A DNA stretch of 64,000 bases from Bryoerythrophyllum caledonicum. Taxonomy: Eukaryota > Streptophyta > Bryopsida > Pottiales > Pottiaceae. Location: the NCBI GenBank assembly GCA_963971425.1, contig OZ020514.1:39655158-39719157 (forward strand). The letters run 5' to 3'. The notes beneath the pieces were generated by a model that was given only the letters and a program-made list of their open reading frames with translations, was not told where the DNA came from and ran no database searches. This document shows, piece after piece, positions 1 to 64,000 of this stretch (its first letter is position 1; the number at the start of each line of letters is the position of its first letter). The position numbers were made by a program, and so were the translations under genes.

Positions 1-958
1 GGATTGTGATGAGGTACCTCGCGACAATACGGTGGTGCTTCGCGGGCTCTCTCTTCTCCAAAATGTTCGCCGATTAAATCGGAAGCAGAAGCACAATGAA
101 GAATCAGAGAGCTTAAATGATTAAAAGATGACGGACACGAGGGTACTACAAGTTAAAAGTGTCTTTAGTAGTGTGGTGATGGCATGGTACAATAGTACCG
201 CGGTTTTAAAATATGTACTTGGAGTTGAGAGTGCCCATTCATGAAGGCACCACATTGAATTAAATAATTTTAATGTTAGACCACCCTTGTACAATTGTAT
301 TCTTTCAAATTCTCTAAACCTCAGTCCTTTTGAGGGGCAAACGCATTGTTCAAGCGCGCACGCCCGGCCCCTAACCGCGCGCGCCCGATAGGCAGGTGCG
401 CGCGCGACCCACGATGGTATGCGCCAGGCCCGTGACGTTGCACGCCCGGCCCCTAACGGTACGCGTATGACTTTAACGGTACGCGCCCGGCCCTGATGCG
501 TACGCGCCCGACACTGATATACACGCGCCCGACCTTGATATGCACGCGCCCGACCCTGATATGCACGCGCCCGGCCCTGAGGGGTACGCGCCCAACCTTG
601 TATGTACGTCCCCGGCCCTAATTGGTACGCGCCCAACCTTGTATGTACGTCCCCGGCCCTAATTGGAACGCGTTCGGCCCTGCACGAACGCGCCTGATCT
701 GGATTGGTACATGCCCAACCCCAAATGCTGCGCGCGCGGTCCGAAGGCACGCAGCCGCCCCTTGATGTGACGTGGAAAGCCGTCTTACGTGTCGAGCACA
801 CGTGTTTTACTTGGGGATAAGTTTAAAATTTGATTTGGGGTTTGTAATTTTTTTTAGACGCAACCGTCCTCCAAAAAATGTTGTCCGTCCTATCCGTACG
901 TCTGACTGTCCGGTTGTCCGCTATTTTTGGGCCCCTGTCCGTCTATGAAGACAACCCT
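1..958. mobile_element. Right end of a hAT-like DNA transposon
   Basis: The segment ends with a sequence whose reverse complement reads CAGGGTTGTCTTCATAGACG. This matches the plant hAT type of end (CAGGGNTNNC). A related end, TAGGGTTGTCATAATGGACG, occurs at 21,897 in the opposite orientation, so the two probably belong to separate copies of one family. Only the right part lies in the window, with no transposase visible. It contains a 21-bp minisatellite. The target duplication cannot be tested because the left end is missing. Confidence 0.45.
340..708. repeat. 21-bp GC-rich minisatellite
   Basis: About 17 head-to-tail units of 20-21 bp with consensus ACGCGCCCGRCCYTGATATGC are seen, clearest from 481 to 667. 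Because the unit is a multiple of three, a long minus-strand frame (801-121) translates into a 7-residue repeat (AYQGRAR-like). I regard that frame as a by-product of the repeat and not a gene. GC content is far above the flanks. Confidence 0.8.
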
Positions 959-1019
959 GGCTGCCCAAACTAGATCCATCCAGTGATTAGATGTACTAAT
1001 TAGGAGCAATTTCTTGAGT

Positions 1020-1380
1020 TTCAAAAATCAGCCGGAGATCTCCAGATGATTTCGTTGTCTCATGGATCATGAAAGCCCCTTTAATGATGTGTTTATTCTA
1101 GCACATAGCCGGAGATCTCCGGACTTTACAAAGGAGTGGAGATACTCCTTGATGACGATGTGAAGATTTGTGCCCTCAATTTTGGGATCATGAACCGGAG
1201 ATCTCCGATTGTTGCATAAAATGGATCCTTTTCATCAATAGAGGTACTTTTTAAGACGACTTTCTAGAGTTCCACTAATCAGCCGGAGATCTACCGATTC
1301 TTTCGCTGTCGCCCGAAACCAGAGGACTTTCCATTGTTGTTCTAATTCTGACACAAAGCCGGAGATCTTTGGGACCCCCA
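1020..1380. promoter_or_regulatory. Cluster of CCGGAGATCTCCGG palindromes
   Basis: Five full or decayed copies of (AG)CCGGAGATCTCCGG occur near 1,031, 1,107, 1,195, 1,280 and 1,357, at roughly 75-90 bp spacing. They lie immediately upstream of the ATG at 1,409. Single copies recur at 3,014, 3,538, 4,616, 5,286, 14,687, 16,268 and 20,502, always in this element family and mostly outside coding exons. They could be protein-binding sites or hairpins controlling the element's genes. Confidence 0.7.
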
Positions 1381-1408
1381 TGATGCAAAGGTCTCTCTTC
1401 TATTTGAG

Positions 1409-2993
1409 ATGGATGACGCGGTGGTCCAAAAGTGGATCCGAATTGATAAGATGTACGTCGTTGGACTCCTACCAGATGCAACCGGAAGACCGGCGACCCT
1501 ACTAAGCTGAAGCGCAAAACCTCTCGTGCAAAACAACTTTAAGCCACTTAATAAATGCGCGCCGAGGACCTAGACTACCTTGCGGACTTAGAGCTTGCAA
1601 AGAAGGTCTGTGTGAAGTCATCCAAAGCAGCGAACAAAGGTACCATGCAGGGGCAGGCCGAGACTTTCGAGAATGTTGCCAAGCAGGAGAAGAAAATCGG
1701 AACGATGAAGAGTGAACTCATTTGAAATACAAGAATCACCTCCTTCCCTTCAAGTTTGCTGACTTTGTCCCATATACAAATTAGGAGTGGGACAAATTTG
1801 CGAAAGGGAAGAATATTGGACGAATTCAGCTCGAGTCCTAAATGGACGCCGCAAATCACTCGGCAAAGGATAAAGCTTGGCTGGACGGCCGACTGAAGGC
1901 GATTAACAAGGAGACCGACGCCACCTCATACGTCTTTGTGTCTATTTGGAATCAGCACATTCCAGATGCAGCTACCGAAGCCACCCCCAGCGACGACACG
2001 TCCTTGTTCTACTCCAAATACACTTGCAGGGTTCTGCCAGACATTGGAGGGGAGGTCGCCCATGTACTTTTAATGCGGGACACATAGGCGTGGCGTAACT
2101 TCGCAGACCCCCACTTTACTTCTGTTTCTTTTATCCTATGAAAGACAAGAAATGTCGTGCTCAGGTCCTGGATCTCTTCCTCTTCAAGAAAATTTTCAAC
2201 CATCTCGAAGTGGACATGAAGAACGGGCAAACGAGATTCAGATTACAATCGGTTCTTATCACCGACGGAACAAGATTCCTGGAGTTGAAAAGGTACCTTA
2301 TACATTGGTAGAGGGAGTCTAGGGCAAGGCAAGATTGTAGTTACCGCATGTGGTCTATTACTTCTCTGGCCAAGCTAATGGGTTTCCGACCCCAGATATC
2401 GGTGTCGGGGAGACAATATACTGTGTATTCTTGTATGAATATGATGCGAGCGAGACGCCTGCTCAATCATTCAAGAGGCTCTTCAAAGGCCACTTCAAGG
2501 AAATATCGGCCTTCATTTCAGCCGTTGATCATGCCGAAGTGGTGGCAGAGGCCCGGTGTTTTGCAGCTAAGGATCTCGGTCCTCGATCTGCTATTCACTG
2601 GGTACATCAGAGAGGATATGTGGTCGTAAATGCTAATAGAGGACCACATTTAACATATCTTGGCTTGGTAAGTAGGACATCCTTCCTAAGCAATCCTTCC
2701 ACAAAGATTTTTGTGTTTGTATACAGTTAATTGTTTGAGATGTAGCGATAACCAAAGTTTCTTCAATGGAGACTCACGACGCGCGGGCCTTTGAGATTGT
2801 AAACATCAAAGATGCCAAAGTGAAGGCCGACTCTAACGCGGAAGAGAATTTTAGGTATCACTTGAATATCTTACTTGACGCTAAGGACGGCGCTGCCAAG
2901 AACGCAGAGGCGATTGAGATTAGTGAGTCCACTCCACGTGCAGTGGTTCAAACACGGGCAATATCAAGGACAAACTACACTGAAGAGGTATGA
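1409..2993 (+). pseudogene. Unknown element-encoded protein, decayed
   Basis: The family was not recognised. A protein-like reading starts at ATG 1,409 (MDDAVVQKW...), passes a basic stretch (KRKTSRAK near 1,510) and a lysine/glutamate-rich segment, and runs with good composition to ...HLTYLGL at 2,667. A clear GTAAGT donor follows. A last exon (ETHDARAFEIVN... to TGA 2,991-2,993) is likely. Keeping the coding sense needs three or four 1-nt frame changes (near 1,500, 1,725, 2,130). It also passes about eight TAA/TAG codons but no in-frame TGA, for example the three TAAs near 1,524-1,536 and the TAGs near 2,318 and 2,336. The block around VEGVQGKA resembles part of the gene at 6,357-7,845 (V-EG-KAK), so the two may be one element gene family. 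It sits between the palindrome cluster and an FCP1-like gene on the same strand. Confidence 0.5.
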
Positions 2994-3206
2994 TGCTTAA
3001 GGCATCTTCATGAATCGGAGATCTCCGGCTGATCATTTGCTCCGGACGTCCACGATACTTTGGGACTCATCTCATTCACTACTATGCTGGAATTTAGTAC
3101 GCCCGGCAGACATAGACTACGTTGAAGATCTCTGGGTGTATGATACCAATTCCTTATTTATTGCATCTTCATTTCTTTCATGCTAACTTTGTCATTGTGA
3201 AGTAGA

Positions 3207-4760
3207 TGGCTGATGACTCGCTGCATGAAGTTGATGTGCAGTATGCATTGACTCCATGAGTGGTTACCAACCTTAGATTGGAGTCCTTGGCCAGAGCCGT
3301 GCCGGTCGTGGATACGGGCACCCCAAGCAATCCCATGGAGTTAAACAATGATGAACCTCCTCATCCTTTCAATTGTGCCTCGCCTAGTTCGACAAGCAAA
3401 TCTACTTCGAACGCTCGATTGTGTCCTTCTCCGGAAGAATCTTGTTTGCATTCGGATGGGCAGCATCACCTAGCGCAAGATCTCCATGATGACACGGCAA
3501 TGTCTAATCACATGTTCTTTGACAAAGCCACAGAGAAACCGGAGATCTCATGCACGTCGTCCTCGGAACGACGCCTCTGGTATAGGAGGTTGTGTTCAAG
3601 AGTGCCGAGGACCTGACAATGCGTGACACCGATCACACGATGGATGAGGTATTGGTAGAACCAACATTGCTTGAATTACAAGTCATGAGCCCTCTGTGGA
3701 GCCCTCCGCGTTGCTAGGGTCAGCTGCCTAAAAAAGAAAAGAAGAAGACAAACGCGAGGAATCATGTGTGAAAAATACCTCCTCATCCGATTCTTGTTCG
3801 GGCAAAGCCCTAGAAGAAAGGTGAAGAATTATTTGCAGATCAAACCTTCTTGCTTGTTCTCAGGACAATTCACTCTACGCAAACCGTATTCTCACTACTT
3901 CATTATTGTTATTCAGGTTTCGGTACGATCAACACAATTGAAGGATGTCGGTGACGAAAACCTCACACAGACTGCAAAAGTCGTTGGTGTAGCTCAGACC
4001 TCTAGGGATACTCCACCTACTATCTGAGGTGCGTGATTTGTACATTCATATTTACGTGCCATCGTTTATATAGTGCTCAATCTTCCACCAAGCATTTCAG
4101 GATTGTCAGTGCGTAACACTTTTGTATGTATATTTGCAATTTTTCTAAGCTGTACAAGTTCCTTATCTTAGCCTACGTACTCGTATTTTGGCTTCAGGTC
4201 CGAGGATGTTTACTACAATCGTCCGAGAGCCAAGAATCAAGGATCAGGTAACAACACAATGGGTTTATCATGTCGTGTTTGACTTAAATGGAGTTCTTGT
4301 CCACATGGGAGAGAATAAATAGGGACAATCGAGGGACATCAAAGTAAGGCCTGGTTGCACTGAACTCCGTAACTTCGTAAGGGAGAAGGCTACTATCTCA
4401 TTCAAGAGCAGTGAGTTGGAAAAAAATATTGTGGAAATCATCAAGGAGTTGCGCAAGAAAGGTGTTGCCATTCCAAAAGTTGTTACAGTCATGACGCATG
4501 CCAATTGCTATAAAATCATCATTTGTGCTCCCATCCCATCCAAAGAAGCCAATTTTCCTGAAGGACCTATCAGTTTATAACACCACGGCGATGAATCGGT
4601 CTAGGAGGGGCACCCCGAGATCTCCGGTTGATTTCCTTTCACTTTGCAACCTCACACCTTATTTTCTCTTCATTCCCATATTCAATTTCAAATTCAATGG
4701 TTGTGCCTTGCTATTCGCAAGCCATAATCATATCCCTCCGCGGTCCTCTCTGCTTTGACG
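3207..4760 (+). pseudogene. FCP1/NLI-like HAD phosphatase, copy B1
   Basis: This is a decayed multi-exon gene. The first coding exon opens with ATG at 3,207 directly after an AG acceptor (MADDSLHEVD...) and contains an in-frame TGA at 3,257. It continues as a Ser/Asp/Glu-rich, low-complexity region to about 3,820. The phosphatase part (about 4,252-4,640) shows the HAD nucleophile-type motif VVFDLNGVL, then RPGCTEL and VVTVMTHANCYK. A frame slip near 4,512 continues as SFVLPSHPKK and IFLKDLS. The DD-containing C-terminal motif is missing, because the sequence is deleted near 4,595 relative to the second copy at 15,784-15,955. A TAG lies at ENK*GQS in both copies. The FCP1 family dephosphorylates Ser/Thr, classically the RNA polymerase II C-terminal domain; this copy cannot be active. 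Confidence 0.65.
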
Positions 4761-5170
4761 AGGTCCTTTACTAGGCCAAGTTCCGCTACGCGCAGCAGCC
4801 TTCCTTTGATGACATGGCTGATGTTATTCGAGTACTATTGCGGTATTTCAATGTCGGGATTTGGTCCACTATGCGTCCTGATAAGCTCATGAAGGCGGCC
4901 GAAATGTCATTGCCTCCAGACATCTTATCAGATATTCTTTTTTTCTATGCCAGCAAACAGACTTGAAGGCCTAGCTATGGTAGGTTTCTCCTCAATATTA
5001 GAAAGGCCTCATTTAATGCTAGAACAAGGCATTATTTGTGGCGTAAATGTGTCGTTGCAGATCTAGATCCATTCAAGAATCCCATGAAGGCTATAGTCCA
5101 TTATCGAATAATTGGGAGATACCATACAAGACGGGTAGCGGGCATCTGTAAAGCACTTATATTAGAATAG
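4721..5170 (+). pseudogene. FCP1-like phosphatase exon, copy B1
   Basis: This is the counterpart of the intact exon at 16,373-16,823. It has the FNVGIWSTMRP motif (the conserved T/I-W-S/T segment of FCP1-type phosphatases) followed by DILSDILFFY and the RPSYGRFL block. Against the second copy it carries a TAG where the other has TCG (Ser), a TGA where the other has CGA (Arg, in KQT-RPSYG), and the splice acceptor CAG changed to CAAG. It is therefore non-functional. It ends with TAG at 5,168-5,170. The following ~500 bp are also shared with 16,824-17,268. Confidence 0.65.
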
Positions 5171-6356
5171 TTGTACCAATTTTCTGTAGATTACATGCGG
5201 CTGTTAACATCGGCCACCCTATAATTATTGTATGACACTTTTTTATAATGAAACAGTTTACTACTGAACTCTTACTCTGGATTCTTCCGGAGATATCCGG
5301 TAGCATGTTCTATCAATTGCGAGTAATTGTTGTCGACATCTTTGTCCCAATTTTCGCACCACACATGTGATGTCATGTATAGTCACCCTGTGATATACAG
5401 TATGTCCGACAATTTTTGTTTTGAGAAGTAAGTTCTTCTTCTGAAGCCCACTTTGACATTCAACCGGAGATATTTGGCTACATGTTGCGGACTCACGTAT
5501 AGTCTAAACTCAAGTTTGGTTGCTCTAGCCATTTTTTCCTTCATACGTGTCAATAGTGATGCATTTAATGCTTGAAAAGTACTCTAAACTCCTCAACTTT
5601 TATGCTATACTATCTCTTATCAGGCATATCTCCGGATCTTTATTTTAGTCTTTAGTCCAAAATTTAGCTCATAGTCCAAAAATAGTTGAATTGGACTTGT
5701 GCTATTTAGTAAAGGTGAAAATGTGCTGAGAAGGATTTGGTATTTGGGGTGCAATTTTATAGTACTTGGGATATAATATATTTTTTCGTGTTTTATATGG
5801 GCTGTGGAGTGTGTTCGTAAGATGTTTAGCATGGGACCGGGTTTTTTTTTCAATGTCTCCATGAAGGAGTAGGAGAAGTTCACATAAGAAAATTTAGTAG
5901 GTTATATTTTATTTTTCTTGTTTAGATGTTTCTAATTTTTTTGTATAGTTTGGTTTTTTTTTGGTTGTAGTGTTAGAAATATCGTGCTTTGTAATAAAAA
6001 TTTGTTTGTTTTTTTGTGTCTATCGATGTTTTTGTGTTGTGGGCATATTCTGGTATTTGTGTTTAGACTTTAGATAGAGATTTCATTTATATACATATTC
6101 TTTTCTAGTTTGTTATTAGTTGGAATTGATTTGTTGGTTTGTTGTTATTTTTGTGTATTTTTAGGTTAGTATAGATATATACTTCTGCGTGTAACTTCTT
6201 ATTATCATGATTTTTAGAATACATAAATTCTATTTTTGTTTTTTAATATACAAACATACAGATTTATTATCAATATAGGTAGTATGTAAAAATAATATAG
6301 GATGCAACATCTCCATTGCGTCGTTTGTTTCTACTAGTTTGACGTGTCCATTCCTT
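5171..6356. other. AT-rich region without a gene
   Basis: Up to about 5,700 this is the non-coding tail of the duplicated block, homologous to 16,824-17,268 and then 20,483-20,585. It contains decayed palindromes (TTCCGGAGATATCCGG at 5,286). From 5,700 to 6,356 the DNA is T-rich on the plus strand, with no ORF I would support. Confidence 0.6.
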
Positions 6357-7845
6357 CAATGGTCTTTCAGTGATGCTTTTGCCTCTTCTGCTTCGATTGT
6401 TTGTATGATTTGCTATCTTAGTGAGGTCATTTTACTCCAAATCGCTTTCATCGTAGAAGCTTGCACCTTATCCACATAAGTCTTGCGTCCATCATAATCT
6501 CTCCTTTCATGGCTGCCAGTTCTTTCATAGATGTGTGATAGCGTATTCAATCCCATAGTTGACCACCGTTTCTACCATGCGATTGAAATCATCTTTTGAC
6601 TGTCTTTGATTAGCAGTGTTCTCCATGCCAATTACCGCATTTACCACGGCCAAGTTCACATCCACACTAGGGAAATCAGATTCATCGAGACTTCTCAGGT
6701 GAGACGTGAGGTTTATCTATTTACCATGTAATTGTACATTTTTTTAACATGGTTTTTTGTAAACAACGGCGTTGAGGCATTGTATGTTACATGCTCCCAC
6801 GTGTTTGCCATTCTCAATTTTAAAATGCATGTTAGTAATGTTGTTTTCACCAAGCTTTGATTTCAACCCTTTTTCTAACTCCTCAATGGATTTTATCATA
6901 TTAAGGTTTCTTGCAATAAGAATCAAGGCAATTTTCTTTAGCTTCTCATCCTTAATCATTTTTCCATTACTTACATGGTTGGGCACAAAAATTTCATTGT
7001 CAAATGCAATTTAATTGACCTTTACTTCGATTGCCATTTCTAAGGAAGGTGTTTTTATCCAAGCAAAGTTATTGGTAGTCTTCTTTTCAAACTCAGTAAA
7101 TTTAAAATTATAGCCTCTAGCAAAGCTATCTTTTACTATTTCCTCATGCATGGTACACCGTTCTTTGTTTGCAAGATTAAGCCCAGTGATTTTGACCGTG
7201 AGAAGAATGTTAGAAGCCAAAGGGTCATATGACTTACATACCTTGCTTTTATGCGGGATACTTTCATATATGATGATGAATGGTTTGATTCCCTACAAGA
7301 GTGCTCGTTCATCTACGCTCAGATTCTTGAGGTGCAACTTGATTGTCGCGTTCTAATTCCCCGTCTTGTGATGACAAAGTATGGCAATGGCTTCTCCTAA
7401 GATTATACAAATAGGTATGTCTAGTTCTTGGGGTTTGGCTTTAACCGTACCTTCTATTACCTATTGGGCACATATTTGGTCACCAAGCTCAAAATGAATT
7501 GATAATTGATAGTCATGGACAAAACCATCTTTGTCTACCTCAACTTTACTTAGAAGTTGAGTGAGATCGTAGTGGTGTCCCTTTTTTCCATCGGCTTGTG
7601 TTGAAGCCATTCATCTTGTGCAACATATGGAAAAAAGGAAAAAGACTCTATATCCAATTTAGCATTAGCATCACAAAGACCTTGCAATTTTATATCCTCA
7701 ATACTCATGGCAAGATTTTTGAATATCTTTCCATTTTTGCAATGGTGTTTAGAGAATGAAAACCAAGCCAGTACTCAAGCCGAGGAAAACTTGTTGCCTT
7801 GGCCTTTTTCTCGTTGGGGACTGGAATGACATTAGATTGAAACAT
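6357..7845 (-). pseudogene. Unknown protein with many in-frame TAG/TAA codons
   Basis: The family was not recognised. The minus strand reads from ATG 7,845 (MFQSNVIPVP...) through RLEYWLGF, ELDIPICIILGEAIAI, CTMHEEIVKDSFARGYNF, a lysine-rich helix (KMIKDEKLKK) and NYGIEYAITHL to a TGA at 6,357-6,359. About 500 residues are coherent in composition. Frame changes are needed only near 7,720, 7,600 and in the last 200 bp. Seven stops interrupt it: TAG at 7,461, 7,353 and 7,293, TAA at 7,011, then a TAA and two TAGs further on. All are TAR and none is an unambiguous in-frame TGA; glutamine fits each position. It is AT-richer than the genes at 38-42 kb. The product might be an element-specific protein related to the gene at 1,409-2,993 (shared V-EG-KAK block), but I cannot assign a function. 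Confidence 0.5.
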
Positions 7846-8755
7846 ATCAATGGTTTAGAATTTTAGATACATACACACACTTTTAAGATATAATCTGCAA
7901 AAAAAGTGTAGTTCTCTATACAAGTAAAAAATTGCCTATTATAGAGGTGTAATGACTACATATGTTAGAGTTTGCAACAACAAACCACATAGTATAGAGG
8001 TAGGATGGGTGCCAAAAAGAGTGTTTGTGTCCTGTACTTATCTTGAGGTTGTGTCATCTAACTACGTAAGTGTGGATATCTTGGGTTCCATTGGATTTAG
8101 GATGATCCTCTACGGTACGGTGGGCTTGCGGTTGTAAGTCTACACGGTTCTTGATTTCTGTGGTTGTAGGACGTTGCAGAGAGCGAGTACGTAATTTCTT
8201 GCCGGGGTTGAGATCAAAGCCGCTTTGTGATACATGCATGGAACTAAGGTAAGGCTCCCAATGGCAATCTTTGGCGTCTATGTGACATTCAAATGAATTT
8301 GGACTTTAGGATGAATTTTGAACCTTGAATCAGTTCTTAATATTTGAAGCAAGACCATGAGATCTTACAATATTATCATTGGGATCACGAATATTTCAAT
8401 AAATATAGGATTGAGCCTGCAAATTAAGGTCAACTTCAACATTCACTCAAAGATGAAGTATAAAAAGGCCTTAAACAACATAGTGAGAATTGGATATAAA
8501 AGATACATAGCTATCATAGTGGGATCCTATGATCTAACGACACATATAAGGCAATTAATGTAGTACACTTTAAACAAATAAGTAAGCAAATAAGCACGAA
8601 GAATGGGGGTTATGACCATTGTTAACTTTATTCATAGAATAAATTGAATGAAAATCAATTGCTAAAGAACTCAATGTAGGGAACCAACTACGCATTTGTA
8701 ATAATTGCTCCATGTGCCATGTTTCAAGCAATCTATGTTTAAACTTTCCATCCAT

Positions 8756-9303
8756 CTAGTACCCTGGCACATACTCCTTGATTGAGGCAGAAGATTGCAG
8801 CGGAAGGATGAAGAGAAGCAACGTTGATGCAATGTCAAGTATATCATGAGATGCGTTGGATATGGTCATTTCACCATTCCATGACTTTGGAATGTAGCAA
8901 GCGAGGTCTTTGTTGAAAATGTGTTGCATTGGCTAATCATCAACTATCAACATTTTGTTAGGAAGACAAAATTGCTTTGTTTTCCAGTTTGTTGAGAGTC
9001 TCACAAGAACCATGTCACAAGAAAGGATACAATTGTGGCCTTGAACATTTGTTTTGTCCATAACAGAAAAAGGGTCTTGACCTTATGTCTTTAGAGAGGA
9101 GGACTTCAAGAACCTTCTTTAGGCACGCAGGTACGATGGCCGACCATTTACCAACTTGGAAGGACCTCAATTGTATTCTAAAGAACTCTGAAAGACCAGA
9201 ACGAACTATAATGTTGCTCCAATTCAAGTGTCACGGGGTGCGGTTCTCATGTTGCTCAAAACAAAGGAATCTGTTGACAAACAACACGATAACTTTTGTC
9301 TAG
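8756..9303 (-). pseudogene. FCP1-like phosphatase
   Basis: The minus-strand reading contains VGKWSAIVP followed by SKDIRSRPFFCYGQ and RPQLYPFL. These align residue for residue with VGIWSTMRP...DILSDILFFY...RPSYGRFL of the exon at 16,373. After a frame change it continues to a second hallmark, MLIVDD, then a TAG, then PMQHIFNKDLACYIPKSW. That corresponds to the DD(S/T)P...LPSW block of the gene at 36,817. It ends with TAG at 8,756-8,758. The frameshift, one TGA and the TAG in the DDxP motif indicate a decayed gene. The first, nucleophile-bearing exon (DxDG) was not found upstream. Two further FCP1-like units are nearby, so this element family repeatedly carries the gene. Confidence 0.55.
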
Positions 9304-9356
9304 CCGTCGGGTTGCTGTAATCATAGAAAATGATTAAAGTTATGAACAACATCATG

Positions 9357-9610
9357 GATTGTACGATCCTACCACAGTGCCATTCATACTACTAAAAATC
9401 ATCTATATAAGATTTTTAACTACTGCATCAATGAAGGTTGTAGGATTCTATCACACTGCTATTCGTACCACAAAAATCATCTATACAAGATTCTTAACTA
9501 CTGCATCCATGAGGGTCATAGGATACCACGACACAATTATCCATACTACAAAAATCATACAATATCCTCAAGGGCTACATTCCTAAGGTTCGTATGATCC
9601 TACCCCCCTA
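9357..9610. promoter_or_regulatory. Cluster of GTAGGATCCTAC-like palindromes
   Basis: Partly palindromic (A/G)TA(C/G)GATCCTAC motifs occur at about 9,359, 9,441, 9,517 and 9,592, embedded in two or three ~80-bp direct repeats (ACTACTAAAAATCAT-like, 9,385-9,560). Other copies lie at 8,522, 10,708, 10,785, 11,852 and 12,594. They lie between or upstream of the minus-strand exons of this region, mirroring the palindromes of the other element families. Confidence 0.6.
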
Positions 9611-9839
9611 AGGATAATTTAGAATAATATTGCAATTTATAATATTCAAAATAGGATGATGGCCACAATGTTGAAAGGTGTTTTATAAAGTAGAGGTACG
9701 TTTTACAAGTATATATTGGAACAAAAGATACAAAGTATACACATCACCAATGAGAGTGAGTAGTCAATGAAATGCTTTGACTTTGGAATTTCATTTTCAA
9801 GAACACCCAGTTACAATATTCTGAGCCAATGCAGTGGAC

Positions 9840-11651
9840 TTAACCTCTCCAAGAACTGGACCTCCGGCAAGGGGAGAAGTTATAAACATATTTTGCCATA
9901 GAGAGGTCTGAAGAAAACATATTCTCTAGCCATGAAAGCATAGTGTTCATGAAGAACTTATCTTTCAAGTCACCTATGCACATTTGAGGATGAATTGCAC
10001 TAAACTCATTGTTGAGAAGGTTCTTGGAGCTGTCGTCAATGAACAATGTGAGTCTGAGGTCCAGGTGCTCAACAATTTTTCTGACTTTTTTGAGGTCCTT
10101 GAGAATGTGCTTCTTCTCAACGTTGTTGCCTACTCTGGAAATGCTCAACTCCATAATATTTGATTGTGACGTAACTATTAGGTTGTCTAGCTTTATGGTT
10201 GGACTATCCAAATCCACCTTTAACAGGCTATTGACATTTTTCCTCATGGCGCAACTCCATACCACAACAATAGCTTTATTGCTTAGCACCTTTTAAAAAT
10301 TTGCAGATTTGGGTCTAGTGACAGTTTACGCTCCTTACCATACAATCTGTGAACCAAAAATCTATTCAAGTTCAATGCAAGAGTGTATCAAGGTTGTCTC
10401 ACCTTTGCTGATCTAGAAGCTGATTTTCATGCGGATGCACTGAGATTTCCTGTAGAAAACCAATGTTGCTAAACTGAGTTTGCAATATAAAATACAAATA
10501 GTAGACGATAGAATTCTCTGGAAACATACCTTCTCTAGAGGGACCAAAACCCTTTTGTGGTGTGGATGATGGGACCTTTTTACGATGTTGAGCAGTCTCT
10601 AACATCTCTCGTGCGTATACAAAGGTTGTTAGTGAAGAGTACACGACCAATAAGCCATTCAGAGTGCTTAGAAATTGCAAGCATTTGGAAACAACAGTGC
10701 TTGAGGATAGTAGGGTCCAACCATCCTATTTGGGATTGTAGAATCTTACCATCCCCCAAAAAATAGTAAGATCCTACCATTGCTTTCAGGATCCTAGATC
10801 CTAATATCCCCTAAGGATATTAGGGTGAACCTAGGGCATATCAAATATACATAAAAAAACAAGGTGGTAGAATTTAATAGACACATATCTTCTACTATGG
10901 GTCCAAAATAAGTATGTTGTGCGGATGGAATATCCTTTTTATCAGTATAAGCCTCAACATCAGCAAGTCTCAGGATGATCCTAAAGGTTGTTGGCTTAAT
11001 ATATTGGCTGAAATTCAATGGGTCATTGAAGTAGTCCTCAACATCAGGTGCATTCAAAGCATTCCTAGGAGGACTAAAGGCCTTTAATGACTAATAAGCC
11101 TCCTCAAACATGCCTATTATAAGCTCTCTATCAAATGGCGCTCTACCGAGTGGGGGTGAAACAGTCGGATCCATGGCCTGCAAACTAGCAAGTGTATTTA
11201 TTACAAACTGTTGCTTACAATCCGTCGTAGTCTCCATGGCCTTGCCAAAGGAAGGATGAGACGATAGTTCTATCTCCATTGTTATAGGTCCGGATGTCAA
11301 GAGATGAACATTATCTAATGTTGTTGGCTTTGAAGCTAGTACATTCCTTATCATCGTCCGGATTCCAAGAGCAAGTAATTCTTTCTCCGTGAGCACCGGC
11401 TCCTCTTCTACTATTCTGATCCTTTCTTCATGTGGAATAGGACTCACCTCGTGGAGTTCTCCTCCTCGACAACTCAAATCCTCATGGTACTCCTTGGACA
11501 ATTCGTTCACTAGACCCTAAATGGTGCTATCTTCCTCTTCATAATTATTGCTCGCATTGACATCGTCAATATCATGTGTAGGTGAATCGCGTTTGGAGTA
11601 GACATGCTCTGTCGTAGGTGAAGTAGACGACATATCATCGTCATAAGCCAT
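9840..11651 (-). pseudogene. FCP1-like phosphatase with long acidic N-terminus
   Basis: The start is ATG 11,651 (MAYDDDMSSTSPTTEHV...). One frame then runs 800 bp through an acidic region and an unrecognised domain (ELLALGIRTMIRNVL..., NDPLNFSQYIKPTTFRII) to about 10,860. It is broken only by TAGs at 11,517-11,519 and 11,088-11,090, where Gln would fit. A small exon (ETAQHRKKVPSSTP..., near 10,600-10,532) ends at a GTATGT donor. The C-terminal part (10,289-9,840) has AIVVVWSCAMRKNV, matching the FCP1 W-S motif. It also has LTLFIDDSSKNLL, matching the DD(S/T) motif, followed by a helix ending in MLSWLENMF as in the other copies. The nucleophile DxDG exon is not visible between 10,300 and 10,500. 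Exon joins are inferred. TAGGATCCTA-type palindromes lie in the putative introns (10,690-10,830) and upstream of the ATG (11,852). Confidence 0.5.
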
Positions 11652-12166
11652 TTAAAGATGCTGAGGGGCCATCAATTAAGGTCAGTGAAGTCATTGTTCC
11701 AGTCGAAAACTACAAATGAAAAGCTCACAATCAAAATGGATGGAAAGGGGGCCTAGCAGGAAGTGCTTTGTGTACCAATGCACATATGCATATCTACGGC
11801 AATCAAAACTTAGTACAAACAAATTCCTCCAAGGAAAGACACGAAGAGATAGTAGGATCTTATGATCCTAAAACAGTCATCGAGTAGTAAGTGTTGACTC
11901 TATTTGTGTACTAATGGATCCATCGACACTTATATTCCAAATTGTAAAAACTACATGCAAAGCAATGTTGATCATACCGGCGTCTCCAAAGCAAATGTAC
12001 GCAAACGACAATCATGTACTGCCTTAGTTTCCTCTACGAAGTTAGGACATAAAGATGAATATAAGGAATATACAAACATAAAATCAACCACACTGCATTG
12101 TCAATCACTTCCCATGGTTAAAGTTATATAAAATTGTTTAAGAAATTGTATGTCCGTTGATAGAGA

Positions 12167-13718
12167 TTAAATTCCCTTGCCCTTGCACCTGTTGTCCAAA
12201 GGTTGCTCCTCCTTCTCCATCTCCTCCTCCATGGCATCATTGTTTTTATTGGAGAAGGGATTGTCCGAGTCGCTGGAGCTATTAGTCTTGGTGCTAGAAA
12301 CAACAATGACCTTCTTCTTACCTCTTGCAATCTTCTTCTTCTTCTCGCTCATGGTCAAAGCCGCCATGGTACGAATCGCTATTGCCAACGTCTGAGCACT
12401 TTCCCACATATTGTTTGTTGTCTTATCGGCTTTAGTCACTTTTTCTTTGGAAAAGTGGACTTCGATGACTTGTGCACCTCTGTCTGTAGCAAAAGAAAGG
12501 AGGCGAGATCAGATGACAGGAAAAAAATTCATACAATGTATAGATAGTGTTGAAGAGGAAATTTGAATAAATAGAGAGATGTGGTCTAGAGATCGTAGGA
12601 TCCTACGGTCATCTTACCAGGCCAATCGAAGAAATTAAAGGACTACTACCAATGTTGACTATAACACTGTTTGGCACCTTCAATGTGCAAAGCAACTTGT
12701 ATACGCGTCGATGTTAAAATTGGCATAAGATTCTTGTGCCCACTATTTGGAAGCATCTTTGAATGGTGTTGTGGATATCAAAGTCTGCAATGGCATCTCA
12801 TTCTCAAAAACTAATCAAGAGCATACTGCCTTAGTCAAACTAAAGTCGTAGCCGTAGATAAAGTTGAAATACAAGGGCAATGTCGGTTCAAGAGATGGAA
12901 GAATTGCGAAGACCTTAGTTCTCTAGGTTATATACAAAGTGGGGGTGTGAAACTAGGGTAGGATTTGTGTAACGACCGCTCTCCTCACCCCTACAACGTT
13001 CGTAACTTCCACCATTCTAGCCCAATCTTTGATAAATACACCATGGTAACGGACCCTGTTGAACCGGTTTTCATCCTTGCGCTCCATTGCTTGCAAAATT
13101 TACCAAACGTGTTCTTTGATTGAAAAATCAGGTTTTCTTTTCTCTTTGCAATTGACAAAGAAGTACATTAGAAACAGTCTTGCATACTTCTTTGTCCATT
13201 GCAGCATTTTATTAATGCCCAACATCAAAATCTTGGCCACATCTCCAGATTTCCTGTTCATTCAATAAAATTTGTACTTTGTTGAAAGTGACGATCTGGA
13301 TGAGGTTGGAACGCTCTCTATACGATTCTCTTTGACGGCCTTATGGTGTTAGAAAAACATCCGGTAATACTTGAAAAGTCGTCCTCCTTGTTTAAGAGGG
13401 CTAAGGTGGTTCCTCCCTTCGAGAAAAATTGCTTTCTAGTAGGGTCCATAGTAACCTTCTCAAACCACGTTTCAATGGTTGTTTTGGTGACCTTGTAGTC
13501 CACTGCAGCCTTAACATATTCATCCTTAGATTACAAGGCTTCCTTCAATGTCTTACACCTGAGAGGCTTTTTACAAAAGTAGTACATAACTCATTCTTGA
13601 TGATTCTATGTTTTTTCTCTATTTGACAAGCCTTCTCAAGGCCTTAAAGGATGAATATCTACTTTGCAGACTTTATTGACCTCACCAAGACTTTCTTGGT
13701 TGTGACCAACTTGGCCAT
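12167..13718 (-). pseudogene. Unknown multi-exon protein, decayed
   Basis: The gene was not recognised. The minus strand reads from ATG 13,718 (MAKLVTTKKVLVRSIKSAK) through ACQIEKKHRIIKNELC, TWFEKVTMDPTRKQFFSKGG, a segment rich in Gln/Lys, and ILQAMERKDENRFNRVRYHG to about 12,960. After an AG acceptor near 12,475 it continues in an exon (AQVIEVHFSKEKVTKAD...) that ends in a Lys-rich, then Ser/Asp/Glu-rich tail (SEKKKKIARGKKK; MEEEMEKEE). That looks like a nuclear, disordered C-terminus. At least five TAG/TAA codons and two or three frame changes interrupt it. A GTAGGATCCTAC palindrome sits at 12,594 inside the presumed intron. It may be an accessory gene of the GGATCC-palindrome element. Confidence 0.4.
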
Positions 13719-14526
13719 CTACCTGATGTTGTGAGGATTGGCGCATGGAGGCGTTTGTATAAGTGGTTTTGGTTTAAGAAAACGTAGGGAGTTGTGGAGT
13801 TATCGAAGGCGTACAACTTTGCCCTAATTGGTGATTAGAGTTAGGATTAGTGCCGCGTGACGGCTATGTCAACAGTGGTGTCTTTTGACACCTCATCGAG
13901 CACTTGGAGCCTAAATGACCTTCACGTGTGGTTGAGAGAGACTCATCTTTCTCAAGTTGAGTTTCCCATGTGATGAGGTGTTGGTGTTGCACACCATAAC
14001 CTTATCGTTATCATGCTTCAATCCTTCAAGAGTAGCATGGACTTGGCTATCATATAAGTTACAAGTGTTTTGAACTTGTTCATTATTTGAGAAAGATCAT
14101 GTTGTAGAAATGGATGTAACCGCAACATTATTATACATTTGATGGGATTACGAGAACATTTCCTTATAATCTTGGTTATACATTAGTATTTTAGCTTGCT
14201 TATGGTCGTGAAGAAGCTTTGTTCTTGAACCGGCTCGTGTCAATGCTACATATGAGTGTTTAGTGAAATCCTTGTTCTAGGAATGTATTAGAGGGAGTTA
14301 GATTGTGGCGCCAAAGAGCCAACAGTGCGGCGCTGGGTGCAGCAGACAAGAGTGCATCTACGAGGTTGTGCCTACGGTACTAAGAAGCATTGACATAGAA
14401 TCTGGCACCTGACGCAATCTGTGGCACGCGCTGTAGCACCACTAGTCACGTCTACACCTTGATTCTTTTAAACAGTGAGCCACCACTGCGAGGAGAGACC
14501 TTGTTTGCAATTGCCTCTTAGACGTT
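13719..14526. other. Intergenic stretch, nothing recognised
   Basis: No coherent frame, repeat or transposon end was recognised. The right third (14,290-14,480) is GC-richer than its left flank. The homology with the block starting at 3,389 begins at about 14,527. Confidence 0.5.
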
Positions 14527-15143
14527 TTGATAGTTCGACAAGCGACTATACTCTGGACGCTTAATTGCGTCCTTCTCTTGAAGAAACCAATTTGCATTCG
14601 GATGGGCAGCGTCTCCTACAACGAGATCTCCACGATGGCATGGAAATGTCTGATCCCCTGCACTTCGACGGCAACCATAGAGCAGCCGGAGATCTCCAGC
14701 AAGACGTCCTTGTGACGACGCGTCTTGAACAAGAGGCTCTATTTAAAAGTGCCGAGGACCTGAGGATGCGTGACACCGATTACACGATGGATGAGGTATT
14801 GGTGCAACAAACAATGCCTGAATTACATATTATGAGCCCTCTGCGCAGCCCGCCGCAAAGCCCTCCATGTCGCCAAGGACAGTTGCCTGAAAGTACCTCC
14901 TCTTCCTCCTCCTATGTCGAAAGTACCTCCTCCTCCGGTTTCTGTTCGGACAAAGGCCCAAAAAGATAAGGTGAATAATTACTTGTGAACCAAACCTTCT
15001 TGCTTGTTCTTAGGACAGTTCTCTCTACGCAGACCGTATTCTGACTACTTCATAATTGGTATTTAGGTTTCGGCAAGATCAACACAATCGAAAGATGTCG
15101 GTGACAGAAACCGCACATAGACTGCAGAAGTCGCTGGTGTAGG
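14527..15143 (+). pseudogene. N-terminal exon of FCP1-like gene, copy B2
   Basis: This is a direct duplicate of about 3,389-3,985. The Ser/Asp/Glu/Gln-rich reading (LHSDGQ..., MRDTDYTMDEVLV, a serine run near the end) runs to about 14,965, where a donor-like AAG-GTGAAT follows, as in copy B1. A CAA glutamine codon here (PPCRQGQL) corresponds to a TAG in copy B1, so one in-frame TAG can be set directly against Gln. Beyond the donor the intron and start of the next exon match copy B1 until about 15,143, where the sequence switches to an inverted block. Confidence 0.6.
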
Positions 15144-15783
15144 TAGTGGGGTATCGTCCACAAGCAAGACATCGTTAGAAGACCTGGGCATTGCCTTGGT
15201 GTTAGAAACTGTCAGGTCCTTCAGAAAAATTGTCTTCTTTGGATGGGATGGGAGCACAAATGATGTTTTATAGCAATTGGCATGTGTCACGACTGTAACA
15301 ACTTTTGGAATGGTAGCACCTTTCTTGCGCAACTCCTTGATGATTTCCACAATATTTTTTTCCAATTCACTGCTCTTGAATGAGATAGTAGCCTTCTCCC
15401 TTACGAAGTTAAGGAGTTCAGTGCAACCAGGCCTTACTTTGATGTCCCTCGATTGTCCCTATTTATACTCCCCCATGTGGACAAGAACTCCATTTAAGTC
15501 AAACACGACATGATAAACCCATTGTGTTGTTACCTGATCCTTGATTCTTGGCTCTCGGACGATTGTAGTAAACATCCTCGGACCTGAAGCCAAAATACGA
15601 GTACGTAGGCTAAGATAAGGAACTTGTACAGTTTAGAAAAATTGCAAATATACATACAAAAGTGTTACGCACTGACAATCCTGAAATGCTTGGTGGAAGA
15701 TTGAGCACTATACAAACGATGGCACGTAAGTATGAATGTATACATCAGGCACCTGGGACAGTAGGTGGAGTATCCCTAGAGGT
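15144..15783 (-). pseudogene. Catalytic exon block of FCP1-like gene, inverted
   Basis: This block is the reverse complement of about 3,985-4,600. Read on the minus strand it has VVFDLNGVL (HAD nucleophile motif), a TAG after GEYK, RPGCTELLNFV, KGATIPKVVTVVTHANCYK, FLKDLT and the DD motif NDVLLVDDTP. Both flanks are in plus orientation. Turning the block around would place VDDTP next to KNVLND at 15,787, which is the order seen in the homologous gene at 36,817 (IDDSPIKNVLN). The inversion is therefore inside a gene, and this copy cannot make the protein. Confidence 0.7.
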
Positions 15784-15955
15784 CCAAAAGAACGTCCTTA
15801 ACGATCCTTTTAGCGCAGTTCATCCTCCATCATGGACTGGATTCTTGAATGACACCTTCTTGACCTCCACGTTTTGTCCATGGCTCGTTGTACTGCTAGC
15901 GTCAAATGAGGATGATCCTGACTATGTTAGATGGAATCCCCTGAAGTATGGCTAG
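15784..15955 (+). pseudogene. C-terminal part of FCP1-like gene, copy B2
   Basis: The plus-strand reading KNVLNDPFSAVHPPSW...GFLNDTFLTS...FCPWL corresponds to NVLNLPENVLLLPSW...VLLEELLPYL of the phosphatase at 36,817. It ends with TAG at 15,953-15,955. This segment is deleted from copy B1. Confidence 0.65.
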
Positions 15956-16372
15956 AGAGCAGTAGACAAATCTTCTCCTACGGCCCTCGCCGTGGTGGCG
16001 GGCATAATTCCGGCGCCTTTGAACATTGAGATAAACTAGGTATTTAACAATCTATGCATTGTAAATGTCAATTCAAGAATGTCTGTGGAATATTGACTTT
16101 TCAATTTTGAAGATAAATGTTGATGTGAGTAACATAATTTGTTGAGGTCCTTCTTTCAATTTGTTATTGTTAGTGTCTCCCCAAACTTCACACTTCAGTA
16201 TCCTTGAACACTATTGAGTATTCTCCTGACCTTTTCGACTACAAAACGTTGGATTGGGAGGGGCACCCGGAGATCTCCGATCAATTTCCTTTCACTCGGC
16301 AACCTCACACCTTATTTTCTCTTCATTCCCATGTTCAAGTTTTAATTCTCTAGTCGTGCCTTTTTATTCGCA

Positions 16373-16823
16373 GGTCATAATCATATCTTTCTGCGGTCCT
16401 CTCTGCTCCGACGAGGTCCTTTACTCGGCTAAGTCTTGCTCGCAGCTGCTGCCTTTTTTTGATGACACGGCTGATGTTATTCGAGTACTATTGCGGTATT
16501 TCAATGTCGGGATTTGGTCCACTATGCGTCCTGATAGGCTCATGGAGGCGGCCCAAATATCATTGCCTCTAGACATCTTATCAGATATTCTTTTTTTCTA
16601 TGCCAGCAAACAGACTCGAAGGCCTAGCTATGGTAGGTTTCTCCTCAATATTAGAAAGGCCTCATTTAATGCTAGAACAAGGCATTATTTGTGGCGTAAA
16701 TGTGTCGTTGCAGATCTAGATCCATTCAAGAATCCCATGAAGGCTATAGTCCATTATCAAATAATTGGGAGATACCATAAAAGACGGGTAGCGGACATCT
16801 ATAAAGCACTTATATTAGAATAG
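16373..16823 (+). CDS. FCP1-like phosphatase exon, copy B2
   Basis: This exon is uninterrupted. It starts after a TTCGCAG acceptor at 16,372 (VIIISFCGPLCSDEVLYS...) and runs 150 residues to TAG at 16,821-16,823. It contains FNVGIWSTMRPDRL, the conserved W-S/T segment of FCP1/NLI-type phosphatases, then LSDILFFYASKQTRRP and a basic C-terminus (KRRVADIYKALILE). By itself it lacks the DxDG nucleophile and the DD motif, so it is one exon of a larger or truncated gene. It is the best-preserved copy of the exon at 4,721-5,170 and of part of the gene at 8,756-9,303. Confidence 0.5.
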
Positions 16824-17268
16824 TTGTACCAATTTTCTGTAGATTACAAGCGGCTATTAACAACGGCCACCCTATATTTATTGTATAACACTTTTTTATA
16901 ATGAAACAGTTTACTACTGAACTCTTACTCTGGATTCTTTCGAAGATATCCGGTTGCATGTTTTATCAATTGCAAGTAATTGTTGTTGGCATCTTTGTCC
17001 TAGTTTTTCCAACCACACATGTGATTTCATGTATGGGCACCCCTGTGATGTACAGTATGTCCAACAATTTCTGTTTTGAGGACTCAGTTCTTTTTCTGAA
17101 GCCCACTTTGACATTTAACCGGAGATATTTGGCTACATGTTGCGGACTCACGTATAGTCTAAACTCAAATTTGGTTTCTTTAGCCATTTTTTCCTTCATA
17201 TTTGTCAATAGTGATGCATTTAATGCTTGAAAAGTACTCTAAACTCCTCGACTTTTATGCTATACTAT
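16824..17268. other. Non-coding tail of the duplicated block
   Basis: Homologous to 5,171-5,613. It contains two decayed CCGGAGATATTTGG-type palindromes (about 16,938 and 17,119). It is interrupted at 17,268 by the 3.2-kb TIR element and resumes at 20,483 (CTTCTATCAGGCATATCTCC). The duplication with 5,614-5,705 ends near 20,585. Confidence 0.75.
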
Positions 17269-20200
17269 TGTGGGAGTCTAAAACTCCCACCTGGTCGCCC
17301 CTACCAAAAAAATTAGTTAATATAGGGTTTTTATTATTAGTTAACTAGAAAAGTAGTTAGTATTGTGTGAAATTAGATTAGATAGCGGATAGAGAAAATA
17401 AGAAAATGCTTAAGTAGTTAATTAGGTTTATAGTGGTGATAAAACCGGATCTTAAAATCACTAATTTAAGTCTCGGGAAACAATTTTAAAAGACTCTCGA
17501 GAGAGATCTCGGGACGTAAGTCTAAAATCACCACTTAAATCTAAATTAACTAGTTAAGTTTAGAAGGTAGTTAGTAGTAGTGGTAGAAAGAAAAAAATAG
17601 AAGAAAAGAAAATAATTAAAAAATAATTTAAAAAATAAAAAATAAAAAATAAAAAATAGGGCTGATACCCGGGCAGGAACGGGTATCACCTCGGAACGAG
17701 CAGGGCCAGGGTGTTGGCCACCAGGGTCGGGCCTTGGCCGACCCCAGGCCCTCACTGGGCCCCGGCTAGCTCGTCGGGAGGGAGGCGATCCCCCGGAACC
17801 CCTACCAACCTACCACGCCAGCCAAACCTCAAACCCTACTCATTTTTTGAATTTTCTTCAGCTCTCTCTCCCTCCCTACCGCCGCAGCTCTCTCCCCCAA
17901 TTATTCCTTCTTATTTTTTTATCTCTCTCTCTCTTTTCTTTTTCCCTCTTCCTCCTAGTTCCTCTTTCTCAACAAGTTTAGTTCTATATCTTTTGGGAGT
18001 TGGGGTTTCAAGAAGAAGACAAGGAGTTACATCTAGGGTTTGAAGAAGAGGAGGTTTGAAGAGGAGGTAGCGCAAGCTAGGGTTTGAAGAAGGTGGTGGA
18101 GAATTTTAGGGTTTGTGGAAGAAGAAAAGATTAGTGGCCAAAGCGAGAAGATAAAAGAATTAAAGGAAGGAGGTTGCGGGTGCAACAACAAAGGTGACTC
18201 TTGCCCATGTTGGATTTCTTTTCTTTGTGCGAATTTCTTGTTTGTGAGTCTTTTCCTCTCTTTTCTACCGGGATGACTCCTTGGTAACATCCTCCCCGGT
18301 CTAGAGAAAAAGTCCCCCGGGGGACTCCATCTAGACCTTATTGTATTGTTTACATGTGTAGTCTATAATAGTTGTTGTCGATTGTCCTAGCCTTGTGGCA
18401 AGTCGTTTTTTTGAATTGTCTCCATCCTCCTATCATTTTTAGGTCTTGCCCACATTTCCTATATTTTTCCCGGTCGACCGGAAAAATCCTTTTTCTAAGT
18501 CCTTGTCTCCAAAGTCCTCTCCTCGTTACGATTTTATGTGACCTTGTGTTGTTAGTATGTTGCTACATGTGTGAGACACCTATATCCAAATATTCTATGA
18601 AGGTGTTCCAGAATTGTTTACCGGTTGACAGGTAGACTTGTGTTTCCGGGCCGGACCGGAGTTTGTGACAAGTTAATAGGGAGATTGGTGGAAGTACAGG
18701 CACTTTGAGGAATTTGTCCACCCTAGACAACATAGCCCTACCGGTGAGTCAGGTGGATTTTCCATTCTCTAAGGAGTGGGACGTGAAGGTCTACGAAAGA
18801 AAAAGAAACCTCCTGGTAACTTCAACCGGGAAGGAACCGGTAGACCTCCTTTCCTCAACCCCGGAGTCCTCGGTGGAATCTTCTGTGGCCATACTGATTG
18901 AGCTTAAGGAGACTCCGCATGTATCTATAGATACACCTAACCTTCCCGTGGATACCGCCACTTCACCGATAGATACCGCCACTCCACCGGTAGACCTCCT
19001 GGTTGAGACATCCGACCTCCCGGGGGATTCTTTTGACCATATTGGAACTTCCAGATGTAGTGACAATCCCTATACGTCTCAATCGGAAGAGTCTTCCGGT
19101 TGAGTCTTTGTTATATGTTATGTTTTGATTTACCTCACCGTTTGGTGGGATGTTGTTTTAAGTTGCTAGAGATAAACACTAGGGTGAGAGTAATGATGTT
19201 GATGGGGCCCATTGCGCACCCGATCACTACCACTTAAGTGGTTTCTCCAGCTACTTACTTTTGTTAAGGAAAGGTTCACTGGTCCCGGGATCGGGAGTCT
19301 TCCGATTTACCGGTCTACCGGTAATCCGCCGATGACTACGCTATCCTTGATTTTAGGATCTAGATGCCGTTTTGTCCTTTAGTGGATCCACTTTTGGAGG
19401 GTAGCTATTGACTTTAGTGCACTCTCTAGATGCCCTTTCCACCTTTTGGGGATCTAGTTTTGGAAGGTAGCTAGTAGCATTTGTGTACTTAAGAGCCTTG
19501 GGCTTTTGTGTTAAGTACTCTTCTCTTTGTTGATGTGCTCGTGTCTTGCCTTCATTGCTTGTATCTAGAGTCTTTGTTGAGTTTGTGTGAGTAGACCGGG
19601 AGAGAGTTGAGTCCCCCTAGTGTAGCTTTGCTAGGTGTGCAAGGTTGTGACTTGTGTGTTATGTGATTGAGTGTAAGTAGAGACATCCCAAGGGGCTAGG
19701 ATATCCGGGTTAGATAGGTAGAGTGAGGTCTAGGACTTATGCTCTAGACTTTTCACCGGTGGGACCGGGAAGAGTTGCTTTACTAGATGGGATCCGGGAA
19801 GCCCACGGCTATTTATGATAGCCTCCCTTAAGTGGGAAGTGTTCGGATTGGTGGGGAGTAGGGGGTGACATCCCCCTTCTCTCGATACACCGGGAGACAT
19901 CCCGGCTAAGCTTGAGTCTGGAGAATTCCGAGATTATTACCTTTGCAGTGGATGAGTTCCGACGATCCCCGTGGAAGGTTGTTTTGCTCATGTGATTTGC
20001 TTAGTACTAACTTGTTGTGAGTCTTGTATCTTCTTGCTTTGATTCATTGGGTGTGGTTGTAGTTGGAACCCGGGCTTGCGTGACCGGTTTATCAGGACAA
20101 GTTCCCAGTAGATTGTGAAGATCGGTAAACCGGCTGCAATCTTTTGAACTCTTTCAAGGTGTAGGGTTAGATTGTGGATATTGTGGCCTCTGGACTACGA

Positions 20201-20482
20201 GAACGGAGGGCAATGACTTTCCGGGCACTATAAAAACTTACCGGAAATCTATCCTGACGCTCAATAGAGTTTAACTGAAATACATGTGGTTACTTCTTAC
20301 CGGTTACTAAGGTACCGGGGAAGCCATCCTCCGGGATGTGCCGAGGTATTTTGTGTGAATTGTTGTTAAGATTTAAAGAGTTTGATGCACGATAAAAACC
20401 CCTGGAAACGATCTGGTAAGGTGGGCTTGCTTAAGGTTAATTTTGGTTAATTTTGAGAATACCGAACCACTAGACTACGACA
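17269..20482. mobile_element. 3.2-kb TIR element inserted in the duplicated block
   Basis: The insertion is defined by comparison with the empty homologous site at 5,613. It begins TGTGGGAGTCTA and ends with the reverse complement of TGTCGTAGTCTA, giving imperfect inverted termini. It is flanked by ACTAT (17,264-17,268) and AATAT (20,483-20,487), a near-perfect 5-bp duplication. The outer bases TG...CA would also fit a solo LTR, but the inverted termini extend inward. It has a pyrimidine-rich leader (17,850-17,960), one plausible coding exon (18,705-19,103), and its own recurring palindrome CCGGTCGACCGG / ACCGGTCTACCGGT (about 18,473, 19,312, with half sites elsewhere). No transposase was found, so it appears non-autonomous. 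Confidence 0.7.
18705..19103 (+). CDS. Hypothetical Pro/Thr/Asp-rich protein of the TIR element
   Basis: The frame follows a possible acceptor (TACAG at about 18,700) and reads 132 residues to TGA at 19,101-19,103. A hydrophilic start (DVKVYERKRNLLV) is followed by imperfect repeats of the type D-T-A-T-x-P-(I/V)-D (about residues 78-100) and a Ser/Glu tail. There is no recognised domain. The repeat and composition suggest a disordered protein. The start is unproven, and the upstream part of the element may hold 5' leader and intron sequence. Confidence 0.3.
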   Translation: MRNLSTLDNIALPVSQVDFPFSKEWDVKVYERKRNLLVTSTGKEPVDLLSSTPESSVESSVAILIELKETPHVSIDTPNLPVDTATSPIDTATPPVDLLVETSDLPGDSFDHIGTSRCSDNPYTSQSEESSG

Positions 20483-20585
20483 AATATCTTCTATCAGGCA
20501 TATCTCCGGATCTTTATTTTAGTCCTTAGTCTAGAATTCAGCTCATAGTCCAAAAGTAGTTGAATTGGGAATTCTTGTGTTATTA

Positions 20586-21896
20586 GCCTTGTGCACATTT
20601 AAGTGCATTTATTCTAGAACTTTTGTGGTTTTAGAGAAAGGCCAGTTATTTTGATGTGGTATTATAAGGCTTTGAGTGGAATTAGGATTTCACTCATAGC
20701 CAAGTTGTAGTAGATTGCATCTATTTAGAGGCCCGAGACAACTTAAACAAGGTAAAGTACTCAAAGCTACATTAAAAGGGGATTGTCAAATACTTTGTGG
20801 ATTGCCAATTACTTGGGGGATTGGTATGTTCTTATAATGTATGGTATGTTTTGTGAGCATGAAGGTGTAAAGCTCTCAGATAGTGGATCCTATAGGCACC
20901 TACCTCTTATTCTTTACCATCTCCGAGGAGTGACAGGTAGAAATATGGGACGGTGAGTGACAATGTTGCTTTCCTCTTGCACTTCCGCTACGAATTTAGA
21001 TTGTGGGGATGATTGAGTAAGGCTTAAGGTTGTTTTCAATTGAAATTGTCCTAATCAATGTAGTGTGCAATATATGAGTTGAGCCACGAGCGTTGCACAT
21101 TTTACAGAATGGCAATATGATTCTAGTTCTCTCTCCCTGAAATTAGGTTAAAAACCATTATAAGCCCACTTGATGCATTCACGTAAGAATTGTAGATTGT
21201 GTCAAAGATATGGGATATGGATAGAGGTGGTAACAAGAAGTAATTGAAATTTGAAAGAACCTAGTGTGTCAAAAGTTGAGATTAGCACTAAGACACCTAG
21301 TCAATTGATTTCATTCCTCCAAGATTTGCAAGTGAAAGCGTCACCTTCCAAGGCCAGCTCTAGAGGTAGGAATTTTCAGCTTTCTTCCATAGCCAAGTCT
21401 CAAATTCGATCCTAGGATTTGTGAAAGCACGGCACAAAGGTGCTAAGAGAGGATTCTGTGAAGTATTGAACCTCACTTGGTGGTGAGCGCAACATTCCCG
21501 CACTTTGGACCAAGGAGGATGTGCGAACACCTTTTTGTTGTGTTTTGAGCGGAGTTGAAGCTGTGGATCTTGTAGTTGGAGAGAAGGTTGTTGACTTGAA
21601 GAACCTGGGTCCAAGAACTCCGTGGAGGAGGAGGATTTCCATGGGGATAATCACTTGCCCGCATTCTCTTTTATCTTCACAGAGTTTGAGAGTGAAGGTT
21701 TCTTCTTTCACACTACGTGACAGTGGAAGACGGGAATGTGGCGAGAGCGTGTTAGCAGTGTGTAGGACACACTCATCTTGGAGCTACTTGATTGGAAAGT
21801 AGCACCTACCATTTACGCTCTAGGGATGAAGGGCACACAAAGAGCATGGCGCTTTTTTGATTGAGTTATCCAATTCCCAATCTGGAGACACGAAAG
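20586..21896. other. Region without a supported gene
   Basis: Short overlapping ORFs exist on both strands (for example minus 21,711-21,412), but none shows a recognisable domain or splice context. It has no palindrome cluster of the kinds seen in the neighbouring elements, and might be ordinary host intergenic DNA. Confidence 0.4.
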
Positions 21897-21930
21897 TAGG
21901 GTTGTCATAATGGACGGACGTCCGGTTCGC
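21897..21930. mobile_element. Left terminal repeat of a hAT-like element
   Basis: TAGGGTTGTCATAATGGACG resembles the inverted end at 934-959 and plant hAT termini. Subterminal CCGTCC/GGACGG motifs follow up to about 21,980. The matching right end was not found in the window, so this may be a relic into which or beside which the 22-29 kb element lies. Confidence 0.4.
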
Positions 21931-22079
21931 CCGTTGGTCTGATTCGCCGGTCCAGTAGAGCTCTCGCCCGTCCGATACAGTCAATAGAGGGTTGATTTAT
22001 CCGCAAGGTAAAAAACAGGCGACGTGGCAGCCATGTTGGCACCACATTGCTGCCACGCAGAATAGGGACATGTTTGAGT

Positions 22080-22235
22080 AGAGGCGGGGACTAATGCCAA
22101 GAGGGAGGTGGGGCGGAGACATCCCACTCCTATCCAGGTAGGGACTGAGACATCCCCGCCGTGCCCAACGTAGGGGCGAGGATGTCTCCGCCCCACCCGG
22201 GCAGGGGCGGAGACGTCCTCGCCCCTTCATGGGTT
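22080..22235. repeat. GGGCGGAGACGTC palindromic repeat cluster
   Basis: At least four alternating-orientation copies of a GC-rich motif (GGGGCGGAGACGTCC, GAGACATCCCCGCC, GGATGTCTCCGCCCC) occur. They are symmetric about GACGTC or GATGTC. Related copies are at 24,387-24,417 and 28,080-28,215, so the motif marks the ends and promoters of one element family. GC content is sharply higher than the flanks. Confidence 0.7.
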
Positions 22236-22596
22236 AGATTACAGTGTTTAAAGTTACAGTATATTGGTAGTGAAAACTGTGGAATTTGGAGGGTGTACTA
22301 CTTTAACTATCAATAGAGTCTTGCAAGTATTAATTTACTTTGAATTAGAGCGGTTTACATGTGCACTAGGTTAATAGCTTTGCATTGACATATTATATGT
22401 GAAGAAAATATTTATACCCAATTACTTGTACTTGAAGAAACGCAAATCTCAGACTAAAAATTTAAGATTTGGACGTATACAAAATTGATTAAATGAGACG
22501 TATGGCAATTGCCAAGTACACATACTCTTCTATGAAGATGCTGTACTGCCTACTTAACCACCACATGCGAAACTAATGCAGCTTATTAACAAAAAA

Positions 22597-24167
22597 CTAT
22601 TGTCGGTAACAATATAGAGGCATAGTCCAGCTGTGGGGGGGTTTCATTAATGTGTCTATAACATCTGGCACAAAAGACCATTCACCCACATTTTTTTGCA
22701 ATGCTGCGAGTTGTAGCTTCAGGTGTACATATTGCTCCGTGTTTTTGGCAGTGAAATATGAAGTGTCCCATTCTTCTTTCCAAATGCGAGAACAAATCCA
22801 ACCCACCGCAAATGCATCTCCTACCTTGGAGTAGAGGTGTGACCGTTGCATGACTTCAAGCGAGTTGGTGGAGTCCCGCGGCCCAAAAACATAGAACAGT
22901 TCTGGTGCCACAAACCGCCGCCGCTTTCTCTCAAGTTGAAGTTGCTCCTTGAATTCATAACCATACCTTGATGTCTCATTCTCCACAGCTCGACTAGAAA
23001 GCTCCCAATCGCAAATTCCTACGTACACCGTATCGGGTTTCCACTCATCAAAGTGGAGCAAAACATTCGATGGAGAGATGTCATTGTATATATCATTCGC
23101 TTCGTGGCATTTCCCCACAATGGCAAGCAACGATAGCTGGAGGTTCACTCGATTTTTGCGATAAGTTTTTATCCACCGAAGCTCTTGGATCGACAACCCG
23201 GTATTTGGATGCATCTCAATCTGTTCAAACTTTCGTCCACTTTCGAGTCAAACTTGGACCAAATAGAAGCCAGAGATCCTCCATTCCACCAGAGCGTGTA
23301 CCCTTCCATAGTTTTCGGGTGGATGTACGCAAGTCTAATGATCCCTGGATGCACTACCGGACACCTTCCAGCCTGGCTGATGATGTCTCGGCGCTTCTCC
23401 CTCTCGTTGGTGGTGGTCAGTGTCTTTCCGGCAAAGTAAATCCAACTTGGAATGTTTTCCAATTTGGTTATCATCACCTTCCGTACAGCCCCATAGCCAC
23501 CCACCACTTTCTGTCCATGCATTGGAATCACCTGAGCGCAACTTTCAAGCCACTTGAAAGTTCCACCGATGTAGTGAGCCAAAATTTGCTCTTCAATAGT
23601 CGCTTTCCAATGAGCTAGTTTCTTCTTACGAGAAGAAGATTACTGCTGAACGAAACTCTAGACCATCTTCATCTTTGCCACCAGTGCGTTCTCCTCCATG
23701 TTCCAGTTGCTTCCATCCTCCTTCTTCCCCGTGACGTAACACCAATTCGCAACAATATTGGTGGTGAGTGCGGTCACTTCTGTGTCCAACCACTCCGAAT
23801 GCAACCAATAATCTGAGAAATTATTAAATTTCTCAAATTTCTCTAGGTTTGACATTAATTCGTGTCGCATGCCTATAGTCAACTTGTGGTATTCCTCTTT
23901 GTTGTTCGACAAATAGCTCCTCATCAATGCCCCTCTCGTTCAGCGGTTGTGAAACTCGACGGCAATCCCTCTACATTCAACCATGTATTCGTGCGGGGGC
24001 ATGTCCGGATTTGGTGACTTCTTCAGCCTCTTCTCGCTCGATGACGATGGATTCAATAATCCCAACGTCAACTCCTTGTTGGTGGAAGGAAGCACCGTCT
24101 CACCAAAATAATCCAAATCCATAAATTGGGAGCGCTTCTCCATCGACCTACTTCCTTCTCCCGCCAT
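22597..24167 (-). pseudogene. Protein-kinase-like gene, decayed
   Basis: The minus strand reads from ATG 24,167 (MAGEGSRSMEKRSQF...). An N-terminal region of about 190 residues leads to a glycine-loop-like VGGYGAVRKV near 23,510 and a lysine in YFAGKTL. After a frame change near 23,210 come the catalytic-loop equivalent NDISPSNVLL, DWELS in the DFG position, APEL and DAFAVGWI. This order matches the kinase fold, nearest in style to the fungal FunK1-like kinases known from some plants. HRD appears as YND and DFG as DWE, so catalysis would be doubtful even if intact. Stops TGA (23,940), TAG (23,658) and TAA (about 23,641) are in one frame, each explicable by a C-to-T change. It is divergent from the RING-like gene at 24,604, with about 440 bp between them. 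Confidence 0.6.
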
Positions 24168-24603
24168 ACGTGATAGTCAACTCCCTACCGTGGTCGAAAT
24201 TCCAAAAAGATGGTTTTAAAAAAAAACCGCAAAGACTTTGGATGCAATAAATGGGCCAAGCCCGACCACCCACCGAACTCACTTTCAGGCCGCAAAGCAA
24301 ATTGACATGTGAGGCCTAGGGAGTTGACTTGGCAGAGAATAAGGCCAAAAGTCCCCTATTTATGTGGTTTCCCAATCTTTTCGCGAAGACGTCCCCGCCC
24401 GGGCAGGGGCGGAGACAACCCTGCCCTACCTGGGGACCCTAGACCAGTGCTTCGTCTATCGGCTATATAATATCGTGCACGCCCCTAATTGTCCCCGCCT
24501 CACATACTCCCTCTGCATCCACCTCTTAATTGAGTTGGTTGTGGGCGTCGTGTGAGGACTTCATCCATTCGCATCACATACGTTATTCATATTTTCTCCA
24601 CCC
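24168..24603. promoter_or_regulatory. Shared divergent promoter region
   Basis: This is the intergenic region between the kinase-like gene (minus) and the RING-like gene (plus). It holds an inverted GC-rich repeat, GACGTCCCCGCCC then GGGCGGAGAC (24,387-24,417), of the same type as the clusters at 22,080 and 28,080. TATATAA occurs at 24,465. The piece from 24,490 to the ATG is also found upstream of the truncated copy at 28,258-28,373. Confidence 0.5.
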
Positions 24604-26888
24604 ATGGCCACGCTAGTAAAAATGAGTAAAGGAGAACGAGACAACAGTCGACTACGATCGGGAAACAAACAGCGGAAGAGGTTGCATGTGCTTCGAGATC
24701 TAGTAAAACTAGCTTTTAAAGGTTGGGAAGAAGTTATGGAGCCATGGAGTTTCGAGGATTGCGCAAACTTCATTGAGTGGTGCCATATCGACAAGGCTTT
24801 CCGAGAGGAGCAACACAATTATCACCGACGCTTTTGCAAGGCACATTTATGGAAGTGCACCGACGAGGCGTTCAAAAATCGGTGCATTGAAGTGTACCAG
24901 GTCTTGTACGACATCTCTTATATCAAACGCAATGAAGTAAATCTCTTCCTTGAGCGAGGTGTCCACGCGGAGGTAAAGTTGGGCAAGAGGGTGGATTGGT
25001 CCACCTTGAAAGCCATGGGAGATAGCATAAAAGTTCCTTCTCCGGCGAATGGATTGATTCCAATGGGGACACGGAGGTATCCAGAAGGCGGATTGGGCAA
25101 ATTGATGGCGAAGACTAAACCGGTCGACACGTACGAGACCGATCCCTCAAACACGGATACAGACTGTGTCGGATCCCACGTTCCAATCACAAGGATTCAC
25201 AGGACACAAGCGCGTACCAAACGAAGGAAGGCAGAACAGACGGTTAACGTAGTCGTTAACGATACCATTAATGAAGTTGTAGCTCAAGTGCAATCCCCCG
25301 CGGTTGTTGATCAAACGTTAGAAGCCTCTACTGGTGCTATTTTTGGTAGCACTATCCAAACCTTACTGAACCAATTGGAAGGGAAGAGGACAGAACTATT
25401 GTCATTGCACAAAGAGGTTCGCAAGTTGAGAGTTGAACTCAATGACGAAAACATTGTTATTGACCAGCAACGACGTGATACGGAGGAGCTCCGACTTGCC
25501 CAAGAAGCTGATACAATGACCACAGAAGATTGGAATCCACAACGGGAGGAGGAAGGGCTTGTACACGTGTCAATCCAAGACGATTCATTGTCGTTTGACG
25601 AGGCCCCTACCAAGGCAGACAAAGCCATGGTCGACAAAAAAGAGGGTGCGGCGGGTGACGGCGGCAAAGAGCTTGCTAAAGCTCTTGAAGAGAATTCAAG
25701 ACTACAAGGTCGCTTGGATGTGTTGGTAGAACATTACTATCAATGGAAGTTGGCCTGCGTCTTCACGGTCGATCAGTCCCGACAATTTGTGGCGGAATTC
25801 CAAAAAATCGACAACAACTATATCGAAAACAACCAAGAGAGGGTGTTTGGTTTGACGTCGTGGGCCCTCGTAGATGATCTTTTCAAGATGGATGAAATGG
25901 CAATGGTGAAAACCGCCGGTGGGCAAACAACCATCGATTGGTCCCGTTACAATTGGGATTTCAAAAAAGAGGTTTCATCCACCCTCGATCATCGGGGCAA
26001 CCCCATGTTATTGTGGCCACAACCTTCGAGCTTCGTATCCAACGGTACGACTTACTCGATTTGTCTAAACCCATTTGGTCCAGAAGGTGGGATGCATCTA
26101 GGCACTTGTGAGCACTTGTACCATCCATTTTTCTTGATAAGCTTGACGGTTGTACGCCGGCCGTGCTCATTCTGCAAGTCCCCTTTTCACGAGCGATTGT
26201 ACGAACTTTTTGGATTAGTTCCATACATGCCCCCGCATTGGGAGTTCAATGTGACGAACACCCCTGATCAATCACAAATGTCGGGAAAGGATTTGGTGTG
26301 GAGTTGGAAACTGAAGATGCACTTGTTGGATAAGATACACCTCTCAAATGAGTGGGGTTGGGAAAGAGACCCGAAGCAGATTTTCCGGGTGTGCAAGAAT
26401 TTAATCCCGTTAAAGGACAAATACGGTCAAGGAAAACGAAATTTCTTCTACCAATGCTTTAATGGCCATTAGGACGAGAACGGGGAGCAATTTCGATTCG
26501 GACCTCATCCACGGCAATGGTTGTGGGCCGTTGACGTGTTCGCATCACAGACGACAACGGGGATCGCATTTCTCAAGACGTTGACCAAGCGGACCCGCAA
26601 GAACTAAGACAAATATCGGAATCAGAGTGGAAAGAAATTTTCCGAAATGACGGAATCGACTTCTTGCTTGATGTGCACAATCCAGGGACACGACAAGCGA
26701 TCGACCAGCTCATGCAATCCCAAATCCTAAGGGATGTATTGGATGGAGATGGACCAGCGAGGAGAACACGATCGGCGACTCGTAGACTTGTATTGGGCTC
26801 AGATGAAGACCTCCCTATGCATGTAGGGGCACACGACAACGAGGCAGGGGGAAGTAGCACTACTAATAGCCCAATGAATATTGAATAG
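24604..26888 (+). pseudogene. RING-like/coiled-coil element protein
   Basis: A long frame starts at ATG 24,604 (MATLVKMSKGERD). The first ~60 residues are basic (NKQRKRLHV). A conserved N-terminal domain follows (FEDCANFIEWCHIDKAFREE..., VYQVLYDISYIKRNEVN). Then come a Thr/Asp-rich linker with a possible nuclear signal (ARTKRRKAEQ), a heptad-type coiled coil (about residues 255-300), and a Cys/His cluster near residues 485-535: SIC, then GTCEHLYHP, then CSFCKSPFHERLYELFG. The cluster resembles a divergent RING/PHD finger. A TAG at 26,470-26,472 (NGH*DENGE) interrupts a clearly continuing frame. A 1-nt frame change near 26,540 leads to a further acidic part ending at TAG 26,886-26,888. A related but truncated copy lies at 28,374. 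The cellular role is unknown; ubiquitin ligase activity would be a guess from the Cys/His cluster. Confidence 0.6.
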
Positions 26889-28079
26889 GTGTATTTTTTG
26901 TTTTTGCGGTACCAAGAGACATTTTTCTTACAATGCTATATCTTTTAGCGTTTAATGTATTTTCCCATTTTCGTACTACATTATGCATAGTAAAATAATA
27001 TGAATGGTAGTGTCTACTTTACTTGATAATAGAGGTGTGATTATGGATGTACTTAAGCCTCATAAGGATTTGTGCGTTTGTATAAACAAAAATGGTGTAG
27101 ACCAATTTTTAAACCTCCAAAAAAATTTAATCCCTAAGGACCAAGGCATTTCTGCACCAAAACACTTCAAAACTGCCCAGCTATAGTATAATGCCTAAGA
27201 AGGGAGACAAAACTTTTTTATTTCTACATCTAACCATAGGATCTCAATAAATACTTTTTTGTTCATGTCCCCACAAAATTTCATAAATTTTAACAGCACG
27301 GATAAAAAGATTATAGTGTTTGAAGTCAAGCAAATGGTTCATTTTCTTCCTTGCGTTTGGTGGATCAAGACACTTTAACTTCACTTGGTATCAAATTTTT
27401 GCACTACATAAGGCCTAAATCCATTACTAATGGTAGTTTAGGATGATGTTAGTTCCTTATACACCAATTGTTAGAGGTAGAAAAAGGGTGTAGCTTATTC
27501 AAGTCAACTATGCTAATAGTAGAAGCTCAAAAATGAGAAATTATCGTTTTAGTTTTTAGATACTTGATATGTTTTAGATTGATGACCCAAATGGTCAATA
27601 TGAAGGTCTACACCACATTTTGTTGTGGAAAAAATCAAAAGTATAAAACGTTAAAATCTCTAAGTTTTATCTAGTAAGACGTTTTTGTTTCTGGTACCTT
27701 GCCCGACAATGTGTGACAATATGTGGAAATCTTTGACTTGGGTTGAAGCGTTATTTTCCACTAAAGACAAGAATTTTTTTTTAATTTTGAAAGGAAATAA
27801 TTTTCTACACTCTTATGTTTGTTCCAAAACTAATAGGGACCTAATAAAGGTCTTCCTTATTGGAGAGCATGCCGTCAGAGGGCAAAAGTTGTACTTTCCA
27901 TTTCGCCTTCCTCCCTAGAACTAGGAAAAGACATAATCTGCATGTTATTTTAAGTGCAACGTGATCTTGTCTGAACCAAAAATAATGCACCCCATATTTA
28001 ATTGTGCACCCGCCTCATGGAGATGAGGAGTGCCAAGGCCAAGCAACAATGGCCTCAAACGCCTCTTTCAAGAGTTAGG
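26889..28079. other. AT-rich intergenic region
   Basis: No supported gene. The ORF at 27,685-27,918 has no recognisable domain. The region separates the RING-like gene from a second, truncated copy of the same element. Confidence 0.5.
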
Positions 28080-28235
28080 TGGAGACGTCCCCCCCAAATT
28101 TTTGAAAAGCAAACGTCCCCGCCCCTGCCCTGGTGGGGCGGAGAAGTCCCAGCGTTGCCTCGGTAGGGGCGGAGACGTCCCCGCCCCAGCCTCGGTAGAG
28201 GGCGGGGACGTCCACGCCTCTACCGGGTTACTATT
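28080..28235. repeat. GGGCGGAGACGTC palindromic repeats, second cluster
   Basis: The cluster includes a nearly perfect symmetric site around 28,166-28,187 (GGGGCGGAGACGTCCCCGCC) and three weaker copies. The layout matches the cluster before the RING-like gene, so it marks the 5' region of the second copy. Confidence 0.7.
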
Positions 28236-28257
28236 TTAATGGAGAAACTCTTCATTT

Positions 28258-29036
28258 CTCCCCGCCTCGCATATTCCTATCGATCCATCTCTTCATTGAG
28301 CTGGATGATGGCGTTGTGCAGGGTCTTCATTCATCCATCCACACCAAAATTTTGCGAGAACACGAGCAAACCATGTCTTCACCAGGCAATTGGCGAAGGA
28401 GAAGCGAGACAAGACCCGTGCACGAGCGGGAAATGCCCATCCGAAGCGGTGGCACGATCTTCGTAATCCCGCGAAGTTGGCTTTTCGAGGTTGGGAAGAC
28501 GTACAGGAGCCATGAAGTTTTGATGATTGCGCAAACTTCATCGAGTGGTGCCACATCGACAAGGCTTTCCCAGAGGGGCGACACAACTATCATCGACGCT
28601 TCCACAAGGCAAACCTGAAACACTACGTCGATGAGGCGTTTAAAAATTGATGCATCGAAGTTTACCAGGTGTTGTATGACATCCCATTCGTCGAACGCAA
28701 CGAAGTAAATCTCTTCATTGCGCGGGGTGTTCATGCGGAGGTGAAGTTGGGCAAGAGAATGGATTGGTCCACTTTGAAGTTGATGCCGGGGAAGATAAAA
28801 ATTCCTCGCCCACAATATGGAATAATTCCAATGGAATAGCGCAAGTATCGAGAAGGTGGATTGGGCAAATTCATAACTATGATGAACGACACACTCAGCA
28901 ACAATCCTCAAACGTCGAGTTCAGATGCAGACTCCGACGGAATTCACATTCAAATCCCGAGCGAAAAGGCACAAAAAAGTCGTCGGCTGAGGAGGTTTGA
29001 ATGCGCCATCACCAACGTTACTACTCAAGTAGCAAA
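28258..29036 (+). pseudogene. Truncated copy of the RING-like gene
   Basis: Nucleotide similarity to the 5' leader and about the first 650 bp of the gene at 24,604 is clear (ATTGCGCAAACTTCAT and the CATCGACAAGGCTTTC stretch). The equivalent start is ATG 28,374. A tryptophan TGG is TGA here, and an Arg CGG codon is also TGA. Several indels scramble the frame. The similarity stops near 29,036, where satellite DNA begins within about 60 bp. The 3' coiled coil and the Cys/His cluster are absent. Confidence 0.75.
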
Positions 29037-29089
29037 ATAATTTTGCGAACAATACATTTCTTCTAAACCTTATACGATTGTAAATATCC

Positions 29090-31248
29090 TTTCACAATAC
29101 ATTCTACTAGAAGCTTATACTACCCTTTATGGACGGGGACTTGCATAGCTCCCATGCTATTCACTACTTGATTTATTTTTATCTTTAATGGTATGTGGTA
29201 CATTCCCTATCTTTTGCGCGGCACTTGTGTTTAAAGATTTATTAAGCAAATTCGCACATCACATTCTACTCGAATCTCATAGTACTCTTTATGGACGGGG
29301 ACTTGCATAGCTCCCATGCTATTCACTACTTGAATTTTTTGTTTCTTTGATGGTATGTGGTACATTCTTTATCTTCTCTTGGGCACTTGTGTATGAAGTT
29401 TTTAATCAAAGAACTTGCACATCAGATTTTACTAGAGGCTTATACTACCCTTTATGCACGGGGACTTGCATAGCTCACATCCTATTTACTACTAAATTTA
29501 TATTTTTCTTTAATGGTATGTGGTATATTCCTAATCTTTCGAGGGGCACTTGTGTTTAAAGTTTTTGTTTAAAGAACTTGCACATTACATTCTACAGGAC
29601 GCTTATACTACCCTTTATGGACGGGGACTTGCATAGCTCCCATGCTATTCACTACTTGATTTATTTTTATCTTTAATGGTATGTGGTATATTCCTAATCT
29701 TTCGAGGGGCACTTGTGTTTTAAGTTTTTATGTAGACAACTTGTACATCACATTCTACAAGAAGCTTATACTACCCTTTATGAACGGGGCCTTGCAAAGC
29801 TCCCATGCTATTCACTACTTGATTTATTTTTCTTCTTTAATGGCATGTGGTACATTCCTAATCTTTTGAACGGCACTTGTGTTTAAAGTTTTAATTTAGA
29901 GAACTTGCACATCAAATTCTACAAGAAGCTTATATCACCCTTTATGGACGGGGACTTGTATAGCTCACATGCTATTCACTACTTGATTTTATTTTTCTTT
30001 AATGATATGTGGTACATTCCTAATCTTTTGTGGGCACTTGTGTTGAAAGTTTTAATTAAGCGAACTTGCACATCAAATTCCTCTAGAGGCTTATACTACC
30101 CTTTATGAACGGGGCCTTGCATAGCTCTCATGCTATTCACTACTGGATTTATTTTTTTCGCTAATGGTATGTCGTACATTCCTTATCTTCTGAAGTGCAC
30201 TTGTGTATAAAGTTTTTATTTAGAGAACTTGCACATCACATTCTATTAGAAGCTTATACTACCCTTTATGGACGAGGCCTTGCATAGCTCCCATGCTATT
30301 CACTACTGGATTTATTTTTTTCGCTAATGGTATGTCGTACATTCCTTATCTTCTGAAGGGCACTTGTGTATAAAGTTTTTATTTAGAGAACTTGCACATC
30401 ACATTCTAATAGAAGCTTATACTACCCTTTATAGATGAGGACTTGCATAGCTCACATGCTATTTACTACTTGATTTTTTTTTCTTTAATGGTATGTGGTA
30501 CATTCCTAATCTTCTGTAGGGCACTTGTGTTTAAAGATTTTAGTTAGAGAACTTGCACATTACATTCTACTAGAAGCTTATACTACCTTTTATGGACGGG
30601 GACTTGCATAGCTCCCATGCTATTCACTACATGATTTATATTTTTCTTTAATGGTATGTGGTACATTCCTTTTTTTTCGAGAGGCACTTGTGTTTAAAGA
30701 TTTTAGTTAGAGAACTTGTACATCACATTCTACGAGAAGCTTATACTACCCTTTATGGACCGGGACTTGCATAGCTCTCATGCTATTGACGACTTGATTT
30801 ATTTTTTTCTTTAATGATATGTGGTACATTCCTAATCTTTTGTGGGGCACTTGTGTTTAAAGTGTCTATCTAGAGAACTTGCACATCTCATTCTACTAGA
30901 AGGATATACTACCCTTTATGGACGGGGACTTGCATAGCTCCCATGCTATTCACTACTTGATTTATTTTTCTTTAATGGTATGTGGTACATTCCAATTCTT
31001 TTGTAGGGCACTTGTGTTTAAAGATTTTAGTTAGAGAACTTGTACATCACATTCTACTAGAAGCATTTACTACCTTTTATGGATGGGGACTTGCATAGCT
31101 CCCATGCTATTCACTACTTGATTTATTTTTCTTTAATGGTATATGGTGCATTTCTAATCTTTTGTGGGGCACTTGAGTTTAAAGTTTTTATTTAGAGAAC
31201 TTGCACATCACATTGTACTAGAAGCTTATACTACCCTTTTATAGATGG
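29090..31248 (+). repeat. ~163-bp satellite array, left part
   Basis: About 13 tandem monomers are present. The tag TTGCATAGC recurs at 29,141, 29,303, 29,466, 29,629, 29,792, 29,956, 30,117, 30,280, 30,443, 30,604, 30,767, 30,930 and 31,091, giving a period of 161-164 bp. Each monomer contains CTTATACTACCCTTTATGG, GCTATTCACTACTTGATTT and GGTATGTGGTACATTCC. The short ORFs here are repeat by-products. The array breaks at ATGG (31,245-31,248), the target site of element 1, and resumes at 60,580 in the same orientation. The nucleosome-sized period is typical of plant centromeric or pericentromeric satellites. Confidence 0.95.
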
Positions 31249-32308
31249 AACACCATATTCATTATTTTGGGAGATTTCCATGAATTTAGGAGGTACACGC
31301 TCTTGAGTAATCCAAATATTTTACTATAGTGATGAAACAAAACATGATTAGAATAGAAGTACAACATCTTTAATTGTAGACTTTATTCATAATATGATAT
31401 GACGTGAAATCCATTCAAATAATTATGTCCAATTTAGGTGTTCGTGAAACATGTAAAATAAAAAAAGTGTTGATTAAGAGGAGAAGATACAACACATATT
31501 AAACAATAATAAAAAATAGGACCAACCTCAGTAGTAGAATGCGTTTTCCCACTTAGAGATTGGAGCTTGTTCTCATTATTTCCGACCTTTGCAACAGGCC
31601 GACACGTAGTAGGAATTGAGGGCATTTTCTCTGATGGCACCATCGTAGGTGGTTGAATTACACCAGCAAATGTTTGAAGCGCGTGATCCTATGACGTAGC
31701 ATCAAAGGGAGTTAAAATGCAACTTGTGCATATTTAGCTCTATTCGAGCTGAATGTGCACATGACCAAAAAAGACCTAGGACAAATACAAAGAAGGGGAG
31801 GGGGGGAATACCATGCTACACGGGGAAAGAGACAATGATTCCTCATGTCCGCGACCAAGCACTTGGTCACCTTTTCCACAAAACCTATCAACACCGAGGG
31901 ACCCCAAAATTCAACGAGGTTGAAGAATAGAACTGGAGGCAACCATTCGAATGCAAATATTTGGTGGGGGGTTGTATACTTCATCTTCTTCAATTGGAGC
32001 CATCGAAGAGTCCATCAAATAATCTGCTGCTCCGAGAAAGTACAAATCATTCTGTTTTCGTGGAATTCGATATCCACAATCTTCAGACTTCAAAACAGGA
32101 ATCCATGGTGGCAATACAACAGTTTATTTGAGAAAATGGTAAACGGCTCTTTTTCAAACATGGAAGCTAGGAAAGAACAAAAACATACGAACCCAACAAT
32201 AACAAACGAAAAATTACAAACAAATATTAAAGAACTGGCAACTGCCACTTGAATTACAAGATATGGACAGTATAACACATCAACACAATTATGTTTGATA
32301 CCAGAGAA
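31249..32308. other. Left subterminal region of element 1
   Basis: AT-rich DNA lies between the left TIR and the 3' end of the FCP1-like gene. One decayed palindrome (TTTAGCTCTATTCGAGCTGAA) occurs at about 31,732. The small ORFs (for example 31,845-32,252 plus) show no domain and overlap each other in several frames. Confidence 0.5.
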
Positions 32309-33104
32309 CTATGAATTTGCAAGCCCATGAGATATCATAATTGCGTGCGTTAATTCCATGTTTTCTAAGTTGTATGAATCCGAGCAAATTGTCGGACGAC
32401 CAAAGGGATTCTCTCGCCGAAAAGATTGCAACCGTATCTCTACACTACTGTGGAGCTTTTGGAGCCACGGAAGCAAGTCATTGAGGAGGAACTTATCGTT
32501 CCATCCATCCCCTTTGTAAGACCAAGTATCCGCAAGAAGCACATTCTCCAGATCATTACGGACGTGCTTGTACGGATTGTCATCTATGATGATGGTATTC
32601 TCTTTTGTAAAGGATCCACCCTTTCCAGTAAAAAGGCCTTTCGACAACGTCTTCAGAAATACCTCCTTATCCGAGTTCTTAACCTTCAGATATTGAGGTA
32701 CATTATGGATCACAACAGTTACGACTCTCCTACAATGGTCTTGCCCAAGTATGACTTTTGATGAGGCCGCTTTCAGGAAGAGGTAATTGACGATGCTACT
32801 AGTGGTGTTTAATTTCATCGAACTCGAGACCGACATCGATGCAAACTTGGAAACAACATCCAAAAATGCCTTGCAGCCTGGATGAACATACACTAGCTTT
32901 GGACCGACCTTGGCTCGAACTTTTACCGAGTGTGGCAGAGAACATGCATTAAAGGCTTGCGCATCAGACTATCTTACCAATCCAAGAATGCCTTGTGAGA
33001 ACTTCGAATTCCATTAAATCAGCGTCTACTGGAACGTGGAAAGACGAGTTGTCGCTTGACAAATCAAAATCATCATCGATTCAGGCACCGGTTGAAGTGT
33101 CCAT
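32309..33104 (-). pseudogene. FCP1-like phosphatase of element 1, catalytic exon lost
   Basis: ATG 33,104 lies in a short exon (MDTSTGA, TGA, then DDDFDLSSDNSSF...) ending at the donor ATTG-GTAAGA near 32,985. Its sequence resembles the start of the transposase at 51,097. The main frame, through VGPKLVYVHPGCKAFLD, has NTIIIDDNPYKHV (the DD motif of HAD phosphatases) and LLNDLLPWLQKLH, and ends at TAG 32,309-32,311. It aligns along its length with the intact gene at 36,817. The exon with the DxDG nucleophile is missing. The W-S motif has changed to SVSSSM. It is therefore expected to be catalytically dead. Similarity to the pseudogene at 58,416 stops abruptly at position 32,870 (…PGCK). Confidence 0.7.
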
Positions 33105-33238
33105 CTCGGCACTGCAAAGTTAAGGCGAAAGTGTAGTTAGTTGACGTACTACAATAGTACTCCAAGGTTCATCCCACATCAATCAAAGTGAACAAAAAAA
33201 TAGCATCATTGTTCATGTCCACGACTAGGTGAAAACAA

Positions 33239-33422
33239 TGCACATTCAGCTCGACTCGAGCTGAATATGCAGAACACATACTGTGCATATTCAGCTCGAA
33301 CCGAGCTGAATGTGCACTGCTTATTCAGCTCGGGTTGAGCTGAATGTGCACTACATATATTTTGTAAAAATATTCATAGCATGTTCAATGTACATTCAGC
33401 TCGAGTCGAGCTGAATGTGCAC
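33239..33422. promoter_or_regulatory. TTCAGCTCGAGTCGAGCTGAA palindrome cluster, arm A
   Basis: Four palindromes lie at 33,241, 33,285, 33,323 and 33,389. They have core AGCTCGA-S-TCGAGCT, extended to GTGCACATTC...GAATGTGCAC. They are in the leader about 140-320 bp upstream of the ATG at 33,104, in a presumed 5'-UTR intron. Confidence 0.85.
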
Positions 33423-34379
33423 AATATATTCTATATCTGGAATTAACGGCGACAATATCGGGCACAATTGATGATTGCTTAAACGAAGAGTACTGAATCA
33501 AAACCTGAAGCATTCATACCAATAAAAACTACCCACTTTGACAGTTGCAAGAACATATATGTCATACTGACATACAAATAAAAAAACGAATCCCTAAACC
33601 TGTACTAAGGAGGTGATTGTGTCGACGCCAAAGTATCACCTCCTTCCTACAACTTTTTCATTACATTGAAAATGATAGTATCAAATGTGCGAACCAAATG
33701 CCAAGTAAATCACCATAAAGTTTAGACAGAAGTCACTTACAAATGGTCCGATTGCGTGCACCAAAACGTCTTGAATGAAGAAGGAAGAGAAAACCCTACT
33801 CTTTGTCACGGCCGCAGCGACCATTCACGACCACACACCTCCGCATCTCTAAAAATTCCAAACACAACTAAGTTGACCTAGAATAATGTATCCACTTCTT
33901 GTACAGAAATTTGACTTCGAATGCAATAGGTCTTTCAAATGTCAAGGCGTACTTCGAGACAGTATAGATTCACGAAGGCTTGCCGAGTATTAGTAAGGTG
34001 TAGAGAGAAAGAGAGAGAGAGAGAAGAGGTTGGGGTTATTGACCAGGTCGAACAAATTGCCGTTAAGAAAAGAGCGGGAATGACATCACGTTTGGCGGGG
34101 AGGAGCTATTCCAAATAAAACATCTTCCAAAATTGACCAAAAAATTAACAACCACATAAGTTTCTCCTCATATCTCGATGTAATGGAAGTTTCTATTCAC
34201 ATGATCAATTAAGGTTCTGGATTGGGGTTATGGGTATCAATTTAAATCTGCAAGAATCAATAATTTTAAATTTAAGGTATAGAATTATGTATCAATTTAA
34301 GGTTATCAATTGGGGTTATGGGTATTTGATTACGGTCATTTATTTTCGTATTAAAGATATTGGATATGACTAGATTATA

Positions 34380-34665
34380 AAAGTAAAGATTTAGGTTTAG
34401 GGTTCAAATTGCATTTTGACATTGAGGGTTTAGGGTTTAAGGATTAGGATTGCAAGTCCATGGTACGAAGTGTAAATTATAGGGTTTAGGGTTTCGGACT
34501 ATACAATTCTATAATTAGATTTATGGATTAGGATTTAGGACTTAGGTTTAAGGATTTAGTTTTTAGGGTTTAGGGTTTATATTTTATTGTTTAGGTTTGA
34601 TGATTGAAAGATTAGGGTTTAGGATTTTAGAGTTTAGTGTTTGAGGTTCAGGAGTAGGGTTTAGA
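34380..34665. repeat. Interstitial TTTAGGG-type repeats
   Basis: Many degenerate TTTAGGG units (TTAGGGTTTAGGG, TTTAAGGATTTAG) occur here. The same tract, inverted, occurs at 56,625-56,935 in arm B. Another CCCTAAA tract is at 49,560-49,690. The degeneration and the repetition in transposon arms argue for element-borne sequence and not a chromosome end. Confidence 0.75.
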
Positions 34666-35336
34666 TTAGCATCGAGATTACCACTGAATCAAAATGTCCT
34701 TTCAATAAGATTGTTCATCGTATCAAAATTGAATTGTGCCTTGGTATTGATTGAAGAAAATTCATTATATATCACCTAAAGATAAGATTTAAGAACTCAC
34801 TACTTCATCTCATTTGTTATGAATTAATATCTACTCCTTTGAGTTGACTTTGCAAGATGATATTGTCTCATGCGATATTGGTTCACTTGATATTATTAAT
34901 TTATGTGTTATATAATTCAAATCATCTTTGACCCCAAAGGCTCAAGAGTCCCCTCGAAGGATTCTAAGAATTTTTGGAAGTTCCTATAGAGTCAATTTAT
35001 AAGTTTTTTGGTGTCGGCTCTAATAGCGCATCCGTATCCGTCGATCGCAACATTATGCAATTGTTGCCATTATGGACATAAGTTTGAGTGCCTTCAAAAA
35101 GTTATGATTGCAATGTTTTTTAATGTCATTCAAACATATTGCAAGTTGATGTGTAACTTTGCGCACTTGCAAAAGTTTGGTTCCATCACTCTTCCCTTTA
35201 TTGCAAAAGGTACTACCTTACATATGCATTCTTTCACACAAAATTCATGCGTTACATATTATACATAAGTATTTTCTACTATCTTTTCTTCCACATGAAT
35301 AAGGGTCAAAGATCACATGCGTATGTAAAAACATTT
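34666..35336. other. Central spacer of element 1, left of element 2
   Basis: AT-rich with no supported gene. It ends with ATTT (35,333-35,336), the left target copy of element 2. It continues at 54,743 on the other side. Confidence 0.6.
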
Positions 35337-35628
35337 AACACCATATTCGTTATATTGGGAAATTTCCATGACTATGGAGAAATATGGTTGTTGAAGTATC
35401 AATAAATATAGACATTTGTAGGTGCAAAGCATAAAGACAATGTATCGAGAATACTGTATTTTTTACCATGGATGGACCAAAATAGCTGATTGTCCAAGAA
35501 AGTGGTAACGATAAAGGAAGCATATACTATTAATCCAAGCTTTATTCAAAACTCCATGAAAAAAAGTCACACACAACACTCATTTACCTCGACGCAAAAC
35601 ACAATCGCCCTATTACTAATCAAACAGT

Positions 35629-36510
35629 CTAGGGAGTCCCTCCATAAGCCTCTATACGCGTCTTCAGAAAAGCCCTCTGACGTTGCCGAGTCCATGTTGC
35701 GCCATTCTCTTGCATTAATGGACTCTCAAGAAGACGCTGCAAACCCCGCCTTTGCACCTCGTCCGTGTTTGATTTGGGCAGCGAGTGACGGCGGGTGGGA
35801 GCAGAAGGAGAGCATTTGATTCCAACAACATTTCTTGAGAGAATACGGGGGCGAAGACATTTACCAGATGGTTCTCGCACAATAGGCGCCACAAACAATC
35901 CAAATAAATACACTTTAGGTCGAATACACCTACACGACAACACAAAAAAACTATATCATCAAGATCCATCCTAGTGCATTTTAGCTCAAATGGAGCTAAA
36001 ATACAGAAGGGGAAATTCACAAAGCTCATTTAATATCCAATGAACAAAAACAAGCTCAAATGAAGCAAAACTACAAGAGTGCAAGGTACCTCAACAACAA
36101 ACCAAGACTCTCTAGGCAAGAACGACTCAATAGTGCAATAACTTGGAGGTCAGCATAACACGCATCGTGAGCGAGCGGTGGTGAGTGGCATCCCTTAAAC
36201 CGTCATAGAGAATACGCTTTGCCGGAATACAATTATCCAGGTTTAGGCGCGGAGATCCCGGAACTGAACGAGGCCACTGCGGCGAAGGTGAATTGTTCCT
36301 TTTATGAATTGGCTCCCGCGCAATAGGGCTTTCAACAACTCCGTCGTCCACTGCCATGGTCGAATAATCCATGGTTGACTGCGCGGTTGCAGCAGAGTGC
36401 AACAAAAGCCTTTTACTCCGAAGGGAAAGGGCGAACTCATGTGGGCCCAACAAGGAATCCACGGACGCCCGACAATCACAGCCCTGTAGAAATTTCAACA
36501 AAAGTGACAC
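35629..36510 (-). CDS. Unassigned exons of element 2 (low confidence)
   Basis: Two minus-strand frames, 36,510-36,127 and about 35,930-35,629, have biased composition. One carries VVESPIAREPIHKRNN and SPSPQWPRSVPGSPRL; the other FVAPIVREPSGKCLRPR and SAPTRRHSLPKSN. The repeated (S/A)PI-REP motif suggests two related exons of one disordered protein. A decayed palindrome (TTTTAGCTCAAATGGAGCTAAAA) lies between them at about 35,978, as in other introns of this element. They lie 3' of the FCP1-like gene; whether they belong to it is unknown. Confidence 0.3.
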
Positions 36511-36816
36511 TCACATACCTCAGAACAATAGATAAAAATTCCAATCATTAAAAAAAGGATGACATTTCACCAGTAGTAGGTATCCAATCCGCACAATAAA
36601 TTCAGTGGAGAAACATCACCATTTGTATTATCAAAAAATATATACAAAACACGGCCCAACAAAATTTATAAAATGGAGCTGCAGTCAATCAAAACACTTT
36701 AGCTCCATTCGACCTAAAGTGTATTAAGGATCTAAGCGTTTCCAACCACATTAGGAACGGAGACTCTGATAGGCTTGAATTGCGTTACAAATACTCGTAG
36801 ACTGACCACACGTCTT

Positions 36817-37970
36817 CTAATCATTATAGAACATCTCCCGACCCGAGGGATGTTGAGCACGGTACTGCGCTAGACCACCCAAAAATTGATGAAGGTCAAA
36901 GAGATATGGTAGCAATTCCTCCAGCAGTACAGAATCATGTCTCGCGCCATCATGGTTGTGCGACCATGACGGAAGAAGAAGGACGTTCTCCGGCAAATTG
37001 AGGACATTCTTAATCGGGCTATCGTCAATGACAAGCGTATTTGCCGGAGTATACTCACGGCCCAACCTATTAAAGAGATGGTTAGATAACGTCTTCAAGA
37101 AGATGTCCTTCTGAGTGCCAAATTCCTTCATGTAGATTGTTCTGTTACCGACTCTACGCTCGGGAACCCTATCGCAACTCTCCTGACCAAAGATCCTGAG
37201 AGGATACACAGAACTATGGTGAAAAAGATATTGACATATCTCACGTGTTGTAGATTCCATCATTGAACTCCAGATCGTGATGGTGGCAATCTTAGACAAC
37301 TTCGTAAGGAATTCAGCACAACCAGCGCGCACCTGAACAAGCTTAGGGCCTACTTCGGCCGGCAGCGAGGCCGAGTGAATGGACGGGATAGAGTCCCTGG
37401 ATCTCCTGGCCTGCCACGATGGCTTACAAGTGCATAGAATCCCATTTAGGTCCAGCACAACATTCAACCATCTGCCCTCGGAATCTGAATAGACTCTAGG
37501 TATTTCTTCTAAATTACTGGCACCACTTATTGATTCCTCGCAGACCTGGTTCGGAAACGCCAGGAGAACAAACAATGTTACTAAAGATTCATTTACAACG
37601 ACAAGTCAACATAATGTAGAACGAAGAGAGCAAACGGGGGGGAAGCAACATGGGGAAGCGCAGAGTGTGGATAGTGTTAGAAGAGCACCTCGAGAACTTC
37701 ATCGTCTTGGAGCAATTTGTTTCGGACCCCCATCGATTCCAACGAAACTTGCACGGTGTCAAGGGCCCTCGAGTGCTCCAAAACCATTTGGGGGCACGGT
37801 TCCGGGACAAGAAGAGCGGGCTCCTGGACAGGAGAATCACGATTGATCTCGTCTACGAGCACGGCCGAAGATTGGACGACATCCTCTACGACTGGGACTG
37901 CAGTTTGGACGACCTCATCTACGACTGGTTGAGCAATCGCGTCATCACCAAAACTAAGATCTGAAAAAAT
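36817..37970 (-). CDS. FCP1/NLI-interacting-factor-like phosphatase of element 2
   Basis: Two exons are likely. About 37,970-37,689 encodes an acidic Val/Asp/Glu-rich stretch (VVDEVVQ... VVEDVVQ). A main exon, 37,545-36,817, follows a CCAG acceptor. It shows the family motifs in order: VVLDLNGIL (HAD nucleophile motif, usual DxDx(T/V) read here as DLNG), VRAGCAEFLTKLSK, ATITIWSSMMEST, KDIFLKTLSNHLF, NTLVIDDSPIKNVL (acidic motif III), LPSWSHNHDGARHDSVL and a TAG stop. The second Asp of DxD is replaced by Asn (D-L-N), a change shared by every copy in this window, so activity is uncertain. Family members act on phospho-Ser/Thr of nuclear proteins. The donor of the first exon (GAG-GTGCTC) is weak. 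The upstream gene ends close by, so the start is not defined. The frame has no internal stop. Confidence 0.7.
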
Positions 37971-38159
37971 TCAACAACTTCAACCCATCAGCTCATGCGC
38001 ACATTGGACACTGATACAATGTCAGATGTCAAGCAGTTTAGCTCGAGTCCAGCTAAAGTGATCACTGAGCACTGTAATATTAACAAAAATACTGGAGTAC
38101 AAAATTGGACATTTACAAAATGTTCTGCCTCTATACATTCGCAACTACGTTACACTAAC

Positions 38160-41100
38160 CTGACGACATCAACAACAGAATCTTCCCGAGCGGGCGACTT
38201 CGGGGAGGAAGAGGGGCGGGTCGGCGTGGACGGGGGATCAGGCAGCGATTGAGCCCCCATGGAGACGGGGGACGAACCCGCCGGCGACGGCATAAGCGAA
38301 CCGTGAGGCAGACTCCTAGTCTCATCGTCACTTGAGATTGGAGGCTGAGGGATTGTAGAATTCACTACGGTTCGTGTCGTGGCGACAGGAGGCATAGTAG
38401 CCGTCATGAATCTCTGCATCATGAGCATAATGTCGTTATGCCTCTAGTCCTGGTCCCTCTTCATCTCCTCGTCACGCCTCCGCTGCATATCCCTGAGCTC
38501 CTCGTCACGCTCCGCCAGCCGCTGCTCCATCAACCTCATCCGGGTGGCCTCCTCTTCGAGCTTCTTCTCGAGGACGATAAACCTGATGTCATCGTGAGCA
38601 CTACTCGCCGTTGCCAACGGTGAGCGGCCGGTTGCGCTGGCAACTTTCCTCTTCTTGGCTGCGGGGCGAGCGGATGACCCACCCAAGGTCGGAGCTGAAT
38701 GAGGCCTCTCGGAGATATCAAGCGATTCCAACTCCACGAAATCGAGCCGCTGCCGCGAGGTGCCCATTGTCTCTCCCGCTTCAAACTGAGAGCCACTATG
38801 AAGCTCCGCCGGAGTGTTGGTATCGAAATCGTCATGGGAATCGGCATCAGGTGTGACCGTACTGGTGCTCGAGCACACACCAATGGGGCTCGGGACCACA
38901 TCCTCCTCCTCTTCCTCATCGACGAGATCGATAATCACTTTTCCCTTCCCCTTGGCAACAGCCTCTCCAAGCTCGGGAAAGATCTCCGCGCTGATGTGAT
39001 ATGAACCAATAACAAAATCGGCCCGATCCAACGTCAACGCCACATCCTGGGCGTCGTCCAGGTCCTGCTCTGAAACAATACATTCACAGTCAGAGAGGGG
39101 ATCAACAGTTAAGCTTGAGTCGAGCTAAACTGCAAGGATACTCACTACACTAGCAGTCAGTAATTTCGTCCCGCAATACAGCTGGACAGTAGAATCCCCT
39201 TTCTTGCAGAACAGCTCCAGAACCTTGATGAAGAACTCCATTCTCAGCTCGTTCATGTTCATGGAGTACGCCAGGTCGTTGTACTTGCGTAGCTTGGTAT
39301 GCAACACATGCTCCGGAGCAGCGTAGATCTTCTTCACGGCCGGAATCTGCGTAAGTTCTTTCTTGAAGAGAAAGAGGAGGCGAACCGGGTCGAGAGCGTT
39401 GTTGGTCTTCGGCGCGAATCCCCCGAAGCGCTCGTTGTCGGAGGGAAGATACTTCGACTACAGGACGTCGTACGCATGGCACAACGACGGGCCCTCAGCA
39501 AACGCTGTCACTTGAAGGTGTGACTCCTCGTCGCCGCAAATGAAGAGCCACGCTGGAAGACCGGTGAGAGAAGGCTGCCCTTTCGATGCAAACATTGTCA
39601 TGAACTCGTCGAAGAAGGGCTTCTCCAATGACGACGTCGCCTTCCCTGCGAACCCAGGGATATTACGGAAGTCGATGATGCCAAGCTTCACATTGCAGCC
39701 CAAGTTACGCCACGAATCCGACGGCCATCCACCGAGCGAGTTGGTTGCCGCCTTGTATGGACGAAAGTGCAAGGCCCCCACAGGTGCAACGAACCGCCCC
39801 CGCACATCGAGGAAGACTCTGAAGAACTCCTTCGCATACGGAGAGAGATCTTCACATTTGCAGTTGCGAAACTGCGTCTGCCTTGAGTTTGCATAGTACG
39901 AATCCGGTGGACCCCAATCTAAGAGGGCACGCTTTGAGGCCTTGCTGACGTTGTAGTTCTTCTTGAACTTTCGCCAGTTGGAACGACTGTACGCCCTAGT
40001 GCTGTTGAAGAAGGCGAGCTCCGGCCTGATCAACTGAAGCTCCATCCAAGCTACCTCCTTCCTCTTCCTTCGATCGACCCAGTCCCGGGCGCTATAGCAA
40101 TCCTCCAGCACTGATTGCGGCTGCTTTACAACCACCTTAGGATAAGGTAGTTTTCGCGATGGCCCTGATCGATTAAGAATATGCTTACACAGCGGTGCGT
40201 GATCAGCCTCGGTCATATTGCCGAAAAACTTAAAGAACTCGCGCGTCAATACCCCATCTTTCTCAGGCACCCAGGACTTGGCGTCCTTAAACTTTGACAA
40301 GGGCGACGTTGTTGAATCCACGTTCATGAGGTCGCCTTGTGCCGCCGAAGAGATGACATCCGACCAGAGCTTGAAGGTCTCATCGGACGAGGTGATAATC
40401 TTCACCTCGTTCGTAATCAAGAGCTCCTTCGCCTTTCCGGCTTTCTTGAGCGCTGACTGGCTTTTGGCGACGTCAATCATTGCGAAGCGCTCACGAACCG
40501 CGTTTAGAAATGGCTGTGCAGAACATTGGCAGTGTTGATTTAGCGTACAACCACAGAGGGAAAAAATCCAAACCAGCAGGACCCAAAAGTGCAGGTTAAC
40601 TCGAGTCGAGCTAACTTGCAACCGGAGAGTGTACACTCTAAGTGCTTGAATCTGTATACAGAACTATACTAAGAAGGACAAGCACAGAAGTTACCTCGAG
40701 TCGAGCTAAAGTGCATGACCTTGGATAAGATTAATTACCTCAAACTTCTTGTCATTGGCAATCTCCACTGCCGTTCTCCGACCTGATCTATGGGACCCGT
40801 GAATGCCTGCGGCGGAGTGCTTCGGCATCGGTCTTCCAGCTTGGATCCACAATGCGCGAGAGCCAAGGATATTTGTTGCCCACGTCGGCTTGAATTGGAC
40901 CAAGTGATTTACGCGATTATAATACGAGGAAATCTTCCTCAGCTTCTCAGGGTCCTCCGTCCAGACAATGTAACACTGCCATGTTCGGAAGTGCCTTCTT
41001 ATAACCTCCGGCACGGTACCGTTTATCATCGACTTTGATGCAGCAACGCTGTATTGGCCGTTGATGATATAGAAGTCACACTCGCTGAGCTCCTCAACCT

Positions 41101-42172
41101 TCATTGGCATATGATCGAGCTTGGGCATGACGCAGAGAGTTTGCTTCTCCGTCTTGTCCGGCATTTCGAGGTAGTAATGCTTCAACTCCTCCATACCCCG
41201 AGGTTCGAATGCACGGATCGTCCACTCCGGCGGTGCATTATGCAGCCTCATCACATCAAGCTCGATCTTCATCTCTCTGTCTCCTTGGAAAAAACAGCTC
41301 TGACACTCCATCCAGAATTTCTGATATATTTGTTGGACGTTGGTGTAGTCTGTTACCTCTCCGAACCCGAGCGCCGAAGGGAGTTCCAACAGTGCAGAGG
41401 CCATCGAATTGGCCAACTCTTCTTCTGAAACGAGTTTCGTCTTCTTCCTGGAAGAAGTCTCCGGCTTCTTGGCAGCTGAGCGCTTGTTGACGGGAGACGC
41501 TGACAGCGTGTTGCGCAGGGTGCTTCGACTTGCTCTTGCACCTGGAGTTCTTACCGGTACCGATGCTTGACTTATATTGTGGCTACCTGTTACGGCACCA
41601 GAAACTACCGAAAGTTCTATTGGGCGCCTAGACGCGATTAATTTTGCCTTCTCAAGAGCGGCAAAAGTATTGATTCTGGAAAGAATGACGCGGAGTTTGT
41701 TCGCTACAGCCTTCGCTTTCAGCAGCTGACCACTACTAGTCTCCCATTTCTTTTGGGAGATTTCGTGGTCGACCTGAGCCACTATGTCATCAAACTGTGA
41801 CCCCCTAAGAGAACTGACTAAGTCGAAGATACAGAAGGGAGACGAAGTATTGTTCACTACAATAGTGAACATATAAGGAACGAGAGACTCAGTGGTTGTC
41901 TCACACGACATCTTCACTATATCGTAATCTTCATGGACTACATTAATAATTTTGGTCTTGAAGTCGGTGTGCTGGGGTTCATGGATATCACCAGTGAAGG
42001 TCTGACCAAACACTAGATTCTCTGTGTAGGGGGCCCACAGCAGCGTCCACTTTAGTGTCATCAAAGGATCCTTGAGCTCCCAGCAATCTAAGTGGTTGTT
42101 GTCGTCTCCATCGTCATCGTCAATGTCGACAGGCTTTGGCTGGAAGAAGTGCTGCAACTGAGACACCATCAT
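38160..42172 (-). CDS. ParB-like / DNA-methylase-like element protein, three exons
   Basis: Exon 1 is 42,172-40,739. It starts MMVSQLQHFF 13 nt after a TTTGTGCAG acceptor and ends at donor GAG-GTAATT. Exon 2 is 40,513-39,146 and exon 3 is 39,067-38,160, so about 1,235 codons. Exon 1 has an acidic start, a basic Ser/Thr linker (about residues 220-265) and, near 41,040, FYIINGQYSVAASKSM followed by WQCYIVWTEDPEKLRKIS. This resembles the ParB/sulfiredoxin-fold signature (hhNGxHRxxAA). Exon 2 ends in ALDPVRLLFLFKKEL, then LFCKKGDSTVQLYCGTKLLTA, which recalls a DNA N4/N6 methylase motif I (DxFxGxG), degenerate. Exon 3 is acidic with a coiled coil (EKKLEEEATRMRLMEQRLAE) and a Ser/Pro tail. Two TAG codons (39,458-39,460; 38,441-38,443) interrupt otherwise open frames. 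Each intron holds a palindrome. Function is inferred by motif only. Confidence 0.6.
40514..40738 (-). promoter_or_regulatory. Intron 1 of the ParB/methylase-like gene with two palindromes
   Basis: Clean GT-AG borders (GAG-GTAATT; CACAG-CCATTT) join the flanking exons in phase 0. It contains AACTCGAGTCGAGCTAAC (about 40,599) and a copy at about 40,691 (TTACCTCGAGTCGAGCTAAA). Intron 2 (39,068-39,145) has one at about 39,110; the intron after exon 3 has one at about 38,037. Confidence 0.7.
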
Positions 42173-42370
42173 GTCCCTCTCAGATCTGCACAAACACGAA
42201 ATGGAGCACCAATATAAGATTGTTTTAATGATCATCCGATTAGGACGGCGAGGTCACACATTAGCTCGACTCGAGCTAATGTGTAACTAAATACAAGTAT
42301 GTTAATAATACTCTGCAACAAAATCTAGTCAATTAGACCGTTCTCTTAGACGCTTACAATCAACTCATGC

Positions 42371-42836
42371 CTACTTCTCGTTCAACTCTCAGAACTGTGA
42401 AAGAGCTTCAGTTCACGCTTAAATCACTCACGAACCTCACTCTTTGAGGTTCTCAAGTGGTTGAAGTGCGACTGAAGCTCTTGCACGATTCATGAGAGGT
42501 GAACGAAAAGTAGACGTGAGTTGAGTTAGGAGACTGCAATTTCACCAATGTATCAATGTTGTATTCAAGTTTAACCTTCATCTTTAGCTCGACTTGAGCT
42601 AAAGTGCTCATGCATGGAATGCATAGCTGAACAATTCTGACACTTACAATATTCATTCAAACGACTTTCCTATACATTTATTTTCAAATCATGGCTACTT
42701 CTCGTTTAACTCTCAGAACTGTGAAAGAGCTTCAGTTCACGCTTAAATCACTCACGAACCTCACTCTTTGAGGTTCTCAAGTGGTTGAAGCGAGACTGAA
42801 GCTCTTGCACAGATGTGAAAATATAACGAGAAGTGG
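42371..42836. ncRNA. Two ~143-nt imperfect hairpins (possible small-RNA precursors)
   Basis: Each unit (42,371-42,513 and 42,695-42,836) folds back. The left arm, with CTTCTCGTTCAACTC and GAAAGAGCTTCAGTTCAC, pairs with the right arm, with GACTGAAGCTCTTGCAC and GAACGAAAAGTAG. The inner stem GAACCTCA/TGAGGTTC closes on CTCTT. The two units are about 90% alike over their first 110 bp. The arms pair with scattered mismatches, as in microRNA precursors or small foldback elements. They lie in the leader region upstream of the ParB/methylase-like gene. A TTTAGCTCGACTTGAGCTAAAG palindrome lies between them (about 42,582). Expression is unknown. Confidence 0.45.
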
Positions 42837-43126
42837 ACATGAGTTGGGTAGTCGATATCATTGGTTTACTATACCTTTGGAATGTTTAAAGTTTGAGTGT
42901 TGTTGTGTTTGAGTTGTTAAAGTTTATTGTCATACACTTTAGCTCGATTCGAGGTAAAGTGTGTTGGCTTTACTGGAAGGCCATGACATTTTTCAGACCG
43001 AGAGTTTGAGAGTAGTTATTATGATTACTGTTCCTGCAGCCGGCTTTGGCGCAACCATAGACGTAATAAGTCGAACATTTTTGTTCGACTCAAGCTTTAG
43101 AGGGCCTCCATTGTGCACTATTGACC

Positions 43127-43472
43127 ACACTTTAGCTCGAGTCGAGCTAAAGTGCCCTCTCTAGTGTGCTTCATTGGCCATAGTTTACCTCGAGTCGAGT
43201 TTAAATGTAGCCAAAAGAGCACTGGAGAGCGCACTTTATCTCGAGTCGAGGTAAATGCAGCCACAAGAGCACACGGGGGATCTCACTTTAGCTCGACTCG
43301 AGCTAAAGTGTGGGCCATATTGCTCAGTGGTGGCCCCACTTTAGCTCGAGTCGAGCTAAAGTGTGGCCCATTTTGCACAGTGGAGGCCCACTTTAGCTCG
43401 AGTCATGCTAAAGTGTGGACAGTAGTGCAATATCGATGTCCCAGTTTAGCTCGACTCGAGCTAAACTGTGTT
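43127..43472. promoter_or_regulatory. TTTAGCTCGAGTCGAGCTAAA palindrome cluster, ParB-like gene leader
   Basis: Seven sites lie at about 43,131, 43,187, 43,236, 43,288, 43,338, 43,389 and 43,442. Spacing is 45-60 bp and most are extended to CACTTTAGCT...AGCTAAAGTG. They alternate CGAGTCG and CGACTCG centres. They lie upstream of the ATG at 42,172 (minus strand), together with a site at 42,258 and one at 42,940. The spacers are unrelated except for short GGCCCAC and GAGCAC pieces. Confidence 0.9.
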
Positions 43473-43619
43473 CATTGAAGAGCTTATTTATTGCAGTTTG
43501 TGCAGATCCGTCTTTCGTTATATGATATTGAAGGCGTAGGGTTTAGGGCTCCTGGGTGTGAGCATGGATTTTACCTTTCAGCCATTGATTATGAACCTAA
43601 ATCCCAGACAAATTTTGCT

Positions 43620-44560
43620 GGAACTAGAAGTCCTGCAACAACAATAACAAACCCACACACACAAAATCAAACAAAGTAGCACATGGAAACCAACACATTG
43701 AAATCATTCACAATGAAATCAGCACTTTGAAATGAGCACATTGAAATTAACACATTGAATTCAGCAGATTGAATTTAGCAATTGAAACCACGACATTGAA
43801 TTCAATGTGCACATCTAAACTAACACAAACCAGCACATTTAAACTAGTACAAACCACGACAAATAACCACAAACCACCACAAACCACCACATTCAAACCA
43901 CCACATTCAAACCAGCACATTGAATACACAATCTCATCTACCTTCTCATACATACATCAAAAGCAATGCTATCATACTATTTCAATACATCATATCTAAA
44001 GCAAAACTACACAAATATCAAAAGAAATGCAAGACTGAATGAGTGCAGTTACCTTTAAAACTAAGAAATCCGACTGAAAAAGCTGCAAGTCTTGTTCCTT
44101 CTTCACCTCAATCCTCGGAGCACCGCCGTTTCAGACTGTACGTGCTCACAGAAACTCGCAGAAACTCACACACACTCACAGAAACTCCTAGAAACTCACA
44201 TAAACTCACAAACTGTCACAAACTCACAGAAACTCTCACAATCTCACACAAACAACCCTAAACTCCAGCGCTGCAGTGGACACGAACTCACACAATTAAG
44301 AATCACACGTCCTACAAAACCTATCTGCAGGAAATCCTAACCTCCACGAAAGCCTAAACGCACGAAAGCCTAAACGCAGCGGTACAATATACACAAACTT
44401 AACAGACCCTGAACATTACGAAACCAACACAAACCGCAAACTCGCCTCAGAAAACAACAACGCCTAGACAAACACACACAAAACCACGACGAACCGACGC
44501 ATAAACGCACAACCCTCACAAAACAAGAACGTGTAGACGGACACACACAAAACTCACAGC
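43620..44560. repeat. Low-complexity A/C-rich tracts
   Basis: From 43,670 to 43,930 there are irregular repeats of CACATTGAAAT and ACCACAAACC. From 44,135 to 44,550 there are repeats of CACAGAAACTC-like units and CACAAAAC. The strand asymmetry (almost no T-rich counterpart) resembles a transcribed CT-rich 5' leader of the minus-strand gene. The ORFs here are composition artefacts. Confidence 0.55.
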
Positions 44561-45509
44561 AACGAAAAGGAAGAGAAAATGCGAGCGCCAAGATTTCGTA
44601 GGGTACCTTCGGGGGCACCGAAAGCCGTGAGGGTCGAAACCCTGTGGCCGTGTGGTGCTCCCGACATACCCTCGGGATACCCTTCATGATATTCGGGTGA
44701 GACCCTCGGATATTACAGATGGATGCACCACAAATTATTCACCTTCATTATTGATACCCGGAGTTTCAAGAAGCCATTTTAATCTTTCTAATGTAAGTTC
44801 TAGATATAACGCGCGTGTTGTATTTCTGTACTCGTAAATTTCCTACACAATTTTTCTTGGCCATTAACACTACAATTTTGCATATTCTGGGGCAACGAAC
44901 AGGTAGCAAAAGAAAAGTGATTATTTCCAATTTCATTCGTATGATCTCAATTAAAACTTCTAAATTGGCATTTTCTCAATAATACACAAACTTGGATTGG
45001 ACGGAAGTGAACGATTATAGTGTTTACTGTTACAAATAGGATTATAGTGTTTAGTTTTCTGTCATGCTTTCAGTGGATCAGCTGGCTTTCACTTGACTGG
45101 ATTTCAATTTCTGCATTAGAGAAGGAGTAAATTCATTACCATCGATGTATATAAGTTCCTCCTACACCAATTATTAGGTGAAGCACACTTAAGAGAGTTT
45201 TAAAGCTACGATTTTAAGATTCTATTACTTTGAATTCACGTTTTGATTATTTATGAGTTTGATATTATATACTTTGAGAATCGAATTGACATTAAGTATG
45301 TTAAGACCACATCTTGCAATTGTATAATTATAAAATAAATGTCGGTGCACACTTTAGCTCTATTGGAGCTAAAGTGTGCATATTTTCTTTTTAGTTTCCT
45401 ACATTTCCTGATGGTGCACACTTTAGCTCTAATAGAGCTAAAGTGTGAATTTTTTCTTTACTTTTCACTTCATTTTGCTTTTACTTTAACGGTACAAATC
45501 CAGTAGTTA
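44561..45509. other. Spacer between leader and MITE
   Basis: No gene supported. A palindromic CCCTCGGGATA region lies near 44,600-44,710. Two TTTAGCTC(T)A-type palindromes with TAT/ATA centres (TTTAGCTCTATTGGAGCTAAA) lie at about 45,353 and 45,424. Confidence 0.5.
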
Positions 45510-45895
45510 GAGCATCTCCACCCCTGACGGGGAATTTTCCACGCCAACGGGAAGGTGCCCAAGTTTGAGATGAAGGGAGGGGGGTTTACCCTTTTCCCCC
45601 CGCACCGTCCCCGAATTGGCCACTGTGAGGGAACGCCAACGCCCAACACTTACGCCATAGTAGGCTAATTTGTTTTGGGGTTTTTATTGATTTTTTTTAA
45701 TTCCCTCGTGTAATTACATGATTGAACACATGCTCCCGGGGAATTTTAGTCTCCCCTGTACTTTCTGTAAATTTATTGTTTAGAAGAACCGGCGCCGCCA
45801 CTCCAGTGGGCCGATACACCGGCCTAGGCCTCACGGAGTGGGCTTTACCGTGTTTATTCTCGCATCCCGGTCCCTCAGCCCCGGTGGAGATTCTC
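45510..45895. mobile_element. Small PIF/Harbinger-like MITE
   Basis: The termini GAGCATCTCCACC and, inverted at the other end, GAGAATCTCCACC frame 386 bp of GC-richer DNA without coding capacity. GAGCATCTCC-type ends are common on plant PIF/Harbinger MITEs. A 3-bp duplication is not clean (TTA left, TAT right). Confidence 0.5.
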
Positions 45896-45913
45896 TATTT
45901 CTAGTACACTACT

Positions 45914-46490
45914 AGCAATTGGCGCTTGCGTTGCAACGCATTAGTTCAACCATTTTCATGTAGTTTTTAAATCACAAAATATTAAAAAAAGAAAGGTAAG
46001 AATAATCTACATAAAATATAAATAGATCTTCGAAACCTATGCATGAATTTTAATAATGTAATAGAATAGAATAGAAAAAAATTAATTACGTTTTAGATTT
46101 TTTTGCATTTTAACATGGAATTTCAAAAATGTTATGAACGTCAAATTTGTAATTAAGAGTTTCAAATTTATTTTGGGTAAGCACAAATGCAAATTTCACA
46201 CACCCACAAACTCAACTTGCAATTACAATCTCAATTTTATACACCCACAAACTCAATTTGCAATTACAATCTCAAAACTTGCAATCTCACCTCAAAACTT
46301 GTAATTTCAATCTCTACAACTCGAATATGCAATTTTGCAACTCCAACTTTGTATGCCAACCTCCAAGATCACAACTCCAACTTGATTGCGTGGTTTTATA
46401 TTACAAACTATATTAAAGAAAAGGTAACATGATTCATTGTGCGGTTGGCTGCACCGTTCCTAGCAATTGGCGCTTGCTTTGCAACGCATA
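45914..46490. repeat. Direct repeats of TAGCAATTGGCGCTTGC
   Basis: TAGCAATTGGCGCTTGCGTT followed by GCAACGCAT occurs at 45,914 and 46,458 with the same downstream CCATT-TGTAGTTTTT sequence. Between them lie CAATTACAATCTC repeats, and beyond them GGTTGACTGC/GGTTCACTGC repeats up to 46,650. The family is not identified. Confidence 0.5.
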
Positions 46491-47291
46491 TGTCCAACCA
46501 TTATAATGTAGTTTTTATAATACAAACTATAAATAATAAAAAGGTAACATGGTTCACTGCACGGTTGACTACGCAATTAACTGCGGGTTTGACTGCATTG
46601 TTTATGTAGTTCACCGCACGGTTGACTACGTGGTTCACTGCGTGGATTATGATTTTAGTAGTATGATTAGTCAACAAGTTGGAAACTAGTTTTAGCCACC
46701 ATTGTCATGAATATTATCTCTCATTTGTTCACCTACTACAGTTCATTTTGTAATAGCCCTCTATCAAAACTCTTCCCTAGCACACAATTTTGATACTTGA
46801 TAAATTGTATAAGCTCAATATGTTATGCCTACCGAACGCCATGCATTTATTCTTCGTCTCATCTTCAACCTCAATTTCTTATCGTCTTATCCACAACTAT
46901 TCTCATTCCCATCTCTTGCATTTTTTTAATATTTTTTAATATTATCCAAATGAATATTTAATGTGTAATCATATAATTAGCCAATAACTAATGACTTTGT
47001 AATGATTTTTTATAGGATACTTCATGTATATTTGTATATCTAAAACTTCTATGCACAATTAAAGAATATTTAAATTTTACTTAATGAATGTTTGAAGTTT
47101 TAAAGTATATTTTAGGATAGTTTAATTAATATTTGTATATTTAATGATTATTTATAGAGTATTTAATGCACTGTTAATGAATAGATAATGAATAGTGCAT
47201 AAATTTCTAATGTAAAATTAATGTGTAGTTGAATATTCAATAAGTATTTAATGAATATTTACTGAATATGTAATGCACATTGAATGCATAA

Positions 47292-47529
47292 AACACCATA
47301 TTCATTATATTGGGAGATTGGGAGCCTTCCAAAATAATATTTGAAGCTTGAAAATGACCTAAATATGCAAATATTTAGTAAATTTGCACAATGCAATTTG
47401 TCCAATATCTACAATATGGATACATATTCAGCTTGAGTCGAGCTGAATGTGCACCAAAAAAATGTATTGGAAAAACCGTTCACAACTTTCAAAATTCTGG
47501 AAATCTCGCAATAAAATGAGTATGGTGTT
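47292..47529. mobile_element. 238-bp non-autonomous relative of elements 1 and 2
   Basis: Termini AACACCATATTCATTA and (inverted) AACACCATACTCATTT are flanked by exact ATAA duplications (47,288-47,291; 47,530-47,533). The left end matches the right end of element 1 (GGGAGATT then GGAGCCT...AAAATA and ACCTAAATATGCAAAT). The right end matches the element-1 left end (GAGATTTCCA). It is thus an internal-deletion derivative of an element-1-type transposon. It still carries one TTCAGCTTGAGTCGAGCTGAA palindrome (about 47,429). Confidence 0.85.
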
Positions 47530-47533
47530 ATAA

Positions 47534-49559
47534 TATGTGATGGATATCTAATGAGTATTTTACTTGTATTTCTATATTTATTGTATGTTTAAGTTTTTTC
47601 CTTTTCCAATATTCTTTTCTTTTCTCATTTTCGTTTCTAGAAGAATGTTCTTATATTTCCAATCTTCTACTTGTAGTTTCATTTTCCCTCCATATTTTGC
47701 ATTCTACTTTGTCCAATTTTTGATATTTTTCGTTTGCTCCATACCTACGTCCGATTATTCCCAAGCTCTTTCTTGCAAATTCTTGCTTTTCTACATGCAC
47801 TCAATCCTTCCTTACTATGATGCTCAAGATGTAATCAAACCATGATTATGGTTTCCTAAACTAATTGTCCACAAGTAAAAAACTTTATGTTCCACTATTT
47901 ACTAGGATTGACATTTAGAGTAGTAGTTGACATTTAGTGTAAAATAGTTTTGACACTACACTTATTGTTCATTTTACAATTACTATATGGATTCCTATTT
48001 AGTGTCCACTTCTCTAGAAGCCATCTTCTGTATACTGGAGCTACATAGTGCATTTTTGCTTTCTAATCTACTCCATTTAGTGATGGTGCACAATATAGCG
48101 CTAGTAGAGCTAAACTGTGCATATTTTCTTTTTAGTTCACTGCACCCAGTGATGAGGCACACGTTAGCGCTACTGGAGCTAAAGTGTGTGCACACACTTC
48201 TTTTGGTTCATTGCACAAAGTGATGGTGAACACCTTCGCTAAAAACCGAGCTGATGTATGTGCAATGTGTATATCCACTTCTACAAACAATCATTTTGAA
48301 CTCCGTACTTCTCTTTATGGTTAAGTATTTCACAAGTGAAATAGTAATCTTTTGAATTTTAAAAGGATTTTCAATATATGTGGACCTAAATCTCCAATAG
48401 TAATATTAAAAAAAATAAAAATATGACGATCCCCTAGTCTTTAGTGGATATGAAGTCTAAGTATTCTTGGTACCCTAAATCAATAATATGTGAAAATGTG
48501 TGAAAATGTATGAATTGGGATGTAATCTTATTTTTCACTAGAAGAATAACATGTTTTTCCACAATATCATTCGTTCTAATATTACTTCTATGTATTCAAA
48601 ATATCACATTCCATAGTGAGTCATAGCAAAACGTTTCTTAGGTTGCTCGACGTGCCGGCAATCGAGAAGTTTCTCTTTTGGCTCGCATAACTTTTATTGA
48701 AGACGTTCATTGAGAAAATAAATTACTAATAATTATGCCTCATGACTTTTATCATCCTTCTACAAAATTTTGAGAATTTCAAATATAATTTGCGACCACT
48801 AGAACGTGCTCAAAAACTAATTATTCCTTTTTTGCAGGTATAAATAAATTCAAAATTACTTACATTACGAACATTAAATTATGCCTGATGCACTAAGTGA
48901 TACACTTTGTATTGTTTATATTTTATATTTTGATTATCCTTTTTTTGTCATGAGGAGGTCTCTCCGTTCCTTGTTGAAATCTTTTAATATTGTTCCACTC
49001 TCTATGTGTTACAAATGACAAAGTCTTTAATTTCACGTCAAAACATGAAATAAATTGTGTTTGGTCAAGAATTCTTCCATCTTTCATGTCATGCTTAGAT
49101 TGCCACACCCTAAATTCATGATAATGCAATGTGAACTCAAACATAAGATATTTTAATTCAAAATATTAGTAACCAATTTCAATTCCGAATCCAGACCATG
49201 GAGACACTTGGGATTCTTGCCAAAGAATGCACTTTCTAAATTGATGACAAAATAGTAACATGATGCACATTTTTAAAACCCCAAAAAAATGATGTCCAAA
49301 GCATGTTTGAGTACATATTTTTTTGCTAAATATACACGTGCACATAAAATATGTTTCTTTTAAAAATGCTACTTGTTTGTTAAGGTCTTTGATTTCAACA
49401 TAATAGATAAGTCCTATTTCGATTGTAATACAAATTATTTCTAATCATCTCAATATCTTCTCGACATTTTCCTATACCTTAGTTGAATTGTCAATATCAT
49501 GAATCTTCAAAGTATTATTATATTGAAATGAAATGACATCAGAAGATAACACCTAAACC
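47534..49559. other. AT-rich interior of element 2
   Basis: No gene supported. Decayed palindromes of the TAGCGCTAGTAGAGCTAAA type occur at about 48,093 and 48,164. The ORFs at 47,564-47,845 and 48,923-49,144 have no domain and are AT-driven. Confidence 0.5.
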
Positions 49560-49690
49560 AAGGACCCTAAACCTTGAACCCTAAAACCTGAACTTAAATA
49601 CCAAACCCTAAATCCTAAACCCTAAACCCCAAACCCTAAAAACCCTAACCCTAAACCCTAAACCTAACCCTAACGCTAACCCTAAGCGTT
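49560..49690. repeat. Interstitial CCCTAAA-type repeats
   Basis: A run of CCCTAAA/CCCTAA units occurs with variants (AACCCTAAAAACC, CTAACGCTAACC). It lies just upstream of the transposase leader, the same relative position as the tracts in arms A and B of element 1. It therefore seems to be a conserved promoter-proximal component of the element. Confidence 0.75.
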
Positions 49691-50314
49691 ACCCTAAAAC
49701 CTTGTATATAACTCGCATGTGCGAGTATATTCGAGGTATGTACTCTTCCTTATTTTAGTCAGCCAGGAAATAGTTGATTCTGTTTCCCGCTAAGATTTCG
49801 AATTTGCACCTTTTTAGGGGTTGTGGAAAAGCCCCCCCGCCAATTCTGAAGTTTCCTCCCGCCAATTCTGAAACGGTCGTGTGTCCGTGAGTGACCTCGC
49901 CGATCCTCGAAAACTTTCTTCATTTCTTTCCTTCTCACTTTGGTTGCTGTGCAAGGTTGTTGTGGAGAGGCTTGGAGGTAGAAGAACTGTCGGAGGTTGA
50001 GGAGGGTAACATCTACAGGTTACGCACGGTTGAGCAGGGCGCTTGCGCGAGGCAACAACGCACCAGTTGTCTTCTTCATAAGGTATACAATGTATACTTC
50101 TTGCATTCTCCGTGCACAGTCTCTAGCAATTAGGATGTGACAGTGTGTAGGGTTATTGCGGTGGTTCCAATTGCTACTGTGATTTTGAAGCATCACTGCG
50201 AGTTTCGTGACGACTAACGGGAAGATTTGGGTTGTAGTACACAGAGAGTCAGATTCATATGCTGAAGAGTTTTATCATATGAATCCCTAAAAAGACGCCA
50301 AAAATCACGGAAGG

Positions 50315-50775
50315 ACAGTTTAGCTCGAGTCGAGCTAAACTGTCTTACCATCTTTCCAAGGACAATTTAGCTCGAGTCGAGCTAAACTGTCTTACCATCT
50401 TTCCAAGGACAATTTAGCTCGACTCGAGCTAAACTGCCGATATATATTATTATCAACAGTTTAGCTCGAGTCAAGATAAACTGTCCTTGGAAAGATGGTA
50501 AGACAGTTTAGCTCGACTCAAGCTAAACTGTCTTACAATATTGTATTGACAGTTTAGCTCGAGTCGAGCTAAACTGTCATACCTTCTTTCCTAGTACAAT
50601 TTAGCTCGACTCGAGCTAAACTGTCGATAAATTTTTTATCGATAGTTTAGCTCGAGTCGAGCTAAATTGTCTTACCTTCTTTTGAAGGAAAGTTTAGCTC
50701 GACTCGAGCTAAACTGACATACCTCATGTCCTATTTCTGTTTACCTCGACTCGAGTTAAAATGACAATGAGTCTG
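50315..50775. promoter_or_regulatory. Palindrome cluster in the transposase leader
   Basis: Ten sites lie at about 50,318, 50,366, 50,411, 50,458, 50,506, 50,552, 50,601, 50,644, 50,693 and 50,740, mostly GACAGTTTAGCTCGA...CGAGCTAAACTGTC. Spacers are partly inverted copies of each other (TTACCATCTTTCCAAGG at 50,344 and 50,392; its complement at 50,480), giving a higher-order palindrome centred near 50,440. Weaker sites follow at 50,890-50,990. All lie between the promoter side and the ATG at 51,097, which follows a TGCAG acceptor, so they probably sit in a 5'-UTR intron. Confidence 0.9.
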
Positions 50776-51096
50776 ATAGTCATAAATTTAGGTCGGGTCG
50801 GGCTTAGTTGTCTTTGTCAAGGGTGAAATAATTTCATATTCAGATTATAGCTAATTGCATGAAATTTTATACTTGTCATCTTATACCGCATGAGTTTACC
50901 TCGAGTGGAGCTAAATTTATTTGGTCTGCCATGTCAGCTCACTTGAATCATAGTTTTTTTTCAAGCGCCAGACCTTACCTCGATTCGAGATCAATTACCC
51001 TCTTCCTATGCTTCTTCATAAATGTCTATTCCTACAAGGCGTTTACCCATTTTTATTTGTCAGGGTTATTTAATAAGTATCTCATTGGAATGCAGA

Positions 51097-53753
51097 ATGT
51101 CGTCTTCGGAGGGCGACGATGTTCATGTTGACACTCCCGTGAATCCAGACCTTCCTGAGTTTGATGTTATTCCTCGCCGTCTCTGGGTCGAGCTGACTGT
51201 TTCGCTTCACAATGATTCGGGTGTTTGCGTTGCGGAGGGGTTGGTTCGCAATGTCCGGTCCAGTGCACTTCAAGGTTCCCTAGTCTTCTTGGGGATTCGA
51301 ATGTTGTAGTACAAGTGTCCAGTATTTTTGTTTTAGACGAAGCTCCTGATGAGTGGAGGTACTCGTTTAAGACCTGGCCTATTCAACAAGTCTTCTTAAA
51401 CGGTGTGAGTCTCTTCCATCATTGCCTTCGGGACATTTACAATGTCTGGTTGGTTGAGCGTAACAGACCTCTAGGTGGGAGCTCCCGTTCGTACGACAAT
51501 TCCTCAAGGAATACACGTCCAATTGTGTCCAGGAATGCTGAATTTCTCATGACCCCTCTTTCCATTAACGCTGTTGCGAGCAATAGTTGTTGCAGTTAAA
51601 ACTGTGTTCAACATGATTACTTTCTATCGAGTACTTTCTATCGGAATGCAAAGGACGCTGCCGCTGGTCATGCGGCTCAACACCATGGGAATACCGGTTT
51701 GCGTAAGCCTAGAGGTCATACGGTTGTGGCTACTGCCGCTCTTGGAGCCATTCTCGATAGACATGCGGACCACATGCCTCACAAGTCTCGTGTTCTCCCA
51801 TCTGGCGAGAAGGCTGTGGCAAAGGTCCTCCCTGCAAGTTTTAAGTGGAAGGATCAGATACCGCTTCTTGATGATCATCTCGCTGATTGTGGATTGCCGC
51901 CAATCTCAACCTCAAGCTTGAGTAAGATTCGGCGTGTGAGCTTCCCTGAGTACTATGCCAAGAAAGTTGGAGACAACTTTGCCCGTTGTTCTACTCGTGA
52001 CAAATACCAGGATCAGAAGAAGTTTGCTCAACCTGGAACACAAGCATCATTGCTATGGCAAAAGAAGATGCAGGTTCACATCGATTCTGCCTTCTCACAT
52101 CGGGACTTGTACTACGTGAACCGATTTCGATCAAAGTCGTCGCCCCAAGAGGTTCTTACCATCATGCATGATAAGATGGATCACTCAAAGACCGCCTCCC
52201 CGATTTTTTCACATAAAACAAAGCACCTAGATGGGCTTATGAAGTTGCCTCTTGCAATCACAGGTATGCTTGCCCATAGTCATGTGGACCAACGTTACGC
52301 CCATTACGGCCTTGATTTGTACTCCCATGATGCCAATTACACAGTCAGGTCGTTTGCAAAACTATTGCGTGACCTGGAGGCGCCTCCGAAGTCATCGTCC
52401 CGGCAACTCTTTCCAGAATCTAGTTCTCATCCATTGTATGCGGCGGTATTACGGAGTGCGGAGATGTGTTTGGATCCATTAGGGTAGATTCCAGATATCC
52501 TAGTTCCAAGGAGGCCTTTGCCACCTATATTGAATGTACAAATGGACAATGCAGTTGGTGATAACAAAAATAGATTTGTTTTCTGTTTTTGGTCTCTCCT
52601 TGTTGCAAAACGCATCTTCCGCGAGGTGTATGTTAACTTTATGCTAGTTGGGCATACACATGATGATATAGATGCATTATTTGGACGTTGGAGTAGAACA
52701 CTGAGGAAGGAGAGTTTTCCAACCATTCCTTTGCTCATGAGGTCGTTTTTGAAAAATGAGAGTGTTCCCACAATCCCGCATCTCATCCAAGAGGTTCCTG
52801 ACTTTAAGAAGTTCATTGGGGGTATGATTGCGGACGGTGATGAAGCTTTGGAGGGTCATACAAAGGCTCATCAGTTCAAGTTTTATATGGACTCTAGTGG
52901 TTGTCCGGTAATGAAGTATAAAATCCTTTGTCATGATGAGGATTGGCTTCCTAAGGGAGGAGAAGGTAGTGGCATCAAATTGTGGAAGGAGGATTCTGAA
53001 GGGAGGTCTTTATGGCCTCGCGGAGAACCTGATGCATTGAAGCCTTCTATGATGCGGCATCTCCATGAGGTGGTGAAGGGACTTTCAGGATTCATCGATC
53101 ATTGGGAGCAATCATCGCGGGAGTCTGTTGAAGCCCGTTTGCATTTTGAGCCGCTATCGTATTATTGGCGCGATGTTAGAGATGCTCTGACACTTCCAAT
53201 GGATACACCGATATCATTGGAAGACGGCTTTTGGCCAACGACGCGAATTGCCCATGCCATTGAAGATGAGTTCTCAGCGGAGGGTGAGGTTCGCGAGGAG
53301 TACCGTGAAGATGAGCATTTTGTTGGCCAGAGACGCGATCGTCCACCTCCTTCTTTTAGAGTTGGTCGTGATCTTTTTGCTGGCTATTTTGTTGCATTGC
53401 GGCCTTGTGATGGGGACGAGCGCCCATTTTGGATTGCTCAAGCAGTTTCAGATCCTAATTCTAACCCGGATATGCCATACACCGTACGTATCCAATTCTT
53501 CCGCCCTATATCGCGCGATTGGGATGTTATGAAGTTCTATAAAGATTGGGACACAGATTGCAACCTTCGTTGGACAATTGAAAAGGGGATAGCCATTACG
53601 TGGGAGAGTACCGATTCAATCTTGATAGCATGGAAACCTAGGTCTTCAAAGAGGGATGGAGGTCATGTGCAAGATTCAACTACAAAAATTCCGAAGGGAC
53701 AAGTAGCAATTATCAAGGCCTCCTTGGAAGCACTTGCTAGGTCCGAATCGTAA
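51097..53753 (+). pseudogene. DUF7869-type transposase of element 2, nearly intact
   Basis: ATG 51,097 (MSSSEGDDVHVDTPVN) directly follows an acceptor. One frame change is needed near 51,290. TAA occurs at 51,598-51,600 (CCS*NCVQHD) and TAG at 52,485-52,487 (PLG*IPDIL). Otherwise about 880 codons are open. Marks: a Cys motif CCSxNC, then KFAQPGTQASLLWQKKMQ, then the RNase-H-like core with NVQMDNAVGDNKNRFV (first acidic residue), FWSLLVAKRIFREVYV and the hallmark VGHTHDDIDALFGRWS. A C-terminal half follows, through WPRGEPDALK and a YFVALRPCDG region, to SES-TAA-TAG. DUF7869 proteins are transposase-like proteins in plants and other eukaryotes. The related pseudogene at 58,416 has CAA-TGA where this gene has TAA-TAG, so the final TAA may itself derive from a Gln codon. 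Only three lesions separate it from an open gene. Confidence 0.75.
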
Positions 53754-54738
53754 TAGACTTAGATAAATGGATTTCCTTTTCCTAGATTTTAGATTCTGAT
53801 GCGTAATACTTCATGTAGTATGGTTAGATCCATTGGTGCTGAGATTATAGATATTTGTATTTCATTAATTTACACTCCGTATGACTATAATATGTGATGT
53901 CAATGATTGCTATGAAATATTCTCTCCATTCTTTTTGTGTATCGGTGATAATTTGCAGTATGTTTTATTTTCTTTTTATAATAACAATGTGGTAAATTGC
54001 TTCTAGTCTTGAAACCAATAATACCAGTAATTGCCTTCATGGTGAATGATAGAAAGTAAATGTTGGGTCGCACTTTAGCTCTAGTGGAGCTAAAGTGTGA
54101 GCAAATCTTCTTATTTAGTTCAGTGTGCTTAGTAATGGTGCGCACTTTAGGTCAAGTGGAGCTAAAGTGTGTGGAATTTCCTTTTTGAGTTTATTGCACC
54201 TCTAAGTGATGGGGACACTTTAGTTCGAAGAGAGGTAGTGTGTGCAATTTTTTTTCCACTTGTGAGCACCATCATTTGAAACTCGTTATATATATTTTTT
54301 GCCAATGTGTATTCCACAAGGAGAATTGAAATTCTTTTAAATCAAAAAGGGCTCATCAAAATGTGTTTAGCTAATTTTCTTACAAGTGGATATTTGTCCA
54401 TCATTTAGCTCACTTTTAGCTAAATTGGAGCATGGTGTTAATCCGGGTTAGTAGGATCGAGTGTGAATATTTAGCTATTCATATTCAATGAACACATGTG
54501 GTATAAAAGAAGTGTCAACTAATGTGTTCTTCTTTTCAATATGATACTTAGATTCGTAATGTAATGTTATCCGCAGTACTTATTTTTCTACGGATTTCTG
54601 TAGAAAACATTACCTCCCAATTTAATGGAAACTCATATCCCTCCATATTGTAGAGTTTAGATGTGCACTTTAGCTCTTATTATCTACATGTGTTAATTTG
54701 GGAGTCACTAAATCTCCCAATATAACGAATATGGTGTT
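53754..54738. other. Right subterminal region of element 2
   Basis: A non-coding tail of the transposase gene with two or three TTTAGCTCTAGTGGAGCTAAA-type palindromes (about 54,074, 54,148, 54,222). The terminal GGGAGAT...TCCC hairpin and GAATATGGTGTT follow at 54,738. Confidence 0.65.
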
Positions 54739-54742
54739 ATTT

Positions 54743-56624
54743 GTTTAAAAAACTAAAGTTCATTATCTACAACTATACTCGTATCAATATTTTCCATTGA
54801 AAACCACTAGTACTCCGATTGAAAAACAATGGTAGAGTTTACTCTGAGGCCTCCCTAGTTTCAAGAGTAGAGTGTTACACATGTTTTTAAAATTAATTTG
54901 AGTATTAGATATGCATCAATAATTTTTATTTTTTTTGTTCTTGTTCATCAACAACCATACGTAGTTCACCTAGTATGTTAACGACAAGCTTACATGTCCA
55001 TTTTAATATTTCAAAATGCTCCAACATCCTTGGTGGTAACTCAATACAAATTTGGCTTTTACCTCATTGATAATATCTAAAGGCAATTAAAAGAATAAAA
55101 AACTATCAAATTCTTCAATAATTATCGACATGTTCTTTGTATCAATATTGTTTTCCATTGTAATATCTTGTCTTAGCGAGGGACCCTATGTGAGTATCAT
55201 CTAGGTTTTGGCTTCATTAAGTATATAGTGAAAATTGTTATATATAGAGATAAATTATGATATGATATAAATTTATAAATATTGGTAGAGTCAATTGATA
55301 AAAATTAAATACTTGGATAGAATTTATACTTAGTGATCAAGCTTCTATTATATTTTATTAATATTTTAATGTATTTTCAAAATTATAATTTTAGATATTC
55401 CATGATTAATCTTGTAAAAATATTCAACTAACAAAATGGCAATTATGAATGACTCTTTGAATTTAAAAGATGACCTTTAAAAAGAAGTATACAACAAGTT
55501 TAACTTTATTTATATTTTCATTTATCAATAGTACAATCAAATTCATTTAAAATGGAGAGTTGTCCAAAATTTTGGAAAGTATAAACTTTTTGTCCAGGTG
55601 ATTATCCATGTAATGTTAAGGTGCTACCTCTATAATGCATAGGTGATACCCATGTAATACTTAGGTGAAACCCACTGTGTCCAAATCATTGGGACAAAGA
55701 AAAATAATTCTTTTGACTTAGAGGTGTTGAAGCGACTAGTAGGTACGGTAATGATAATCAATGATTATAAATTCTTGATCAATTGCACATTTTTTCCTTT
55801 TAGAAATCTATAGTTAAATTTTCTAATAAACTTGGAGTCATATTGTCCAACCGTAGGAATTTGATATATCCTAGGAACAAATAGTAATCATTTGAGGTAG
55901 CTTTGATATGATTGAAGAACCTTCAATTTCAAAATCAATGACTTATTGCATATGTATTTAAAAATACAATCTCATTATTGAAGTTTCGTTTCACAATAGA
56001 TTAGGATTCTCAATCCATGAAAGATATTTGATAGTTTTCAAAATTAGGTTTTTAATTTGAAGCCCCCTCATCCAATCACTAGATTCCAATCTACTTAGAT
56101 ATTCATTTAACTCACTATTTTATCCATGATATTGCCATTAGGCCAAAATCTATGCATGTATTTTAAAAAATATTAATTTTTTTGAACATATACAAACTTT
56201 GGAATTATATTTTTGGTTTTTATATATGTGCTATCACAAAAAGAAGAAGATTAAATATTATAACTCAATTGTTTAACCATAAATCCTCCAAAAACAAGAA
56301 ATTTAATAAAAATTATTGTATAATCCTAGTGTCTTTGATCTGCGTTCACTAAAAGGAAGTTTTTGACTATGATATATACAAGCCTATAGAGTAGGTGCAA
56401 AATGTATATAACCCAAATTGTATATAATAATGGCAATTTTTTTTCATACTGTAAGATTGTCATTCATCATGTAAAGTTGCAATGGGTCCATTCAATAACA
56501 ACATGTCCAAAATAGTCTTCACCATCACTTTAAAGCCATAATCTTCCAAATTCTACTATAAAGGAATTAATAAAATTTGTATTAATACATATATTCATTT
56601 AAAACGTAGAGGTTGTTATGTTTG
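54743..56624. other. Central spacer of element 1, right of element 2
   Basis: Very AT-rich, with no supported gene and no palindrome cluster. Together with 34,666-35,336 it forms about 2.5 kb separating the two inverted arms of element 1 before element 2 inserted. Confidence 0.6.
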
Positions 56625-58650
56625 GCCCTACTCCTAAACTCCAAGCACTAAACTCTAAAATCCTAAACCCTAATCTTTAAATCATTAAACCTAAATAATA
56701 AACTAAAACCCTAAATCCTAAAAACTAAATAATAAACCCTAAACCTTAAAAACTAAATCCTTAAACCTAAATCCTTTAACCTAAATCCTAAACCCTAATC
56801 CGTAAATCTAATTATAGAATTTTCTAGTTCAAAACCCTAAACCCTATAATTTACACTTGATACCATGGACTTGCAATCCTAAACCTTAAACCCTAAACCC
56901 TCAATGTCAAAATGCAATTTGAACCCTAAACCTAAATCTTTACTTTTATAATCTAGTCATAATCAATATCCTTAATACGGAAATAAATGACCGTAATCAA
57001 ATACCCATAACCCCAATTGATAACCTTAAATTGATACATAACTCTATACCTTAAATTTAAAATTATTGATTCTTGCAGATTTAAATTGATACCCATAACT
57101 CCAATCCATAACCTTAATTGATCATGTGAATAGAAACTTCCATTACATCGAGATATGAGGAGAAACTTATGTGGTTGTTAATTTTTTGGTCAATGTTGGA
57201 AGATGCTTTATTTGGAATAGCTCCTCCCCGCCAAATGTGATGTCATTCCCGCTCTTTTCTTAACGGCAACTTGTTCGACGTGGTCAATACACCCCAACCT
57301 CTTCTCTCTCTCTCTCTCTCTCTTTTTGCACCTTTCTAATACTCGGCAAGCCTTTGTGAATCTATACTGTCTCAAAGTACGCCTTGACATTTGAAAGACC
57401 TATTGTATTCGAAGTCAAATTTTTGTACAAGAAATGGATACATTATTCTAGGTCAACTTAGTTGTGTTTGGAATTTTTAGAGATGCGGAGGTGTGTGGTC
57501 GTGAATGGTCGCTGCGGCCGTGACAAAGAGTAGGGTTTTCTCTTCCTTCTTCATTCAAGACGTTTTGGTGCACACAATCGGACCATTTGTAAGTGACTTC
57601 TGTCTAAACTTTATGGTGATTTACTTGGCATTTGGTTCGCACATTTGATACTATCATTTTCAATGTAATGAAAAAGTTGTAGGAAGGAGGTGATACTTCG
57701 GCGTCCACACAATCGCCTCCTGAGTATAAGTTTAGGGATTCGTTTTTTTATTTGTATGTCAGTATGACATATATGTTCTTGCAATTGTCAAAGTGGATAG
57801 TTTTTGTTGGTATGAGTGCTTCAGGTTTTGATTCAGTACTCTTCGTTTAAGCAATCATCAATTGTGCCCGATATTGTCGCCGTTAATTCCGGATATAGAA
57901 TATATTGTGCACATTCAGCTCGACTCGAGCTGAATGTGCATAGAACATGCTATGAATATTTTTACAAAATATATATAGTGCACATTCAGCTCGACCCGAG
58001 CTGAATATGCACAATATGTGTCGTGCACATTCAGCTCGAGTCGAGCAAAATATGCATAGTATGTGTCGTGCACATTCAGCTCGAGTCGAGCTGAATATGC
58101 ACAGTATGTATTGTGCACAATTAGCTCGAGTCGAGCTGAATATGCACAATATGTGTCGTGCACATTCAGCTCGAGTCAAGCTGAATATGTACAGTATGTG
58201 ATGTGCACATTCAGCTCGAATCGAGCTGAATTTGTAGAGTATGTGTTCTGTACATTCTGCTCGAGTCGAGCTGAATGTGCTTTGTTTTCACCTAATCGTG
58301 GAGACGAACACTATTGCTATTTTTTTGTTCACTTTGATTGATGTGGGATGAACCTTGGAGTACTATTGTAGTACATCAATTAATTATACTTTCGCCTTAA
58401 CTTTGCAGTGCCGAGATGGACACTACAACCGGTGCCTGAATCGACGATAATTTTGATTTGTCAAGCAACAACTCGTCTTTCCACAATCCAGTAGATGCTG
58501 ATTTGATGGAATTTGAAGTTCTCACAAGGCATTCTTGGATTGGTAAGATAGTCTGATGCGCAAGCCTTTAATGCATGTTCTCTGCCACACTCGGTAAAAG
58601 TTCCAGCCAAGGTCGGCCCAAAGCTAGTGTATGTTCATCCAGGCTGCAAG
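56625..58650 (+). repeat. Inverted repeat arm B of element 1
   Basis: Reverse complement of arm A (32,870-34,665): the CCCTAAA tract, a CT-rich run at 57,301-57,322, GAAGTCAAATTTTTGTACAAG, the palindromes and the first coding exon are all shared. The similarity ends exactly at GGCTGCAAG (58,642-58,650), where the reading passes from the FCP1-like sequence into transposase sequence. Confidence 0.85.
57905..58285. promoter_or_regulatory. TTCAGCTCGAGTCGAGCTGAA palindrome cluster, arm B
   Basis: Eight sites lie at about 57,909, 57,981, 58,025, 58,073, 58,121, 58,163, 58,207 and 58,252, most extended to GTGCACATTCAGCT...AGCTGAATGTGCAC, with a recurring ~45-bp period. They lie in the leader upstream of ATG 58,416. 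Arm A retains only four, so the cluster expanded or contracted after the arms were duplicated. Confidence 0.9.
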
Positions 58651-59917
58651 CTATTCCTCCGCGCCGCACCTGAGTCTCTAGCTACAGCAAAACCTTTGCC
58701 GCCTTATTTGCATGTGCAAATGGACAATGCGGTGAGTGACCACAAAAATAGATATGTGATTTGCTTTTGGTCTCTTCTTGTTGCAAAGGGTATCTTCCGA
58801 GAGGTTTATGTTAATTTCATGCTTGTTGGCCACACACATGATGACATTGATGCATTATTCGGTTGATGAAGTATGGCTTTGAAGAAGGAGAGTTTCCCCA
58901 CAATCCGTTTGCTTATGAGATCATTTAAGGAGAACGAAAGTGTGCCAACAATCCCCCACTTGATTGAAGAAGTCCGGGACTTCAAGTTCTTTATTAGTGA
59001 AGGTATTGTAGGTGGAGATGAAGCATTGCAAGGCCATACAAAGGCTCACCAATTCAAATTCTATGTTGACTCCAATGGATGTCCCATGATGAAATACAAG
59101 ATTCTTTGTCATCAAGATGATTGACTTCCAAGAGAAAGGGGTGGCATCAAATTGTGGAAGGAGGATTCAATTGGGAGGTCTTTGTGGCCACGTGGAGAAC
59201 TACCTTCATTGGAGCCACATGCAATGCGCAATCTTCCTGAAGTGATTAAAGGTCTTTCTGGATTCATTTCATATTGGGAGCGTCAAGCACGTGAGGATCG
59301 TACAGGTGAATATCGAAGGCGATATGAGCCTTTGAGCTACTATTGGCGGGTAGTTAGAGAGTCACTTAGTCAACCAATGGACTTGCCCACCTCTCTACAG
59401 GATGGTTTTTGGCCTTCTAGTCGTATTGGTCAGACAATCGAGGACCAATTCACTAGTGTGGGCGCTGTTCGTGGGGATCATGATGAGGATGACCACTTTG
59501 TTGGGCAGAGTCGAGATAGGCCCCCCTTCTTTTCCGATTAATCGAGACATTTAATCAGGCTATTGTATTGCATTAAGACTTTGTGATGGAGATGAATGCC
59601 CTGTTTGGATTGCACAAACGTTCTCGGTCCCTAATTTGGATCTTGAAAGGCCTAATTCTATCAAAATATAGTACTTCCGTCCCACTTCGCACAATTCAAA
59701 TGTCCAAAGATGCTATGATGGATGGGCCTCTTCCAACGGTCTACAATGGACAATTGATGACGAGCAACTTCCGCAATGGGAGGACACCGGATCTTTGTTG
59801 ACTGCATGGAAGTCTAGAAGTAGGAGTGAATTTCCTGTTGTGAAGATACCTAGAAATCAAGTTCAAATCATTCAAGATGGTTTGATCAGGGATACCGAGC
59901 CGTCTTCTTCGCAATGA
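58416..59917 (+). pseudogene. Chimeric FCP1-leader/transposase pseudogene of element 1
   Basis: The first exon from ATG 58,416 (MDTTTGA, TGA, DDNFDLSSNNSSF) and the VGPKLVYVHPGCK segment match the FCP1-like gene in arm A. From 58,651 the sequence is DUF7869 transposase: HVQMDNAVSDHKNRYV, VGHTHDDIDALFG, then TGA-TGA where element 2 has Arg-Trp. Further lesions are TGA for Trp at 59,122, a frame change near 59,540, TAA near 59,553, and TAG for Gln (IQFFRP in element 2). It ends SSSQ-TGA at 59,917. The N-terminal half of the transposase, including the CCSxNC motif, is absent. Element 1 therefore cannot move by its own transposase; element 2 or another copy would have to act in trans. Confidence 0.8.
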
Positions 59918-60575
59918 TTTTTTAGTACAAAGACGTTGCTCTTATACTAGTATCTAAGAATGTGTGCATAAGATCAAAATATGTTGGCATGATTTAAGCT
60001 CGAATCGAGCTGAAAGTGTACACCCATTTCTTGTGGAGATTAATACATTTCAGAGTTTTGATATTTTGTTATTTGCTATGCTAAATGGTTTATCGCATAG
60101 GAATTGCTTGGGCACATTCAGCTCGACTCGAGCTGAATGTGTATGGCTTTCTTCTTGGAGAGAAGTGAATTCTGGGCTTGATGATTTGCCCTTTGATATT
60201 TGCTATTCTGAAATGTTTTATTGCATAGGAATTGTTGGAGCACATTCAGCTCGAATCAAGCTGATAGTGTGTTTCGATTCGAGAAATGCATTTTCGTGCC
60301 TTGACATTTGATCTTTCGATTTTGAATGATATTTGGAGTTGTAAGTGTTGCTTGCTTTCAGCTTGACTGAAGCTAAAAATGTACTTCAATTTCTTTCTAG
60401 ATTGATTTTAAATTGAAAATAATTCCGCACCTCCCATTTTAATGGACACCAAAATCGAAGATATTATTCAAAGTTTACTATGCAAATCACTAAACATTTG
60501 CATATTTAGGTTAGCTTAAGCTTTTCGTACTATTTTGGGAGGCTCCTAATCTCCCAATATAATGAATATGGTGTT
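59918..60575. other. Right subterminal region of element 1
   Basis: Contains three TTCAGCTCGA...GAGCTGAA-type palindromes (about 59,996, 60,117, 60,244) and one decayed one at 60,358. The sequence shared with the 238-bp MITE (GCATATTTAGGTTAGCTTAAGC) and the terminal TIR follow. Confidence 0.75.
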
Positions 60576-60579
60576 ATCG

Positions 60580-63500
60580 GGACTTGCATAGCTCACATGC
60601 TATTCACTACTTGCTTTACTTTTTTCTTAATGGTATGTGGTACATTCCTTATCTTTTGTGGGGCACTTGAGTTTAAAGTATCTATTTAGAGAACTTCCAC
60701 ATCACATTCAACTACAAGCTTATAATACCCTTTATGGACGGGGACTTGCATTGCTCCCATGCTATTCACTAAATAAAATTAATTTTTCTCTTAAATGATA
60801 TGTGGTACATTCCTAATCTTTTGTGGGGCACTTGTGTATAAAGTTTTTATTGAGAGAACTTGCACATCTCATTCTACTAGGAGCTTATACTACCCTTTGA
60901 AGACGGGGACTTGCATAGCTTTCATGCAATTCACTACTTGCTTTATTTGTTTTCTTTAATGGTATGTGGTACATTTCTCATCTTTTAGGGGGCACTTGAG
61001 TTTAAAGTTTTTATTTAGAGAACTTGCACATTACATTCTACTAGAAGCTTATACTACTCTTTATCGACGAGTACATATATACCTCCCATGCTAATCACTA
61101 CTTGATTTATTTTTTTAATTAATGGAATGTGGTACATTCCTTATCCTTTGAGGGACGCTATGTGTGTAAAATTCTTATTTAGGGAACTTGCACATCACAT
61201 TGAACTAGAAGCTTATACTACCCTTTATGGACGGGGACTTGCATAGCTCCCATGCTATTCACTACTTGATATATTTTTTTCTTTCATGGTATGTGGTACA
61301 TTCCTAATCTTTTTAGGGGCACTTGTGTTTGAAGTGTTTATTTAGAGAACTTGCACATCACATTCAACAAGAAGCTTATACTACCCTTTATAAATGGGGA
61401 CTTGCATCGCTCTCATGCTATTCAATACTTGATTTATTGTTTCATCAATGGTATGTGGTACATTCCTAATCTTTTGTGAGGCACTTAACTTTGAAGTTTT
61501 TATTTATTGAACTTGCACATCACATTGAACTAGAGGCTTATACTACCCTTTATGATCAAGGCCTTGCATAGCTCCTATGCTATTCACTACTTGATTTATT
61601 TTTTTATCTAATGGTTTGTGGTAGATACCTTATCTTTTGTGGGGCACTTGTGTTTAAAGTTTTTATTTGGAGAACTTGGACATCTCATTCTACTAGGAGC
61701 TTATACTACCCTTTACAGACGGTTACTTGCATAGCTCTCATGCTATTCACTACTTGCTTTATTTTTTCTCCTTTAATGGTATGTGGTACATTCCTTCTCT
61801 TTTGAGCGGCACTTGAGTTTAAAGCTTTTATTTAGAGAACTTGCACATCACATTCTACAAGAAGCTCATACTTCTCTTTATGGACGGGACCTTGCATAGC
61901 TCCCATGCTATTCTTTACTTGATTTATTTTTTTCTCTATTGGTATGTGGTACATTCCTAATCTTTTGTGAGGCACTTAACTTTGAAGTTTTTATTTTGTG
62001 AACTTGCACATCACATTCTACTAGAGGCTTATACTACCCTTTATAGATGGGGACTTGCATAGCTCACATGCTATTCACTTTTTGATTTTTTTTTTTTATT
62101 TAATGGTTTGTCATAGATACCTTATCTTTTGTAAGGCACTTGTGTTTAAAGTTTTTATTTAGAGAACTTGGACATCACACTCAACTAGAAGCTTATACAA
62201 CCTTCTATGAACTCGGTCATGCATAGCTCCCATTCTATTCACTACTTGATTTATTTTTTTTCTTTAATGGTATGTGGTACATTTCTAGACTTTTAAGCGG
62301 CACTTGTGTTTAAAGTTTTTATTTAGAGAATTTGCAAATCACATTCTGTAAGAAGCTTGTACTACCCTTTATGGACGGGACCTTGCATAGCTCCCATGCA
62401 ATTCACTACTTGATTTATTGTTTCATCAATGGTATGTGGAACATTCCTTATCTTTTGAGTGGCACTTGAGTTTTAGTTTTATTTAGAGAATTTGCAAAAC
62501 ACATTCGTCAAGAAGCTTATACTACCCTTTATGGACGGGGCCTTGCATAGCTCCCATGCTATTCACTACTTGATTTATTTTTTCTCTATTGGTATGTGCT
62601 ACATTCCTAGTCTTTTGTGAGGCACTTAACTTTGAAGTTTTTATTTGGAGAACTTGCACATCACTTTCTACTAGAGGCTTATACTACCCTCTATGAACGG
62701 GGCCTTGCATAGCTCCCAAGCTATTCACTACTTGATTTATTTTTCTCTTTTAATAGTATGTGGTAGATACCTTATCTTTTGTGGGGCACTTGTGTTTAAA
62801 GTTTGTATTTAGAGAACTTCGACATCACATTCTACTAGAAGCTTATACTACCCTCTATGATCACGGACATGCATAGCTTCCATGCAATTCACTACTTGAT
62901 TTATTTTTTCTTTAATGGTATGTAGTACATTCCTAATCTTTTGTGAGGCACTTAACTTTGAAGTTTTATTTAGAGAATTTGCACATCACATTCTACTAGA
63001 AGCTTATACTACCCTTTATGCATGGGGACTTGCATAGCTTCCATGCAATTCACTACTTGATTAATTTTTTTAATTTAATGGTATGTGATGGATTCCTAAT
63101 CTTTGTGGGGCACTTGTGTTTAAAGTTTTTATTTAGAGAACTCGCACGTCACATTCTAATTATAGCTTATACTACCTTTTATTAACGGGGACTTGCATAG
63201 CTCCCATGCTATTCTTTGCTTGATTATTTTTTTCTTTATTGGTATGTGGTACATTCCTAATCTTTTGAACAACACTTGAATTTAAAGTTTTTATTTGGAG
63301 AACTTGCACATCACATTCTACTAGAAGCTTTTACTACCCTATATGGATGGGGACTTGCATAGCTCTTATGCTATTGACCACTTGATTTATTTTTTTTCTT
63401 TAATGATATGTGGTACATTCCTAACCTTTTGTGGGGCACTTGTGTTTAGAGTTTTAATTTAGAGAACTTGCACATTACATTCTTTTAGAAGCTTATACTA

Positions 63501-64000
63501 CCCTTTAACGACGAGTACTTATATAGCTCCCATGCTATTCACTACTTGATTTATTTTTCTCTTTAATGGTGAGTGGTACATTCCTTATCTTTTGTGGAGC
63601 ACTTGGATTTACACTTTTTTTTAGAGAAATTGCACATGACATTCTACTAGAAGCTTATACTACCCTTTATTGATGGGTACTTAAATAGCTTCCATGCTAT
63701 TCACTACTTAATTTATTTTTTTCTTTAATGGTATGTGGTACCTTTCTAATCTTATGTGCGTCACTTGTGTTTAAAGTTTTTATTTAGGTGATACTACCCT
63801 TCATGGACAGGGACTTGCACAGCTCCCATGCTATTCACTACTTGAATTATTATTTTTCTTTAATGGTATGTGGTACATTTCTTATCTCTTGAGCGGCACT
63901 TGAGTTTAAAGTTTTTATTGAGTAGAATTTGCACATCACATTCCACTAGAAGCTTATACTACCCATTATCAACTGGGTCTTGCATAGCTTCGGTGCTATT
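60580..64000 (+). repeat. ~163-bp satellite array, right part
   Basis: About 21 monomers in the same orientation as the left array, continuing past the window end. TTGCATAGC tags at 60,746, 60,911 and 61,239 give about 164-bp spacing. The first monomer is the continuation of the one cut at 31,248. Monomers differ from each other by point changes and small indels (for example a shortened unit near 63,780), so the array is not recently homogenised. Confidence 0.95.

Follow-up and report, generated by a model that had tools for sequence, protein, structure and literature searches.

In a stretch of 64,000 nt from the moss Bryoerythrophyllum caledonicum, referred to here as the window (GCA_963971425.1, OZ020514.1, positions 39,655,158-39,719,157 of the forward strand), three transposable elements named E1, E2 and M are likely to be nested insertions of an abundant moss cut-and-paste family, which would use a DUF7869 transposase and would most plausibly represent a giant branch of the Sola superfamily. 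A previous sequence-only reading had described two nested giant transposons of one family, bounded by terminal inverted repeats (TIRs). This description is sustained by the copies found across the genome, by exact target duplications, by an empty site and by the register of the surrounding satellite.

The outer element, E1 (31249..60575, plus strand), comprises 29,327 bp, or about 9.9 kb without E2, and its terminal inverted repeats (31249..31278 on the plus strand and 60546..60575 on the minus strand) match at 27 of 30 end bases in inverted orientation. Comparison of the flanks gave a target duplication of ATGG on the left (31245..31248) and of ATCG, with one mismatch, on the right (60576..60579). 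The target site is a satellite, of 163 bp on the left (29099..31239) and of 164 bp on the right (60579..63787). When E1 was deleted in silico, a satellite spacing of 162 bp was observed on both sides of the join, which matched satellite stretches at 82-86% across the junction. At the left of the element there is an FCP1-like (NIF) frame on the minus strand (32309..32968; Pfam PF03031, E=1.6e-10), and at the right two open frames on the plus strand (58552..59541) carry fragments of DUF7869. The first of them (58552-58866; PF25273, E=1.8e-24) begins inside the right arm of a large inverted duplication and continues into DUF7869. The arms of this duplication (32865..34659 and 56626..58655, the latter running into the DUF7869 fragment) are 85-96% complementary. 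The second frame (59125-59541) resembles by reading the corresponding frame of E2; the Pfam scan gave no match there, and the DNA of the region aligns at 70% to another genomic copy, copy B. Since its DUF7869 is a fragment fused to an inverted duplicate of the left part of the element, E1 is non-autonomous.

The inner element, E2 (35337..54738, plus strand; 19,402 bp), has termini that match at 28 of 30 bases and an exact duplication of ATTT on both sides (35333..35336 and 54739..54742). It carries an FCP1-like exon at the left (36817..37605, minus strand; PF03031, E=8.8e-17; the motif reads DLNG) and a degraded DUF7869 gene at the right (50832..53753, plus strand), whose frames are broken upstream of 51600-53753 and interrupted by a TAG at 52485. 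After this stop the match to PF25273 has E=5.3e-37, and before it 2.5e-4, below the cut-off. The termini and coordinates proposed for both elements were exact, and the layout that they were said to share, with the FCP1-like gene on the minus strand at the left and DUF7869 on the plus strand at the right, was recovered by Pfam in E1 and in E2. In E1 both genes lie where they had been placed, but its DUF7869 is a truncated fragment and not a whole gene. The claim that excision restores a continuous flank was borne out for E1 by the satellite spacing and for E2 by its empty site in other copies: the joined 240-nt flank gave a single junction-spanning match, at 92-98% identity, in all 40 places scored out of 84 first-look candidates. 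A third nested copy, M, had been overlooked. It is a 238-bp MITE within E2 (47292..47529, plus strand), with termini matching at 25 of 30 bases and flanks ATAA/ATAA. It contains one palindrome with one mismatch in the core, and the same insertion is present in copies A and B.

The search of the assembly (437 Mb) revealed that these termini are abundant. The AACACCATATTC terminus had 2,578 matches genome-wide (1283+1295), against 33 (19+14) for the reversed control, and its extended form, in which the eighth upstream base is not T, had 517+550 against 0+0. We paired plus and minus ends less than 60 kb apart among 100 listed matches in the first 24.8 Mb of C1, a procedure that by construction includes wrong partners among its 30 pairings. 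An exact 4-bp target duplication was present in 18 of them (shuffled mean 1.5), none had 5 bp or more, and in 12 the flanks had no exact 4-bp match. Among the 18 exactly duplicated pairings, 10 span 18.3-36.5 kb. The duplications were varied (CTGT, CATT, TAAT, ATTT and TTTT, among others), and AWWT appeared in 15 of 100 listed flanks where about 3 were expected, which is a bias and not a rule. The reading would have been refuted by a lack of further inverted-pair copies or by duplications of other lengths at other copies; the number of ends and the 18 duplications of 4 bp, with none longer, do not refute it.

In addition to the two genes already mentioned, E2 contains a third conserved gene missed by the earlier reading, ORF2 (38150..42253, minus strand), in about three coding blocks (40706-42253, 39125-40663 and 38150-39124) whose frames are broken in this copy. 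No Pfam family was found above the cut-off in the ORF2 blocks, with one helix-turn-helix (HTH) match at E=0.02, below its own cut-off. All three genes are repeated through the genome: at least 84 scored copies of the first block of ORF2, at least 146 of the FCP1-like gene including that of E2 (the others 85-95% identical, many with a 284-aa frame), and at least 99 of DUF7869 (the others 93-97% identical to E2). Among the 99 listed DUF7869 copies, 55 have an FCP1-like gene upstream, on the opposite strand and within 30 kb, 52 of them at 13.3-20.4 kb, while the null gave a mean of 3.5 (positions on small contigs were kept in place and 25 Mb was assumed for chromosomes of unknown length). The other 44 have no such partner among the matches listed. 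Among the 84 listed ORF2 copies, 64 are followed within 12 kb by an FCP1-like gene on their own strand, 46 are preceded within 30 kb by a DUF7869 gene on the opposite strand, and 35 have both neighbours. Copy A (C2:3000348-3020128, flanks CAAA/CAAA) contains the three genes, with two inferred introns in ORF2. The dN/dS values were 0.15/1.40 for DUF7869 against the relative L073, 0.025/0.064 for the FCP1-like gene, and 0.027/0.067 and 0.016/0.061 for ORF2, the last two genes with few changes and with the decayed window copy included; L067 and three FCP1-like comparisons with L068 were left out of this set. In view of the recurring gene order and of dN/dS values below 1, neither the FCP1-like gene nor ORF2 is random cargo. 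The elements had been called "cargo-bearing", which is thus misleading, and we rejected for the same reasons the idea of opportunistic cargo. A literature search of titles and abstract starts retrieved no element that pairs an FCP1-like gene with a DDE transposase.

That DUF7869 is the transposase of this family, as had been proposed, is well supported by linkage: in all 30 loci fetched of the 99 scored, the window's own included, the right terminus lies about 1 kb past the DUF7869 frame. The 30 right ends are followed by 28 distinct 6-base flanks, and at two of the 30 loci the flanks repeat those of another locus (tandem or duplicate contigs). Furthermore, there is a second, divergent family with DUF7869, which has an AACA-type terminus of its own and whose duplications are likewise of 4 bp, exact in 15 of 21 pairs (shuffled mean 1.0), with none of 5 bp. 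Among its six non-exact pairs there is one single mismatch and there are two with inverted flanks. This pairing used all but four of the 84 termini, those four being on small contigs, and two pairs, 62 and 101 kb apart, exceed its 60-kb limit. The ends 5'-AACA are common to the three DUF7869 families examined. Aspartates 191, 194, 316 and 358 (numbering of the window protein) are invariant in 12 aligned rows, a selection made among 50 loci and the window, and are also conserved in the distant L074 protein. An OTU-like N terminus noted by reading in L074 had no support from Pfam. In the PDB, phmmer with the DUF7869 protein returned nothing at E up to 10 and the DUF7869 profile had a ribosomal protein as its best match (E=0.054); the AlphaFold model had a pLDDT of 28, a useless confidence. 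We also considered prokaryotic or viral relatives of the transposase and rejected them: among 90 candidate stretches of viral_contigs none was confirmed, and the two relatives obtained from genome_contigs, both in bacterial MAG contigs, were taken to be eukaryotic contamination. The Rfam scan of the window gave 0 matches.

It is very improbable that the giant pairs arose by segmental duplication or consist of MITE ends that happen to enclose unrelated DNA: MITE ends are numerous, some pairings clearly join wrong partners and shared flanks occur at two of the 30 loci with DUF7869, but this reading was rejected on the 10 giant spans with exact 4-bp duplications, the recurring gene order, the empty site of E2 and the distinct flanks of the right ends. 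In the favored explanation, that of a cut-and-paste family, the DUF7869 protein (about 1,030-1,090 aa) would be a DDD transposase that acts on the ~28-bp AACACCATATTC... termini, excises the element and inserts it with a 4-bp stagger, which would leave 4-bp target duplications with the AWWT-like bias. Autonomous copies would carry a fixed unit of three genes, in which the transposase lies on one strand and the FCP1-like gene and ORF2 lie on the opposite one, and E1 and the MITEs, without a working transposase, were presumably moved in trans. The family was probably active recently, to judge from copies A and B, whose alignments of 12.3 and 4.4 kb show 98.5-99.5% identity. The family thereby offers many giant elements for study, among them near-identical copies, together with MITEs as their partners.

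Another aspect of these elements is the presence of short palindromes. In the window they form a cluster of the TTCAGCTCGANTCGAGCTGAA type adjoining the FCP1-like gene of E1 (33236..33421) and arrays of the CACTTTAGCTCGANTCGAGCTAAAGTG type upstream of ORF2 (43107..43475), of the CAGTTTAGCTCGANTCGAGCTAAACTG type upstream of DUF7869 (50311..50768, 47-bp period) and of the ATTCAGCTCGANTCGAGCTGAAT type upstream of the fragmentary DUF7869 of E1 (57905..58281, 45-bp period). The family palindrome, AGCTCGANTCGAGCT, was found at 4,835 exact places in the genome against 0 for the control, counts that are not independent because the arrays are tandem, with periods of 45-53 bp. Of the first 50 places listed, 42 are inside TIR-bounded spans, which make up 2.4% of 9 Mb, and the remaining 8 are within 8 kb of one end. 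In copy A the 36 palindromes, in 15 clusters, are all outside the inferred coding blocks, inferred introns included (p ~0.001). A different palindrome, CGGAGATCTCCG, belongs to a neighbouring group and clusters elsewhere, at 1,205 places. The literature search, again of titles and abstract starts, retrieved no such element with subterminal palindrome arrays.

With regard to the role of these motifs, a possible though doubtful reading is that they are internal or subterminal sites of transposase assembly, comparable with the TnpA sites of CACTA elements, or that they act as hairpins in DNA or RNA. One exact palindrome is kept in 8 of 9 listed gene-less MITEs of 163 or 237 bp, and the covariation of the arms at positions 1 and 4-9 is what a hairpin would show. 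However, the arrays are not confined to the vicinity of the ends but occur far inside elements of 20 kb, inferred introns included, and the exact motif is found in 0 of 4 MITEs of 404 bp. More speculatively, the ORF2 or FCP1-like protein may bind the dispersed palindromes and protect or activate the element. Such an anti-silencing protein, which would strip repression from the element's own non-coding motifs, would be a convergent analogue of VANC of the Arabidopsis VANDALs, which belong to another transposon group; we hold this only tentatively. It is in agreement with the genomic abundance of the palindrome, its concentration in TIR-bounded spans, its non-coding position in copy A and the existence of a second palindrome elsewhere. 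In the accessible part of the VANC21 description, the sites likewise occupy introns as well as intergenic and terminal non-coding DNA, are arranged as tandem repeats and have motifs that vary from one family to another (PMC5735166). The motif there has 9 bases, whereas here it is a palindrome of 15-27 bp; the likeness is one of motif distribution. Moreover, the ORF2 blocks yielded no recognisable DNA-binding domain, the HTH match staying below its cut-off, the covariation of the arms exceeds the need of a fixed motif, and coding DNA would exclude such inserts whatever their function.

A functionless origin of the symmetric arms, by template switching that corrects quasi-palindromes, a known mutational process, together with tandem duplication, seems rather improbable to us; the tandem periodicity and the dependence of the counts would fit it, but the core is also present in L073, a relative with 78% identity, where 9 places match it with at most 3 mismatches and one of these is exact, it lies outside the inferred coding blocks and it is kept in most short MITEs. 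Each giant family of this moss might carry its own perfect palindrome, spread over introns and spacers and read by a protein that the element encodes (ORF2, the FCP1-like protein or both), as a sequence-specific code of self-recognition and anti-silencing with an origin independent of VANC, an idea that we regard as unlikely; that such a code would let DNA transposons of 20-35 kb reach a high copy number is equally conjectural. The palindromes raise a testable question: is this a self-marking motif read by the element's own protein, as is the case of VANC in Arabidopsis?

Regarding the place of the family, the sequence-only reading could match it to no named superfamily, which is probably wrong, since the duplications, the aspartates and the moss host fit the descriptions of Sola. 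Two antenna-protein fragments, through the organisms of their PDB matches, likewise indicate a green host that is probably a moss. DUF7869 was the sole Pfam match above the cut-off in the transposase frames. CACTA/EnSpm elements have CACTA termini and 3-bp duplications, and here the termini are AACACC and the duplications have 4 bp. piggyBac, Kolobok and Sola3 duplicate TTAA, and here CTGT, CATT, TAAT, ATTT and TTTT were found. Ginger elements have an rve-type integrase; in the scanned proteins Pfam matched neither an integrase nor a KDZ domain, with E values up to 1 considered. The family is probably a member of Sola, matched by description and not by transposase sequence. Should DUF7869 prove to be the transposase of Sola, a function would be assigned to an unnamed Pfam family, of which this genome has thousands of candidate copies, and many moss gene models would become transposon genes.

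According to the available parts of the Sola literature, these elements have a DDD transposase and 4-bp duplications, are mostly of 2-9 kb with some above 15 kb, and occur in the moss Physcomitrella (PMC10741241, PMC9033089). The present family resembles them, Sola1 of Physcomitrella among them, in its duplications, TIRs, host and size above 15 kb, and the DDD-type enzyme described for Sola has as its counterpart here the invariant aspartates, seen in sequence only. The AWWT duplications reported for Sola2 (PMC3627910, in part) are similar to the bias observed here. It is unlikely, in our opinion, that the DUF7869 elements, with their AACA(C/T)-type termini and duplications of 4 bp, instead form a superfamily of their own that is still undescribed and has only a resemblance to Sola. 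DUF7869, PF25273 and IPR057191 were found nowhere in the literature searched, and Sola TIRs, of 11-1124 bp in reported elements, are described as variable in the available part of PMC10741241, while 5'-AACA ends are shared by three DUF7869 families. Against this, the available description of Sola agrees with these elements in the length of the duplications, the DDD pattern, the range of sizes and the occurrence in moss, and the Pfam name is recent, so Sola proteins may be filed there under another name.

Within the Sola assignment, sizes of 18-36 kb are large for the stated range, and the FCP1-like gene, ORF2 and the dispersed palindromes are not mentioned for Sola in the accessible parts of PMC10741241, PMC9033089 and PMC3627910. 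The giant KDZ and EnSpm elements of Ectocarpus are similar in that they too are DNA transposons of very large size, have accessory genes and include nested insertions that are fixed (PMC12477816, in the part available), but here the transposase is DUF7869, the duplications have 4 bp and the termini are not CACTA. A further parallel in that part of the same source is Sola1-1_Ec32 of Ectocarpus, also a giant element (21.5 kb) with an accessory gene opposite to the transposase strand (PMC12477816); its accessory gene has ParB-like and methyltransferase domains, whereas in the moss elements this place is taken by the FCP1-like gene and ORF2.

The termini, sizes and flanks that the sequence-only reading had given for the two nested elements were exact on re-check: element 1 (31249-60575) is flanked by ATGG/ATCG, and element 2 (35337-54738), nested inside it, by ATTT/ATTT. 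A 238-bp MITE with flanks ATAA/ATAA lies within element 2 (47292-47529). The claim that excision of each element restores a continuous flank was also borne out. The site of element 1 is a 163-bp satellite, whose spacing is 162 bp on either side of the join, and of 84 candidate places for the joined flank of element 2 with one ATTT, 40 were scored, every one of them giving one continuous match across the junction with 92-98% identity. Since this empty site is present at other places, element 2 inserted in a pre-existing family member. Its MITE recurs with identical flanks in A and B, two further genomic copies of this large transposon, and is therefore an older insertion than the spread of those copies. 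The gene layout said to be common to both elements stands in part: DUF7869, the putative transposase, is present in each, but in element 1 it is reduced to a fragment, joined to a second, inverted copy of the element's left part, so that element 1 is a non-autonomous copy.

The terminus searches covered the 437-Mb assembly containing the window. AACACCATATTC had 1283+1295 matches against 19+14 for the reversed pattern, and its extended form, in which the eighth upstream base is A, C or G, had 517+550 against 0 for the control. Among the first 100 of these 1,067 extended termini, each plus end was paired with every minus end up to 60 kb downstream, a rule that includes wrong partners; the 4-bp duplication was exact in 18 of the 30 pairings and none of the 30 showed a longer one, while shuffling of partners gave a mean of 1.5 exact duplications. 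The 18 exact pairings fall into sizes of 163 bp (n=6), 237 bp (n=2) and 18.3-36.5 kb (n=10), and AWWT was found in 15 of the 100 listed flanks, against about 3 expected. Further inverted pairs of the terminus, and the 4-bp duplication claimed for the family, are thus amply present in the genome. This family of giant transposons is real and abundant, and includes copies that are nearly identical.

The searched part of the element 2 DUF7869 protein has, as a lower bound, 99 scored genomic copies including itself (3790 first-look candidates), the others being 93-97% identical; 19 of these, counted by hand, have an open frame of 1032-1042 aa whose matched part is stop-free. A right terminus lay about 1 kb past the frame at all 30 loci fetched from these 99, with 28 distinct 6-base flanks after it. 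The FCP1-like frame (Pfam NIF) has at least 146 scored copies (2022 candidates), and ORF2, a third conserved gene on the minus strand (38150-42253 in element 2), at least 84 for its first block (1732 candidates); most of the latter carry a single TAA within the aligned part, and in copy A this codon precedes the first Met. For at least 55 of the 99 DUF7869 copies, an FCP1-like partner lies no more than 30 kb upstream, on the opposite strand (null mean 3.5), 52 of them at 13.3-20.4 kb. Downstream of ORF2, on the same strand and within 12 kb, an FCP1-like gene was found for at least 64 of the 84 copies, mostly at 4.1-4.2 or 4.9 kb; DUF7869 lies on the other side and other strand in at least 46, and both partners accompany at least 35. 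Absent partners are no sign of gene loss, because they were sought only among the scored copies of each gene. The three genes are found together in copy A (contig C2, 3000348-3020128; 19,781 bp, flanks CAAA/CAAA), where the DUF7869 frame is 1032 aa long. Pairwise dN/dS was below 1 for the three. DUF7869 gave about 0.11 in comparison with its relative L073; the FCP1-like gene gave 0.40-0.48 and two blocks of ORF2 gave 0.40 and 0.27, the values for these last two genes resting on few changes and including the decayed window copy. Active FCP/SCP phosphatases carry the motif DxDx(T/V); the FCP1-like protein has DLNG at this position, which makes phosphatase activity doubtful.

DUF7869 (PF25273) has at least 150 scored genomic matches, all above the cut-off (3611 candidates), in several groups with mutual identities of roughly 34-68%. 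For two groups the right ends were located through comparison of two copies each; these ends, ...CATGTT and ...GGTGTT, correspond to the termini AACATGG... and AACACCGG..., with 84 genomic matches (control 0) and 7 matches only, respectively. When 80 AACATGG termini on large contigs were taken as neighbouring plus/minus pairs under 60 kb, 15 of 21 pairs showed an exact 4-bp duplication and none of the 21 a 5-bp one. The 4-bp duplication and 5'-AACA ends therefore accompany DUF7869 beyond the family in the window. In two AACATGG elements (C3:28589982-28600791 and C7:2639043-2654431), the flanks are not direct duplications but, over the 8 bp seen, exact inverted copies of each other, which may reflect fold-back events or assembly artefacts. 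Aspartates 191, 194, 316, 356 and 358, numbered as in the window protein, do not vary among 12 aligned rows; the distant L074 protein keeps all except 356, which favours 358 and points to it as the putative third catalytic acid. The RNase H fold of the protein is putative, as structure prediction from a three-row alignment reached a pLDDT of only 28. L074 (JAAENN010000018.1, 2643-6389) is a contig binned as Shimia, with a 1249-aa frame (DUF7869, E=7.5e-32); its DNA is probably of eukaryotic origin and misplaced in a bacterial MAG. A 963-aa DUF7869 frame with 78% identity to the window protein, together with palindromes similar to those of the family, is found in L073 (CADCWO010000071.1), a contig assigned to a cyanobacterium; its isolate name suggests soil crust, and the contig is probably moss DNA that contaminated a bacterial MAG. 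The chlorophyll a/b-binding family has 58 matches in the genome that contains the window. Among the 60 PDB chains shown for a fragment of one antenna gene, 7xqp_9 and 8htu_9 score 314-315 bits, the other single-domain chains 179 at most and the multi-domain chains of 9vfj up to 278; for a second fragment, 7xqp and 8htu again provide the best single-domain chains, by a narrow margin. Both entries are moss photosystem structures with the moss-specific Lhcb9, and the host is likely to be a moss.

The elements of the window contain 52 palindromes around AGCTCGANTCGAGCT (up to 2 mismatches), and the other 34.7 kb of the window none at that tolerance. Genome-wide, TTYAGCTCGANTCGAGCTRAA occurs at 4,835 places (control 0); of the first 50 listed, 42 lie between family ends, in spans that make up 2.4% of 9 Mb, and the remaining 8 are within 8 kb of a single family end. 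The coding blocks inferred for copy A make up 37% of it, and all 36 of its palindromes, in 15 clusters, fall outside them; each of the two inferred introns of ORF2 contains some. Among the MITEs listed, one exact palindrome is present in 8 of the 9 that measure 163 or 237 bp and in none of the four that measure 404 bp. The arms vary between arrays yet remain complementary: for 55 window palindromes (no more than 3 core mismatches), the pairing seen at arm positions 1 and 4-9 was reached by no more than 1 shuffle in 500, a figure inflated by tandem relatedness. In the VANC system, a protein encoded by the element recognizes and binds short motifs that lie in introns and elsewhere in non-coding DNA; the motifs often form tandem repeats and differ between families (PMC5735166). 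The distribution of the palindromes resembles that of VANC motifs, as if an element protein might read them in the same way. This putative palindrome code is the part of the family that a specialist would not expect.

A second palindrome, RCCGGAGATCTCCGGY, has 1,205 genomic occurrences against 0 for the control; the 50 listed are clustered, and it may mark another element family. Its 12-base centre, CGGAGATCTCCG, is found four times in the window, always in the first 16.3 kb, and GGAGATCTCC at six places (1034, 1111, 1197, 3017, 14688 and 16269). The same 16.3 kb include two minus-strand FCP1-like (NIF) frames outside element 1, at 9843-10292 (E=5e-5) and 15066-15458 (E=2.9e-6), the latter adjoining a 519-bp inverted duplication (3997-4515/15266-15784); other element families here also seem to carry FCP1-like genes. 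At 22111-28225, recurring GGGCGGAGAC-type repeats and inverted pairs surround a 638-aa frame (24556-26469), possibly another element.

The family had been matched to no named superfamily. No mention of DUF7869, PF25273 or IPR057191 was found in the literature searched, whose coverage is incomplete. Sola fits by description. Sola elements have a DDD transposase, 4-bp duplications and lengths of 2-9 kb, some above 15 kb, and occur in the moss Physcomitrella (PMC10741241), whose Sola1 is tabulated (PMC9033089); in a 21.5-kb Sola1, transposase and accessory gene lie on opposite strands (PMC12477816), and Sola2 duplications are AWWT (PMC3627910). Judged by these published descriptions, Sola is the best match, and membership of the family in it is likely. 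It is most likely a variant of Sola and not a separate superfamily, the new part being the variant itself.
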